Shown: positions 1 to 48,850 of the stretch, piece by piece
Position numbering within the stretch: the stretch's first letter is position 1
Layout: the number at the start of each line of letters is the position of its first letter
From: Planctomycetaceae bacterium
GTDB lineage: Bacteria > Planctomycetota > Phycisphaerae > SM23-33
NCBI GenBank assembly: GCA_021371965.1
Contig: JAJFVE010000176.1
Coordinates: forward strand, 1 to 48,850
Reading direction: 5' to 3'
DNA length: 48,850 nucleotides
Program-made: the position numbers and the translations under genes
The notes under the pieces: generated by a model
Told to the model about the DNA's origin: nothing
The model's input: only the letters and a program-made list of their open reading frames with translations
Databases searched by the model: none

Positions 1-1176
1 CAGCGAGACCATGCCGCTGACGATGTTGTCGACGTCTTCGTCGTAGTTGTCGGCCACGCGCTCGAGCATGTTGTCCAGTTCGCCGGTCTCCTCGCCCACG
101 TCGATCATGTTGACGACCATGGGCTCGACGACCTTGGTGTGGCGCAGCGGCTCGGCGAAGCTCTCGCCCTCGCGGATGCCGTCATGCACCTTGCCCAAGG
201 CGTTGGCGAAGACCATGTTGCCGCAGGTGCTGCGGGTGATGTTGAGGGCCTCGAGGATCGGAACGCCGGCCGACAGCAGCGTCCCCAGCGTGCGGGCGAA
301 CCGTGCCACGCTGGTCTTGGAGACGATCGTGCCCATGATCGGAATGCGCAGCTTGACGCTGTCCAGCGCCAAGGCTCCGCCGGCCGACGAGCGGATCAGC
401 TTCAACGCGCCCCAGATCGCCAGCGGCGAGAGCAGGATGATCGCCCATCCGCCGTTGACGACGAACTTGCTGGCGGTGATCAGGATCTCCGTGATCAGCG
501 GCAGATTCTTGCCCATCTTGGTAAAGATGTCCTGGAACTTGGGCACCACCACGATCATGATCATCGTGACGATCAGGACCGAGAAGGTGATGACGGCCGC
601 CGGATAGATCATCGCGCTGACGACCTTCTTCTTCAAGGCCTCGGACTTTTCCATGAAGTCGGCCAATCGTTTGAGGACGACTTCCAGCACGCCGCCCAGT
701 TCGCCGGCGCGGATCATGTTGGTGTAGAGGGCGGTGAAGGCCTTGGGGTGTCGGGCCATGGCTTCGGAGAGGGTCGTGCCGCTTTCGACGTCGTCGCCGA
801 CCATCCGCAGCGCCACGCGCAGCGAGCCGGGCTTCTGCTGCTCTTCCAGGATGCGCAGCGACCGCAGGATGGGCAGACCGGCCTCGATCAGCGTCGAGAG
901 CTGGCGGGTCATCTGCGTCAGCAGCTTGCTCGATACGCGTCCGACGCGATTGCCGCCGCCTCCGATGGTGATGTTGAGCCCGCGCCCCTTCGTTTCGCCC
1001 TTGCCGCCGGCAGTGGCGCCCTTCTTCTTGGCGGCGCCGGCCTTTTCCTTGATGGTGGTGGGGAAGAAGCCCTTGGCGCGGATCTTGCCGATCGCTTCGG
1101 CGCTGGTGGGGGCCTCGATTTCGCCTTTCTCCGGCTGCCCGACGTTGTTCATCGCCTCGTACACGAAGGTCGCCAT
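1..1176 (-). CDS. pilC: Type IV pilus / type II secretion inner-membrane platform protein PilC/GspF (3' end outside window)
   Basis: The frame is open for 392 codons from ATG 1176 to the left edge, so the C-terminus is missing. Members of this family form the inner-membrane platform that couples the PilB and PilT motors to the pilus. The N-terminus (MATFVYEAMNN) is the typical GspF start. About 95 residues of charged, Gly/Lys-rich linker lead into the first T2SSF domain (about 100-220, with LTRQLSTLIEAGLPI-like and FPKMI-like helices). A hydrophobic helix follows (AVITFSVLIVTMIMIVV), then a second T2SSF repeat (SVARFARTLGTLLSAGVPILEAL). A GAGG Shine-Dalgarno about 9 nt upstream supports the start. 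It is the fourth gene of the minus-strand pilus block, 81 nt after pilB1, and a nested hairpin repeat fills that gap. Confidence 0.93.
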   Translation of the reverse strand, partial: MATFVYEAMNNVGQPEKGEIEAPTSAEAIGKIRAKGFFPTTIKEKAGAAKKKGATAGGKGETKGRGLNITIGGGGNRVGRVSSKLLTQMTRQLSTLIEAGLPILRSLRILEEQQKPGSLRVALRMVGDDVESGTTLSEAMARHPKAFTALYTNMIRAGELGGVLEVVLKRLADFMEKSEALKKKVVSAMIYPAAVITFSVLIVTMIMIVVVPKFQDIFTKMGKNLPLITEILITASKFVVNGGWAIILLSPLAIWGALKLIRSSAGGALALDSVKLRIPIMGTIVSKTSVARFARTLGTLLSAGVPILEALNITRSTCGNMVFANALGKVHDGIREGESFAEPLRHTKVVEPMVVNMIDVGEETGELDNMLERVADNYDEDVDNIVSGMVSL

Positions 1177-1196
1177 GGTCGTATCCTCGTCTCTGT

Positions 1197-1250
1197 GGTG
1201 GCACGGGCTTTCGGGCCTGTGGCTTCACAGCCTGGAAAGGCTGTGCCACC
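1197..1250. repeat. Nested palindromic repeat between pilB1 and pilC
   Basis: The outer arms GGTGGCAC (1197-1204) and GTGCCACC (1243-1250) are exact reverse complements. Inside lies a perfect 8-bp hairpin, CACAGCCT-GGAA-AGGCTGTG (1226-1245). It is related to the GC-rich CAYGGGC...GCCCRTG repeats found elsewhere in the window. It lies just upstream of the pilC Shine-Dalgarno, so an RNA structure here could affect pilC expression or mRNA stability; that role is inference. Confidence 0.7.
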
Positions 1251-1257
1251 TGGGATG

Positions 1258-3024
1258 TTATTCGACGTCCCGGTCCTCGCTGATGGTCTGCGCGACCACC
1301 TCTTCAATCGTCGTCAATCCGTCATAAATCGCCAGCAGTCCGCTCTCGCGCAGGGTGCGCATGCCCCGCTTGCGGGCGGCCTCGCGAAGCACGTTGGTGC
1401 TCGAGCGCGCCAGGATCAGATCGCGGATGGAGTCGTCCAGGAGCATGATCTCGAAGATCGCCACGCGGCCGGTGTAACCGGTGTTGCGGCAACTGTCGCA
1501 GCCGACGCCGCGATAGAGCGTTCGCCCGGCGACGCTCTCGGGCTTGAGCCCCAGTTCCATGAGCATCTCTTCGGTGGGGACGAACTCTTCCTTGCATCGC
1601 GGGCAGATTCGCCGCACGAGGCGCTGGGCCACGATGCCCTCGAGCGTCGCGGTGACCAGGAAGGGCTCGAGCCCCAGGTCCAGCAGACGCGCGATCGACG
1701 AGGGCGCGTCGTTGGTGTGCAGCGTGGTGAAGACCAGGTGCCCCGTCAGCGACGACTGCACGGCGATCTCCGAGGTCTCCAGGTCGCGCACCTCGCCGAT
1801 GAGGATGATGTCCGGGTCCTGACGCAGGAAGCTGCGCAGGCAGCGGGCAAACGTCAGGCCGATGTCGGGATTGATCTGCACCTGCACCAGCCCGTCAATG
1901 TCGTATTCCACCGGGTCTTCGCTGGTGAGAATCTTCACGCCCGGCTCGTTGAGCTCGCTCAAGGCCGAGTACAGCGTGGTGGTCTTGCCCGAGCCGGTGG
2001 GCCCGGTCACGATCACGATGCCGTTGGGGCGGGCGATCAACTGGCGGAAGATGCGCAGGTCGTCGTCGCGCATGCCCACGCGCTCCAGGTCCAGCGAAAC
2101 CTGGCTGCGGTCCAGCACGCGCATGACGACGCTCTCGCCGCCGCTGGTGGGCAACACGGCCACACGCAGGTCCACCGGCGCGCCCTGGACGACCAGCTCG
2201 ATGCGCCCGTCCTGGGGGACGCGCCGCTCGGCGATGTCGAGGTTCGACATGACCTTGATGCGCGAGGCGATGGCCATGGCGATGCTCTTGGGCGGGGGCA
2301 GCATTTCGTACAGCACCCCGTCGATGCGGTAGCGCATCTTGAACTCGTCTTCGAAGGGCTCGAAGTGGATGTCCGAGGCGCGGTTGCGGATGGCCTCGAA
2401 CAGCACCATGTTGACGAGGTTCTTGACCGGGCTGGACTCGGCCATCTCTTTCAGCGTCGTCAGGTCGATGCTTTCGCCGCGGTCTTCCAGCACGGCAAGC
2501 TGGTCGTCGCCGGCGATCTCGTTGATCAGGTCGCCGATAGACTCCGGGGCCACTTCGTAATACTTCATCAAGGCGGCGTTGAGCCCCTCGATGTCGGCGA
2601 TCTTGGCCACCACGTCGAAGCCCATCAGCGTGCGAAGGTCGTCCTGGGCGCGGAAGTTGTCGCTGGTGGCCATCGCCACCACGAGCTTGCGCGAGGCCGG
2701 ATCGTGCTCCAGCGGCACCACCTTATACGCGTTGGCCATCTGGGCGGGGATCTGGCGGATCACTTCCTCGGGGATGGTGATGTCCTTGAGGTCGACGTAC
2801 TCCATGCCCGCCTGGAACGCCAGCGCCAGCGTCAGGTCGCCGGCCGTGATGTACGCCAGGTCCACCAGGATCTGACCCAGCGGTCCGCCCTTTTGCTTCT
2901 GGACATCCAGCGCCTCGTGGACCTGGTCTCGGGTGACCTTGCCCATCTTGACCAGCACGCGCCCGATCGGGCGCGAGCGGAGCTGGCTGACGTCGTACTT
3001 GGGTTGTTCGGGCTGCTTGGCCAT
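1258..3024 (-). CDS. pilB: Type IV pilus extension ATPase PilB/GspE, paralogue 1
   Basis: 588 aa, close to the usual PilB/GspE length. Hexameric ATPases of this family power pilin polymerisation or pseudopilus assembly. An N-terminal MshEN-type domain (about 18-150; 'GRVLVKMGKVTRDQV') is followed by the catalytic half: ASDIHFEP, the Walker A GPTGSGKTTTL near residue 340, the Asp box DPDIILIGEVRD, the Walker B/His region LTGHLVFTTLHTNDAPS, and a zinc-binding pair CPRC...CDSC. All catalytic motifs are intact. It starts 3 nt after the pilT stop, so it is almost certainly co-transcribed. A second PilB paralogue lies upstream of pilT. Which one drives pilus extension and which a secretion-like machine cannot be told from sequence. 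Confidence 0.95.
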   Translation of the reverse strand: MAKQPEQPKYDVSQLRSRPIGRVLVKMGKVTRDQVHEALDVQKQKGGPLGQILVDLAYITAGDLTLALAFQAGMEYVDLKDITIPEEVIRQIPAQMANAYKVVPLEHDPASRKLVVAMATSDNFRAQDDLRTLMGFDVVAKIADIEGLNAALMKYYEVAPESIGDLINEIAGDDQLAVLEDRGESIDLTTLKEMAESSPVKNLVNMVLFEAIRNRASDIHFEPFEDEFKMRYRIDGVLYEMLPPPKSIAMAIASRIKVMSNLDIAERRVPQDGRIELVVQGAPVDLRVAVLPTSGGESVVMRVLDRSQVSLDLERVGMRDDDLRIFRQLIARPNGIVIVTGPTGSGKTTTLYSALSELNEPGVKILTSEDPVEYDIDGLVQVQINPDIGLTFARCLRSFLRQDPDIILIGEVRDLETSEIAVQSSLTGHLVFTTLHTNDAPSSIARLLDLGLEPFLVTATLEGIVAQRLVRRICPRCKEEFVPTEEMLMELGLKPESVAGRTLYRGVGCDSCRNTGYTGRVAIFEIMLLDDSIRDLILARSSTNVLREAARKRGMRTLRESGLLAIYDGLTTIEEVVAQTISEDRDVE

Positions 3025-3027
3025 GAC

Positions 3028-4164
3028 TTACGCTCCGCTGGCGGCGCCGGGCGCCTCGGGGGGCTGTTGCTGCGGCGGCGGCAGGGGCCGCCCCGCTCGC
3101 AAGGCGTCGAGCTTCTCCTGCATGTCCGCCGGGCTCTGGCAAAAATCCATCGCGTCTTCCTGCGTGATCTTGCTCTGCGAGACCAGTTCGTAAATGTGGT
3201 CGTCCATCAACCGCATCCCCAGCTTGCCGCCGGTCTGGATCGACGAAGGAATGCGGTAGGTCTTGTTCTCGCGCATCAGGTTGGCGATGGCCTTGCTGAC
3301 GACCATGAACTCGAAGGCCGCAATGCGCCCCCGAACGTCGCTGCGCGGAATGAGCGTCTGGCACAGCACGCCGATGAGCACGTCGCTGAGCTGGATGCGG
3401 ATCTGCTCCTGCTGGTCGACGGGGAACTGGTCCACGATGCGCGTCACCGTGCCCTGGGCGCTGGTGGTGTGCAGCGTGCCGAAGACCAGGTGGCCGGTCT
3501 CGGCCGCCCGCAGCGCCGACTCGATCGTCTCCAGGTCGCGCAATTCGCCCACCAGGATCACGTCCGGGTCCATGCGCAGCACGCGGCGAAGGGCCTCGGA
3601 AAACGTCGGGACGTCCTGGCCGACCTCGCGCTGGTTGACCATCGACTTCTTGTGCGGGTGGTAATACTCGATCGGGTCTTCGATGGTGATGATGTGCTTG
3701 TCGAAATGCTCGTTAATGTAGTTGACCATCGTCGCCAGCGTCGTGGTCTTGCCCGAGCCGGTGGGACCCGTGACCAGGAACAGCCCGCGCGGCCGCCGAC
3801 AGAGCACCTTGACGATGGAAGGCAGCCCGATCTCTTCAAAGCTGAACAGCTTGGACGGGATCAGACGCAGCGACATCGAGACGTTGCCCCTCTGGTGGAA
3901 GACCGACACGCGGAAACGCCCCGCTTCGCCGAAATCGAAACCGAAGTCCGTGCCGCCCTTTTCCTGAAGCTCCTGCTGGGCCCGCTCGGGGGTGATCTGC
4001 GACATGAGCTTGACCGTGTCGTCGGGCTCGAGCACCTTGGTCTCCAGCGCCCGCAGCCTGCCGTGGAGGCGCAACGTCGGCGGCCTGCCGACGTGGAGGT
4101 GCAAGTCGCTGGCGCCTCGCTTGATGCAAGTCTCCAACAGTCTGTCTATGCTTACGGTTGCCAT
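3028..4164 (-). CDS. pilT: Twitching motility / pilus retraction ATPase PilT
   Basis: 378 aa from ATG 4164. An in-frame GTG at 4176 is possible, but the GGGAGG there is only 1 nt away from it; from the ATG it is 13 nt, and GGTGAG is 7 nt. PilT depolymerises type IV pili to give retraction and twitching. Visible motifs are ASDLHLHVGRPP at the N-terminus, Walker A GPTGSGKTTTLA, the Asp box DPDVILVGELRD, the His box TGHLVFGTLHTTSA, and AIANLMRE, a form of the PilT hallmark AIRNLIRE. The last 25 residues are Pro/Gln-rich. There is no N-terminal MshEN domain, which separates it from the PilB paralogues on both sides. The stop is 3 nt before pilB1. Confidence 0.94.
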   Translation of the reverse strand: MATVSIDRLLETCIKRGASDLHLHVGRPPTLRLHGRLRALETKVLEPDDTVKLMSQITPERAQQELQEKGGTDFGFDFGEAGRFRVSVFHQRGNVSMSLRLIPSKLFSFEEIGLPSIVKVLCRRPRGLFLVTGPTGSGKTTTLATMVNYINEHFDKHIITIEDPIEYYHPHKKSMVNQREVGQDVPTFSEALRRVLRMDPDVILVGELRDLETIESALRAAETGHLVFGTLHTTSAQGTVTRIVDQFPVDQQEQIRIQLSDVLIGVLCQTLIPRSDVRGRIAAFEFMVVSKAIANLMRENKTYRIPSSIQTGGKLGMRLMDDHIYELVSQSKITQEDAMDFCQSPADMQEKLDALRAGRPLPPPQQQPPEAPGAASGA

Positions 4165-4301
4165 GGGCGTGCTCACCCCTCCCTGCTTCGATTATTCGCC
4201 TTTGGAGAAGCTAAAGCAAAGGCTTATTACCGCCTCTGCCCTCCTCTTAGCGTAATAATCCTTTTCAAGGCATGAACTTAAGCCAATAACCTCGCCGGGA
4301 G

Positions 4302-6011
4302 CTATTCCGGGACGAGTTCTTCAATTTGTGCAATTCGCACAAGTTCTTCGGGCGTGGTGATTCCGCTGGAGATCTTCAGCTTGCCGTCCTCCAGGAGACT
4401 GCGCATTCCGGTAGCACGCGCGGCAGTGCGCAAATCCTTCAGCGGGGCGCTGTTGAACGCCAGTTCGCGCAAGGCGTTATTCATCTCCATCAGCTCAAAA
4501 ATGCCCTGGCGACCACGATATCCCGTACCGCCACACGCGTTGCAACCCCTTCCCCTGTAAAAGGTTTTGTTCTTCATCTCTTCGTTGGAGAACCCCAGCA
4601 GCCGCATGATCCGAGGATCAGGATTTGGATATTCCTCTTTGCATTCCTTGCAGATCACGCGCACCAGACGCTGGGCCATGATCGCCTGAATACTGCTGGC
4701 GACCAGAAAAGGTTTGACTCCCATCTCGGTCAAACGGGTGATTGCCGAGGGTGCGTCGTTGGTGTGAAGTGTGCTGAATACCAAGTGTCCAGTAAGTGCG
4801 GCCTGAATTGCGACGTTGGCAACCTCCAAATCGCGGATTTCGCCGACGAGAATAATGTTCGGTGCCTGACGCAACATGGCTCGCAAAATACGCGCGAAAG
4901 TCAACCCGATCTGATCATTAACCTGGACCTGGTTGACGCCGCTGAAGTTGTACTCGACCGGATCCTCTGCGGTGATGATCTTGCGGTCGGGGCGGTTCAA
5001 TTCGTTGACTGCCGCATAAAGAGTAGTGGTTTTGCCGCTACCGGTAGGCCCTGTGACCAGGAACACGCCGTTGGGCCGCTTGATGATCCGGCGGAAACGG
5101 TTGTTGTCGTCTTCTTCAAAGCCCAGCGCCGGAACGCCCATGCGGACGCTTTCGGGGCGCAGAATACGCAGCACCACGCTCTCGCCGTGGTATGCCGGAA
5201 GCACCGAGACGCGAAAGTCGATGTTCGAGCCGCTCACGAGCATCTTGATGCGTCCGTCCTGGGGCAGGCGGCGTTCGGCCAGGTCGATCCCGGCCATGAT
5301 CTTGAAGCGGTTGATCACCGAGCCCTGCATGCGCTTGGGAATGTTGTCGCGTTCGATGCAGACGCCGTCGAGGCGGTAGCGCACGCGGACGCGGTTGGCC
5401 ATGGGCTCGATGTGAATGTCGCTGGAGCGGTTCTTGACCGCCTCGGTGATGATCATCGTCACCAGGCGGATGATCGGGGCGGAGTTCTGGTCGTAGACCT
5501 CGTCGGTCTGGTTGGCCACGGCCGACTGCTCTTCGGTGAGCCCCAGGTCGGCGACGGCCTTGTCGATGGACAGGTCGGTGCGGACGTACTGGTCGATAAA
5601 GTTTCGCGTGCGGGTCTTGCTGGCCAGGCAGGGGTCGAGGTCGCAGTTGAGTCGGAAACGCAGCATATCGAGCGTTTCCAGGTCGAGCGGGTCGGTGATG
5701 ATGACCTTGAGTTTTCCGTCTTCCATCGCCAGCGGCAGCACCTGGTGCTTGCGGATGAGCTCTTCGGGGATCAGGTGCATCTCGGTGGGCACGACGACGT
5801 TCTTGTCCAGGTCGATGTACTCCATGTCGTACTGGCTGGCCAAGGCCTTGGTGACGTCTTCCTCGTCGGCCAGCCCCATCGCGATCAGGGCCTCGCCTGT
5901 GCGCAGGCCTTCGTTTTTGGCGTGCTCGAGAGCGTCGTAGATCCCCGCGCCGGTGACGACGCCCCATTCGGTCAGTATCTCGCCGAGCCGTTTTCGATGT
6001 CGTCGTGCCAT
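4302..6011 (-). CDS. pilB: Type IV pilus extension ATPase PilB/GspE, paralogue 2
   Basis: 569 aa, first gene of the minus-strand pilus block. The N-terminal MshEN domain (KRLGEILTEWGVVTGAGI) is followed by SSDIHIEP, Walker A GPTGSGKTTTLY, the Asp box APNIILVGEIRD, the His box LTGHLVFSTLHTNDAPS and the zinc pair CKEC...CNAC. The protein appears complete and functional. Base composition is not uniform: lines 4681-4800 are about 53% GC by hand count, while line 5221 is about 67%, so the catalytic 3' half looks different from the 5' half and from pilB1. No clear Shine-Dalgarno precedes ATG 6011. The 137-nt gap to pilT is AT-rich (about 45% GC at 4201-4260). Confidence 0.94.
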   Translation of the reverse strand: MARRHRKRLGEILTEWGVVTGAGIYDALEHAKNEGLRTGEALIAMGLADEEDVTKALASQYDMEYIDLDKNVVVPTEMHLIPEELIRKHQVLPLAMEDGKLKVIITDPLDLETLDMLRFRLNCDLDPCLASKTRTRNFIDQYVRTDLSIDKAVADLGLTEEQSAVANQTDEVYDQNSAPIIRLVTMIITEAVKNRSSDIHIEPMANRVRVRYRLDGVCIERDNIPKRMQGSVINRFKIMAGIDLAERRLPQDGRIKMLVSGSNIDFRVSVLPAYHGESVVLRILRPESVRMGVPALGFEEDDNNRFRRIIKRPNGVFLVTGPTGSGKTTTLYAAVNELNRPDRKIITAEDPVEYNFSGVNQVQVNDQIGLTFARILRAMLRQAPNIILVGEIRDLEVANVAIQAALTGHLVFSTLHTNDAPSAITRLTEMGVKPFLVASSIQAIMAQRLVRVICKECKEEYPNPDPRIMRLLGFSNEEMKNKTFYRGRGCNACGGTGYRGRQGIFELMEMNNALRELAFNSAPLKDLRTAARATGMRSLLEDGKLKISSGITTPEELVRIAQIEELVPE

Positions 6012-6229
6012 AGAGGTTTTCGCTGCTGGCTGGTGGGTCGTTGTGATGCCGTGTTCGCTACGATGCTCCTGGGCAGGCCTGCCGCCGGGGAATGTTACAC
6101 CGCGTCAGCGGGAAATGAGGCTGCTAGCCGCGACCTCGCATCGCCCGCCTCCGCAATGGTATTCTAACCGCCCCCGCAACCATCGGTCAAGCAACTCCGT
6201 CGCTGCGCAAGACCTCTCTGTGGAAAAAC

Positions 6230-6266
6230 CTGATATGGCTCAGCCGAACATGATAGGATCGATTCA
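6230..6266 (+). promoter_or_regulatory. Candidate leaderless promoter of the radical SAM gene
   Basis: CTGATA (6230-6235), 18 nt, TAGGAT (6254-6259), then 7 nt to ATG 6267. Both hexamers match the sigma70 consensus at 4 of 6 positions. There is no purine-rich Shine-Dalgarno in between, so transcription would begin at or next to the start codon. Found by eye. Confidence 0.4.
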
Positions 6267-7316
6267 ATGTCCGCACTGGCGTATCTCGGCCACTGGGCCC
6301 GTTACCGCCTGCTCCACCGCATGGAGCATCTGGTTCTTCATGTCACCGGGCGGTGCAACCTGCGCTGCGCGCATTGCTTTGTGGACTTCGCCCCGCGGGC
6401 CGATCTGCCGCTGGAGCGCTACCGCCGCCTGGCAGAGGAGGTCGGGCGGTTCTTCTGGCTCGACATCGGCGGCGGCGAACCGTTCCTCAGAGACGACCTG
6501 CCCGAGATCGTCGAGCCCTTCCGCTGCCGCGTGCTGCACATTCCCACCAACGGCCTGGCCACCGACGCCATCGTCGAGTCGGTGCGGGAGATCCGCCGCC
6601 GCACCAGGGCCCAGTTGACGATATCCGTCAGCATCGACGGCCTGGAGGCGACGCACGATGAAATCCGAGGCCGCAGCGGCGCCTGGCAGCAGGCATGGAA
6701 GACGTTCGACGCCCTGCGCGGGCTGAACGTCAGCCTCCGCATCAACACGGTGCTGATGCGCCGCAACGCCGGGGAAATCATCCCGCTGATGCACGAAGTG
6801 CGCCGCCGCAACCCGGACTTCCACTCCGTCTGCTTCCATCGCGGCCACGCCAACGATCCCATCTTCGCCCTGCCGGACCTGGAGCAGGTGAGCGAGTTGG
6901 CCGGCGGCATCTTTGAAATCCTGGACACGTACGACTATGGCCAGGGATGGCTGACCGCCCGCGTCCTGCGCAACTATCATCGCTATCTCTGGAAACTGAG
7001 CGTCGAGACGCTCCAGCAGCAGCGGCAGGTGATCCCCTGCCTGGCCGGGCGGGCGCACCTGGCCGTCCTCGGCGACGGCAGCGTCAGCAGTTGCGAGATG
7101 CTTCCCGGCGTCGGCTCCATCGCCACGCAATCGTGGGCGGAGATTCTCGCCGGTGAGCCGTTCCGCCGCCAGGTGAGCATGATCCGCCGCGGCGGGTGCT
7201 TCTGCACGCACAACTGCGCCATGCTCGACAACATTCTGATGCGATTGCGGAGCTTTGGGCCGCTGATGCATCAGTGCCGCCCGCACGGCGTGGCCGAGGA
7301 GCGCCGCCATGACTGA
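6267..7316 (+). CDS. Radical SAM protein with SPASM-like C-terminal cysteines
   Basis: 349 aa. The radical SAM CxxxCxxC motif is CNLRCAHC (C30, C34, C37), which binds the 4Fe-4S cluster that cleaves S-adenosylmethionine. GGGEP around residue 72 is the SAM-binding GGE motif, and LTISVSIDGLEATHDEIRG is the usual mid-barrel strand. A second set of cysteines (CEM, then GGCFCTHNC near the end) resembles the SPASM/Twitch auxiliary cluster of enzymes that modify peptides or sugars. It overlaps the following glycosyltransferase by 8 nt, so the two are translationally coupled and probably act in one pathway. The substrate cannot be read from the sequence; an anaerobic sugar or peptide modification is possible. 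Confidence 0.85.
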   Translation: MSALAYLGHWARYRLLHRMEHLVLHVTGRCNLRCAHCFVDFAPRADLPLERYRRLAEEVGRFFWLDIGGGEPFLRDDLPEIVEPFRCRVLHIPTNGLATDAIVESVREIRRRTRAQLTISVSIDGLEATHDEIRGRSGAWQQAWKTFDALRGLNVSLRINTVLMRRNAGEIIPLMHEVRRRNPDFHSVCFHRGHANDPIFALPDLEQVSELAGGIFEILDTYDYGQGWLTARVLRNYHRYLWKLSVETLQQQRQVIPCLAGRAHLAVLGDGSVSSCEMLPGVGSIATQSWAEILAGEPFRRQVSMIRRGGCFCTHNCAMLDNILMRLRSFGPLMHQCRPHGVAEERRHD

Positions 7317-8256
7317 TGCGCCGCGCGTGAGCATCTCGGTGGTGATCCCCTGCTTCAACTCCGCCGCGACCTTGCCGGCCCTGCTGGAGAGCCTTGAGAA
7401 TCAGACGCTCGGGCGTGATCGGTATGAGATTATCCTGGTCGACGACGGCTCGGACGACGACTCGTGCCAGGTCGCCCGGCGCTACGGCGGCGTTGCGATT
7501 CACCGCCAAGACCATCGCGGCAGCGGCGCGGCCCGCGAGGCCGGCATGGCGCTGGCCGGCGGCGAACTGGTGCTGTATCTCGATGCCGACGCGTACGCCG
7601 CGCCCGATCTGCTCGAGCAGCACGTGCAGTATCATCGGGGGCATCCGCAAGTCGCCGCCACCGGCGGCAGCGTGCTGCCGGCCGGGCCGTATGGCATCAT
7701 GAGCTGGCAGATGGTCGACCATCTCAGCAGTTGGTTCAACTGCCACCCGCGGTCGCGATACTCCGCGCCGCCGGAGTATCTGCCCAGCCTAAACTTCTGC
7801 GTCAAAAAAGACCTCGTGCAGCAACATCAGGTCTCCTGGGCCGACGGCCTGGCGCATTCCGGCGAGGACGTGCTCTTCTGCCACGACCTGCGCCGCCAGG
7901 GCCTGTCGCTGGCGTTTGTGCCCGCCGCCGTCCTCTGTCATCACGACCGCCCCACCGCGGCCGGCCACCTGCGGCACATGCGCCGCTGGGGCGAGCACGC
8001 CCCCTACGTTCGCGGACGCCTGCCCTCGCTGAGGTACAGCTTTCTCTTTCCCCGCAGCCGCCTGAAGCTGGCCGCTGCGCTGCCGCTGATCGTGCTGGGC
8101 TATACCGCCCTGATCGCCGCCGCGTGGCTGCGCGCCAAGCCGCTGACGGTCCTGCTATGCCTTCCGCAAATCTTCCTGGGCCGCCTCGCCTACGCCGGCG
8201 GCGTCTGGACCAGCACGACCAAGCGGCCGCCCGTAGCACGGGCGTCCCGCCCGTGA
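7309..8256 (+). CDS. Family 2 glycosyltransferase, membrane-associated
   Basis: 315 aa. The GT-A fold is visible from VSISVVIPCFNSAATL, with nucleotide-sugar-binding VDDGSDDDS and the metal-binding DAD in LYLDADAY. A HSGEDVLFCHDL segment fits the acceptor/base ED motif. The C-terminus has a hydrophobic helix pair (LKLAAALPLIVLGYTALIAA and the segment after KPLTV), so the enzyme probably sits on the inner face of the membrane. The last residues, PPVARASRP, and the stop codon itself come from a GC-rich palindromic repeat (8237-8255). The original C-terminus was therefore probably different. The start overlaps the radical SAM gene. Confidence 0.9.
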   Translation: MTDAPRVSISVVIPCFNSAATLPALLESLENQTLGRDRYEIILVDDGSDDDSCQVARRYGGVAIHRQDHRGSGAAREAGMALAGGELVLYLDADAYAAPDLLEQHVQYHRGHPQVAATGGSVLPAGPYGIMSWQMVDHLSSWFNCHPRSRYSAPPEYLPSLNFCVKKDLVQQHQVSWADGLAHSGEDVLFCHDLRRQGLSLAFVPAAVLCHHDRPTAAGHLRHMRRWGEHAPYVRGRLPSLRYSFLFPRSRLKLAAALPLIVLGYTALIAAAWLRAKPLTVLLCLPQIFLGRLAYAGGVWTSTTKRPPVARASRP

Positions 8257-8312
8257 GTGGCACGGCCGTCTTGGCCATGCTCCCCGTCCGTGGCATGGGC
8301 GTCTCGCCCACG
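8237..8312. repeat. Three tandem GC-rich palindromic repeats after the glycosyltransferase
   Basis: Copies of the CAYGGGCGTCTCGCCCRTG family lie at 8237-8255, 8261-8279 (degenerate) and 8294-8312. The first contains the TGA of the upstream gene. Stacked hairpins here could also act as a transcription terminator or mRNA end; that is inference. Confidence 0.75.
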
Positions 8313-8379
8313 CGATCCCCGAACCTTTAACCATCAGGACGCCTCCCCAGGGACACCCGTTGCCTGACGCCGGTTTCAC

Positions 8380-8415
8380 TTGGTCGCTATGCAGCGCTGT
8401 GCTATTCTTGACGCC
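8380..8415 (+). promoter_or_regulatory. Candidate leaderless promoter of the GT-C/TPR gene
   Basis: TTGGTC (8380-8385), 17 nt, TATTCT (8403-8408), then 7 nt to ATG 8416. Spacing is optimal for sigma70, and no Shine-Dalgarno lies between the -10 element and the ATG. This is one of the clearest examples of the pattern in the window. Confidence 0.5.
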
Positions 8416-10554
8416 ATGAAGCAACAGCGCGGGCACACCCAGTCTCCCCAGGCCGCATCCACGGGATCTAAGATGATGGTCTTCGCCGCGGCCGTTGTCG
8501 TGATGGCCGTTGCCTCCTACCACAACACCTTCTCGGCCCCGTTCATCTTCGACGACATCGAAGGCATCGTGACCAATCCGACGATTCGCCATCTCTGGCC
8601 GCCGGATTGGCTGCACCCGACCTACGACTCGCCCATGCAGAACCGCCCCGTGACCAACTTCACCTTCGCCGTCAATTACGCCATCGGCGACACCGACGTC
8701 CACGGCTATCACATCGTCAACCTGCTTATCCACGTGCTGGCCGGATTGACGCTGCTGGGCCTGGTGCGGCGAACGCTCGAACTCGACTCGCTGTCAGACC
8801 GCTTCGGCGGCGCCGCGGCGCCCCTGGCGGCCGCCGTCGCGCTGATCTGGACCATCCACCCCGCCGCGACCGAGGCCGTCACCGTCATCACCAACCGCAC
8901 CGAATCGCTGGCGTCGCTGTTCTATCTGCTGACGATGTACCTGGCGCTGCGCAGCGCGACCGCCCGTGGCAAAACTGCGATCTGGACGATGGGCATCCTG
9001 GCCGCCGCCGCCTGCGCTCTGGGCATGGGCTCTAAGGAGATCATGCTCACGGCCCCCGTCGCCGTGGTGCTGTTCGACCGCACGTTTGTCTATGCCTCCT
9101 TCAAGGACATGCTGCGCCGGCGATGGGGCCTGTACCTCGCCCTGGCGGCGGGATGGGCCGTCGTGGCCGCACGCGCTTTGCCCGGCGGCGCTTTCAATCC
9201 GGCGGTCGGCTTCGGCCACGGCGTCACCGCCTGGCAGTACGCCTGCACGCAATGCGTAGCCGTCTCGAAGTACCTCGCCCTGGCGCTGTGGCCGTCGCCG
9301 CTGGTCCTGGATTACGGCAGGGTCATTATCACCCGCGTGTCTATTGTTGTTTCCTGCGCTATCCTCTTGGCGGCCTTGCTGGGGCTTTCCATCTGGGCGC
9401 TGTCGCGGCGGCGCGCGGCGGGCTTTCTGGGCGTGTTCTTCTTCCTGGTGCTGATCCCCAGTTCCAGCGTCGTCCCGCTGGCGACCCAAACCATCGCGGA
9501 GAAACGCATGTACCTGGCCCTGGCCGCCGTCGTGACGCTGGCGGTGCTGGGCGCATGGCGGCTCTGGGGCCCGGCGGCACGCCGGCTCGGCATCGGCCGG
9601 GCCTCGTGGAAGTGGCCCGCCGCCGCAGCCGCTCTCGTCGTAGCGGTCTTGGGCGGCCTGACCGTCGCGCGCAATCACAATTTTCGCAGCGGCGTTGCGA
9701 TCTGGTCCGACACGGTCCGCAAATGCGAAAAGAACGCCCGCGCCCACAGCATGCTTTCCGCCGAACTGATCGCCGCCAGGGATGCCAAAGGCGCCCTTCG
9801 CCACGCCCGAATCGCCAGCGAACTGGAAGATGATTCCGCCAAGTTGCATGTCAACCTGGCGAACCTGCTGCTGGCCAACAGCGAACCCGATGAGGCCATT
9901 GCCCAGTACCGACAGGCGCTGATGCTCGACAACACGTTGGCCGAAGCCCACAATAACCTCGGATACGCCCTTCTGGTCACGGGCCAGCCCCACCAGGCCG
10001 TCGGCTGTTTTCGCGAGGCGCTGCGGCGCAAAGCCGACTACATCGAGGCGACCATCAATCTCGCCGACGCGCTGATGATCGATGCCAAGCCCGAGATGCT
10101 CGCCGAGGCCGCCGCCCTCTATCGCAGGGCGCTGACGGCGAGAAAGGATGACCCTGCCTTGGAAAACGCCCTGGGCTCGGCCCTCCAGGCATGTGGCGGC
10201 GGCGATGAAGCCCTGCTGCACTTTCGCCGGGCGGCGGTGCTGGCGCCGCAGTTCGCCCAGGCCCGGTACAATATCGGCATGGCGCTGCTGGCTCGCGGCC
10301 AGGCGCGTGAGGCCCTCGACCATCTGCAACAGGCCTGTCGAACGCCGGAACCGCCGGCCCACTGCCTCGACGGATTGGCCCAGGCCTTCGCCGCCGGCGG
10401 CGACAACGCCCAGGCGCTCATCGAGGCCCAGCGCGCGCTCAAGGCCTGCCAGGAGCAGGAACGGCCCGATCTGGCTCCGCAGATCCGCAAGCGAATCGAG
10501 GAGTATCGTCGCGCTGCCGCCAGCCAACCCGCAACGCGGCCTGACAAAACTTAG
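8416..10554 (+). CDS. GT-C type membrane protein with C-terminal TPR repeats (TMTC / O-mannosyltransferase-like)
   Basis: 712 aa from ATG 8416, chosen because a promoter-like element ends 7 nt before it; in-frame TTG 8380 and ATG 8389 overlap that element. The N-terminal 420 residues have about ten hydrophobic segments. The first loop carries PFIFDDIEGI (FDD at 45-47), and then RPVTNFTFAVNY and HIVNLLIHVLAG. This arrangement is known from TMTC/DUF1736 and PMT-like GT-C transferases that use lipid-linked sugars. From about residue 440 there are roughly seven TPR units (NLANLLLANSEPDEAIAQYRQAL and similar). Glycosyltransfer to exported proteins or glycans is the likely role, by family resemblance only. 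The stop is directly followed in the same frame by coding-like sequence of the next gene. Confidence 0.75.
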   Translation: MKQQRGHTQSPQAASTGSKMMVFAAAVVVMAVASYHNTFSAPFIFDDIEGIVTNPTIRHLWPPDWLHPTYDSPMQNRPVTNFTFAVNYAIGDTDVHGYHIVNLLIHVLAGLTLLGLVRRTLELDSLSDRFGGAAAPLAAAVALIWTIHPAATEAVTVITNRTESLASLFYLLTMYLALRSATARGKTAIWTMGILAAAACALGMGSKEIMLTAPVAVVLFDRTFVYASFKDMLRRRWGLYLALAAGWAVVAARALPGGAFNPAVGFGHGVTAWQYACTQCVAVSKYLALALWPSPLVLDYGRVIITRVSIVVSCAILLAALLGLSIWALSRRRAAGFLGVFFFLVLIPSSSVVPLATQTIAEKRMYLALAAVVTLAVLGAWRLWGPAARRLGIGRASWKWPAAAAALVVAVLGGLTVARNHNFRSGVAIWSDTVRKCEKNARAHSMLSAELIAARDAKGALRHARIASELEDDSAKLHVNLANLLLANSEPDEAIAQYRQALMLDNTLAEAHNNLGYALLVTGQPHQAVGCFREALRRKADYIEATINLADALMIDAKPEMLAEAAALYRRALTARKDDPALENALGSALQACGGGDEALLHFRRAAVLAPQFAQARYNIGMALLARGQAREALDHLQQACRTPEPPAHCLDGLAQAFAAGGDNAQALIEAQRALKACQEQERPDLAPQIRKRIEEYRRAAASQPATRPDKT

Positions 10555-10590
10555 ACCCTGTTCTTCTTCATCCCGCTCAGTCCGCTGTGC

Positions 10591-12486
10591 GTGCTGCTGA
10601 TCGTCTATAAGAGGCGCCACTGGCCGCTGCGCCGCGCGGTGCTGATGTCCGCGACGATCTGGGGCGTCATGCTGGCAGGCGTTACCGAGATCCTGAGCCT
10701 GCTGCACGCCCTCACCTTCGGGCCGCTCTGCGCCGCGTGGCTGGGCCTGACCGTCGTCATCCTGATCGCCGCCGCCAAATGGCCCGGGGCCGCCCGAGAC
10801 GCTGAGGCGGTAGACGCCTCAGGCAGAGTCGGCGCCGCGGCATGGCTGCTGCTGCCGGGCGTCTTCATCATCGCCGGCGCCCTGGTGACGGCCCTGGCGT
10901 GCCCGCCCAACAACTACGATTCGATGACGTACCACATGGCGCGCGTGGCCCACTGGGTGCAGGACGCCAGCGTGGAGTACTACCCCACGCACATCCTGCG
11001 ACAGTTGCACATGCCGCCGCTGGCCGAGTACGCCATCCTCCATCTGCAGATCGCCTCCGGCGGAGACCGATTCGCCAACTGCGTGCAGTGGCTGGCGATG
11101 GCCGGGTGCCTGATGGGCATATCGCTCATCGCGGCCCAACTCGGCGCGGGGCGCGTCGGACAGCTTCTGGCCGCGGGCATCTGCGCCGCCATTCCCATGG
11201 GCGCGCTGCAATCATCCACGACACAGAATGACTACGTGCTTTCGCTGTGGCTGGTATGCCTGGTCTCGTTCATCCTCTCTGCCGCCAATGCTCAGCAGCG
11301 CGATCGCTGGATGTATGTTCTCGCTGCCGGCGGCGCCATGGGCCTGGCCGTACTGACCAAGGGAACCGCTTATCTGCTGGCGGCGCCGTTTGTCATCTGG
11401 CTGGTCGCGTCGCAACTGCGGCGGCGGCGCCTCAGGGCCATCCCCGCCCTCGCGGCCGCAGGGGCGATCGTGCTGGCCGTCAACGCGGGCTTCTATTGCC
11501 GCAATCTCGATCTGTACCACGCGCCGCTGGGCTGGGGTCTGGCCGGTCCGCACGCGGATATGTCCGCGGGCAACCGACTGGACAACCAGGCCTGGGGCCC
11601 GCGTGTGCTGGCGTCGAACCTGCTGAGAAATGTTGCGATGGAACTGGCCCCGCCGATCAATAACCCGCGGGGCCTGCGCGAAGGCGGCCCGGCCGACCAG
11701 GCGATCACAGCCGCCGCGCGCGGCGCGCTTCATGCCATCGGGGCCGATCCGGACGATCCGCAAACCACGTACGCCGACTTCGGCCGCCGTCAGCGGTTCG
11801 AGGTCTACGGCTTCCTGTGGAACGACGAGAATTTCGCGGCCGCCCCTGCGCATATTGTGCTGTTCGCCGCCGCGGCTGCAGGACTGGCATTGCTTCGCCT
11901 GCCGCAGCGGCGATTGCTGCTGCTCTACGCCGCGGCCATCATCGCCGGGTTCCTGTTCTTCTGTTTGTTCCTCAAGTGGCAGCCGTGGCACGCGCGGCTG
12001 CACCTGCCGCTGCTGGTGCTGGGCTCGGCCCTGACGGGCGTAGTGCTGGAACGTCTTGCCGGCCGCTGGGTCGCTGCGGCGATCGTGAGCGTGCTGCTGA
12101 TCGCGGCAACGGCGCCGCTGCTCTGGGCAGCCAACCGCCCCATGCTGGGTCAGCGCAACATCTTCAACACCCCGCGCGACGAACTGTACTTTGCGGCCGC
12201 CGGTCCGCAGCAAGAGGCAATCTATCGCGACCTGCTGCGGGAGCTGCCCCTGCGACGGTTCAACAAGATCGGCCTGGTGCTTGGCGGCGACAACATCGAG
12301 TATCCGATCTGGGTGCTGCTGCGCGGCAGCTCGCCGACAACCGAGATTCGCCACGTCGAGGTCGTGAACATCTCGGGCGTTCTGGCGAAGCGCCCGCCGG
12401 CCGCCGCATTCGCGCCAGACATCATCTTCGAGAACGTTCCAGCCGCCGGCGGGACGTACACCATCCGCCTGCGACAAGCGTTCTGA
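10591..12486 (+). CDS. PMT/ArnT-like (GT39-type) membrane glycosyltransferase
   Basis: 631 aa from GTG 10591, with about ten membrane segments. After the second helix comes CPPNNYDSMTYHMARVAHW, like the acidic first periplasmic loop of GT-C transferases. It is followed by QLHMPPLAEYAILHLQ and by LKWQPWHARLHLPLLVL near the C-terminus. Lipid-linked sugars are the usual donors in this family. The start is uncertain: codons 10555-10590 lie in the same frame and encode a strongly hydrophobic stretch (LFFFIPLSPLCVLLIVY) that looks like the true first helix, but they contain only CTG as a possible start (10558). No Shine-Dalgarno precedes either codon. The previous gene ends with TAG 10552-10554 in the same frame. 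Confidence 0.75.
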   Translation: MLLIVYKRRHWPLRRAVLMSATIWGVMLAGVTEILSLLHALTFGPLCAAWLGLTVVILIAAAKWPGAARDAEAVDASGRVGAAAWLLLPGVFIIAGALVTALACPPNNYDSMTYHMARVAHWVQDASVEYYPTHILRQLHMPPLAEYAILHLQIASGGDRFANCVQWLAMAGCLMGISLIAAQLGAGRVGQLLAAGICAAIPMGALQSSTTQNDYVLSLWLVCLVSFILSAANAQQRDRWMYVLAAGGAMGLAVLTKGTAYLLAAPFVIWLVASQLRRRRLRAIPALAAAGAIVLAVNAGFYCRNLDLYHAPLGWGLAGPHADMSAGNRLDNQAWGPRVLASNLLRNVAMELAPPINNPRGLREGGPADQAITAAARGALHAIGADPDDPQTTYADFGRRQRFEVYGFLWNDENFAAAPAHIVLFAAAAAGLALLRLPQRRLLLLYAAAIIAGFLFFCLFLKWQPWHARLHLPLLVLGSALTGVVLERLAGRWVAAAIVSVLLIAATAPLLWAANRPMLGQRNIFNTPRDELYFAAAGPQQEAIYRDLLRELPLRRFNKIGLVLGGDNIEYPIWVLLRGSSPTTEIRHVEVVNISGVLAKRPPAAAFAPDIIFENVPAAGGTYTIRLRQAF

Positions 12487-12505
12487 CACAGGATATACTC
12501 AGGGT
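12471..12505 (+). promoter_or_regulatory. Candidate leaderless promoter of the SGNH/TPR gene
   Basis: GCGACA (12471-12476), 17 nt, TATACT (12494-12499), then 6 nt to ATG 12506. The -35 element overlaps the last codons of the previous gene. No Shine-Dalgarno is present. Confidence 0.45.
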
Positions 12506-14710
12506 ATGGAATCCCAAGCCAACAAGCCCCGCCGCCGACGCCTTAGGCAGGTCGCCTTCAAGATGGTGGCACTGCTGTTGAGCGTTGCGGTAGCGATTGT
12601 GGCTGGAGAGGCGATTGTCCGCATCGTCGGCTCAGCCCCGCCGGTGGGCGGGATCGATGTCAGCAGTTCCGCCAGCCCTTACCGCCTTTGCGACAATCCA
12701 ATCCTGGGCTATGAGCTGGTTCCCAACCGCGCCGGCGTCAATTCCGCCGGCCAGCGCGACGTCGAACACGCGGTCGAGAAGCCCGCCGGCGTGCGCCGCA
12801 TCGTGATCCTGGGCGACTCCGTCGTGGAAGGAATTACCCTGGAGACCAAGTGGGAGAACCTCATCGCCTGGCACCTGCAGAAGCGCTATGACAAGAGCAA
12901 GACTGAGGTCCTGAACTTCGGCGTGCGCGGCTACTGCACGCTGGCCGAGGTCGAACTGCTGGAAAGCAAAGCCCTGCAATTCAAGCCCGACGTGGTGGTG
13001 TTGGTCTTCGTCGATAACGACTTTCGCAACTTCAACGCCGACATTGCCTTGGCCGCGCGGCAACGGCCCGCGGTGGTTAATTGGCTGTTCTGCAACAGCG
13101 ACCTCTTCCGCGTTTTGTGCCTCAAGACCGGAATCTATCATTATGGGCAAGATGATCCGACGCAGTGGAACAAGACTGCCATCAGCGACGACAACGTCCA
13201 GCGCGGCCTGGAGAAACTAAAGGACCTTGCTCAAACGCATCACTTCCAGCCGCTGATCGCCATCTGGCCGACATTTCTGGATGACCGGATCATCGATCGC
13301 GCGTGCATTCCTGGCACGAGCACCCCGGCCATCGAGATCCTCGCCGCAGAGAAGGGCATCCCGACCTTGCGGCTGTCCGGGTTCTATAGCGACAGAAATC
13401 CTCGTAAAGCCTTCACAAACGGAGACACGCTTCATCCCAATGAGACCGGATGCATGCGGGCCGCGGACGCTATCAGTGTGCGTATTCAGGAGCTGGCGTC
13501 TCAATCGCCCCAGACGCAGCCGGCCACCCAATATGCCGCCAGCCAGCTTAACGCCGCACAGGCTGTCGCCAAGGCGGCCAGTGCCCCGCAGTGGGACCAT
13601 GTCGCGGCGATGACGCTGGCGGGCGAGATCTGGCAGAACCGCGGCGACGTGGCCGCCGCCATGGCGCAGTATGAGTCGGCGCTGCAAATACGGCCTGATG
13701 ATCTGCTGGCAAACTTGTCGCTGGGTCGCATGCTGCTGCAGACGCGGGGCAATCTGAGAACCGCCCGCGAGTGCTTCGAGCGGGCGCTGCGAACCGACCC
13801 CACCAGCGCCGACGCCTGCAACGGCCTGGGCGTGGTGCTCTCGCGCATGGGAAGGCCTGACGAGGCTCTCGAACAGTTTCATCGTGCCGTGCGCCTCAAG
13901 CCCGAGTTGATCGAGGCGCGCAACAACCTGGGCATGGCCCTGATGGCGGCCGGGCGCCCCGGCGAGGCCGTCGAACACCTGCGCGCGGTCTTCCAGGTCG
14001 CCGATGACTCGGCGGAAATCGCCGCCAATCTGGGCATGGCCCTGGCCGCTGCGGGACGCTGCGACGAGGCCATCGCCCCCTTTCGCCGCGCGCTGACGTT
14101 GCAGGCCGATTACCCCCAAGCCCATCTGGCGCTGGGCAACGCCCTGGCCGCCGGCGGCAAGAACGCCGAGGCCATCGAGCAGTATCAGCGGGCCTTGAAG
14201 GCCTGGCCGCAGGTGCCGGATATCCACGTCAACCTCGGCGCAGCCCTGATGGCCACAGGCCGCACAGGCGACGCTATCGAGCAGTATCGCCAGGCGCTGA
14301 AGATCGATGGGGAGCTGCCGGAAGCGCACAACAATCTCGCCGTCGCGCTGGCCAGCATCGACAAGAACAGCGAGGCCGTCGAGCACTACCGCCAGGCGCT
14401 GCGCCTGCGGCCCGATTACGTGCAGGCACAGTACGGCCTGGGGCTGGCGCTGAACAAGACGGCCCAGTACCGCTCGGCCATCGAGCCGCTGCAGCGCGCG
14501 TGTGAGTTGAGCGGCTGGAAGGTCGCCGAGTGCGCAGATGCTCTGGCGGCGGCGCATGCGGGAGCGGGCGATTTCGCCCTGGCGGCCGAAGCCGCCCACA
14601 AGGCCCTGGCGCTGGCGAAAGACGCGGGCAAGACGGATCTGGCCAGGCAAATCGCCGCTCGGCTTGATTCGTATCGCGCCGCCCAAATGCCCGTACCAAA
14701 CAAACCCTGA
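12506..14710 (+). CDS. Membrane-anchored SGNH/GDSL hydrolase-like protein with C-terminal TPR array
   Basis: 734 aa. One N-terminal membrane helix (about 16-40) is followed by an SGNH domain. Block I is GDSVVEG with the candidate nucleophile Ser105. The block III-like segment is VFVDNDFRNFN, and the block V Asp-x-x-His is DTLHPNETG (D307, H310). SGNH proteins of this type often add or remove acyl groups on surface polysaccharides. From about residue 365 to the end there are around nine TPR units (AEAIEQYQRALKAWP and similar). Its last 60 residues resemble the end of the GT-C/TPR protein encoded at 8416-10554, so the two TPR arrays probably share an origin. Joining an SGNH domain to a TPR array suggests a scaffolded surface-glycan enzyme. 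Confidence 0.8.
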   Translation: MESQANKPRRRRLRQVAFKMVALLLSVAVAIVAGEAIVRIVGSAPPVGGIDVSSSASPYRLCDNPILGYELVPNRAGVNSAGQRDVEHAVEKPAGVRRIVILGDSVVEGITLETKWENLIAWHLQKRYDKSKTEVLNFGVRGYCTLAEVELLESKALQFKPDVVVLVFVDNDFRNFNADIALAARQRPAVVNWLFCNSDLFRVLCLKTGIYHYGQDDPTQWNKTAISDDNVQRGLEKLKDLAQTHHFQPLIAIWPTFLDDRIIDRACIPGTSTPAIEILAAEKGIPTLRLSGFYSDRNPRKAFTNGDTLHPNETGCMRAADAISVRIQELASQSPQTQPATQYAASQLNAAQAVAKAASAPQWDHVAAMTLAGEIWQNRGDVAAAMAQYESALQIRPDDLLANLSLGRMLLQTRGNLRTARECFERALRTDPTSADACNGLGVVLSRMGRPDEALEQFHRAVRLKPELIEARNNLGMALMAAGRPGEAVEHLRAVFQVADDSAEIAANLGMALAAAGRCDEAIAPFRRALTLQADYPQAHLALGNALAAGGKNAEAIEQYQRALKAWPQVPDIHVNLGAALMATGRTGDAIEQYRQALKIDGELPEAHNNLAVALASIDKNSEAVEHYRQALRLRPDYVQAQYGLGLALNKTAQYRSAIEPLQRACELSGWKVAECADALAAAHAGAGDFALAAEAAHKALALAKDAGKTDLARQIAARLDSYRAAQMPVPNKP

Positions 14711-14718
14711 ACTTTTCA

Positions 14719-14767
14719 TTGAATCCGGCCGACAGTTTTTCTAGGATTTGTTCTTCAGGACGGACTC
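14719..14767 (+). promoter_or_regulatory. Candidate promoter of the YprB-like gene
   Basis: TTGAAT (14719-14724), 17 nt, TAGGAT (14742-14747), with AGGA about 7 nt before ATG 14768. This would give a short leader with a Shine-Dalgarno, unlike the leaderless cases. It may drive the whole exonuclease-helicase-helicase operon. Confidence 0.45.
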
Positions 14768-15649
14768 ATGGATATAAAGGATGGAACCAGTCGCCCCGCG
14801 CAGGACGTGCGCGAAGGCCTGATCAAGCGCCTGCGCCGCGTCGCGCCGCCGGCGGCGCCGCTTTCTTCACCTCCCCCTTGGCAATCCTTGGCCAACATCC
14901 GCGCCACAGCCGGCTGCCAGGTGGACTTTGTCGCGGCCACCGGTGCCGTCGAGGTGCAGGCGCCCCGCGGCGGCTCGGCGATGCTGATCGAGCAGCGCCT
15001 CACCGACATGAGCGGCGGGTGGGATCGCCTGTGCATCGCCTTCAAGACGGCGCTGGCCGATGCGACATGGCACGGCTGGGCGCACCTGCAGGGGCTGGGC
15101 CCGGTTGCGCCCGAGGATGTGCTCTTTCTGGACCTGGAGACTACGGGCCTGCACTCGACGCCGATCTTCCTGATCGGCGTGATGGTGTTTGAAAACGACT
15201 CGCTGGTGGTGCGGCAGTATTTTGCCCGCGACTACTCGCAGGAGCGGGCGATCCTCTCGCTGCTGGCCGACGAGCTGCCTTCGCGGCGGCTGCTGGTCTC
15301 GTTCAACGGTAAGAGTTTCGACGTGCCGTACGTTCACACGCGGTCGGCTGCGACGGCGGTCTCATGCCGCCTCCGTATGCCGCACTGCGATCTGCTGCAC
15401 ACCAGCCGCCGCGTGTGGGGCAGCGGCCTGCCCAACTGCCGCCTGCAGACGCTCGAGACGTACATCTGCCGCCGCGGGGCGCGCGAAGACGATATCGACG
15501 GCTCGCGCATCCCCGAGGCCTACCACGCGTTCGTCCGCACCGGCAACGGCGCCGAGATGGCACTGTGCGTCAAACACAACCGCCTGGACCTGATCACGCT
15601 GGCCGACATCCTGACCCGCCTGCCAGTTGCACGGGCATCTTGCCCGTGA
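14768..15649 (+). CDS. mrfB: YprB/MrfB-type ribonuclease H-fold exonuclease
   Basis: 293 aa. The RNase H-like DnaQ-type exonuclease fold is shown by the DxE motif in LFLDLETTGL (D122, E124), then GVMVFENDSLVVRQYFARDYSQE, the SFNGKSFDVPYV segment (second acidic site), and H270xxxD274 in KHNRLDLITL. This is the YprB family. In Bacillus subtilis YprB (MrfB) is an exonuclease that works with helicase YprA (MrfA) in repair of mitomycin C lesions. Here it lies just upstream of two YprA-like helicases, the same pairing. It lacks the TPR tail of the Bacillus protein. The C-terminal PVARASCP and the stop codon come from a palindromic repeat (15630-15648). Confidence 0.82.
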   Translation: MDIKDGTSRPAQDVREGLIKRLRRVAPPAAPLSSPPPWQSLANIRATAGCQVDFVAATGAVEVQAPRGGSAMLIEQRLTDMSGGWDRLCIAFKTALADATWHGWAHLQGLGPVAPEDVLFLDLETTGLHSTPIFLIGVMVFENDSLVVRQYFARDYSQERAILSLLADELPSRRLLVSFNGKSFDVPYVHTRSAATAVSCRLRMPHCDLLHTSRRVWGSGLPNCRLQTLETYICRRGAREDDIDGSRIPEAYHAFVRTGNGAEMALCVKHNRLDLITLADILTRLPVARASCP

Positions 15650-15672
15650 GTCCCACGGGCGTCTCGCCCGTG
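15630..15672. repeat. Two GC-rich palindromic repeats between mrfB-like and first mrfA-like genes
   Basis: Copies lie at 15630-15648 and 15654-15672. The first holds the TGA of the exonuclease gene. The second ends 9 nt before the ATG of the helicase, so it occupies the space where a Shine-Dalgarno would be. The helicase start therefore has no obvious ribosome binding site. Confidence 0.8.
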
Positions 15673-15681
15673 CCACAAAAC

Positions 15682-18459
15682 ATGAACGTCGATGCGTTTC
15701 TTGATGATCTTCGCCGCGGCAAGGACTACGCCGATCAGATCGCGTATGTCCGCACGGTCGAAGCGCGCGCGGCCGTTTACGCCCGGCCCGCCAGGCCGCT
15801 GCCGCCAGAAATTGCGGACATGCTCAAGGCTCGCGGCATCGAGCAGCTCTACAGCCACCAGGCCGCGGCGATCGACAAGCTCGCGGAAGGACATAATGTG
15901 GTTGTGGTTTCCGCCACGGCCGGGGGCAAGAGCCTCTGCTATCAGCTCCCGCTGCTGCAAACGCTGCTGGCCGATCCGCAGTCTACCGCCCTGCTGCTGT
16001 TTCCGACCAAGGCCCTGGCGCAGGACCAGCTCCGCTCGCTCAATGCGGCCATGACCGGCGCGGGTATCGGCGCTCTGGCCGGCGTGTACGACGGCGACAC
16101 GCCCGCGTCGCTTCGCCGCCGCCTGCGCGACGGGGCCAGCGTCATCCTCACCAACCCCGACATGTTGCACGCGGCCATCATGCCCCAGCACGGGCGCTGG
16201 CAGCGGTTCCTGGCGAACCTGCGCCTGGTGGTGCTCGACGAGCTGCACGTCTACACCGGCCTGCTGGGCTCGAACGTCGCCAACCTGATGCGGCGCTTCC
16301 ACCGCGTGTGCGGGCACTATGGCAGCTGCCCGCAGATGGTCGCGTGTTCGGCCACGGTGGCCAACCCGCTCGAACTCGCCCAGCGTCTGACGGGGCGGCC
16401 GTTCGAGCTGGTCGATAATGACGGCAGCCCGCGCGGGCGGCGCACGTACGTGTTCTGGAACCCGCCGCGCCTGCGCGACACGCCGTGGCGCAGCCGCCGC
16501 AGCGCCAACGTCGAGGCGCACAGCCTCATGGCCGAACTCATCCGCCGCGGCCACGGAACGATCACGTTCTCCAAGGCCAAGATGACGGCCGAGATGATCC
16601 ACCGCTACGTCTGCGAAAACCTGCAGGCCAGCGACCCGGCCCTCGTGAAGAAGGTCACGCCGTATCGCGGCGGGTACGAACCCAGCCAGCGCCGCGAGAT
16701 CGAGAAGCGCCTCTTCGCCGGCGAGTTGCTGGGCGTCTCGGCCACGCGGGCGCTCGAGCTGGGCATCGACGTCGGCAGCCTTGAGGCCGCCATTATCGTG
16801 GGCTACCCCGGCACGCGCGTAAGCTTCTTCCAACAGACCGGACGCGCCGGTCGCAATGGGCGCGACACGCTGATCATCCTGGTCGGCCTCGACACGTCCG
16901 TCAACCAGTACATCCTGGGCCATCCCGAGTACCTCTTCGGCCGCGCGGTCGAAGAGGCCGTGATCGACCCGGACAATCCGTTCATCGTCACCGGCCATCT
17001 GCGCTGCGCGACGCACGAGCTGCCGCTGGAAGATTCGCAGCGGTTCGGGCCTGATGCAGACCTGGCGCTTTCAGTGCTGGCCGAAAATGGCAAAGTGCGC
17101 CGCATCGACGGGCAGTGGTATCACGCCGCCGGCGAGACGCCCCAGCACGAGATTTCGCTGCGCGACTGCGTCGACGCCAACGTGCTGATCCAGGACGCCG
17201 ACACCGGCGCCGCGATGGGCGAGGTCAACCGCTTCGACGCGCCGCCAATCTTGCACCCCGGGGCGATCTACATGCACCTGGGCCAGACGTACCGCGTGAC
17301 CGATCTGGACCTCGACCGCAACGTTGCGACCGTCAAGGCCGTCGAGGTCGACTACTACACCGACCCCCACGGCGGCACCGACGTGCATCACGTCGATCAG
17401 CCGCTGCGCGAAAAGCCCTTCGGCGGGGGCAAGGCGTTCTGGGGCGAGGTCACGGCGTATTTCAACACATACGCCTACGACAAGGTGCACTTCTACACCC
17501 TCGACGCCGTCTCGACGCACCGGCTCGATCTGCCGACCTTCACGTTGGAGACCACCGCCCTATGGCTCGTGCCGCCGGAGCAGTTGATGGCCGACGTGCT
17601 GGCCCGCGGGATCGACCACAGCGGGCTGATGGGCATCGGCTACGCCACGCGCATGCTGCTGCCGCTGCTGGTTACGTGCGACACGCTGGACTTCTCGCAC
17701 TCGATCGGCGCGGTTAACGCCCCGTGGAACAGCATCTTCATCTACGAGCGATACCCGCGCGGGCTGGGGTTCACGCAGAAAGCCTTCGAGCGCCTGGGCG
17801 AGCTCATGCCGGCCGTGCTGGCCAACATCAAGGCCTGCGACTGCGACGACGGCTGCCCGTGCTGCGTGGGCAAGCCGCTGCGCCAGGATGCCACGTGGTA
17901 CTACGACCGTCACGAGGCGTTCATCCCATCCAAGCGATCCGCCATCGCGATTCTCGAGGGCACCCTCGCCGGCGGCGCACTCAATGCTCCGGCCGTCGAC
18001 GAATTGATCGAGAGCGACGAGGCCCGCCGCACGCGGCTGGAGCGCATGCTGCGCCGCCGTCTGGAACAGATGCGCAAACCCATCATGTTCCACCCCATCG
18101 AGCCGGTCATCAAGACGGAGATCCCTGCACCAACGCCTTCGGCCAAACTCAAAGGTGCCGACACTGCCGCCCGCCGTCTGCACCGCAAGGACCTCACGCG
18201 CGAGCTTCGCAAGCGCCTGGCCAACAAGATCGTGACCGACCAGTTCGACGCGATGACCGCAAAAGTCTCGCCGCCGCAGAAGGTCGTCAAGGCGCACCAT
18301 CCGCCGGCCGGGTACCCCGGCCGCCCCGACGTAACCGCCGAGTCGGCCGATCAGATTCTGCCCGCTGCCGCGCCCGCGCCGCCGGCGCCGCCTAAAAAGC
18401 CCATCATTTTGGGCAATCCCCTCGCCGCGGCCGCGAGGAGAAAGAAACATAAAGGCTGA
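15682..18459 (+). CDS. mrfA: DExH-box helicase of the YprA/MrfA family, copy 1 (DUF1998 zinc-binding C-terminus)
   Basis: 925 aa from ATG 15682. The SF2 motifs run in order: Q-like LYSHQ, Walker A ATAGGKS (78-84, Gly where Ser is usual), PTKALAQDQLRSL, TNPDMLHAAIMP, DELH near 187, ACSATVANP, then the second RecA domain with ATRALELGIDVG and QQTGRAGRNGRD. A four-cysteine site CDCDDGCPCCVG near residue 720 is the DUF1998 zinc motif of MrfA. An extra 130-residue Pro/Lys-rich tail follows the zinc site and is absent from copy 2. The family unwinds DNA in nucleotide excision repair of mitomycin C damage in Bacillus. The gene sits 3 nt before copy 2, clearly one operon. Confidence 0.88.
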   Translation: MNVDAFLDDLRRGKDYADQIAYVRTVEARAAVYARPARPLPPEIADMLKARGIEQLYSHQAAAIDKLAEGHNVVVVSATAGGKSLCYQLPLLQTLLADPQSTALLLFPTKALAQDQLRSLNAAMTGAGIGALAGVYDGDTPASLRRRLRDGASVILTNPDMLHAAIMPQHGRWQRFLANLRLVVLDELHVYTGLLGSNVANLMRRFHRVCGHYGSCPQMVACSATVANPLELAQRLTGRPFELVDNDGSPRGRRTYVFWNPPRLRDTPWRSRRSANVEAHSLMAELIRRGHGTITFSKAKMTAEMIHRYVCENLQASDPALVKKVTPYRGGYEPSQRREIEKRLFAGELLGVSATRALELGIDVGSLEAAIIVGYPGTRVSFFQQTGRAGRNGRDTLIILVGLDTSVNQYILGHPEYLFGRAVEEAVIDPDNPFIVTGHLRCATHELPLEDSQRFGPDADLALSVLAENGKVRRIDGQWYHAAGETPQHEISLRDCVDANVLIQDADTGAAMGEVNRFDAPPILHPGAIYMHLGQTYRVTDLDLDRNVATVKAVEVDYYTDPHGGTDVHHVDQPLREKPFGGGKAFWGEVTAYFNTYAYDKVHFYTLDAVSTHRLDLPTFTLETTALWLVPPEQLMADVLARGIDHSGLMGIGYATRMLLPLLVTCDTLDFSHSIGAVNAPWNSIFIYERYPRGLGFTQKAFERLGELMPAVLANIKACDCDDGCPCCVGKPLRQDATWYYDRHEAFIPSKRSAIAILEGTLAGGALNAPAVDELIESDEARRTRLERMLRRRLEQMRKPIMFHPIEPVIKTEIPAPTPSAKLKGADTAARRLHRKDLTRELRKRLANKIVTDQFDAMTAKVSPPQKVVKAHHPPAGYPGRPDVTAESADQILPAAAPAPPAPPKKPIILGNPLAAAARRKKHKG

Positions 18460-18462
18460 ACC

Positions 18463-20847
18463 ATGGACGCCCATACATTCATAGAGCGGATCAAGAAGTC
18501 GGAGTTCTTTGACTGGCAGATCGCGCACGTCGAGGCCTTGCCGCCTCGGCCGGCGCGGTTCGCCGACATCGCCGGCGGGCTGGCGCCGCCGGTGCAGGCG
18601 GCGCTGACAGCCGCGGGGATCGACCGGTTGTACGCTCACCAGGCGCAGGCGATCTCGCTGGTGCGCGAGGGTCGCAGCGTCGTGATCGTCACCGGCACAG
18701 CCAGCGGCAAGACGCTGTGCTACAACATCCCGGTGGTCGAGGCCATCGCAGAAAATCCGCTGACGACGGCGCTATATGTCTATCCGACCAAGGCTCTGAC
18801 GCAGGACCAGCTCCGCTCGCTGGGGATGTTCCAGGGCGCCGGCGGCGTGCCCCTGATGTGCGGCACGTACGACGGCGACACGCCGGCGACGCTCCGCCGC
18901 AAGCTGCGCGACTCGGGCAACATCGTGCTGACCAACCCCGACATGCTGCACCAGGGCATCCTGCCCCATCACGCGCGGTGGAACCGGTTCTTCGCGCACC
19001 TCAAGTACATCGTGCTCGACGAGGTGCACGCCTACCGCGGGGTGTTCGGTTCGCACCTGGCCAACGTGCTGCGGCGGCTGCAGCGAATCTGCGAGCACCA
19101 CGGGGCGCATCCGCAGTTCATCTGCTGCTCGGCGACGATCGCCAACCCCGCCGAGCACGCCGGGCGCATCTGCGGGCGGGCGATGGACCTGGTCGACCGC
19201 GACGGGTCCCCGCGCGGGCCCAAGCGCTTCGTGCTGTGGAACCCGCCGCCGCTGGAGACGGCCGCCCGCGGTCAGGCCGACAGTTGGCGCGTCGGCGGCG
19301 ACCGCAAGAGCCCCCTGTGGGAAGCGGTGCATCTGATGACGGCTCTCGTGAGCCACGGCGTGCAGACGATCACCTTCGCCCGCACGCGGCTGCAGACCGA
19401 GCTGATCTTCAAGAACTGCCGCGACCTGCTCCGCGGCCGCAGCCCGCGCCTGGCCAAGGCCGTCCACGCCTATCGTGGCGGGTATCTGCCCGAGGAGCGG
19501 CGCGAGATCGAACGCAAGCTCGTGTCGCGCGAGATCCTCGGCGTGGCCAGCACCAACGCCCTCGAGCTGGGGATCGACATCGGCAGCCTCGACGCGTGCA
19601 TCCTCTCGGGCTACCCCGGCACCATCGCCAGCCTGTGGCAGCAGGCCGGCCGCGCCGGGCGCGGCAGCGACGAGTCGCTGATTTTCCTGGTGGCCCACAA
19701 CGCCCCGGTCGACCAGTACCTGATGATGCACAGCGACTACATCTTCCGCAAAAGCCCCGAGCAGGCCGTCATCGACGCCGACAATCCGCACATTACCATC
19801 GACCACCTTAAATGCGCCGCCTTTGAATTGCCCATCCCCGACGATCAGATCGGACGCTTCGGCCCGTACTCGCAGGTGATCCTGGAGCTGCTGGAAGAGC
19901 AGGGGCATCTCAAGCACATTGACGGCCGCTGGTACTGGGCCAGCACCGACTACCCCGCCGCGGCGACAAACCTGCGCAACATTTCCGGCTGCGTGTACAC
20001 GATCCAGGTCGAGCCCGAGGGGCGCGTCATCGGTACGCTCGATGAGATCAGCGCTCTGAGCCAACTGCACGATCACGCGGTGTACCTGCATGCGGCCGAG
20101 ACGTATTTCGTCAATGAACTGGACATCGAGCAGAAGATCGCCCGCGTGGAGAAGCGCGAGCTGGACTATTACACCCAGGCGGTGACGGCCTCGCAGATCC
20201 GCATCGACGAGGTCGAGCTTCAGGAGCCCTGGCGCGGCGGCGGCAAGAAGGGTTACGGCGATGTGACGGTCACGACGACGATTCCGATGTTCAAGAAGAT
20301 CCGCTTTCAGTCGCGCGACAGCCTGGGCTTCGAGCAGCTCGAACTGCCGCCCCAGACGCTCGAAACCGTCGCGATGTGGGTCTGCCCGTCGCCTGAGGCG
20401 CTGCAGGCGCTGCAGCAGGCCGGCATGGTCCCCGGCGAGGCGCTGATCGGCATCGCCAACGTGCTGGTCGAAGTGGCGCCCATCTTCGTCATGTGCGACA
20501 CCACCGACATCGGCGCCGTCGCCGACTCTGCACCGCTGGGCTGCGAGGCCTTGTTCGTACACGACCGCTATCCCGGCGGGATGGGCTTCGCCAAGAAGTG
20601 TCTCGAGTCGATCGACCAGATCATGCAGACCTGTTATGCCGTGATCAAAGAATGCTCCTGCCCCGACGGCTGCCCCTCGTGCGTCGGCTCAGCCGTGCCG
20701 CCCTTTGCCGCCAGCGACCTGGATAGCTCCACCCGCGGCCGCATCCCCAACAAGGCCGCGGCCAAGTTACTGCTGGAAGTGATGCTCGGGGAGAATTTCA
20801 CCGCAGAGGTCGCAAAGGACGCAGAGGGGAAAAATGACGGGGGCTAA
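18463..20847 (+). CDS. DExH-box helicase of the YprA/MrfA family, copy 2
   Basis: 794 aa. It is collinear with copy 1 from residue 1 (LYAHQAQAI, Walker A GTASGKT at 78-84, PTKALTQDQLRSL, DEVH, CCSATIANP, STNALELGIDIG, QQAGRAGRGSDE) and ends soon after the four-cysteine zinc motif CSCPDGCPSCVG near residue 730. The two copies have clearly diverged, for example in Walker A and the spacing before the second RecA domain, so the duplication is old. The last residues (FTAEVAKDAEGKNDGG) are encoded by one arm of a CGCAGAG repeat, not by family sequence. Two helicases with one nuclease may form a hetero-oligomer or act on different lesions; that is inference. Confidence 0.87.
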   Translation: MDAHTFIERIKKSEFFDWQIAHVEALPPRPARFADIAGGLAPPVQAALTAAGIDRLYAHQAQAISLVREGRSVVIVTGTASGKTLCYNIPVVEAIAENPLTTALYVYPTKALTQDQLRSLGMFQGAGGVPLMCGTYDGDTPATLRRKLRDSGNIVLTNPDMLHQGILPHHARWNRFFAHLKYIVLDEVHAYRGVFGSHLANVLRRLQRICEHHGAHPQFICCSATIANPAEHAGRICGRAMDLVDRDGSPRGPKRFVLWNPPPLETAARGQADSWRVGGDRKSPLWEAVHLMTALVSHGVQTITFARTRLQTELIFKNCRDLLRGRSPRLAKAVHAYRGGYLPEERREIERKLVSREILGVASTNALELGIDIGSLDACILSGYPGTIASLWQQAGRAGRGSDESLIFLVAHNAPVDQYLMMHSDYIFRKSPEQAVIDADNPHITIDHLKCAAFELPIPDDQIGRFGPYSQVILELLEEQGHLKHIDGRWYWASTDYPAAATNLRNISGCVYTIQVEPEGRVIGTLDEISALSQLHDHAVYLHAAETYFVNELDIEQKIARVEKRELDYYTQAVTASQIRIDEVELQEPWRGGGKKGYGDVTVTTTIPMFKKIRFQSRDSLGFEQLELPPQTLETVAMWVCPSPEALQALQQAGMVPGEALIGIANVLVEVAPIFVMCDTTDIGAVADSAPLGCEALFVHDRYPGGMGFAKKCLESIDQIMQTCYAVIKECSCPDGCPSCVGSAVPPFAASDLDSSTRGRIPNKAAAKLLLEVMLGENFTAEVAKDAEGKNDGG
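20798..20826 (+). repeat. CGCAGAG repeat, forward arm
   Basis: A 29-nt element (TCACCGCAGAG...GCAGAG) that encodes the end of the second helicase. Its near-exact reverse complement lies at 20908-20936 and encodes the end of the convergent methyltransferase. The two copies differ at only two positions over these 29 nt. Confidence 0.85.
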
Positions 20848-20895
20848 GAATTGCGAGAGTGTGCCATGGGAGCAGGCTCCACTTGAAATCTTCCA

Positions 20896-22131
20896 TTATC
20901 TCTTCTTCTCTGCGCCCTTTGCGATCTCTGCGGTGAGCTCCTCCCCGATCAGGACCTTCTGCTGATCGCCCAGGCGGTACCAGAAGACCACCAGCGGGCG
21001 GTCGCCCTTGCCGCGGAGGGTTTTCTGCATGCGGTCGGTGTCGACGTGCAGGCCGCGGGGCTTGATCACCACCAACCCGCCACCAAGGGCGTTGATCGCT
21101 TTCTTCACATCCTCGCGCCGCCCGGGCGCTTCCTGCAGGATACGATAGCTTCTCGCCAGCGGCGTGTCGGCGGGGCGGTCGCCGAACAACCATACGACGC
21201 GATGATCGATGCGCCACAGTCCGTGCTGCTGCGCCAGCGTGTCCACCGCGTCGGCGGCGATGACGGCGGCGTCAGGTTCGACCAGGAACGCGCCTAGCGG
21301 TCCGATGCGCTTCGGCGCCTCGACAGCGCCGAGGGTCGCCGCTTGCGGTGCGGCGTCCTTTCCGTACACCACCGTCGCAGACACAAGCTGTTCCCGCGCC
21401 GCCTCGCCCCACCACAGGACAAGTTGCCTGCACGTCCCGCCTTCGCTGACGTATTCGAGGCTCGCGCCCTTCCAGAACCCCAGCGTCTGCCATTCGAGCA
21501 TCGGCGAGAGCTTGATCGCCCCCGCCCGCGTCGTCTCGACGAGCCTGCGCAGAAACGCCGGCGGCGGATCGTAATCTTCCATCTGCACTGCGCGATGGCC
21601 GGTCGCCCGGCGGTCCGGGTCCAGATGCACCACGGCCGCAGGATCGATCTCTACGCTCATTACGTCATCGCGATGAAAAGTGCAGTGCTCGCCCACGCCG
21701 GCGGCAGCGGCGTTGGATTGCGCGCACAGGATGGCCACGTCGCTGCGGTCATATCCGACAACCCGCGCGCCGGCCTGGGCCATGCCGATGGCGTCGCCGC
21801 CGATGCCGCAGCACAGGTCCACGATGGGCGACTCGCCCGCGATGGGCGCCAGCCGCCCGCCCACATACCGCGCCAGGCGGATGCTCGATGCCTGTTGCAG
21901 CAGCGTGTCGGTGGCCAGCAGGTTGTCGGCCAGTTCGGGCGGGAACTTGCCTGACGCCCGCGCGCGGCGGCGCAGCGCCTTGAGCACGACGACGGCCACC
22001 GCCTCGCGCGCGTCGCATCGTTTGCGCAGAGCGCGCTGGGCGGCTAGTTCATCGCCCGGCAGGTCCAGGGCGAGCAACTCCCGCCCCAGCGGGGTCGCGA
22101 GAAACCGCAGTTGTTCGAGGTCCAGGCTCAT
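20896..22131 (-). CDS. THUMP-like domain class I SAM-dependent methyltransferase
   Basis: 411 aa. Motif I of a Rossmann methyltransferase is VDLCCGIGGDAIG (104-116). Motif II is VVGYDRSDVAILCAQSNAAA, and HLDPDRR with GHRAVQMEDYDPPP is the motif IV region. The C-terminal half (FLVEPDAAVIAADAVDTLAQQ, SYRILQEAPGRREDVKKAI, VVIKPRGLHVDTDRMQKTLRGKGDRPLVVFWYRLGD) matches the THUMP-like methyltransferase family. The substrate, RNA or other, is not established in that family. The ATG overlaps the dinB stop (ATGA), so the two are translated together. The tail LTAEIAKGAEKKR comes from a CGCAGAG repeat arm. Confidence 0.8.
   Translation of the reverse strand: MSLDLEQLRFLATPLGRELLALDLPGDELAAQRALRKRCDAREAVAVVVLKALRRRARASGKFPPELADNLLATDTLLQQASSIRLARYVGGRLAPIAGESPIVDLCCGIGGDAIGMAQAGARVVGYDRSDVAILCAQSNAAAAGVGEHCTFHRDDVMSVEIDPAAVVHLDPDRRATGHRAVQMEDYDPPPAFLRRLVETTRAGAIKLSPMLEWQTLGFWKGASLEYVSEGGTCRQLVLWWGEAAREQLVSATVVYGKDAAPQAATLGAVEAPKRIGPLGAFLVEPDAAVIAADAVDTLAQQHGLWRIDHRVVWLFGDRPADTPLARSYRILQEAPGRREDVKKAINALGGGLVVIKPRGLHVDTDRMQKTLRGKGDRPLVVFWYRLGDQQKVLIGEELTAEIAKGAEKKR
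20908..20936 (-). repeat. CGCAGAG repeat, reverse arm
   Basis: This is the inverted partner of 20798-20826, 81 nt away. Together they could fold into a long stem at the end of both convergent transcripts and serve as a bidirectional terminator. Confidence 0.85.
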
Positions 22132-23303
22132 TCGTCGTCCCTCGCTTTGGGTCCGCGGCGCAGGGCGCCGCTGCCGAATCGCCGGGCAATCGTATCCAAC
22201 GCCAGGTCCACCTTGGACTGTTTTTCGCGCTGCGGCTCGACGAAGAGTTTCTGCTGGCTGCCCGCCTTGGGCGACAGGCCCGCCACTCCCGTCCCCAGCA
22301 GTCGCAGCGGACGGAAGTCTTTCGCTGCCCAGGAATCGAGAAGCCTGGTCGCTGCCGCGCGGATCTCGGCCGTCACGTCAGTGGGCTCGTCCATCGTCAG
22401 GCGGCGGGTGAGCGTGGTGAAGTCGCCGTAGCGCAGTTTCAGCGTCACGGTGCGGGCCAGCATGCCGCTGCGTCGCAGGCGGCGGGCGACCGTCTCAACG
22501 TGGCCGAGCATCACGTTGCGCATCTCCTGGCGATCCTGCAGATCCTGGGCGAATGTCATCTCCTGCGAGATGCTCTTGGCCGCACTGTCGGGCGTGACGG
22601 GGCGGTCGTCGATTCCGGCCGCCAGCTCCTGTAGCTCGCGCCCACCCTGGCCAAAGTGCTGCATGAGCAACTCGGGGTCGATGAGTCGCAGTTGGCCGAT
22701 CGTCTTGATGTTCAGCCGCCGCAGCAACTCTCCCTCGAGCGCCGGCCCGATGCCCCAGAGCTTGCGGGCCGGCAGCGGGTCGAGCGTCTGGTGAGTGTTG
22801 CTCTCGGTGATGACGGTGAAGCCGTCGGGCTTGTGCAGGTCGCTGGCGAGTTTGGCCAGGAACTTGTTGGGCGCCACGCCAACGCTGGCCGTCAGGTGCA
22901 GTTCGTCGGCGATGGTTCGCTTGATCGCCTGGCCGATGTCTTCAGCCACCCCGAGCAGCCGGCGGCTACCGGTGACGTCCAGGAACGCTTCGTCGATGCT
23001 GATGGGCTCGACCAGCGGCGTGAAGCGCAGGAAGATCTCGCCAAGCTGCTCGCTGATTTCGGCGTAGCGGGACATGTTGCCGGGCAACACGATCGCGTGC
23101 GGGCAAAGCCGCACCGCCTGGGCCATCGGCATCGCCGAGTGACAGCCGTAGACGCGGGCCTCGTAACTGGCGGTGCTGACCACGCCGCGGGCCTTGGGGT
23201 CCCCGCCGATCAGCAGACACTTGCCGCCCAGCTCCGGATGATCGAGCTTCTCCACAGCCGCGAAGAACTCGTCCATGTCCACATGAATGATCCGCCGGTC
23301 CAT
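22128..23303 (-). CDS. dinB: DNA polymerase IV (Y-family translesion polymerase)
   Basis: 391 aa from ATG 23303. Upstream in-frame codons to 23372 are possible but do not match the family, whose proteins begin near IIHVDMDEFFAAVE. Catalytic acidic residues are D9 and D/E in PISIDEAFLDVTG. Other family blocks are SYEARVYGCHSAMPMAQAVRLCP, TASVGVAPNKFLAKLASDLHKPDG and LWGIGPALEGELLRRL (HhH). The SQQKLFVE segment near the end looks like a beta-clamp binding motif. The enzyme bypasses template lesions at replication forks. It lies in an operon with the THUMP-like methyltransferase and faces the exonuclease-helicase operon. Confidence 0.95.
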   Translation of the reverse strand: MDRRIIHVDMDEFFAAVEKLDHPELGGKCLLIGGDPKARGVVSTASYEARVYGCHSAMPMAQAVRLCPHAIVLPGNMSRYAEISEQLGEIFLRFTPLVEPISIDEAFLDVTGSRRLLGVAEDIGQAIKRTIADELHLTASVGVAPNKFLAKLASDLHKPDGFTVITESNTHQTLDPLPARKLWGIGPALEGELLRRLNIKTIGQLRLIDPELLMQHFGQGGRELQELAAGIDDRPVTPDSAAKSISQEMTFAQDLQDRQEMRNVMLGHVETVARRLRRSGMLARTVTLKLRYGDFTTLTRRLTMDEPTDVTAEIRAAATRLLDSWAAKDFRPLRLLGTGVAGLSPKAGSQQKLFVEPQREKQSKVDLALDTIARRFGSGALRRGPKARDDE

Positions 23304-23315
23304 AGTCACAGCATA
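23304..23315 (-). promoter_or_regulatory. Candidate leaderless -10 element of dinB
   Basis: TATGCT on the minus strand (23310-23315) ends 6 nt before ATG 23303, and no Shine-Dalgarno is present. No convincing -35 is seen. A perfect GC hairpin, CGCCGC-AA-GCGGCG, lies just upstream. No LexA-box-like sequence was recognised. Confidence 0.35.
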
Positions 23316-23340
23316 CCGCGCCGCTTGCGGCGTAGCATCT

Positions 23341-23395
23341 TTGCCCAAATCGTCCTTCTCTGATATAGTCACCTCATCCTCAGGAAGGACCTGCC
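23341..23395 (+). promoter_or_regulatory. Promoter and Shine-Dalgarno of the sialate O-acetylesterase gene
   Basis: TTGCCC (23341-23346), 17 nt, TATAGT (23364-23369), with AGGAAGG ending 7 nt before ATG 23396. This is a conventional leadered promoter. Confidence 0.5.
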
Positions 23396-24940
23396 ATGCA
23401 CCGTTTCTTCATCGCCGCTGCCATGATCTGTCTAACGCTGTCATCCACGCACGCGCAAGTGCGCCTGCCAAAGTTCCTGTCGGACCACATGGTCCTGCAG
23501 CGCGAAATGCCGGTGAAGATATGGGGCTGGGCGGCGCCGGGGGAAAAAGTCACAGTCGCCTTTGCCGGCCAGACGAAGACCGCCGATGCAGGAAGAGACG
23601 GGGCTTGGTTCGTGACGCTCGACCCCATGCCCGCCAGCAGTGAGGGGCGGAAAATGGTGATCTCCTCTTCAATTGGAAATTCCAAATTGGAAATTGGAGA
23701 TATTCTGGTCGGCGAGGTGTGGCTGGGATCGGGGCAGTCGAACATGGCTTGGCCTCTGAAGTTTTCCGATGACGGCAGGGACATCCCCGCCGCCGGCGGC
23801 AACAAGCAGATCCGTTTGCTGCGCCTGCGCAGTGTGGCGGCGTTTACGCCGCAGGATGACATCAACAACGTCTGGCAGGAATGTTCGGAGGCATCGCTGC
23901 CGAACTTCTCGGCCGTGGCGTATCACTTCGCCGATGCGCTCCAGAAGGAATTGAAGGTGCCGGTGGGGTTCATCCAGACATCCTGGGGCGGGACGTTCAT
24001 CATGCCCTGGACGCCGCCGGAGGGCTTCAAGGACGTGCCCGCGCTGGCGGATGTCTACAAGAAGGTCACCGCGCCGGCCCCGGCGTCGCAGCCGACGACC
24101 AAGCCCTCGCAGAACGACCCGTGCGTGGTTTACAACGCCATGGTCCACCCGCTGCGCCACTACAGCCTCCGCGGGGCGATCTGGTACCAGGGCGAGGCCG
24201 ACGTCATGAACGACGACGGCATGCTCTACTACGAAAAGATGAAGGCCCTGATCGCCGGGTGGCGCGGCGCCTGGGGCCGACCGGACATGCCGTTCTACTG
24301 GGTGCAGCTCTCGCCGTTCTATTACTCCGTGGTCTTCAAGGCCATGCCCGGCATGACCGAGTACTCGCTGCCGAAGATCTGGGAGGCCCAGACCGAGGCA
24401 ATGAAGATCCCGCACACCGGCATGGCCGTCATCACCGACGTCGGGGCCGTCAAGAACATCCACCCGCCGCTGAAGAAGCCCGTCGCCCAGCGCCTGGCGC
24501 TGTGGGCGCTGGCGAAGACCTACGGCCGCAAGGTGGTCTATAGCGGGCCGATGTTCAAGTCGATGCGGATCGACGGCGCCCGCGCGATCATCACGTTCGA
24601 CCACGTCGGCGATGGCTTGACGGTTCGCAGCACAGGCGTCCCTCAGGGACAGGTCTCGCCTGTACAGCCCAAAGAGCATGGGCGAGACGCCCATGCCACA
24701 CAGCGAGAGCATGGGCGGGACGCCCATGCCACGAAAGACCTGACGTGCTTCGAGATCGCCAGCGCCGATGGGAAGTACGTTCCAGCCCAGGCGAAGATCG
24801 AGGGCAAGGATCGCGTGGTGGTTTGGTCCGACAAGGTTCCCCAACCCGCCGCCGTGCGATTCGCCTGGCATGAAATGGCCCAGCCGAACCTGGTCAACAG
24901 CGCAGGTCTTCCAGCATGCACGTTCCGCACGAGCCGGTGA
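23396..24940 (+). CDS. Secreted sialate O-acetylesterase-like carbohydrate esterase (SGNH, SASA domain)
   Basis: 514 aa with a signal peptide (MHRFFIAAAMICLTLSSTHA). The N-terminal beta domain LPKFLSDHMVLQREMPVKIWGWA is typical. The catalytic block is GSGQSNM near residues 112-118, followed by QTSWGGT, GAIWYQGEAD and NIHPPLKKPVAQRLALWAL. The family removes acetyl groups from sialic acids or plant/algal polysaccharides. Two foreign repeats are read as protein: SSSIGNSKLEIGD near residue 95 (AT-rich repeat) and a stretch with two HGRDAHAT copies near residues 427-445 (GC-rich palindromes). Despite these inserts the frame is intact and the C-terminus (NSAGLPACTFRTSR) is normal. The gene is convergent with the sulfatase, 7 nt between stops. 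Confidence 0.88.
   Translation: MHRFFIAAAMICLTLSSTHAQVRLPKFLSDHMVLQREMPVKIWGWAAPGEKVTVAFAGQTKTADAGRDGAWFVTLDPMPASSEGRKMVISSSIGNSKLEIGDILVGEVWLGSGQSNMAWPLKFSDDGRDIPAAGGNKQIRLLRLRSVAAFTPQDDINNVWQECSEASLPNFSAVAYHFADALQKELKVPVGFIQTSWGGTFIMPWTPPEGFKDVPALADVYKKVTAPAPASQPTTKPSQNDPCVVYNAMVHPLRHYSLRGAIWYQGEADVMNDDGMLYYEKMKALIAGWRGAWGRPDMPFYWVQLSPFYYSVVFKAMPGMTEYSLPKIWEAQTEAMKIPHTGMAVITDVGAVKNIHPPLKKPVAQRLALWALAKTYGRKVVYSGPMFKSMRIDGARAIITFDHVGDGLTVRSTGVPQGQVSPVQPKEHGRDAHATQREHGRDAHATKDLTCFEIASADGKYVPAQAKIEGKDRVVVWSDKVPQPAAVRFAWHEMAQPNLVNSAGLPACTFRTSR
23668..23699. repeat. AT-rich GGAAATTGGAAATT repeat inside the esterase gene
   Basis: A low-GC run built from TTGGAAATT-like units within a GC-rich coding sequence. 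The same units occur at 26717-26756 at the 5' end of the sulfatase gene, and a weaker form near 27812-27832. Confidence 0.6.
24677..24728. repeat. Two in-frame GC-rich palindromes in the esterase gene
   Basis: CATGGGCGAGACGCCCATG (24677-24695) and a near-identical copy at 24710-24728 are read as two HGRDAHAT peptides separated by QRE. A further degenerate copy (CACAGGCGTCC...) begins near 24630. Confidence 0.85.
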
Positions 24941-24947
24941 TTGCCGC

Positions 24948-26750
24948 TTAAAGTGCCTCCACGCGCCGCACGTAGACGTAGAACGCGCCGAACTGCTGCC
25001 CGTGCGCGTCGGTGAAGGTGGCCCAGAGGGACGTTCGGCCGGCGGGCAGCTCGAGGGTGAAGACGGCCCCGCGCGAGTCGGGCGCGACGGGAGCGGTTTC
25101 TACCTGGCCGGCGATCTCGATCGTCGCCGATCGCACGGCCATCGGGCAGCCGCCGACGTACCAGCCTTCGGCGCCGGGCTGGATGCCCTTGGGCAGGGGC
25201 TCTTCGGCGTCGTCGGCGATGCCCTGGGTGATGCTCGAGGGCACTTCGTGCGGCCAGCGGCACAGCTCGAACTCATAGCGGCCTGCCGCGGCGACATCCA
25301 CAGCCCAGTAGCCTTTCCATAGTTTCTGCGGGTGGCGCACGTCGCCCTGGTTCCAGGGGCAGAAGCCCTCGGGCGTGTGCCAGTCGTGGCTGGACAGGCG
25401 GGCCACCGGCTCGTGAGCGGTGCCCAGGACGATCGCCGGCTCGTCGTTGAACTTCTCCGAAACGATCTGCCACCATTTCTCGTACTCGCCGCGCAGGCGC
25501 GAGACCACGTCGCCGTGCTCACCCGCCACGTCGCGCCGCTGGCCGGGGTCGGCCTGGATGTCGTAGAGCTCGACGCCGTTGACCAGCCGCCAGCGGTCGG
25601 TCATCGTGGCGCTCTTGCGCCATTTCTGCGGCGTCTCGACGCGCTGCGAGTCGGTCACGATCACGCGGTCCGGCCAGCCCTCCCCATCGCCGCGCAGCAG
25701 CGGCACAATGCTGCGCCCATAGACGCCCTCGGGAACGCTTCCGCCGCACAGATCGGCCAGCGTCGGCAGCACGTCGATATTGGCTGTCAGGCGAGTCACG
25801 TCGCGCCCGCCGGTCAGTCCGCCTGCCGGCCAGCGCACAAACAGCGGCGTGCGGTGCCCGCCGTCGTACTCCGAGCCCTTGACCCCGCGCATGCCGGCGT
25901 TATACCCGCCGGTGACGAAGCTCTGTGCGTCCAGGTCGCACCCGTCTGCCGTGCCGTTGTCGGTCATGAAGATGAAGATCGTGTTGTGGGCCAACCCCAG
26001 TTCGTCCAGGCGCGTTCGCAGGCGGCCAAGGTTCTCGTCGATGTTCTCGATCATCGCGTAGAATCGCGCCCGGTGGTCGGGCACTTTGCCCCGGTAGGGC
26101 TCGATGTACCGCGGCGGCACGTTCAGCGGGCCGTGCGGGGCGTTGGGGGCGATGTAGCAGAAGAACGGCCGGTTTTGTGGCATGGGCGTCTGGCCCGTGC
26201 CACAGCAACGCTCGATGAACCGGATCCCCTCGCGGAACCACACGTCGGTGCAGTAGCCCTGGTGGCGCTCGGGCGTACCGTTGCGGTAATAGGTGTCGTC
26301 GAAGTAATCGTTGCGCCACCAGTCCGGGGCCTGGCTGATGCCGCCGCCGCGGTGGTAGAGCGCTTCGTCGAATCCGCGGTCGTGCGGGCGGAAGGGGTAG
26401 TTGTCGCCCAGGTGCCACTTGCCGAACAGGCCCGTGCGGTAGCCGGCCTCGCGCAGCACCTCGGCCAGCGTGACCTCGCCGGCCCGCAGCATCGACCATC
26501 CGGCGATGGTGTGCCAGACGCCCGTGCAGTTGCAGTAGCGCCCGGTCATCAGCCCCGCCCGCGTCGGGGCGCACGTGGGCCCGACGTGGAACTGCCTCAG
26601 CCGCACGCTCTGGCCATGCAGGGCGTCCATGTGCGGCGTGCGGATGATGCCATTGCCGTGGCAGCCCAGGTCGCCGTACCCTTGGTCGTCAGTGATCACC
26701 AGCACCACGTTGGGCTTTTCAATTTCCAATTGGCGATTTTCAATTTCCAA
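24948..26750 (-). CDS. Sulfatase (type I, formylglycine-dependent)
   Basis: 600 aa from TTG 26750, chosen because GGAG lies 8 nt upstream and homologous sequence starts at KPNVVLVITDDQGYGDLG; the in-frame GTG 26789 is the alternative. The formylglycine motif is CAPTR in VGPTCAPTRAGLMTGRY (Cys near residue 60), and FGKWHLG, NAPHGPLNVP and FMTDNG are other conserved metal and substrate blocks. A C-terminal domain of about 130 residues after the catalytic part looks like a beta-sandwich. No signal peptide is visible, which is unusual for a polysaccharide sulfatase and probably reflects 5' damage: the first codons are an AT-rich repeat. A palindromic repeat (26181-26199) adds GTGQTPMPQ internally. 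Confidence 0.85.
   Translation of the reverse strand: MEIENRQLEIEKPNVVLVITDDQGYGDLGCHGNGIIRTPHMDALHGQSVRLRQFHVGPTCAPTRAGLMTGRYCNCTGVWHTIAGWSMLRAGEVTLAEVLREAGYRTGLFGKWHLGDNYPFRPHDRGFDEALYHRGGGISQAPDWWRNDYFDDTYYRNGTPERHQGYCTDVWFREGIRFIERCCGTGQTPMPQNRPFFCYIAPNAPHGPLNVPPRYIEPYRGKVPDHRARFYAMIENIDENLGRLRTRLDELGLAHNTIFIFMTDNGTADGCDLDAQSFVTGGYNAGMRGVKGSEYDGGHRTPLFVRWPAGGLTGGRDVTRLTANIDVLPTLADLCGGSVPEGVYGRSIVPLLRGDGEGWPDRVIVTDSQRVETPQKWRKSATMTDRWRLVNGVELYDIQADPGQRRDVAGEHGDVVSRLRGEYEKWWQIVSEKFNDEPAIVLGTAHEPVARLSSHDWHTPEGFCPWNQGDVRHPQKLWKGYWAVDVAAAGRYEFELCRWPHEVPSSITQGIADDAEEPLPKGIQPGAEGWYVGGCPMAVRSATIEIAGQVETAPVAPDSRGAVFTLELPAGRTSLWATFTDAHGQQFGAFYVYVRRVEAL
26181..26199. repeat. GC-rich palindromic repeat inside the sulfatase gene
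   Basis: One copy of the CAYGGGCGTCTNGCCCRTG family. On the coding strand it is read in frame as part of GTGQTPMPQ, between FIERCC and NRPFFCYIAPNAPHG. Confidence 0.8.
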
Positions 26751-26756
26751 TTCAAC
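26717..26756. repeat. AT-rich repeat at the sulfatase 5' end
   Basis: TTGGAAATTGAAAA units in direct tandem on the minus strand encode LEIENRQLEIEK. They sit exactly at the junction between the sulfatase and the small upstream reading frame, and one unit supplies the putative TTG start. Confidence 0.65.
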
Positions 26757-26880
26757 AACTCCGCGGCCGTTCGGCCTTCCATCGCTCACGAATGTCGAAC
26801 TCGCCCCAGAGGATCGTGTACCCGTTGCAGCAGCGGTCGGGCTTGTAGAGCGTCGTGCCGATAGGGTAGACCGTAAGCAT
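26752..26880 (-). pseudogene. Short remnant resembling the start of an arylsulfotransferase (ASST) gene
   Basis: A 42-aa frame. Its MLTVYPIGTTLYKPDRCCNG followed by YTILWG resembles, from memory, the N-terminal 'tGttiydPdkaynGYtLf' segment of arylsulfotransferase-family proteins, after which homology stops at RERWKAERPRSC. The remaining hundreds of residues are absent. The frame ends (TGA 26754-26752) 1 nt before the proposed sulfatase TTG. A perfect TATAAT lies 6 nt before its ATG. It may be a deletion scar now acting as a leader for the sulfatase, or a real small protein. The family call rests on a short motif. Confidence 0.4.
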
Positions 26881-26886
26881 GCCGGG

Positions 26887-26892
26887 ATTATA
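26887..26892 (-). promoter_or_regulatory. Consensus -10 TATAAT before the remnant/sulfatase transcript
   Basis: TATAAT on the minus strand, 6 nt from ATG 26880. There is no Shine-Dalgarno and no clear -35. It would create a leaderless mRNA that continues into the sulfatase. Confidence 0.45.
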
Positions 26893-26997
26893 GGCTGCCC
26901 CCGCCCGTCTGGGCCAGCGCTGGTGCGCGCCCATGTGTTTGGGTACACTTTTCCAGCCGTGCCGCGGCATGATTTCTTCAGACATGGGAGCAAGCAC

Positions 26998-27786
26998 ATG
27001 ATCGTCGTCTGTCCCAAGTGCGGGTTGCGGTTGACTTCGGATGATTCGCTTGCAGGCAAGCAGGGCCGATGCCCGGATTGTCGCGAGGTCTTCATCGTGG
27101 CAGCGCCGGCGGACGGCTCATCGCCGCCGCCGCTTCCTGGGGTCCGGCAGCCATTGCACCCTTGCGGCGCGCCCGACAAGGTCGCCCGCGGATGCTATCG
27201 TGCGTACCTCCTCTGCGGAAGCCTGATCATCGCCATCGTTGGACTAATCTTCATCTCGTCGCTGTTGAGTATCTTCGGCAGGCAGCCGTTCGACGGCCTA
27301 TTTCTTGCCGCAGGGTTGATAATGATTCTGCTCGCGGTTGCATATGCAGCGGCGTTGGTGCTGTACCTGATCGTCCTGTACCGAATGTGGCGGGCGGTGC
27401 AGCCAGCCGAGATCACGCCCGGAGCGGCTGTGGGATTCATGCTGATGCCGCTATTCAACGTGTACTGGGCTTTTCGCACCCATGGCGGCTGGTGCCTGTG
27501 GTACAACCGGCGGTTGGCGGCGACCGGGGCCCCGTCGCGCCCGGCGTCTCGAGCCTTGGGCAACAGTGTGGTGATCGTGTGGGCTGCCAGCCTTCTTCTG
27601 GTGGTGCTTGCCGCGGCGTTGATATCCGCCGAAACGCCCGAAGCCGCCGCTGCAGGTGGCATAGCCGTATTGATGGCGGGCTTGTGCCACCTCGCCTACT
27701 TCATTCTGCTGGCATGCTTTCTCAAGAGCGCCTGCGACGGGATCGATGCCCTGTCGCCGCTTCCACTGGGCGGGCCTGAGGCCTGA
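26998..27786 (+). CDS. Zinc-ribbon membrane protein of unknown function
   Basis: 262 aa. GGGAG lies 7 nt before ATG 26998. The N-terminus is a zinc finger (CPKC at 5-8, CPDC at 25-28; the MJ0042-type pattern). A Pro-rich linker follows, then about five hydrophobic segments with a conserved-looking loop (GFMLMPLFNVYWAFRTHGG). Similar zinc-ribbon plus membrane proteins are common in planctomycetes but no function is known to me. It lies between the divergent sulfatase transcript and dnaK and does not look co-transcribed with either. Confidence 0.75.
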   Translation: MIVVCPKCGLRLTSDDSLAGKQGRCPDCREVFIVAAPADGSSPPPLPGVRQPLHPCGAPDKVARGCYRAYLLCGSLIIAIVGLIFISSLLSIFGRQPFDGLFLAAGLIMILLAVAYAAALVLYLIVLYRMWRAVQPAEITPGAAVGFMLMPLFNVYWAFRTHGGWCLWYNRRLAATGAPSRPASRALGNSVVIVWAASLLLVVLAAALISAETPEAAAAGGIAVLMAGLCHLAYFILLACFLKSACDGIDALSPLPLGGPEA

Positions 27787-27911
27787 TGTCCCAGGCCCCG
27801 TCGTTCACCAGGTTGGAATTGGAGATTGCAGAAGCCTGCCAAAGCCAGCCCCGCGGACTGCTGAGGCGGTCGAAATGGCACGTCCGGACGGTAGTGATCG
27901 TTCTGTAACTA

Positions 27912-27918
27912 CTTGAAA
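27912..27918 (+). promoter_or_regulatory. CTTGAAA element upstream of dnaK
   Basis: CTTGAAA matches the sigma32 -35 consensus and lies 98 nt before the dnaK ATG. No good CCCCAT-type -10 follows at the expected distance and no CIRCE inverted repeat was found, so heat control is only a possibility. Confidence 0.2.
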
Positions 27919-28015
27919 CGGACTGGGTTAAATCTGTGGCATCGTGATTGCATAAGCTTCAGAGGGACTTCCTGCGCAGCCCATGCGGGGACCCATTAAT
28001 TGACGAGGTGAAATC

Positions 28016-29950
28016 ATGGCAGCAACTGACAAGATTATTGGAATCGACCTGGGCACGACCAACAGCGTGGTGGCGATCCTCGAGGGCAAAGAGCCCAAGG
28101 TGCTGATCAACCAGCAGGGCAGCCGCCTTACGCCGTCGGTGGTGGCCTTTACCGACAAGGGCGAGCGGCTGGTCGGCCAGCCCGCCAAGCACCAGCAGGT
28201 CACCAACCCGACCAACACCATCTACTCGATCAAGCGTTTCATGGGCCGCCGGCACAACGAAGTGGCGTCGGAAGAAAAGATGGTGCCGTACGAGATCGTC
28301 GGCGGGGCCGAAGACCTGGTCAAGGTCAAGGTCGCCGGCAAGCTCTACACGCCGCAGGAAATCAGCTCGATGATCCTGGGCGACCTGAAGAAGACGGCTG
28401 AGGACTACCTCGGCCAGGAAGTCAAACGCGCCGTCATCACCGTTCCGGCGTACTTTAACGACTCGCAGCGCACGGCCACCAAGGAAGCCGGCGAGATCGC
28501 CGGGCTCAAGGTCGAGCGCATCATCAACGAGCCGACCGCGGCTGCCCTGGCGTACGGGCTGGACAAGAAGAAGAACGAGAAGGTCGCCGTCTTCGACTTC
28601 GGCGGCGGCACGTTCGACATCTCGATCCTGGACATCGGCGACAACGTCTTTGAAGTCCTCAGCACCAACGGCGACACGCACCTGGGGGGCGACGACATCG
28701 ACGAGGTCCTGATCCACTTCATCGCCGACGAGTTCCGCCGCAACGAGGGCATCGACCTGCGCAACGACCCGATGGCCCTGCAGCGGCTCAAAGAGGCCGC
28801 CGAAAAGGCCAAATGCGAACTCTCGACGGCGATGGAAGCCAACATCAACCTGCCGTTCATCACCGCCACGGCCGAGGGGCCCAAGCACCTGACGCTGACG
28901 CTGACGCGTGCGAAGTTCGAAGGCCTGTGCGAAGAGCTGTTCCAGCGCCTGGTCGGGCCGTGCAAGCGGGCGCTGTCGGACGCCAAGCTCTCGGCCAAGG
29001 ATGTCGACGAGGCCGTGCTGGTGGGCGGCTCGACGCGCATCCCGCGCGTGCGCCAGATCGTCAAGGAACTCTTCGGCAAGGAGCCCAACAAGTCGGTCAA
29101 CCCCGACGAGGTGGTGGCCATCGGCGCGGCCATCCAGGGCGCCATCCTGGGCGGCGAGGTCGAGGAGCAGATGGTGCTGCTGGATGTCACGCCGCTGTCG
29201 CTGGGCGTCGAAACCCTCGGCGGGGTGATGACCAAGCTCATCGAACGCAACACCACCATCCCGACCGAAAAGAAGGAAACCTTCTCGACGGCCGCGGACA
29301 ATCAGCCGGAAGTCACCATCCACGTGCTGCAGGGCGAGCGCGAGTTCGCGGCCGACAACCGCACGCTGGGGCGCTTCAATCTGACGGGGCTGCCGCCGGC
29401 GCCTCGCGGGGTGCCGCAGATCGAGGTGGCCTTCAAGATCGACGCCAACGGCATTCTCAACGTCGTGGCCAAGGACCTGGGCACGGGCAAGGAGCACTCG
29501 ATCGAGATCAAGGGCTCCAGCGGCCTGTCCAGCGCCGAGATCGAGAAGATGCGCAAGGACGCCGAGAGCCACGCCGAGGACGACCGCAAGAAACGCGAGC
29601 TGATCGAGGCCAAGAACAAGGGCGACCAGCTCGCCTACACAGCCGAGAAGGGTCTCAAGGACATGGGCGACAAGGTCGGCGCCCAGGAGCGCGGCGACAT
29701 CGAGTCGGCCATCTCGCGCCTGCGCGAGGCGCTCAAGGGCGACGACATGAGCGCCATTACCCGCGCGACCGAAGCGCTCGAGCAGGCCTCGCACAAGGTC
29801 GCCGAGGAGATGTACAAGAAGGCTGGCGCGGCCGGTGCAGCCCCCGGCGGCGCGCAAACTCCGCCCCCCGGAGCGGCCGGCGAAGGCAAACAGACCAAGG
29901 GCGGCGAAGACGTGATCGACGCCGAATACGAGGTCAAAGACGAGAAGTAA
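28016..29950 (+). CDS. dnaK: Chaperone protein DnaK (Hsp70)
   Basis: 644 aa, full length. The ATPase domain shows [49 protein letters not shown] and [12 protein letters not shown]. The substrate-binding domain begins with [20 protein letters not shown], and the C-terminus carries a Gly/Pro/Ala-rich linker ending in the EVKDEK tail. GAGGTG is 6 nt from the ATG. DnaK folds and protects proteins together with DnaJ and GrpE, neither of which is adjacent, so here dnaK stands alone. A strong hairpin 37 nt after the stop probably ends the transcript. Confidence 0.98.
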
Positions 29951-29954
29951 CTCC

Positions 29955-29979
29955 GTGTCGCGGGCGAGACGCCCGACAC
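29955..29979. repeat. GC-rich palindromic repeat after dnaK
   Basis: GTGTC...GACAC arms around CGGGCGAGACGCCCG, a variant of the dispersed palindrome family, 5 nt after the dnaK stop. Confidence 0.7.
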
Positions 29980-29987
29980 GATCCTGC

Positions 29988-30017
29988 AACGGGGACAGTC
30001 CCGCGACTGTCCCCGTT
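29988..30017 (+). terminator. Strong hairpin, probable dnaK terminator
   Basis: A perfect 13-bp stem, AACGGGGACAGTC / GACTGTCCCCGTT, with a CCGC loop. There is no T-run, so it may act as an mRNA-stabilising structure or factor-assisted terminator. Its sequence may itself be a dispersed repeat. Confidence 0.6.
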
Positions 30018-30064
30018 CTCGTATGCAGAAAGCAACTTCAGCAGCAATGCGGCATCGGCCGAAA

Positions 30065-30078
30065 TATAATCTTTCACT
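30065..30078 (+). promoter_or_regulatory. Consensus -10 TATAAT before the lipoprotein hydrolase gene
   Basis: TATAAT (30065-30070) lies 8 nt before ATG 30079. No Shine-Dalgarno is present and the -35 region is weak. Confidence 0.45.
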
Positions 30079-30918
30079 ATGATCATTCGATGGACGGTCA
30101 TTCTGGCGATGGCGGTGGCGGCATGGGGCTGCAATTCGCAGCCATACGTGACGCCGGCGCGGCAGGAGTTGGGGCTGGTGGTCGTGCTGTCGGGCATCGA
30201 GGGGCGCAGCGTGCTCACCGACGACATCGCCCGCGGGCTCAACCACGGCGGCGTCGACTACGCCATCGAGGTCTACCCCTGGACCAGCGGCTGGGCCGGG
30301 CCGCTGTACAACCTGCAGGCCCAGGAGCGAAACCGCCGCCAGGCGGAAAAACTCGCCGCACGCATCGAGGAGTATCAGCTCGACCACCCCGGCCGGCCGG
30401 TCTTCCTCGTCGGACACAGCGGCGGTTCGGCGATAGCGATATGGACGGCCGAGTCGCTCAGCCCCGACACCCAGATCGAAGGGATCGTGCTAATCGCTCC
30501 GGCCCTGTCGCCGACGTACCCGCTGGACTCGGCCCTGACGCACAGCCGCCGTGGGATCGTAAACTTCTACAGCGAGTTTGACATGCTGGTGGGGGTCGGA
30601 ACGGCGTTGGCGGGGACGATGGACGGGCGCCGCACGGCCTCGGCCGGGGCTGTCGGGTTCAAGCGCGGCACGGCGGAAGACGAAGGCGGCGGCTACGAGC
30701 GCCTGTTTCAGATCGCCTGGCGCAAGGAGATGGCGTTGACAGGCAACATCGGCGGGCACCTGTCCAGCAGTGCCACCGATTTCGTCAGCACGTACGTGGC
30801 CCCGGTCGTCGCGGCGCCGGACTGGACGGAGGCCCTGATGGACGACCTGGTGCGCCGCCGACTGCCCAAGCGTCTGGCCAGCGAATCCCGCCCCGCCGAA
30901 GAACTCCCCGCGCCGTGA
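30079..30918 (+). CDS. Alpha/beta hydrolase lipoprotein
   Basis: 279 aa. The signal sequence ends in a lipobox (VAAWGC, Cys18), so the protein is probably anchored to a membrane. The alpha/beta-hydrolase nucleophile elbow is GHSGG in PVFLVGHSGGSAIAIW. A likely Asp is in NFYSEFDMLVG and the His in GNIGGHLSSS, giving a complete triad. The substrate is unknown; lipase- or esterase-like activity on an ester is the family expectation. The gene is monocistronic, convergent with the GH127 gene, with an inverted repeat between them. Confidence 0.75.
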   Translation: MIIRWTVILAMAVAAWGCNSQPYVTPARQELGLVVVLSGIEGRSVLTDDIARGLNHGGVDYAIEVYPWTSGWAGPLYNLQAQERNRRQAEKLAARIEEYQLDHPGRPVFLVGHSGGSAIAIWTAESLSPDTQIEGIVLIAPALSPTYPLDSALTHSRRGIVNFYSEFDMLVGVGTALAGTMDGRRTASAGAVGFKRGTAEDEGGGYERLFQIAWRKEMALTGNIGGHLSSSATDFVSTYVAPVVAAPDWTEALMDDLVRRRLPKRLASESRPAEELPAP

Positions 30919-30951
30919 CTTTATTTTTCGGCACATGCGCGACCACAATGC

Positions 30952-31033
30952 GAACACGAATGTCACCAATAGAAGCAAGTCATAGAGACGGGGACTCTTA
31001 GCCCAATTCGTCTCATTCGTGACATTCGTGTTC
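30952..31033. repeat. ATTCGTG inverted repeat between convergent genes
   Basis: GAACACGAATGTCAC (30952-30966) and its exact reverse complement (31019-31033) enclose 52 nt that hold further ATTCGT units (near 31006-31020). It lies between the stops at 30918 and 31059 and could terminate both transcripts. Confidence 0.75.
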
Positions 31034-31058
31034 TCTTACAGGCTAAAGCAGTACGCCG

Positions 31059-32948
31059 TCACTTAAACCGGCAGCGAGCCGCTTCCCAGGTTTGCGGGAT
31101 TGCGCCGGCGGTTTGCCGTTTCCATGAGCCGCACAGGCCGCACGATTCGCTGGCGAAGGGCGGGCGCAGGTACACGCCGTATTGCCCTTCGAGGACGGAC
31201 GCCAGCGGCTTGAATGTGACAGGCCCGTGCACGGTGTCGAGCTGGAAAGTCAGCGGCTCGCCCTCGGCTGGCGTATGCACCAGGCGATGCGGCAACGATT
31301 CGAGCTCGCCGCTGTAGAACAAGTCGTGGCCGGCGCAGGCGGCCAGCACCATCGGCCCGTACAGCACGGCCGCCACTTCCGGCGCGTCGGGCAGGCCTTG
31401 CGTGTGCAGGCGCATCGGCAGGCGAAGCTCGACGGTGTCACCCTGGCTCCAGGTGCGCTTGAGGGTGCAGTAGTCTCCAGCGGGTCCGGCGGACGTCAGT
31501 TGGCCGTTGAGGATGACGCTGGGATTGCTGGTCCATGTCGGCATGCGCAGACGCAGGGCCATCTCGACCGGCTTGGCCGCATGGAATGTCAGGCGCGTCG
31601 TGTCGGCGTTGGGGAAATCCGTCTGCTGCTCGAGGGCCAACCCGCGATCGGCCCAGTCCAAGCGCGAGGCGATGTACTCGTTGACGATCAGCCCGTGCTC
31701 GTCGTGGAAGTACGCCCCGTCGCCCAGTCGGGCGAAGGCCTCGGTGTTGGTCCCGTAGCAGCACGTGAAGCTGTTCATCGGCTCGCCCCACTCCTTGGCC
31801 GAATGGGCGGCGAGGTTGAGATAGTACAGGAACATCCCGCTTTGGGGGTTCTGCCGCGTGAGCACCGAGTTCCAGTACGCCCGCTCGTGATAGTGCGCGC
31901 AGGCGACATCGCCCGTCCATCGGTACAGCGCGGCCGTCACCTTCAGCAGGTTGTGCGTGACGCAGCTTTCGTTGGTCTTGCCGTTGAGCCCCGGCAGCAG
32001 GCGGCCGGCGAAGTCCCAGTGCTCGGCGACGGACTTTCCGCCGCCGGGGCGCGGACCGCTGGACCCGCCGTCGACGTAGCACCGCGTTTGCGTGACGATG
32101 CGCCAGAAGTTTTCCACCGCCCGGCGGGCCATCTCGTCGCCGGTGAGCTCGTAGCGCCGCACCGCGGCAGCGATCATCGGCACGTGCGTGTTGACGTGCA
32201 GCCCCGCCAGGATGTCCTGCCCGCGCGCCAACGGTTCGAGGAACCACGGCCGGTCGAAGACATCCCGAGCGAGCTTGAGGTAGCGCCCCTCGCCGGTGAG
32301 TGCGTAGAGGTCGTAGAGCGACTCGCCAATGCCGCCGAACTCCTTGAGCGGGTGGCACTGCGTGGTCACCATCATCGCGTCGATCTGCTCGGGCGTGAAC
32401 GGCGAGAGGCGTTTGATCACGTGGTCGGCCAAGGCGGAGGCAACATCGAGGGCGCCCGCCGTGCCGCAGGTGGTGTGCTGGTCGATCAGCCCGGCGAGGA
32501 TTTTGTGTACCACGTAATATGGCGCCCAGGCGAACTTGCCGCTCTCCTGCAGCTCGAGGTAATCGGTGCCGAAGGCCCCGACGTATCCGTTGCCGTGGGC
32601 ATGTTGGCACTTGGCGATCTCGGCCACCAGGTACGCCGCGCGGTCCTTGAGTTGCTCGTCGGCCATGCTCTGGTGCATCCACGCGCAGGCCGAGAGATAG
32701 TGCCCGACGTAATGCCCCCGCACGCCGATGACGGGGGCTTCCCACCCGCCCAGCGGCTCAGCCGTCGATGGCAGACCAGCCGTGACGCGAAAGTTGTGCA
32801 GCAGCCGCTCGGGATCGATCGACCGCATGTAGCCCTGGTGCACGCGCTGCCGCGCCAGTAGCGGCCCCTCGGAGAGCTTTACAGCTGAAAGCGGAAACGT
32901 GTTGACGGCAAAAGGCACCTTGGCGGCTGCGGCTAAGCGGGAATTCAT
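31059..32948 (-). CDS. GH127 beta-L-arabinofuranosidase-like glycoside hydrolase (DUF1680)
   Basis: 629 aa. AGGAG 6 nt before ATG 32948 fixes the start. The catalytic zinc site of GH127 is present: E-x-C in NESCVTHNLLK (near 326-328) and the CC pair in FTCCYGTNTE (near 395-396), matching Glu338, Cys340, Cys417 and Cys418 of Bifidobacterium HypBA1. GHYVGHYLSACAWMHQS and HVNTHVPM are other family blocks of the alpha/alpha barrel. The enzyme releases L-arabinofuranose from arabinan or hydroxyproline-linked sugars. There is no signal peptide, so it may act on imported oligosaccharides. Confidence 0.9.
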   Translation of the reverse strand: MNSRLAAAAKVPFAVNTFPLSAVKLSEGPLLARQRVHQGYMRSIDPERLLHNFRVTAGLPSTAEPLGGWEAPVIGVRGHYVGHYLSACAWMHQSMADEQLKDRAAYLVAEIAKCQHAHGNGYVGAFGTDYLELQESGKFAWAPYYVVHKILAGLIDQHTTCGTAGALDVASALADHVIKRLSPFTPEQIDAMMVTTQCHPLKEFGGIGESLYDLYALTGEGRYLKLARDVFDRPWFLEPLARGQDILAGLHVNTHVPMIAAAVRRYELTGDEMARRAVENFWRIVTQTRCYVDGGSSGPRPGGGKSVAEHWDFAGRLLPGLNGKTNESCVTHNLLKVTAALYRWTGDVACAHYHERAYWNSVLTRQNPQSGMFLYYLNLAAHSAKEWGEPMNSFTCCYGTNTEAFARLGDGAYFHDEHGLIVNEYIASRLDWADRGLALEQQTDFPNADTTRLTFHAAKPVEMALRLRMPTWTSNPSVILNGQLTSAGPAGDYCTLKRTWSQGDTVELRLPMRLHTQGLPDAPEVAAVLYGPMVLAACAGHDLFYSGELESLPHRLVHTPAEGEPLTFQLDTVHGPVTFKPLASVLEGQYGVYLRPPFASESCGLCGSWKRQTAGAIPQTWEAARCRFK

Positions 32949-33056
32949 TGCATGCTCCTATCGGCTGGCCCATCCTACGAGCCCAAGGCCACCTGTCAAG
33001 CGATGTGAAGGATGGGTGCCACGCACAACTCCGTCGTGCGTGTCCGCGTATCGTGG

Positions 33057-35258
33057 CTAGAGCAGCGCGGCGCCGGCAAAGATCAGGTGCAGGAGGCCCA
33101 GCACCACGCAGGCTACGCCCATGGGCACCTGGTATTTTTCCAGGGCTTTGATCTGGCCCTGGTGGCGGATGAGCAGGTCCTGCGCGGCGGCGGCTACGTG
33201 CGTGGCGGTTTCGGCGGCTTTGTGGACGGCCTGCGAGGCGCCGCTCTGTGCGGCCACGGTGGGGGCGGCGCCATCGGCAGGGACTGGCACGGCCGTGGCT
33301 GGCACGGCAGCCAGGCGCTTGCGGACGAGCAGTTCGGCGCCGAACACCAGTCCGGTGATAATGGCGATCGCCTGGGGCAGCAGGTCCGCCTGCGGGCGCA
33401 ACAGCACCAGGTTCCACAGCAGCGTCACGGCGCCGGCGGCCAGGGCGATCACCGCCAGCGGCGTCTTGAGGCCGGCAAACTTGGCCAGCGTGGCGGCCGC
33501 GACCGGGACGTACTTGGTTATCAGCGGCGTGGCGGCGAGGATGCCCAGGCAGATCAGCGTCAGGCTCAGCACCAGGCGAAAGAGAAGGAATGGCGACTTG
33601 GAACCGCTCATCCCGCCGGCCGAGCCGCCAACGCGGACGGCCACATCCGTCAGCGCCGCGCCCTTGAACGCTCCGGTGCGCATCCAGCGGTTGTCGCCGA
33701 CGGCCGCGATCTTCCACGGCGGACCCTGCTTGAGGTCGTGCGTGTACATCGACAGCCAGAACGATTTCACCACGTCGCGTCCGGCCTTGCGGTCCTCGTG
33801 CGAGTACAGCGCCACCTCGACTGGCAGGCCCCAGTTGATCTGCATGCCCAGGGCATTCTTCTCGGCCGCATGCCAGTCGCCGGCGATGCGGATCGCCACC
33901 AGCGAGTACTGGTTCATCCACTCGCTGCTCTTGAACCACTTCTCCGCACTGCTGCACAGCGAGTTGGCGTCGCCGGGGCCCTGGAACTTGCCGGAGTGCT
34001 TGGGATCCCACACCTCAGCATCGATCTCCTTGTTGATCTTCTCGATGATCGACTTCTTGGTCGCGTCGATATTCTTGAGCATGTCGGCCACGGTCGCGTT
34101 GGCGGCGTCGTAGTCAGCCGCCAGCGTCAGGCGCTGCTTCTGCAGAGCGAAGAAGTCGTCCTGCATCTTCTCGTTGTACTGGCGGAAGTTCTTGATGGCG
34201 TTCTGGATCTCCTCCAGCAGCACTTTGGCCACGGCCGGGCGAACGTCATCCATCTTCTTGAGCCCTTCGTCCAGGTCTCGGTAGGCGTTGCCGGGGTCGC
34301 GCTCGTAGTTCAGCGGGGCGTTGAGCAGCTTGGCCATCGTGTTGTCGATGTCCATCGAGTTAGCGCCGTACTTGCCGCTGAACTCCTTGAGGAACGCCTT
34401 GACCGCGGCCGCGTCGGCCTCGAAACCCTTGAGTTTGGGCAGGAACTGCTCGTACCGCTTGATCCGCTCGTCCATCTGACCGTACCCCATCAGGCTCTCG
34501 ACCTGGCGGAAGACGTCTTCAAATTTCTTCTGGTGCTCGAGGATCGTTTTGGCATCCTTGTCGACGCCTTCGCGTCCGGCGCTGACTTTGGCCAGGCCCG
34601 GGGCGGCCTCTTTCTTGAACCGGTCGACCTCGGCCATCGTGCGCAGATACGCCGGAGCTTCCTTGAGCTTGACGGTGACTTTCCTGGTCTCGCCCTGGTC
34701 GACTGCATCGGCAACCTTCTTGTGAAGGCGGGCAATTTCCCCGTCGACCTCCTTGAACATCTCGGAGCCCTTGTCGACCTCGCCGTTCTTGACCAGGATG
34801 GCCGCATACCAGGCCCGGCCGCGGATGTAATCCAGCCGGCGCCCCTCGGGGATCGCCGTCTCGCCAAAGGCAAAGCTCATCCACATGCCGCAGGCTTCCA
34901 TCTGCGTGCGGGCGGCCTCGATCTTGGCCTTGACCTCCAGGAGCTGCGGATCGCTCTCTGGCCAGCCGTCCCGGACGGCCTGCAGATACGCCTCGATGAC
35001 GTTCCAAAGTTGTCCGGACATGGACTCGGCCAGATCGACGACGCGCACGGTGCTGTCCGACTTCTTCTCCAGCGTGCCCTGCTCCTTGAAGTTGTTGTAC
35101 TGGCCGACGAACTTGTCCGTCGTCGCAGCGAGCTTGCCGGCCTTAAAGACCGCGTCGTTCTTGTTATAGGTGGACGGCGGGGCCGCCCAGGCCGCCGCGC
35201 CCAGCGCCAAAACGACGTTTGCCGCCAGTACCCATCTCGTAGAAGTTCGATGTGTCAT
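33057..35258 (-). CDS. Secreted/membrane coiled-coil protein of unknown function
   Basis: 733 aa from ATG 35258, with AAAGGAG 7 nt upstream. A signal peptide (to about AAWA, residue 25) is followed by about 420 residues of charged, Lys/Glu-rich helical sequence likely to form coiled coils. Next comes a segment with several Trp residues (WFKSSEWMNQYSLVAIRIAGDW, SFWLSMYTHDLKQGPPWKI), then three or four hydrophobic helices, an Ala/Pro/Thr-rich linker and a last C-terminal helix (GVACVVLGLLHLIFAGAALL). I recognise no family. The layout suggests an envelope protein with a large extracytoplasmic part. Its neighbours, GH127 and dnaA, give no hint. Confidence 0.7.
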   Translation of the reverse strand: MTHRTSTRWVLAANVVLALGAAAWAAPPSTYNKNDAVFKAGKLAATTDKFVGQYNNFKEQGTLEKKSDSTVRVVDLAESMSGQLWNVIEAYLQAVRDGWPESDPQLLEVKAKIEAARTQMEACGMWMSFAFGETAIPEGRRLDYIRGRAWYAAILVKNGEVDKGSEMFKEVDGEIARLHKKVADAVDQGETRKVTVKLKEAPAYLRTMAEVDRFKKEAAPGLAKVSAGREGVDKDAKTILEHQKKFEDVFRQVESLMGYGQMDERIKRYEQFLPKLKGFEADAAAVKAFLKEFSGKYGANSMDIDNTMAKLLNAPLNYERDPGNAYRDLDEGLKKMDDVRPAVAKVLLEEIQNAIKNFRQYNEKMQDDFFALQKQRLTLAADYDAANATVADMLKNIDATKKSIIEKINKEIDAEVWDPKHSGKFQGPGDANSLCSSAEKWFKSSEWMNQYSLVAIRIAGDWHAAEKNALGMQINWGLPVEVALYSHEDRKAGRDVVKSFWLSMYTHDLKQGPPWKIAAVGDNRWMRTGAFKGAALTDVAVRVGGSAGGMSGSKSPFLLFRLVLSLTLICLGILAATPLITKYVPVAAATLAKFAGLKTPLAVIALAAGAVTLLWNLVLLRPQADLLPQAIAIITGLVFGAELLVRKRLAAVPATAVPVPADGAAPTVAAQSGASQAVHKAAETATHVAAAAQDLLIRHQGQIKALEKYQVPMGVACVVLGLLHLIFAGAALL

Positions 35259-35480
35259 TGCGGTGCTCCTTTGATGGTCGATGAAAAGCCGATCCGGCAA
35301 ACAGACATATGCAACTGTGCAGATGATATGCCCGTGACCGGATAACGGCAACGATCTGCTTCGAAAATGGGAACCGAGAGCTAAAGATCCGCCAGACAGG
35401 AAACACCGGCCTCAGCAGCCAATCGTCGTGCTCGCAACAGGGCGCCCCGGCTACGGGCTACCGGCTCCCGATTACCGCTT

Positions 35481-36821
35481 CTACGCTTTGGCCTGGATTT
35501 CTTTTGAGATGGCCTCGAGCGTCGCCTGGAACTGCGGGTCGCTGTGGGCGACGCCTTCGATCGTGCGGTGCGCGTGCAGCACGGTCGTGTGGTCGCGCCC
35601 GCCGAAGTAGCCGCCGATCTCTTCCAGGCTGTGCCGCGTCAGGTTGCGGGCCAGGAACATGCAGATCTGCCGAGGAAACGCGATCGAACGCGACCGCTTC
35701 TTGCTCTGCAGGTCCGCCAGGCGCACGTTAAACCGGCCGGTGACGGCCGTGAGGATATCCTCGATCGTCACCTCGCGCCGAGTGGGGACCGGCGCGGCGC
35801 CCAAGGCCTCCTCCGCCACCGCCAAGTCGATGGGGCGGTCGGCGACCTTGGCGAGCATGGCGACTTTAGCGATGGCGCCTTCGAGTTCGCGGGTGTTGGA
35901 GTCGATCGTGGCCGCGATGAAGCACGTGACGTCTTCGGGCAGTTCGATGCTGCGCAGGCGCGACTTCTTGTGCACGATCGCCACGCGCGTTTCGTAGCAC
36001 GGGCGGTCGATGCGCGCGACCAGGCCCCAGTTGAAGCGGCTGACCAGGCGGCTCTGCAGGGCGGGGATCTCGCCGGGGCCGCGGTCGCTGGTCAGGATGA
36101 TCTGCTTCTGGCTCTGGTAGAGCGTGTTGAAGGTGTGGAAGAACTCTTCCTGCGTCTGCTCGTGGTCAGACAGGAACTGGATGTCGTCGATGGCCAGCAC
36201 GTCGGCATGGCGGTAGCGGTAGCGGAACTCATGGAGCTGCCCGCGCTCGACGGCGTTGATGAAGTGATTCACGAACGTCTCGCACGACAGCACCATGATC
36301 TGGGCCGAGGGGTTGTCGAGCTGCACCTTGCCGCACGCCGCCTGGAGCAGGTGCGTCTTGCCCAGCCCCACCGACCCGTGCAGGAACAGCGGGTTGTACG
36401 TCTTGCCCGGCGACTCGCTGATCGCCACGCACGCCGCGTGAGCCAGGCGGTTGCACGGGCCAATCACGAAGTCGCCGAAGGTGTACCGCGGATTGAGCGA
36501 AAACGCCGCCGGCTCGGTCTCGAACTCGCCCTCGCCCGCCGGCGCGGCCTCGTCGCCGCCACCATTGGAATCTTCAGCCGACGTCAGAAAGCACACGCTC
36601 ACCAGCCGCCCCGTCGCCGCCTGGGCGGCCTCGTTGAACATCCGCGTGGCGTGCTTGCGGCAGTATTCCTGTTCCTTGCGGCCGGGGGCGAGGATCTCCA
36701 GCAGCCCGTATTCGAGGCTGATGGGCTCCAGGGCGGTGAACCACGGGCGGATGATGTTGCCGCCGGAGGCAACGACTTGCTGAATGATTTTCTGCCACAG
36801 GGATGATTCCACGCCGGCCAT
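35481..36821 (-). CDS. dnaA: Chromosomal replication initiator protein DnaA
   Basis: 446 aa. Domain I (SLWQKIIQQVVASGGNIIRPWFTALEPISL) is followed by a short acidic linker (82-108). The AAA+ domain has Walker A GSVGLGKT (149-156, Ser at the second position), Walker B LAIDDIQF (DD 212-213), LTSDRGPGEIPALQSRLVSRF (sensor and arginine finger region), and a C-terminal DNA-binding domain with signature GGRDHTTVLHAHRTI near 407. DnaA opens the origin. No dnaN, recF, gyrB or rpmH lies nearby and I see no cluster of TTATCCACA-type boxes on either side, so the origin is probably elsewhere. Confidence 0.95.
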   Translation of the reverse strand: MAGVESSLWQKIIQQVVASGGNIIRPWFTALEPISLEYGLLEILAPGRKEQEYCRKHATRMFNEAAQAATGRLVSVCFLTSAEDSNGGGDEAAPAGEGEFETEPAAFSLNPRYTFGDFVIGPCNRLAHAACVAISESPGKTYNPLFLHGSVGLGKTHLLQAACGKVQLDNPSAQIMVLSCETFVNHFINAVERGQLHEFRYRYRHADVLAIDDIQFLSDHEQTQEEFFHTFNTLYQSQKQIILTSDRGPGEIPALQSRLVSRFNWGLVARIDRPCYETRVAIVHKKSRLRSIELPEDVTCFIAATIDSNTRELEGAIAKVAMLAKVADRPIDLAVAEEALGAAPVPTRREVTIEDILTAVTGRFNVRLADLQSKKRSRSIAFPRQICMFLARNLTRHSLEEIGGYFGGRDHTTVLHAHRTIEGVAHSDPQFQATLEAISKEIQAKA

Positions 36822-37189
36822 GAATCAACGCCTTTCTACGCGCAGTGACAGCCTAACGGTGTAATTCCGGGATCGGCGCCGCAGCATCCGGCACCGGAGG
36901 TCTCAGACAGGCCGCTCCTTGCCCCGCTCACCACGCATCCATGCAGCGGGAGACACTCAACGCGAGGGGAATATACCCCCGCGCCGCGCAAGGGTCAAAA
37001 CCAAAAATCCCCCGCCAGGAAATTTGCCGCATGCGCCAAGAAAGTCTCTGTGGCAGAGTTCCACTTGCCGATGTCGCTGCTGACGAAAAGGCAAGCGGCC
37101 TCTTGTCCAGACGAAGCGCCGCAACGAGAATGCGGCTTAGCCCGCGGAACCCAAAGATCCGCAGGCGGATTAGATCGGAGCAAGATCAC
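36822..37189. other. 368-nt intergenic region between divergent dnaA and GH28 genes
   Basis: It holds the 5' regions of both genes and no supported gene. Two small hairpins lie on the GH28 side: GCCGCA-ACGAGAA-TGCGGC (37118-37136) and ATCCGC-AG-GCGGAT (37157-37170). The second is 7 nt before the GGAG (37177-37180) of the GH28 gene and could be an operator or a translation-control hairpin. No DnaA box was seen. Confidence 0.5.
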
Positions 37190-38692
37190 ATGGACGATAA
37201 GATCCTGGTATTGTACGAAGCGCCTCCCGGGGCGGTGGTTGTCAATGATTGCGGGCCGGTGAAAAGGAACATCGCCCGGCAGTCAAAGGCCGGCATCGAA
37301 CTTTCCGACGACTACCGGTTGTTCGTGGACGATCGGGAAGTGGTCGTCTACCGCGCATTTACTCACGGCTACGCAAACGAAGCACATTTCTCCCATATCG
37401 CCTCCTTTGGCGGACCGTACTCCTTTGCCTATTTCGATTTCAAGGGCAAGGTTACGGTAAAGGTGATATCCAATAAGCTTCCGTTGGACAAAGTCAGAAT
37501 ACAGCCGGCGTCAAAGAGCATCGTCCCTCAGATCAATGGAGATTGCCTGACCTTCGAGCTCACGCAAGCCCCGACTCATCTTTCAATTGAACCCCGAGGC
37601 CGCACGGGCCCCCTGCTGCTCTTTGCCAATCCACTGGAAAGGCAGCCGGTGCTCCCCGACGGCCCGGGAGTAAGATACTTCGGCCCGGGCATTCATGAAG
37701 CGGGGATCATTCAGCTATCTGACAACGAGACGCTCTACATCGCCGGCGGCGCGGTCGTCAAGGGCGGCATCGTCGCCCGCGGCAAGAACATCCGCATCAT
37801 GGGCCGCGGGATCCTGGACGGGTTCGACTGGCCGCGGAACTACAACGGCTCCCAGGACGGCTTCATCAGGCTGATCGACTGCGATGATGTTCTGATCGAG
37901 GGCATCATCGTTAAGGACGGCTGGGCCTGGAACGTCAATCTCTGCGGCAGCAATAACGTGCGGATCGACAACCTCAAGATCGTGGCCTCGCGGTGCGAGA
38001 ACGACGACGGCATCGACATCTGCAATTGCAGGGGCGTGACGGTGACGGATTCCTTCATCCGCACGGAAGACGACTGCATCGCCCCCAAAGGGTTCGGCTA
38101 TCGCGGCGGCCAGGAGGTCGCGGATATCGAAGTTACCCGCACCGTCCTCTGGACCGACAAGGCCCACGTCTGGCGCATGGGTTGCGAGTGCCGCGCCAAG
38201 ACCATGCGCAACATGCTCTTCAAAGACATCGACGTCATCCACTACTGCGACAACTGGTGGATCCCAGGCGAGCTTCCCGACCAGATCGAACCCAAAGCCG
38301 TCTGGGACCAGATCCCCGAGTACATGCTCGACCTGCCCACGTGCGTCTCCATTCAGCCCGGCGAGGACATGCTGATGGAGAACATCCGCTTCGAGGACAT
38401 CCGGATCAACCACGAAGGCCAGAAATGGTTCATGGAAATATTCCCCAAGGTCACGCTCTGGTCGGACAGGAAAGTACCCGGGATGCTCAGGCATTGCGTA
38501 TTCAAGGATGTTCGGTTGACCGGCGATGACAGCGGCCCTGCCGGGGGCATACGGATCTGCGGGCTGGATGCAGCGCACGATGTGAGGGATATTGTCTTTG
38601 ATAATGTGACGCGGCACGGCGAACGCTTGACGCAGGATTCGCCGGAGTTGTTGATAATGGGTCACGTGAAGAATATCAGATTTTGTTCATAA
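37190..38692 (+). CDS. GH28-family polygalacturonase-like glycoside hydrolase
   Basis: 500 aa from ATG 37190 (GGAG 9 nt upstream). A beta-rich N-terminal domain of about 170 residues precedes a right-handed parallel beta-helix (IRIMGRGILDG, VLIEGIIVKDG, VRIDNLKIVAS). The catalytic acidic residues of GH28 are visible in NDDGIDICN and EDDCIAPKG; the usual GHG block appears changed (WTDKAHVWRMG). There is no signal peptide. Pectin-type or related uronic-acid polysaccharides are likely substrates. Composition is uneven: lines 37381-37500 are about 43-48% GC and line 37741 about 72%, falling again near the 3' end, which suggests a mosaic origin. Confidence 0.82.
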   Translation: MDDKILVLYEAPPGAVVVNDCGPVKRNIARQSKAGIELSDDYRLFVDDREVVVYRAFTHGYANEAHFSHIASFGGPYSFAYFDFKGKVTVKVISNKLPLDKVRIQPASKSIVPQINGDCLTFELTQAPTHLSIEPRGRTGPLLLFANPLERQPVLPDGPGVRYFGPGIHEAGIIQLSDNETLYIAGGAVVKGGIVARGKNIRIMGRGILDGFDWPRNYNGSQDGFIRLIDCDDVLIEGIIVKDGWAWNVNLCGSNNVRIDNLKIVASRCENDDGIDICNCRGVTVTDSFIRTEDDCIAPKGFGYRGGQEVADIEVTRTVLWTDKAHVWRMGCECRAKTMRNMLFKDIDVIHYCDNWWIPGELPDQIEPKAVWDQIPEYMLDLPTCVSIQPGEDMLMENIRFEDIRINHEGQKWFMEIFPKVTLWSDRKVPGMLRHCVFKDVRLTGDDSGPAGGIRICGLDAAHDVRDIVFDNVTRHGERLTQDSPELLIMGHVKNIRFCS

Positions 38693-38730
38693 GGCGCTGG
38701 ATACTCGGTCCTTTTGATGGGAAATGGATC

Positions 38731-39111
38731 ATGCAACCACAATGGCTGTCGCCTGGCGAAGAAATTATCGGTTCCTGGCCGGTCTACCTCGGCGGCGAAG
38801 GACACAGCGCGGCCAAGGTCGTCGGCAAGCTGCACGTGACCAACCGTAACGTCTATTTTGACGCGGGTCTGGCCTTGGCCGAAAACGCCGCGGCCGAGCT
38901 GAGCAATCGCGTGCAGGCATACGAAAAACTCGACCAGCAACTGTGCATCCCCCTCAAGGACATCCGCCAGGCAGAAATCACCCGCAAGTTCCTGATCCTC
39001 AAGTCGCTGCACCTGGTCCTGGCCTGCGGCCGCCAGTACGACATCCACTTCGGCGCCGCCTCTCCGCAAAAAGCTCTGGATGCGATTCTCAGCGGAAGGG
39101 CTATTCAGTGA
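38731..39111 (+). CDS. Small PH/GRAM-like domain protein
   Basis: 126 aa from ATG 38731. The pattern WLSPGEEIIGSWPVYL, KLHVTNRNVYFDAG, IPLKDIRQAEITRK, and LHLVLACGRQYDIHFG is the strand order of bacterial PH or GRAM-like domains. Such domains bind lipids or proteins, but bacterial roles are poorly known. It lacks membrane segments. It starts 38 nt after the GH28 stop and may be co-transcribed with it, though a functional link is not evident. Confidence 0.6.
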   Translation: MQPQWLSPGEEIIGSWPVYLGGEGHSAAKVVGKLHVTNRNVYFDAGLALAENAAAELSNRVQAYEKLDQQLCIPLKDIRQAEITRKFLILKSLHLVLACGRQYDIHFGAASPQKALDAILSGRAIQ

Positions 39112-39164
39112 GCTCGTACAGCGAGAAGCCGGCCGCATGATCCCGGGGCGTGAAGCACCTGGGG

Positions 39165-39202
39165 TTTACCGTGGCGGCATTCGTGTTAGAATGGCGTCAT
39201 TC
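39165..39202 (+). promoter_or_regulatory. Candidate leaderless promoter of the large secreted protein gene
   Basis: TTTACC (39165-39170), 16 nt, TAGAAT (39187-39192), then 10 nt to ATG 39203. The in-frame ATG 39191 overlaps the -10 element, so 39203 is preferred. No Shine-Dalgarno. Confidence 0.4.
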
Positions 39203-41773
39203 ATGCGTCGAACGAATCAGAACCACAACCCATGCGTTTGGCGGGCCTCGCCCCTTGCACTAGCCTTGCTGCTTCTTCTGGCCGCCGCGGCCGGCAGCGC
39301 GCCAGCCGCCGACGGGGCGAGCCTTGGCCGTGCGACGGAGCAGCCCGCGGGGGGTTATTCCTACTCCCTGTGGCTCAACGGTTGGCGAAAGGTGCAGGCC
39401 GACTTTGCGTGGATGCGATCGCCCAAGGGCTCGCCGTTCGTCTATCCGCGGCTGGAGGGCTGGCACAAGAATCCGCCCGAGCTGAAGCTGCCGTACTATT
39501 TCAGCCTGCCGGCCGGGTCTTCGATCTTCGCCGTCGCGGCGAGGGGGTACGAGTTCTCGCTGGACCCGGCGGACTTTCGCACGGCCGGCTTGGCGCGCGT
39601 GGACAAGCCGACAGCCGGGTATGCCCAGGCGGTCAGCGCCGACACCGAGCGCCTGCACCGCCTCCCGCCAGCCGAGCTTGTCGTCGATTTCGAGACCGGC
39701 GGCAAGACGTTCCGGGCGGCCCGCTGCGGCGGAGCGGCGCGGATGTGGGAATCCGGCCGCTTCGTGCAGCATTATGATTTCCTGGACCTGGAGATGGAGG
39801 ATGCGGCCGGCCGGGCGCTGCCCTGCAGCGCGACGCTGGACCTGGTGGCGTGGCCGGACTCGCTGACGTTGACGCTGAGCGTCGCCAGGAAGGACGGCAA
39901 GCCTGCCGGCGCGGGCGGCGCCGCTGCGGCCGTGCCCGCATGGTCCGGCGGCAAGCTCCGTGTGGGGATCAGAGGCAAGGGCATCGACTGCGTAAGCGAA
40001 CAGGCCTTCGATGACACGTGGGCCGGCGGCGAGCAGAAGTCCGTGACCGCCACGTTCCGCGCCGAGCCGCGGCCGCCCATGGCCGATGCCGATCTGTTCG
40101 TCAAGGTATCCGCCGGGGCCGACCAGACCTTCGGCGTGAAGTTCGAGCCGAAGAAGGACTGCTTCGTTGCCTGCGTGCCGAAAATCAAGCGGGCCTTTGC
40201 GGCCGGCTACACGGACATCCGCGACTACGATGAGTTTCGCATCTCGCTGGAAAACCGCACGACCGCCGCGATGGAAATCCCGTTCCTTCTGGATTTTCAG
40301 GATGTCGCCAATATCACGGGCCTGGTCCCGATCCTCTGCGACGCCGACGGGCGGCCGACGGGCATTGCCGTGCAGTTGAGCAAGAACTGGCACCAGGGGG
40401 CGTACCTCATGGCGTACTGCTCGCTGCCGGCGCGGCCGGGCAAGAGCGAGTACCTTCTGCGCATCGCGTACGGTTTTTATGGCACGGTTCCCTCGGCAAG
40501 CCACTCGCAGCTGAGCCTCATTGGCTGGGGCGGGTTCGGCCGGTGGGATCAGCTCGCCATCGGCTGCTGGGGCGAGACGTTCTGCCTCGACATGGATATG
40601 ACCAACATCCGCACGGTCATCGCCGACGTGCGGATGCTCATGGTCAGCCGCGGACCGGCGGGCCAGAAGTGGGGCTGGAGCGACGGCCAGTGGGGCGGCG
40701 ACTGGCTGGGGCTGGCCGACGCGGCGGGCAAACGTCTGGAGTTCGGCGACCTCAAGACCGCCTACGTCGCCCACGGCCCGTGCCTGTCGGACGTGCGGTA
40801 CGCGGGCTTCTACGGTCGGCAGCGCGAGGTGGCCTTGCAGGCCCAGGTGCACACCCTGCGGGCGGATGATTACGCGCGGACGTTCCACAACCTCAAGTAC
40901 ACCTTCGACCGCGAGGCCAAGGTCGACGGGGCGTGGCTGTTCAAGATGGGCAGCGGCCCCAACGGCTACGTGACGCCGACGGTCGCTTACGGCAACGAGC
41001 AGGGGCTCATCGCGCAGCACAACTCCGCCATGCCGCTCAAGCCTCACGACATGCTGGCCGACCGCGTCACGCTGGGCGGCAAGGGGCCCTGGTGGGTCGC
41101 GTTCCCCGACGCCAACTTCACCAAGGCCGCCCTGGAGGGGCAGAAGCACTGGGGCACGGGCGGCCGCGCGCTCATCATCCGCTCGTATAAGGCCACCTTC
41201 GGCGGTAAGGAACACGCCGCCCCGACGATCTCGCTGTACGTCAGCCGCATGCTGGCGGATGGGCCGAACATTGACCTGATCCTTGTGCCGCCCAGGGGCG
41301 TTGCCGCCTTCCGAAGCGGCGACAGCGTCGAGCTGGCTGTCGAGTGGATCACGCTTCCGCGGGTTGCCCAGGATTATTACGGCCCCAATGAGACCTTCCG
41401 CAAGTTCCTCGCCGCCAATGGGGCCTCGTGGAAGACCACATACCGCGAGGCTGCCGGCAACGACCTGGCCGTGACCGCTGGCGGGGGAAAGGTTCTGCGT
41501 CGCTACCCCATCATCATTCAAGCGGATGAGCCGACCGTTGAAGTGAGCCTCAAAGGCGGCGTCGGCTACGTGCCGATCCGCTTTGAAGGCCTCAAGTCCA
41601 TCGACGGCCTCGCCCTCTACGAGGTAGCCGGCGGCAAAGAGATCAAGCTCGACCAGGCCGTCCACGGCAACGACTTCTGGCAGACGGACTATGACGCCGC
41701 CACCAAAACCTACAGCCTGACCTACAATCTGCCGCTGGACAACAAACCCCAGTCCACCTGGCGGCTACGTTAA
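39203..41773 (+). CDS. Large secreted protein of unknown function
   Basis: 856 aa from ATG 39203, which gives a good signal peptide (about residues 1-36: basic start, LALALLLLLAAAAGS, then APAADG). The rest is rich in beta-type sequence with many Trp, Tyr and Gly residues, such as YYFSLPAGSSIF, WGGFGRWDQLAIGCWGETF, WGWSDGQWGGDWLGL and YPIIIQADEPTVEVSL. I recognise no family. The size, export signal and neighbours (GH28, GH20-like, CBM9-like protein) suggest a polysaccharide-binding or -degrading protein, by context only. It is convergent with the GH20-like gene; the 56-nt gap shows no clear terminator. Confidence 0.7.
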   Translation: MRRTNQNHNPCVWRASPLALALLLLLAAAAGSAPAADGASLGRATEQPAGGYSYSLWLNGWRKVQADFAWMRSPKGSPFVYPRLEGWHKNPPELKLPYYFSLPAGSSIFAVAARGYEFSLDPADFRTAGLARVDKPTAGYAQAVSADTERLHRLPPAELVVDFETGGKTFRAARCGGAARMWESGRFVQHYDFLDLEMEDAAGRALPCSATLDLVAWPDSLTLTLSVARKDGKPAGAGGAAAAVPAWSGGKLRVGIRGKGIDCVSEQAFDDTWAGGEQKSVTATFRAEPRPPMADADLFVKVSAGADQTFGVKFEPKKDCFVACVPKIKRAFAAGYTDIRDYDEFRISLENRTTAAMEIPFLLDFQDVANITGLVPILCDADGRPTGIAVQLSKNWHQGAYLMAYCSLPARPGKSEYLLRIAYGFYGTVPSASHSQLSLIGWGGFGRWDQLAIGCWGETFCLDMDMTNIRTVIADVRMLMVSRGPAGQKWGWSDGQWGGDWLGLADAAGKRLEFGDLKTAYVAHGPCLSDVRYAGFYGRQREVALQAQVHTLRADDYARTFHNLKYTFDREAKVDGAWLFKMGSGPNGYVTPTVAYGNEQGLIAQHNSAMPLKPHDMLADRVTLGGKGPWWVAFPDANFTKAALEGQKHWGTGGRALIIRSYKATFGGKEHAAPTISLYVSRMLADGPNIDLILVPPRGVAAFRSGDSVELAVEWITLPRVAQDYYGPNETFRKFLAANGASWKTTYREAAGNDLAVTAGGGKVLRRYPIIIQADEPTVEVSLKGGVGYVPIRFEGLKSIDGLALYEVAGGKEIKLDQAVHGNDFWQTDYDAATKTYSLTYNLPLDNKPQSTWRLR

Positions 41774-41829
41774 TCAAGCGTTCCTCCAAGCGACGACCTG
41801 GAACTGCTGCTCGCCTTTTCCCTCCAGCG

Positions 41830-43647
41830 TCAGGAAACCTTCGCGCAGGAGTGCTCCAGGTTCTTGAAGCCTTGCACGATCTGGAAGAAGCGGGAGGGTT
41901 TGTTGCGGCGCGGCCAGACTTTCTTCAGGTGCGCGATCGTGTCGCGGGACTGGGCTATCAGGTCGGCCTTGTTGGGGACGGGTTTGGCGGCTTGCACGTG
42001 CTTGATGGCGATCAGCCAGCGGCAGGCGAAGGCGTCGAGGTGGGCGGCGACGGCGAAGTCGGCGTAGGTGTCGGCCAGGAATTTGGTGGCGGCCTTGTCG
42101 GGCGCCGGCCAGCTCAGGCGCTCGAGCTTTCGGGCGTGGGCTTCCAAACGGGCGCAGACTTTGGGATCAAAGGGGGCTTCTTCGACTTTCAGCCCGGCCA
42201 GCGGCATCCAGAGCCCCCAGTAGGCCTGCGGCCAGGGCAGGCCGACGCTTTCGTCGAGCGAGCCCAGGGTCTCCAGCGCGCCGGCGAGCTTCCGGCCCTG
42301 GGGGCCCAGCGTGTGGCGGCAGAAGCGCTGCATGAAGGCGCGGTCGTCCAGGCCGCGCAGGTTCCACGAACAGGCGCCGCCGTAGGCCATGTTCGCCAGG
42401 CTCACGCCCAGCGGGTTGCGGTGGTTGCCGTCGCCCCAGTCGGTGTTGAGCACGCCCTCGACGCCGAGCTTGAGCCCCTCCGCTGTAAACTCGCGGATGT
42501 TCCGCTGCCCGTGCCGCAGGCGGCAGCCGTGCGAGGCCCAGGCGTTGGTGCCGGGGCAGACCATGCACGCCAGGCCGCGGTCGGTGATCTCGCGCGTCCG
42601 CGGAACGCGCGAGCCGTGGGGATCGTAGTCCCAGTTGAGCATCACTACGTCGCTCGGCCAGCCTGGCAGCGACTCGGGGTGCTCGAGCACGATGTCGGCC
42701 CACATGTTCATCCGCTTGCCGTGCTTGCCGCAGAGGCGGTGAACCTTGAGCAGGAACTCCTTGTACAGACCGCCGATGCCGATGCGGTCGGCCCGGCGCT
42801 TGCTGCGGCCTTTGCCCAGTTCCCAGGTCTCGTCGCCGCAGATGTTGAAGTCGACGGCCTCGAACAGGGGGACGTATTCGGCGTAGAGTTCGTCCAGCAA
42901 GGCGATCGATCGCGGGTCGGTCGGGCAGAGCGTCGAGCATTTTTTGTCGGGGTCGACGAACTCGCCCAGCGGCTTGTACCGCGGCTGGGCCAGCACGCGC
43001 TCGAGGTGCCCGAAGCTCGCCAGCGAGCCCAACAGCCGCACGTGATGCGCCTTGGCGTGCTCCTGCAGGGCGAGGATTTCATCCGCCGACAGCGAGCTAT
43101 AGCCCTCGTCGATCCCGGGGTGGCTGCGGAAGGCGAAGACGTTCTCGACGTAGAGCTGTAGTTCGTTGATCTTCCATCGCCCCAGGTGTTCGACGAGGTC
43201 TTTGAGCGTCGAGAGCCTGGGCACCTTGCCGCGCGAGCAGTCGTGGTACACGCCGCGCCGCCCCAGCGCCGGGGCGTCATCGATCACACAGCACGGCAGG
43301 CTGCGCCCACCAGCCGCAATCATCTCGCGCAGCGTCTGCACGCCGTAGTACGCCCCCGCGTCGCCCGACGAGCGTATCTCGATTCCTTCAGAGCTCACCG
43401 CCAGCCGGTACGCCTCGCCGCCATGCACGCCGCGGTCGCGCACGATCCGCGTGGCCGCAGGCAGCCCCGCCGACGCCTCGACGCGCGCCGCAATCCCCGC
43501 GGCGGCCAAGTCGGCCGCCAACTGCCGCAGCGGCATCTGGTCAACAACGCGCGGCGAAGCCAGCACCGCGCAGCGCGGCCACACAAACCGCCCGCCGCAG
43601 GGCGTGAACTTCTTCACCGGTATGAGCAGCTCTCTATCGATGGTCAT
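41830..43647 (-). CDS. GH20-like beta-N-acetylhexosaminidase family protein
   Basis: 605 aa; GAGGAG 6 nt before ATG 43647. The N-terminal domain (about 1-115) ends in GDAGAYYGVQTLREMI, the GH20b pattern. It is followed by the barrel with RRGVYHDCSRGKVPRLSTLKDLVEHLGRWKINELQLYVEN. The catalytic Asp-Glu pair is DE in FNICGDETWELGKG near residue 273. The family removes terminal N-acetyl-hexosamines by substrate-assisted catalysis. No signal peptide is present. The C-terminal 130 residues are helical. The substrate is not certain, since distant GH20-like proteins may act on other sugars. Confidence 0.82.
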   Translation of the reverse strand: MTIDRELLIPVKKFTPCGGRFVWPRCAVLASPRVVDQMPLRQLAADLAAAGIAARVEASAGLPAATRIVRDRGVHGGEAYRLAVSSEGIEIRSSGDAGAYYGVQTLREMIAAGGRSLPCCVIDDAPALGRRGVYHDCSRGKVPRLSTLKDLVEHLGRWKINELQLYVENVFAFRSHPGIDEGYSSLSADEILALQEHAKAHHVRLLGSLASFGHLERVLAQPRYKPLGEFVDPDKKCSTLCPTDPRSIALLDELYAEYVPLFEAVDFNICGDETWELGKGRSKRRADRIGIGGLYKEFLLKVHRLCGKHGKRMNMWADIVLEHPESLPGWPSDVVMLNWDYDPHGSRVPRTREITDRGLACMVCPGTNAWASHGCRLRHGQRNIREFTAEGLKLGVEGVLNTDWGDGNHRNPLGVSLANMAYGGACSWNLRGLDDRAFMQRFCRHTLGPQGRKLAGALETLGSLDESVGLPWPQAYWGLWMPLAGLKVEEAPFDPKVCARLEAHARKLERLSWPAPDKAATKFLADTYADFAVAAHLDAFACRWLIAIKHVQAAKPVPNKADLIAQSRDTIAHLKKVWPRRNKPSRFFQIVQGFKNLEHSCAKVS

Positions 43648-43897
43648 GGCCGTCTCCTCGTATCATGGATCATAACCCAGCGTTTAGAAACTTTGCCACA
43701 GAGATCACAAAGAGTACTCGGTGAGTCTGCAACTGGAAAGCGGCACGGCCGCCGTGCTGGAATCCGATTTGCCGACGCTTCGCTCGCTATGGCGTGCCCA
43801 CGGCTACGGTCTCCTTGGCCTTGGGGTAACTTCTCCCGATCGGCAGGAACCGCTCCTGAACAGTCCGGTTCAACATGGTGCGGGCGAGGGATGCACT

Positions 43898-46162
43898 ATG
43901 AACGCGCGAAGAGTTTTGCCGCTGCTGGTGGTGGTCTGGATCGCTCTGCCGGCACGCGCGGCCCCGGCGGTTCTGGACATTCCGCGCATCGAGTCCATCA
44001 CCATCGACGGCAAGATCGACGACTGGGGACAGGCGGGATACCGGCTGGACGTTCTCGAACCGATGGGCGGCCCGCCCGCGCCCGTCAGTCAGCGCGTGGC
44101 CGCGCGGCTGGGCTGGGACGACCGCGGGGTGCTCATGCTGGTGACCATTTGGGACGATCGCTGGATGGAAAACCCGCGCGCCGACCGCCTCTACGAGGGC
44201 GACTCGATCGAGGCGTTCCTGTTCTCCAGCGCCGGCGCCTGCCAGTGGGTCGTCTCGCCCGGCATGGACGCGGCTCAGGCCGCGCCGCGATGGCAGTTCT
44301 TCGACAAGCGTTCGCCCGGCCGTCGCGGCGCAGCGGCGCCGCTGGTGGGCCGAACCCGCGCGGGCGATGAATGCACCGTCGAGATCCTGCTGCCGTGGTC
44401 GGCGTTGGGCGTCGAGCCGGCGGCGGGCACGGCGCCGGTGAGTCTCCAGTTCTGGGTGAGCGACCGCGACGACCACGTCGAAGACATCCAGCGTCTGTGG
44501 CTGAAGCAGATTTCACTGCATCTGGCGGGCAGGCCCTCGCCGGCGCAAGGGTTCATCCACTGGACGGGCTTCAACGCAAGGGCGATGCTGACGACGCTGA
44601 TGATTCGCGGCGGCCCTGCCGCCGGCGGCAAAGAAGCCTCCCTCGTCCGGGGCGAAAAGATCCTCGCCAGGTGCGTGCTCGCGCGCGACGCCTGCGGCTA
44701 TGCCCAGGGCGAACTGCTCATGCCCGAGCGGCGCGGCGGCGAAGACGCGGCTGAGTTGTCGGTACGCGTGGAGGGCAAAGAGGTCGCCCGCATCGCCGCG
44801 GCTGACAACACCCGCGCCCGCGCCGAGCAGTTTCTCTTCGCCCCGATGGCGGCTTCGCCCGAGCGAGTGTTCGACGGCGAGACTTTTCCGCCGGTGGCTT
44901 TCAAGGATCCTCGCCTGGTTGAGCGGGCGATAGGCTCCTACACGCTGCGGACCACCTATTACGACAGCGGCTTTCGTCCGGTGACGCACGCCGCCGCCCC
45001 GGGGCGCTATGGCGCGGTGGTCGAGGTGATGACGCCGCAAGGCCGACTCTGCCGGCGGTTCGTGTCGCTCGTTCGCCGCGGCGCCGCGGCAGCCGTCGAC
45101 CCCGCACAGGACCGCCAGTGGTGGGTCGACTTCAAACGCCGCTTCTACGGATGGGACAAACGCTGGCCCGGGCCTTTCGCCTGTCCGCGAACTGCCGACG
45201 GCCCACCGGCGCCGGTGGTGCGCGAGGGCCCAGCCGCCGAGGCAGGCATGAAGGCCGGCGCCGCGGCTGCCATCGACGCGGTCCTGACGCAATGGGCGGC
45301 CGACAGCGACGAGCCGTTCAACGCCTGCGTGGTTCGCCATGGCGTGATCGTGCTGGACAAGGCCTACGGTTCGCGCGGCGGCAAGGCGATGACAACGGAC
45401 TCGATCTGCGGCATCGCCTCGCTGACCAAGATGCTCTCGAGCGTGCTGTTGCTGACGTTCGTCGACCAGGGTCTGGTGGACCTCGACGCCCCCGTGAGCG
45501 ACTACCTGCCGCCGTTCCAGGGCGTGCGGACGAACAAGCCCCTGACCGTGCGGCACCTGTACACGCACGCCAGCGGCGTGCAGGGCTGGCACTGGGGGGC
45601 GTTCGAGAACGACCTGGAAGAGCGACTGGCCTGCTACATGCCCAACGTCCGCGTAGGCGAGGCTTTCCTCTACAACGGCACCGGGTTCGACCTGGGCACC
45701 AAGATCCTCGAGGCCGTCAGCGGCCAGTCGCAGCCGCTGCTGGCACGAAGGCGCCTGCTGGAACCGCTGGGCTGCCGCAACACCATCATGCCCGACGGCG
45801 GCGGCGCCGCCGGCAGCACGGCCAGCGACCTGGCGCACATCGGGCAGATGCTGCTCAACAAAGGCGCGTACGGCCGCATGCGCTTCATGAGCGAGCGGAC
45901 GTTCGAGCAACTGCTGCCGCGGCGATTGACGAAAGTGCTGGGGCCCGCGACGGGCGAGGTCTACGGCCTGGGGACGATGTGGTTTGACAACGAAGGCTGG
46001 GGCAAGGGCACGTTCGCCCACGGCGCCAAGTCCGACACGGTGCTGCGCATCGACGGCGAGCACGACCTGGTGGTGGCCATCGCCCGCAGCCGCCGGGGCA
46101 CGAACTTCGAGACCTACTACCCCCAGTTCATCCACGCCGTCCTGTCCGGCATCGCCCCGTAA
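43898..46162 (+). CDS. Secreted fusion of a CBM9-like domain with a serine beta-lactamase/esterase domain
   Basis: 754 aa from ATG 43898 (GAGGG 7 nt upstream). A signal peptide (VLPLLVVVWIALPARA) is followed by a carbohydrate-binding family 9-like beta-sandwich (about 28-215: ITIDGKIDDWGQAGY, VAARLGWDDRGVLMLVTIWDD, EGDSIEAFL, VEILLPWSALG). A middle region of unknown fold follows. From about residue 450 there is a class C beta-lactamase-related serine hydrolase: SxxK as SLTK near 507, YNG near 592 and HGAK near 708 in place of KTG. Such proteins are usually esterases or peptidases, not antibiotic hydrolases. The CBM9-like part points to glycan substrates. Confidence 0.82.
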   Translation: MNARRVLPLLVVVWIALPARAAPAVLDIPRIESITIDGKIDDWGQAGYRLDVLEPMGGPPAPVSQRVAARLGWDDRGVLMLVTIWDDRWMENPRADRLYEGDSIEAFLFSSAGACQWVVSPGMDAAQAAPRWQFFDKRSPGRRGAAAPLVGRTRAGDECTVEILLPWSALGVEPAAGTAPVSLQFWVSDRDDHVEDIQRLWLKQISLHLAGRPSPAQGFIHWTGFNARAMLTTLMIRGGPAAGGKEASLVRGEKILARCVLARDACGYAQGELLMPERRGGEDAAELSVRVEGKEVARIAAADNTRARAEQFLFAPMAASPERVFDGETFPPVAFKDPRLVERAIGSYTLRTTYYDSGFRPVTHAAAPGRYGAVVEVMTPQGRLCRRFVSLVRRGAAAAVDPAQDRQWWVDFKRRFYGWDKRWPGPFACPRTADGPPAPVVREGPAAEAGMKAGAAAAIDAVLTQWAADSDEPFNACVVRHGVIVLDKAYGSRGGKAMTTDSICGIASLTKMLSSVLLLTFVDQGLVDLDAPVSDYLPPFQGVRTNKPLTVRHLYTHASGVQGWHWGAFENDLEERLACYMPNVRVGEAFLYNGTGFDLGTKILEAVSGQSQPLLARRRLLEPLGCRNTIMPDGGGAAGSTASDLAHIGQMLLNKGAYGRMRFMSERTFEQLLPRRLTKVLGPATGEVYGLGTMWFDNEGWGKGTFAHGAKSDTVLRIDGEHDLVVAIARSRRGTNFETYYPQFIHAVLSGIAP

Positions 46163-46181
46163 CACGGGCATCTCGCCCACC
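46163..46181. repeat. GC-rich palindromic repeat between convergent genes
   Basis: CACGGGCATCTCGCCCACC, one more copy of the dispersed family, starts directly after the stop of the serine hydrolase gene and ends 6 nt before the stop of the dehydrogenase. A T-run on the plus strand follows (46184-46188), so it could act as an intrinsic terminator. Confidence 0.65.
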
Positions 46182-46187
46182 CCTTTT

Positions 46188-47171
46188 TCACGGCACCAGG
46201 ACGATCTTGCCCAGGAAGTGGGCCTCGAGGGCTCGGTGGGCGTCGGCGGCCTGCTCCAGCGGGAACGCGTGGGCAATGCACACGTCGAAAGAGCCGGCCT
46301 CGACCAGGCGGTTGATCCGGTCGATGGTCTGGCGGTCGATCAGGCCGTCGTAGCTCTGGAACGTCAGGCCGCTGCGCGGCTGCGGCACGGGCTCGACGCC
46401 GTTGGGATACGCCACGCGCCCGCCTTGGCGGACGATCTCGAGCGCCCGTTCGGCCGCCTCGCCGCCGGCTGTCAGCAGCGCGCCGTCGAGCCCGCCGGGG
46501 ACGAGCTTGCCAGCGGCCTCGGCCACGTCGCCCTTGTGGCCGTCGAGGACCCAATCAGCCCCGAGGCGCTGGACGAGCTCGACGCCGTCGTCGCCCGAGG
46601 CCGCCGCCAGCACTCGCAGGCCCATCCGCCTGGCGAACTGAACGGCCAGGTGCCCAATGCCGCCGCTGGCGCCGAAGATCAGCACCGACTGGCCGCGCTT
46701 GAGGTCCAGCAGGTCCAGGCCCTGCAAGGCCGTGATCGCGTCGATGGCCAGCGCCCCGGCCTGAAGGGTCGTCAACTCGCCGGGAATGTGCGAAACGTTC
46801 TCGGCCTTGACGGCCGCGAACTCGGCATAGAATCCGCCTTTGGGATTGGCCAGGCTGGCGGCGTAGACGCGGTCGCCCTCTTTGAACTTCGTCTGATCGA
46901 CGCTGCGCCCGATTGCCGCTATCGTTCCGGCGCCTTCAGTGCCGATAACGTAGGGGAACTTGGGCTTGATGCCGAGCATGTCGGCAAAGCCGCCTTCTCG
47001 TTCAAACGGGTCCCACACGCCCACGCCGGCCGACTCGACGCGAATCAGAATCTCGTCGTCGAGGATCGCCGGCACGCTCAGCGTGACGGGCTTGAGTTCG
47101 TCGATGCCGCCAAACTGGTCAATCGTGATGGCCTTCATCGTTTTCTGCACAATCTGTGTTGCCATAGCCAT
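46188..47171 (-). CDS. Zinc-independent NADPH:quinone reductase-like medium-chain dehydrogenase
   Basis: 327 aa from ATG 47171 (GGGAGGG 6 nt upstream; the in-frame ATG 47186 overlaps this Shine-Dalgarno). The GroES-like N-terminal domain (MKAITIDQFGG, VIGTEGAGTIAAIG) is followed by a Rossmann fold with SVLIFGASGGIGHLAVQFARRMG. The structural-zinc cysteines of alcohol dehydrogenases are absent. The family reduces quinones or enones with NADPH. It stands alone and is divergent from the phosphatase gene. Confidence 0.87.
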   Translation of the reverse strand: MAMATQIVQKTMKAITIDQFGGIDELKPVTLSVPAILDDEILIRVESAGVGVWDPFEREGGFADMLGIKPKFPYVIGTEGAGTIAAIGRSVDQTKFKEGDRVYAASLANPKGGFYAEFAAVKAENVSHIPGELTTLQAGALAIDAITALQGLDLLDLKRGQSVLIFGASGGIGHLAVQFARRMGLRVLAAASGDDGVELVQRLGADWVLDGHKGDVAEAAGKLVPGGLDGALLTAGGEAAERALEIVRQGGRVAYPNGVEPVPQPRSGLTFQSYDGLIDRQTIDRINRLVEAGSFDVCIAHAFPLEQAADAHRALEAHFLGKIVLVP

Positions 47172-47295
47172 GACAGTCCCTCCCATGGAAGATCAAGAAC
47201 CGGCCCTTGAGAATTGTAGTGCCCCCGGGGGGCGGGCGGCCTGCATGGCAAGGCCCGGAAGGCTAGAGGTAAAGGTCGCAATAGGCGGGCCAAGG

Positions 47296-47318
47296 CGATA
47301 TCATTTATCACGATATCG
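47296..47318. promoter_or_regulatory. Inverted repeat CGATATC-N9-GATATCG upstream of the phosphatase gene
   Basis: Two exact 7-bp arms (47296-47302, 47312-47318) around ATTTATCAC in an otherwise GC-rich region. TATCAT within it could be a -10 element. The arrangement fits a repressor operator over a promoter. Confidence 0.35.
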
Positions 47319-47354
47319 AGGGGCCCTCCAGACGTTCTCATTCAGGAAAATCGC

Positions 47355-48029
47355 ATGAATGAAAAAGTGAGATCGCATCGGACGGGCGTCCCGCTCTGGT
47401 TGTGGCTGCCTTGTGCGCTGGCGGCATTGGCCGCGGGTGGATATTACGGGGTGTGGCAGCCGCTGGCCCACCACTACCTGCCCCGAAACTGGGGCGTGGT
47501 GGAAGAGGGCTGGATCTACCGCAGCGGCGAACTGCCCAGCGGCCTCGTCCGCGACATGCTCGCCGAGCACAAGATCAAAGTTGTGATCGCCCTCTACAGT
47601 CAAGATGCCCGGGACGACGAGCAGCAGGCGATGAAGCAGGCCGTCGATGAACTGGGCATCGAGCTCAAGCGGTTTCCCTTGCGAGGCGACGGCACGCCCG
47701 GAGATGCCGATCCCGTTCAGGGCATCGCCAAGTACGCCGACGCCGTGGCCGCCCTGGCGCAGGCCCGGCGCGAAGGAAAACCGGCCCTGGTCCAGTGCAG
47801 CGCGGGCACGCATCGCACCGGCGGAGTCATAGCGACCTATCGCGTGCTGGTGGAACGCAAGCCCATCAGCAAGGCCTATGAGGAACTCTGCGATTACGGT
47901 TGGGATCCCGCTAAGCACCAGCACCTGCTGAAGTTTCTCAACCCGGCCATGGACGACGTTGCCGCCAGGCTGGTCCTGCGGGGCGCGATCGCGAAGATCC
48001 CCGACCCCGTGCCCGTCCTGGGCCCCTGA
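47355..48029 (+). CDS. Membrane-anchored dual-specificity/tyrosine phosphatase-like protein
   Basis: 224 aa. One N-terminal helix (about 13-30) anchors the protein, so the catalytic part is probably outside the cytoplasm. GWIYRSGELPSG is the typical start of this phosphatase fold. The CX5R loop is CSAGTHR with Cys148, followed by TGG. A general-acid Asp may be in LRGDGTPGDAD. Related bacterial proteins are annotated as tyrosine phosphatases, but targets are unknown. AGGA is about 7 nt before the ATG. Confidence 0.8.
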   Translation: MNEKVRSHRTGVPLWLWLPCALAALAAGGYYGVWQPLAHHYLPRNWGVVEEGWIYRSGELPSGLVRDMLAEHKIKVVIALYSQDARDDEQQAMKQAVDELGIELKRFPLRGDGTPGDADPVQGIAKYADAVAALAQARREGKPALVQCSAGTHRTGGVIATYRVLVERKPISKAYEELCDYGWDPAKHQHLLKFLNPAMDDVAARLVLRGAIAKIPDPVPVLGP

Positions 48030-48100
48030 GGATCGGCTCGACAACTTACCACGAATTGGCCTGTCCCTTTTTCTGCCCTGCGCAACCATGGAGAGTCTGA

Positions 48101-48850
48101 ATGATCCGCCAGCCGCTGCCTCGAGATGAAGTCGTCAAGGCCATTGAACACCGCCGCCCCAGCCGCGTGCCCATGATGATCCACCAGTGGAACTGGGCCG
48201 GGGCCTTCGGAGAGCGCACGGCCGAGGTCGAGGCCATCCAGGCCGAATATCCGCAGGACTTCTTCCAGATCATCCCGCGCATGCCCAACTACTGGGACGA
48301 CCTGGCCAACAGCGGCCACATTCCCGGCTATTCGTGGATGCACACGCCGCCGCCGGCCGCGTCCGGTCCGGCCAAGGGGCACGACGCCAACGTCGCCATC
48401 ACCGACTGGGCGATGCTCGATGACATGCTGGCGGCCTGGCCGGACCCCAACCAGCCGCAGATGTACGAAGGCGCGGCCGCTCACCTGGCCGCCAACGCCG
48501 GCGGGCGGTACACGGGCATTCACTGGTGGTTCTGCCTGTACGAGCGGCTGTGGTCGCTGCGCGGGATGGAAAACATCCTCTGCGATTTCTATCTCAACCC
48601 TGAGCCGGTGCACCGGCTGATGGACGCCCTGACGGACTTTTACTGCGGGGTGATCCGCCGCGGCGGCGAGCTCGGCGTCGACTGCGTCTACACCACCGAC
48701 GACATCGGGATGCAGACCGGGCCGATGTTCGGCATCGACGTCTTCCGCGAGTTCTTCAAGCCGCGCTACCAGCGCATGATCAAGACCGCCCACGACTGCG
48801 GGATGCACTTCTGGCTGCACACCTGCGGCGACGTGCGGCTGTTCATGGAA
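48101..48850 (+). CDS. Uroporphyrinogen decarboxylase (URO-D) family protein, 5' part
   Basis: 250 codons from ATG 48101 to the right edge; GGAG 7 nt upstream. The N-terminus (LPRDEVVKAIEHRRPSRVPMM) and the order FYLNPEPVHRLMDALTDFY, GVDCVYTTDDIGMQTGPM, FKPRYQRMIKTAHDCG, FWLHTCGDV are those of URO-D superfamily barrels. The His-x-Cys in HTCGD resembles the zinc site of corrinoid methyltransferases (MtaA/CmuA type) more than heme-pathway HemE. A demethylation or one-carbon role is therefore more likely than heme synthesis. The C-terminus is outside the window. Confidence 0.85.
   Translation, partial: MIRQPLPRDEVVKAIEHRRPSRVPMMIHQWNWAGAFGERTAEVEAIQAEYPQDFFQIIPRMPNYWDDLANSGHIPGYSWMHTPPPAASGPAKGHDANVAITDWAMLDDMLAAWPDPNQPQMYEGAAAHLAANAGGRYTGIHWWFCLYERLWSLRGMENILCDFYLNPEPVHRLMDALTDFYCGVIRRGGELGVDCVYTTDDIGMQTGPMFGIDVFREFFKPRYQRMIKTAHDCGMHFWLHTCGDVRLFME

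Follow-up and report, generated by a model that had tools for sequence, protein, structure and literature searches.

GTGG/GTAG-tagged palindromic repeats in a planctomycete and putative repeat-RAYT units read in frame within housekeeping genes of its relatives

The long persistence of REP/RAYT systems without insertion-sequence behaviour is, to our knowledge, an open question. Inteins with homing endonucleases place a mobile enzyme in frame within conserved housekeeping genes, and we know of no transposase for the Rickettsia palindromic elements (RPEs). The RPEs, palindromic repeats in protein genes, are mentioned by Di Nocera et al. (2013; PMC3733652), who also describe intragenic copies of GTAG-superfamily REPs and REPtrons, including copies in tRNA synthetases, with Opitutus terrae among the cases. 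In PMC8266576, a GTGG variant of one REP is cleaved in vitro at CA and at CC. Here we describe a palindromic repeat family in a stretch of 48,850 nucleotides from Planctomycetaceae bacterium (GCA_021371965.1, contig JAJFVE010000176.1), referred to in full as the window, and its counterparts in related genomes.

A tagged repeat family in the window and its sister genome

The palindrome CAYGGGCGTCTCGCCCRTG has 15 matches in the whole window on both strands, some places being counted twice, compared with 0.23 expected, and none of 100 dinucleotide shuffles of the window contained more than two. The palindromes are thereby confirmed as a real repeat family, and the near-random count that the earlier note had allowed for is excluded. 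All nine copies that it reported are present with 0–3 mismatches to CAYGGGCGTCTCGCCCRTG; those at 8261 and 46163 are degenerate, with 3 mismatches each. One of the two relatives that it listed, 29955–29979, contains a further member (29959–29977, 3 mismatches), but the other, 1197–1250, belongs to a different, double-hairpin family. Rfam gave no match. When folded as single-stranded DNA, five of five window stretches, one of them from the second family, had z scores of −3.05 to −6.72. A match at 21823–21841 (3 mismatches) was rejected as a REP element; it is identical in the sister genome (C29:18073), falls inside a methyltransferase gene that is itself conserved, and probably represents ordinary coding sequence.

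The sister genome (G080), the closest relative found, is 77–94% identical to the window in syntenic blocks and contains 537 repeat copies versus 1 for a reversed-pattern control. Across 10 genomes, 22–534 matches each were counted (both strands, some places counted twice). Within 419,589 bases of G080, 84 of 96 copies carry a tag, GTGG in 61 and its counterpart GTAG in 23, and neighbours inside clusters are spaced by 33 nt in 32 of 63 pairs and by 24 nt in 13. The REP elements consist of a GTGG or GTAG tag and a hairpin with 8-bp arms, and they frequently form arrays with a spacing of 33 or 24 nt. Host genes in G080 were named by eye as U32 peptidase-like (C25:129571), KsgA-like (C4:130046) and GH3-like (C4:267563); C19:14042 was treated likewise.

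Several window sites lie at gene ends or between genes. A cluster at 8233..8312 (plus strand; z −3.05), with copies at 8237–8255 (tag GTAG at 8233), 8261–8279 (degenerate) and 8294–8312, lies at the 3′ terminus of a glycosyltransferase ORF, whose TGA stop comes from the first copy; G080 has other sequence there. The pair at 15630..15672 (plus strand; copies 15630–15648 and 15654–15672, 24-nt spacing) similarly closes an RNase_H_2 gene, providing the stop at its 3′ end; the first copy of the pair is common to both genomes, and the G080 array is 83 nt longer. The degenerate copy at 46163..46181 (plus strand, 3 mismatches) lies between convergent genes and directly follows the stop codon of a beta-lactamase-fold ORF. 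The related hairpin CGTGTCGCGGGCGAGACGCCCGACACG (29955..29981, minus strand) lies between dnaK and the next gene and has no equivalent at that place in G080. The second family, at 1197..1250 (z −6.57), is located between a pilB-like gene and one that we take to be pilC from its N-terminal sequence, Pfam having given nothing for that ORF; its double hairpin recurs at four other places in G080 with 92–96% identity.

The earlier note had also placed copies inside genes, and some of these copies prove to be read in frame. The SASA-family esterase gene (PF03629, a sialate O-acetylesterase; 23396..24940, plus strand; Pfam and homologue comparison) carries an insertion of about 34 codons at 24634..24733 (minus strand), with copies at 24677–24695 and 24710–24728 spaced by 33 nt and a degenerate third palindrome at about 24634–24664. 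This insertion translates as ..KEHGRDAHATQREHGRDAHAT.. and is missing in 60 of 60 homologues (P0123–P0182); its stretch 24673–24733 folds with z −6.72. In the sulfatase ORF (PF00884; 24948..27179, minus strand; Pfam and homologue comparison), the copy at 26181–26199 with its tag GTGG at 26177 forms an in-frame insertion at 26177..26203 (plus strand; z −4.61), which is missing in 58 of 60 homologues compared. Both insertions are present in G080 at other lengths (esterase, P0121; sulfatase, 96 nt or 32 codons more). P0122 (860 aa), considered as an esterase joined to a RAYT, is a duplicated esterase. Openness of the repeat in all six frames was likewise discarded as a special adaptation, because 5754 and 7532 of 20,000 shuffles of two 33-nt GTGG units were as open, which is not unusual for the base make-up.

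In total, the window sites at 1197, 15630, 24677 and 26181 are common to G080 at different lengths, 8237–8312 is replaced there and 29955–29981 is missing. At the two coding sites the lengths differ by 6 and 96 nt, both divisible by 3, and at two non-coding sites by 83 and 11 nt; slippage or recombination between copies may account for such array differences. The comparison supports indirectly the active or recently active element suggested by the earlier note, but no transposition event was seen, and because most of the compared sites are common to G080, recent movement is not shown at the window sites.

RAYTs within host genes of related genomes

A Pfam scan of the 30 main window ORFs gave no transposase domain, in agreement with the earlier note; the sole IstB-like match is inside the DnaA ORF. 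The search for a RAYT in relatives that it had recommended located one in G080, bracketed by the repeats, which accounts in the sister genome for the missing enzyme. Of 15 Y1_Tnp matches in G080, 14 were viewed with their flanks, and only C4:19439 is bracketed by the repeat; its repeats match window 24664–24732 at 93%. This RAYT is within a 545-aa stop-free ORF with an ETF domain on both sides; etfB contains the whole REP-RAYT-REP unit in frame and uninterrupted by stops. The two halves of etfB adjoin uninterrupted in G210, G030, G222 and G098, and also in G086, there with one stop. A second etfB-like gene of G080 (C50) is more distant. In another relative, G006, a RAYT flanked by a close variant of the repeat is located inside valS (869.7 bits in three stretches). 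The RAYTs contain the HxH motif and the catalytic Tyr and match the family profile NF047646 (95.9 bits for G006, cut-off 80), although the G080 protein, at 73.4 bits, is below the cut-off. Their sequence and fold are nearest to TnpAREP (4ER8), with TM scores of 0.47/0.56 for an AlphaFold model made from 6 rows.

The family thus combines a tag (GTGG being a variant of the GTAG consensus), a stable hairpin, a high dispersed copy number and a cognate RAYT flanked by the repeat, as in REPs of the GTAG superfamily; the flanked RAYT was judged in G080 and, with the close variant, in G006, that is, in relatives of the window's organism. With the tagged hairpins and hundreds of copies, this bears out the REP/RAYT-like reading of the earlier note, and its MITE-like option is unneeded; the repeats bracket a Y1 enzyme.

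At E ≤ 1e-15, RAYTs were detected in 125 of 397 genomes of the window's planctomycete class. Among the 150 matches listed in that class, 103 are in stop-free frames of at least 400 aa, a fraction that is overestimated because the profile used (A1) derives from six long-frame RAYTs. A neutral family model gave 21 long-frame RAYTs among the 150 matches listed for the Verrucomicrobia class and 4 among those listed for the Acidobacteria class. Reference matches identified the same host on both sides of the RAYT in 50 of 110 fetched loci (23 valS, 7 leuS, 6 ileS, 6 dinG-like, 5 DUF1156, 2 N4 methylase and 1 etfB), and Pfam added purH, gcvP, ham1, miaA, mgsA and more methylases. HxH and Tyr were found in 110 of 110 aligned RAYT domains and are invariant in A1; one embedded RAYT, the second in P0342, has HVR in place of HxH. 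Among candidate proteins with two RAYTs, two HUH-like motifs are present in P0249, P0292, P0304, P0329, P0312 and P0342. The RAYT-bearing valS was the only valS over the cut-off in 22 of 24 genomes, three of these 22 being incomplete in frame (G183, last third in a second frame; G198 and G132, on another contig).

The short-type fusions were rejected as valS: NCBIfam identifies seven tested ORFs as ileS (six over the cut-off and one contig-cut ORF below it), so the rows grouped as valS "site C", and six of those grouped as "site A", are ileS, with L294 and L300 assigned by tree position only. NCBIfam confirmed leuS for six rows with a valS match on the N side and for L285; the leuS reference lacked its N-terminus, the source of the valS naming, and the N side of L285 (54 aa) was not counted as host.

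Proposed explanation and its alternatives

We propose that the palindromes are GTAG/GTGG-tagged REPs whose spread would depend on a RAYT that acts on the hairpin as single-stranded DNA. Copies would in some cases land in genes, stay where the reading frame is left open and presumably be translated there. In the relatives, the complete unit of REPs, a stop-less RAYT gene and inverted REPs would be in frame in housekeeping genes, and the transposase would be produced as an internal domain of the host enzyme. We place the probability of this explanation, including the in-frame units, at roughly 0.85; it builds directly on the tagged repeats, the bracketing RAYT, the in-frame insertions, the uninterrupted sites in relatives, the intact catalytic residues, the many hosts and the single-copy valS host. 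From the sequences we infer that the RAYT moves these REPs, which are predicted to be mobile, and that the fused proteins are produced and function without splicing. The host reading frame would protect the RAYT from nonsense and frameshift loss. We give even odds to a wider formulation, in which REP-RAYT units of this planctomycete class and some Verrucomicrobia would be splicing-free in-frame mobile elements that persist within essential enzymes, PurH and the Val-, Ile-, Leu- and Ala-tRNA synthetases among them, the host frame shielding the transposase from such loss and supplying expression.

It is possible, although we lean against it, that the RAYT-bearing genes are domesticated fusions, in which an old insertion became a useful host domain that was inherited vertically. 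DinG/Rad3-like helicase domains occur in 111 of 120 listed long RAYT proteins, which are 55–93% identical over the RAYT part, and the catalytic residues are retained. In the RAYT tree, host labels are also clustered (45 changes compared with a shuffled mean of 75.5), and because RAYTs of one host site often group together, much of the pattern is inheritance. However, the 20 labels are intermixed, requiring 45 changes where 19 would do, and valS carries insertions at three sites even after removal of the ileS rows. Furthermore, a pair of metH hosts is 96–100% identical per block, but the RAYTs at the same second site are only 32–62% identical per block. We consider it unlikely that the repeats are non-mobile structural elements (terminators, mRNA stabilisers or gyrase sites) multiplied by recombination, with the RAYT as a bystander. 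Such a role would suit the three window clusters at gene 3′ ends (8237, 15630 and 46163) and the four sites common to G080, but not the in-frame insertions in enzymes, missing in 60/60 and 58/60 homologues, nor the two genomes in which these repeats flank a RAYT on both sides. Hairpins were found within 220 bp upstream of 76 and downstream of 77 of 87 in-frame RAYTs, compared with 4 and 11 for stretches 500 bp further out, and a 14-mer inverted repeat joins both RAYT sides in 54 of 87 cases versus 0 in controls.

Excision of the inserts after transcription or translation, as for introns or inteins, is very unlikely even though the inserts share with inteins a location within conserved housekeeping genes. 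Pfam detected no intein/Hint domain in 27 RAYT ORFs, no stop interrupts the inserts in the host frame, a property that is unnecessary for an RNA intron, and the differences between window and G080 are 6 and 96 nt at coding sites but 83 and 11 nt at non-coding ones. Most of the genomes named here are metagenome assemblies, and the survey in PMC6006769 sets long TnpAY1 proteins aside as "gene fusions or annotation errors". Nevertheless, chimeric contigs, or long frames arising spuriously from GC-rich DNA, are an extremely improbable source of these loci: the same gene continues in the same frame on both sides in 50 of 110 by reference matches and in more by Pfam, some embedded RAYTs are in contigs of 3.4–7.2 Mb (G271, G087 and G058), and no further valS passes the cut-off in 22 of 24 genomes.

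If REP-RAYT units are indeed embedded in frame, the placement of a transposase in an essential gene would offer a simple explanation of REP/RAYT persistence. Many housekeeping proteins would then carry an extra DNA-cutting domain, hidden or mislabelled by annotation, and natural insertion-tolerant sites would be revealed in tRNA synthetases and other enzymes.

Comparison with described systems

REPs inside genes are already known, and whole REPtrons predicted in frame in housekeeping genes appear to be new; the literature searched, in which coverage of subscription journals was thin, contained no report of a housekeeping gene within which a RAYT, or a whole REPtron, is translated. Unlike inteins, the units described here have no splicing domain that we could find, and the insert presumably remains in the protein. 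The repeats resemble GTAG-superfamily REPs, as described in the accessible part of PMC3733652, in having a short hairpin with a tetranucleotide tag next to it, many copies, arrays, inverted pairs and an association with a RAYT, but their main tag is GTGG, with GTAG second. That part of the paper places REPs in genes, whereas here a whole REPtron is predicted to be translated inside one. The enzyme resembles TnpAREP/RAYT of E. coli (4ER8), the nearest structure, in its HxH and Tyr motifs and its match to NF047646. It differs from TnpAREP, as far as the accessible portions of PMC8266576 and PMC6006769 describe it, in that its gene lacks its own stop and would be read within a housekeeping ORF in many relatives. 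With the RPEs the repeats share the in-gene habit alone, and the in-frame unit described here brings its own transposase.

REP-like palindromes in the window and in other genomes

The nine palindromes reported in the earlier note were all in place in the window, with 0-3 mismatches, and they are far more numerous than chance allows: 15 hits on both strands versus 0.23 expected from 100 shuffles. The window has a G+C content of 65%, and tRNA and Rfam scans of it gave no match. Its genes (sulfatase, SASA esterase, GH127, DnaK, DnaA, and type II/IV secretion ATPases) suit a planctomycete. Folded as single strands, five of five window stretches were better than shuffled sequences (z −3.05 to −6.72). 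At 29988-30017 we also observed a perfect hairpin with 13-bp arms, GGGGACAG..CTGTCCCC, present in degenerate form in G080, the closest relative found; it fits the GGGGWSAS motif described for TIR-type tyrosine transposase elements in passages of PMC3733652.

The family extends well beyond the window. In a species-genome collection, 21 stretches contain an exact 25-mer version; they come from Planctomycetota, Verrucomicrobia, and Acidobacteria records. Ten of ten genomes tested contain matches to the transposase domain Y1_Tnp and carry 22-534 palindrome hits each (at most 3 mismatches, strands summed), compared to 0-1 per strand for a reversed-pattern control. The dispersal noted earlier in the window holds for G080 as well, with 537 copies (at most 2 mismatches) versus 1 in the control. 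In 419,589 bases of G080, from regions partly picked for repeat or transposase richness, we counted 96 copies, grouped into 33 clusters. The tetranucleotide directly before a copy is GTGG in 61/96 and GTAG in 23/96. Among 63 neighboring within-cluster pairs, the spacing is 33 nt in 32 and 24 nt in 13. The palindromes are built like REPs of the GTAG superfamily, as portrayed in parts of PMC3733652. According to a portion of PMC8266576, a GTGG variant of one REP is cleaved in vitro at CA and CC.

Site comparison with the closest relative and in-frame REPs

Among 397 genomes of the class, G080 has the closest DnaA (98% identity; next full-length at most 73%), and it is syntenic with the window in blocks of 77-94% nucleotide identity. 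Sites 1197, 15630, 24677, and 26181 are common to both, with differing arrays; 8237-8312 is replaced by other sequence in G080, and the REP at 29955-29981 is absent from the corresponding place. Recombination between copies suffices to explain the array differences, without transposition. The length differences are 6 and 96 nt at the two coding sites (esterase and sulfatase), both multiples of 3, and 83 and 11 nt at sites 15630 and 1197, neither a multiple of 3. Where the window has three REPs at 8218-8362, G080 has long, more AT-rich inverted repeats (C29:4182-4392). Synteny breaks at window 26976-26979 (G080 C29:25902 and C39:157077), and each of the two G080 contigs has a REP at most ~60 bp away (C29:25909, C39:157130), which suggests a rearrangement via inter-REP recombination.

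Two in-frame inserts in the window are absent from all or nearly all homologues compared: the esterase insert of ~34 codons is missing from 60/60 (P0123-P0182) and the sulfatase insert from 58/60 (P0002-P0061). In a codon-usage test of the 33 G080 clusters, six are read through in frame and three keep one frame but contain a stop; five lie between differing frames of one strand, two between opposite strands, 11 have a coding flank on one side, and six are unclear.

RAYTs in frame within host genes

G080 contains 15 Y1_Tnp matches. The RAYT (REP-associated tyrosine transposase) connection raised in the earlier note is supported in related genomes: the match at G080 C4:19439-19612 is bracketed by the palindrome, which has two copies at one end and, at the other, three strict-pattern copies in inverse orientation, and a RAYT of G006 is likewise bracketed by a close variant. 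The 13 other G080 matches (all but C41:4091) have no strict-pattern copy within 1.8 kb; one has a single-sided copy ~1.85 kb away. The solved chain nearest to the G080 RAYT is 4ER8 (TnpAREP with a REP hairpin), both by sequence (E 3.5e-11) and by a fold search (E 5.3e-6, TM 0.47/0.56) with a structure model of pLDDT 83 built from 6 rows.

This RAYT lies inside etfB; the frame is 545 aa long, and ETF domain flanks the transposase within it. In G210, G030, G222, and G098 the etfB halves (ending at residues 111-118 and resuming at 389-392) are contiguous, as they are in G086 apart from one stop; G080 also has a second, more distant etfB copy, so the RAYT-bearing one is not the sole copy. The G006 RAYT is inside valS. 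Others among the ten genomes tested are embedded in a DNA methylase (G002), leuS (G003, contig edge), a DinG/YoaA-like helicase (G008), and alaS (G007, contig end), and one is N-terminal to a TPR protein (G004).

A profile made from six of these RAYTs, and hence biased towards embedded ones, found RAYTs in 125/397 genomes of the class (E≤1e-15); of 150 matches listed, 103 are in stop-free frames of at least 400 aa and three have internal stops. With a neutral NCBIfam model, such frames hold 21/150 matches listed for the Verrucomicrobia class (76 genomes) and four of ~150 listed for the Acidobacteria class (81 genomes). Among proteins of ~546-1738 aa, the RAYT portion of the G008 fusion has 2007 matches. 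Among the 120 listed (P0241-P0360), 111 carry DinG/Rad3-type helicase domains; the others have alaS, metH, GT9, 2-hydroxyacid dehydrogenase, or DNA methylase domains, and one has none. DinG/Rad3-like helicases with an internal RAYT form a large family, whose named organisms are Verrucomicrobiota or Limisphaerales/Pedosphaera.

We fetched 110 loci (L240-L349; L258 and L345 are one place). They take in every long-frame match but one (G003, which is L222), making 102 out of 103, and eight shorter ones. Both flanks belong to the same host in 50/110: valS 23, leuS 7, ileS 6 (L294 by tree position only), dinG-like 6, DUF1156 methylase 5, N4 methylase 2, and etfB 1, from reference hits, with NCBIfam models for ileS and leuS. 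Nine further loci have a host match on a single flank, another (L285) is leuS whose N side is short, and the remaining 50 could not be placed with the small reference set. Scanned with Pfam, 20 of these gave purH (8), gcvP, ham1, Type ISP, and Eco57I (2 each), as well as MmeI, SNF2, mgsA, and miaA. One of the eight purH hosts is truncated at the end of its contig; in most of them PF01808 picks up again near position 132.

Each of 24 genomes has one valS locus over cut-off (TIGR00422), and this is the ORF with the RAYT in 22 of them; among these 22, the last third of valS occupies a second frame in G183, and G198 and G132 carry an additional piece on a separate contig. The valS of G087 and G223 is a different ORF, their RAYT ORF being ileS. 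The G087 valS frame (1581 aa) has a 1-kb gap separating neighboring profile positions; G087 (C1, C3, C4) seems to have embedded RAYTs in purH, gcvP, ileS, and possibly valS.

Integrity, history, and precedents

The catalytic HxH and Tyr are retained in 110/110 domains by profile-guided alignment; among other sequences, P0342 has HVR at the HxH position of its second RAYT. A hairpin lies within 220 bp of the embedded RAYT upstream in 76/87 and downstream in 77/87, versus 4 and 11 in a control 500 bp further out, where fewer stretches were testable. Inverted 14-mers join both RAYT sides in 54/87 versus 0 in the control. The embedded units are thus whole REPtrons (REPs-RAYT-inverted REPs).

On a RAYT tree (109 rows, quick method, ileS rows still labeled valS) 45 changes of host label are needed, compared to a minimum of 19 and a shuffled mean of 75.5, which points to a host pattern reflecting partly inheritance and partly jumps between hosts. 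Two metH proteins, P0304 and P0329, have two embedded RAYTs each and host parts that are 96-100% identical per block. They have the first RAYT in common, and those at the second site are 32-62% identical per block, as if one had been replaced.

In the mechanism we propose, the RAYT would cut and join REP hairpins, and REPs landing in genes would persist where the frame remains open. Whole REPtrons may likewise persist in open frames, perhaps after landing in a pre-existing REP, given the near-identical repeats flanking the G006 RAYT on both sides. Once embedded, nonsense or frameshift changes in the RAYT would also break an essential host enzyme, and we infer that the host's frame may protect the RAYT.

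In the literature that we could search, no account turned up of RAYTs being translated within housekeeping genes. REPs inside genes, including those for tRNA synthetases, are already described in a section of PMC3733652, and a passage of PMC6006769 sets long TnpAY1 proteins aside as 'gene fusions or annotation errors'. Some proteins bear the JGI label 'Rad3-related DNA helicase/REP element-mobilizing transposase RayT', so RAYT fusions are already visible in databases.
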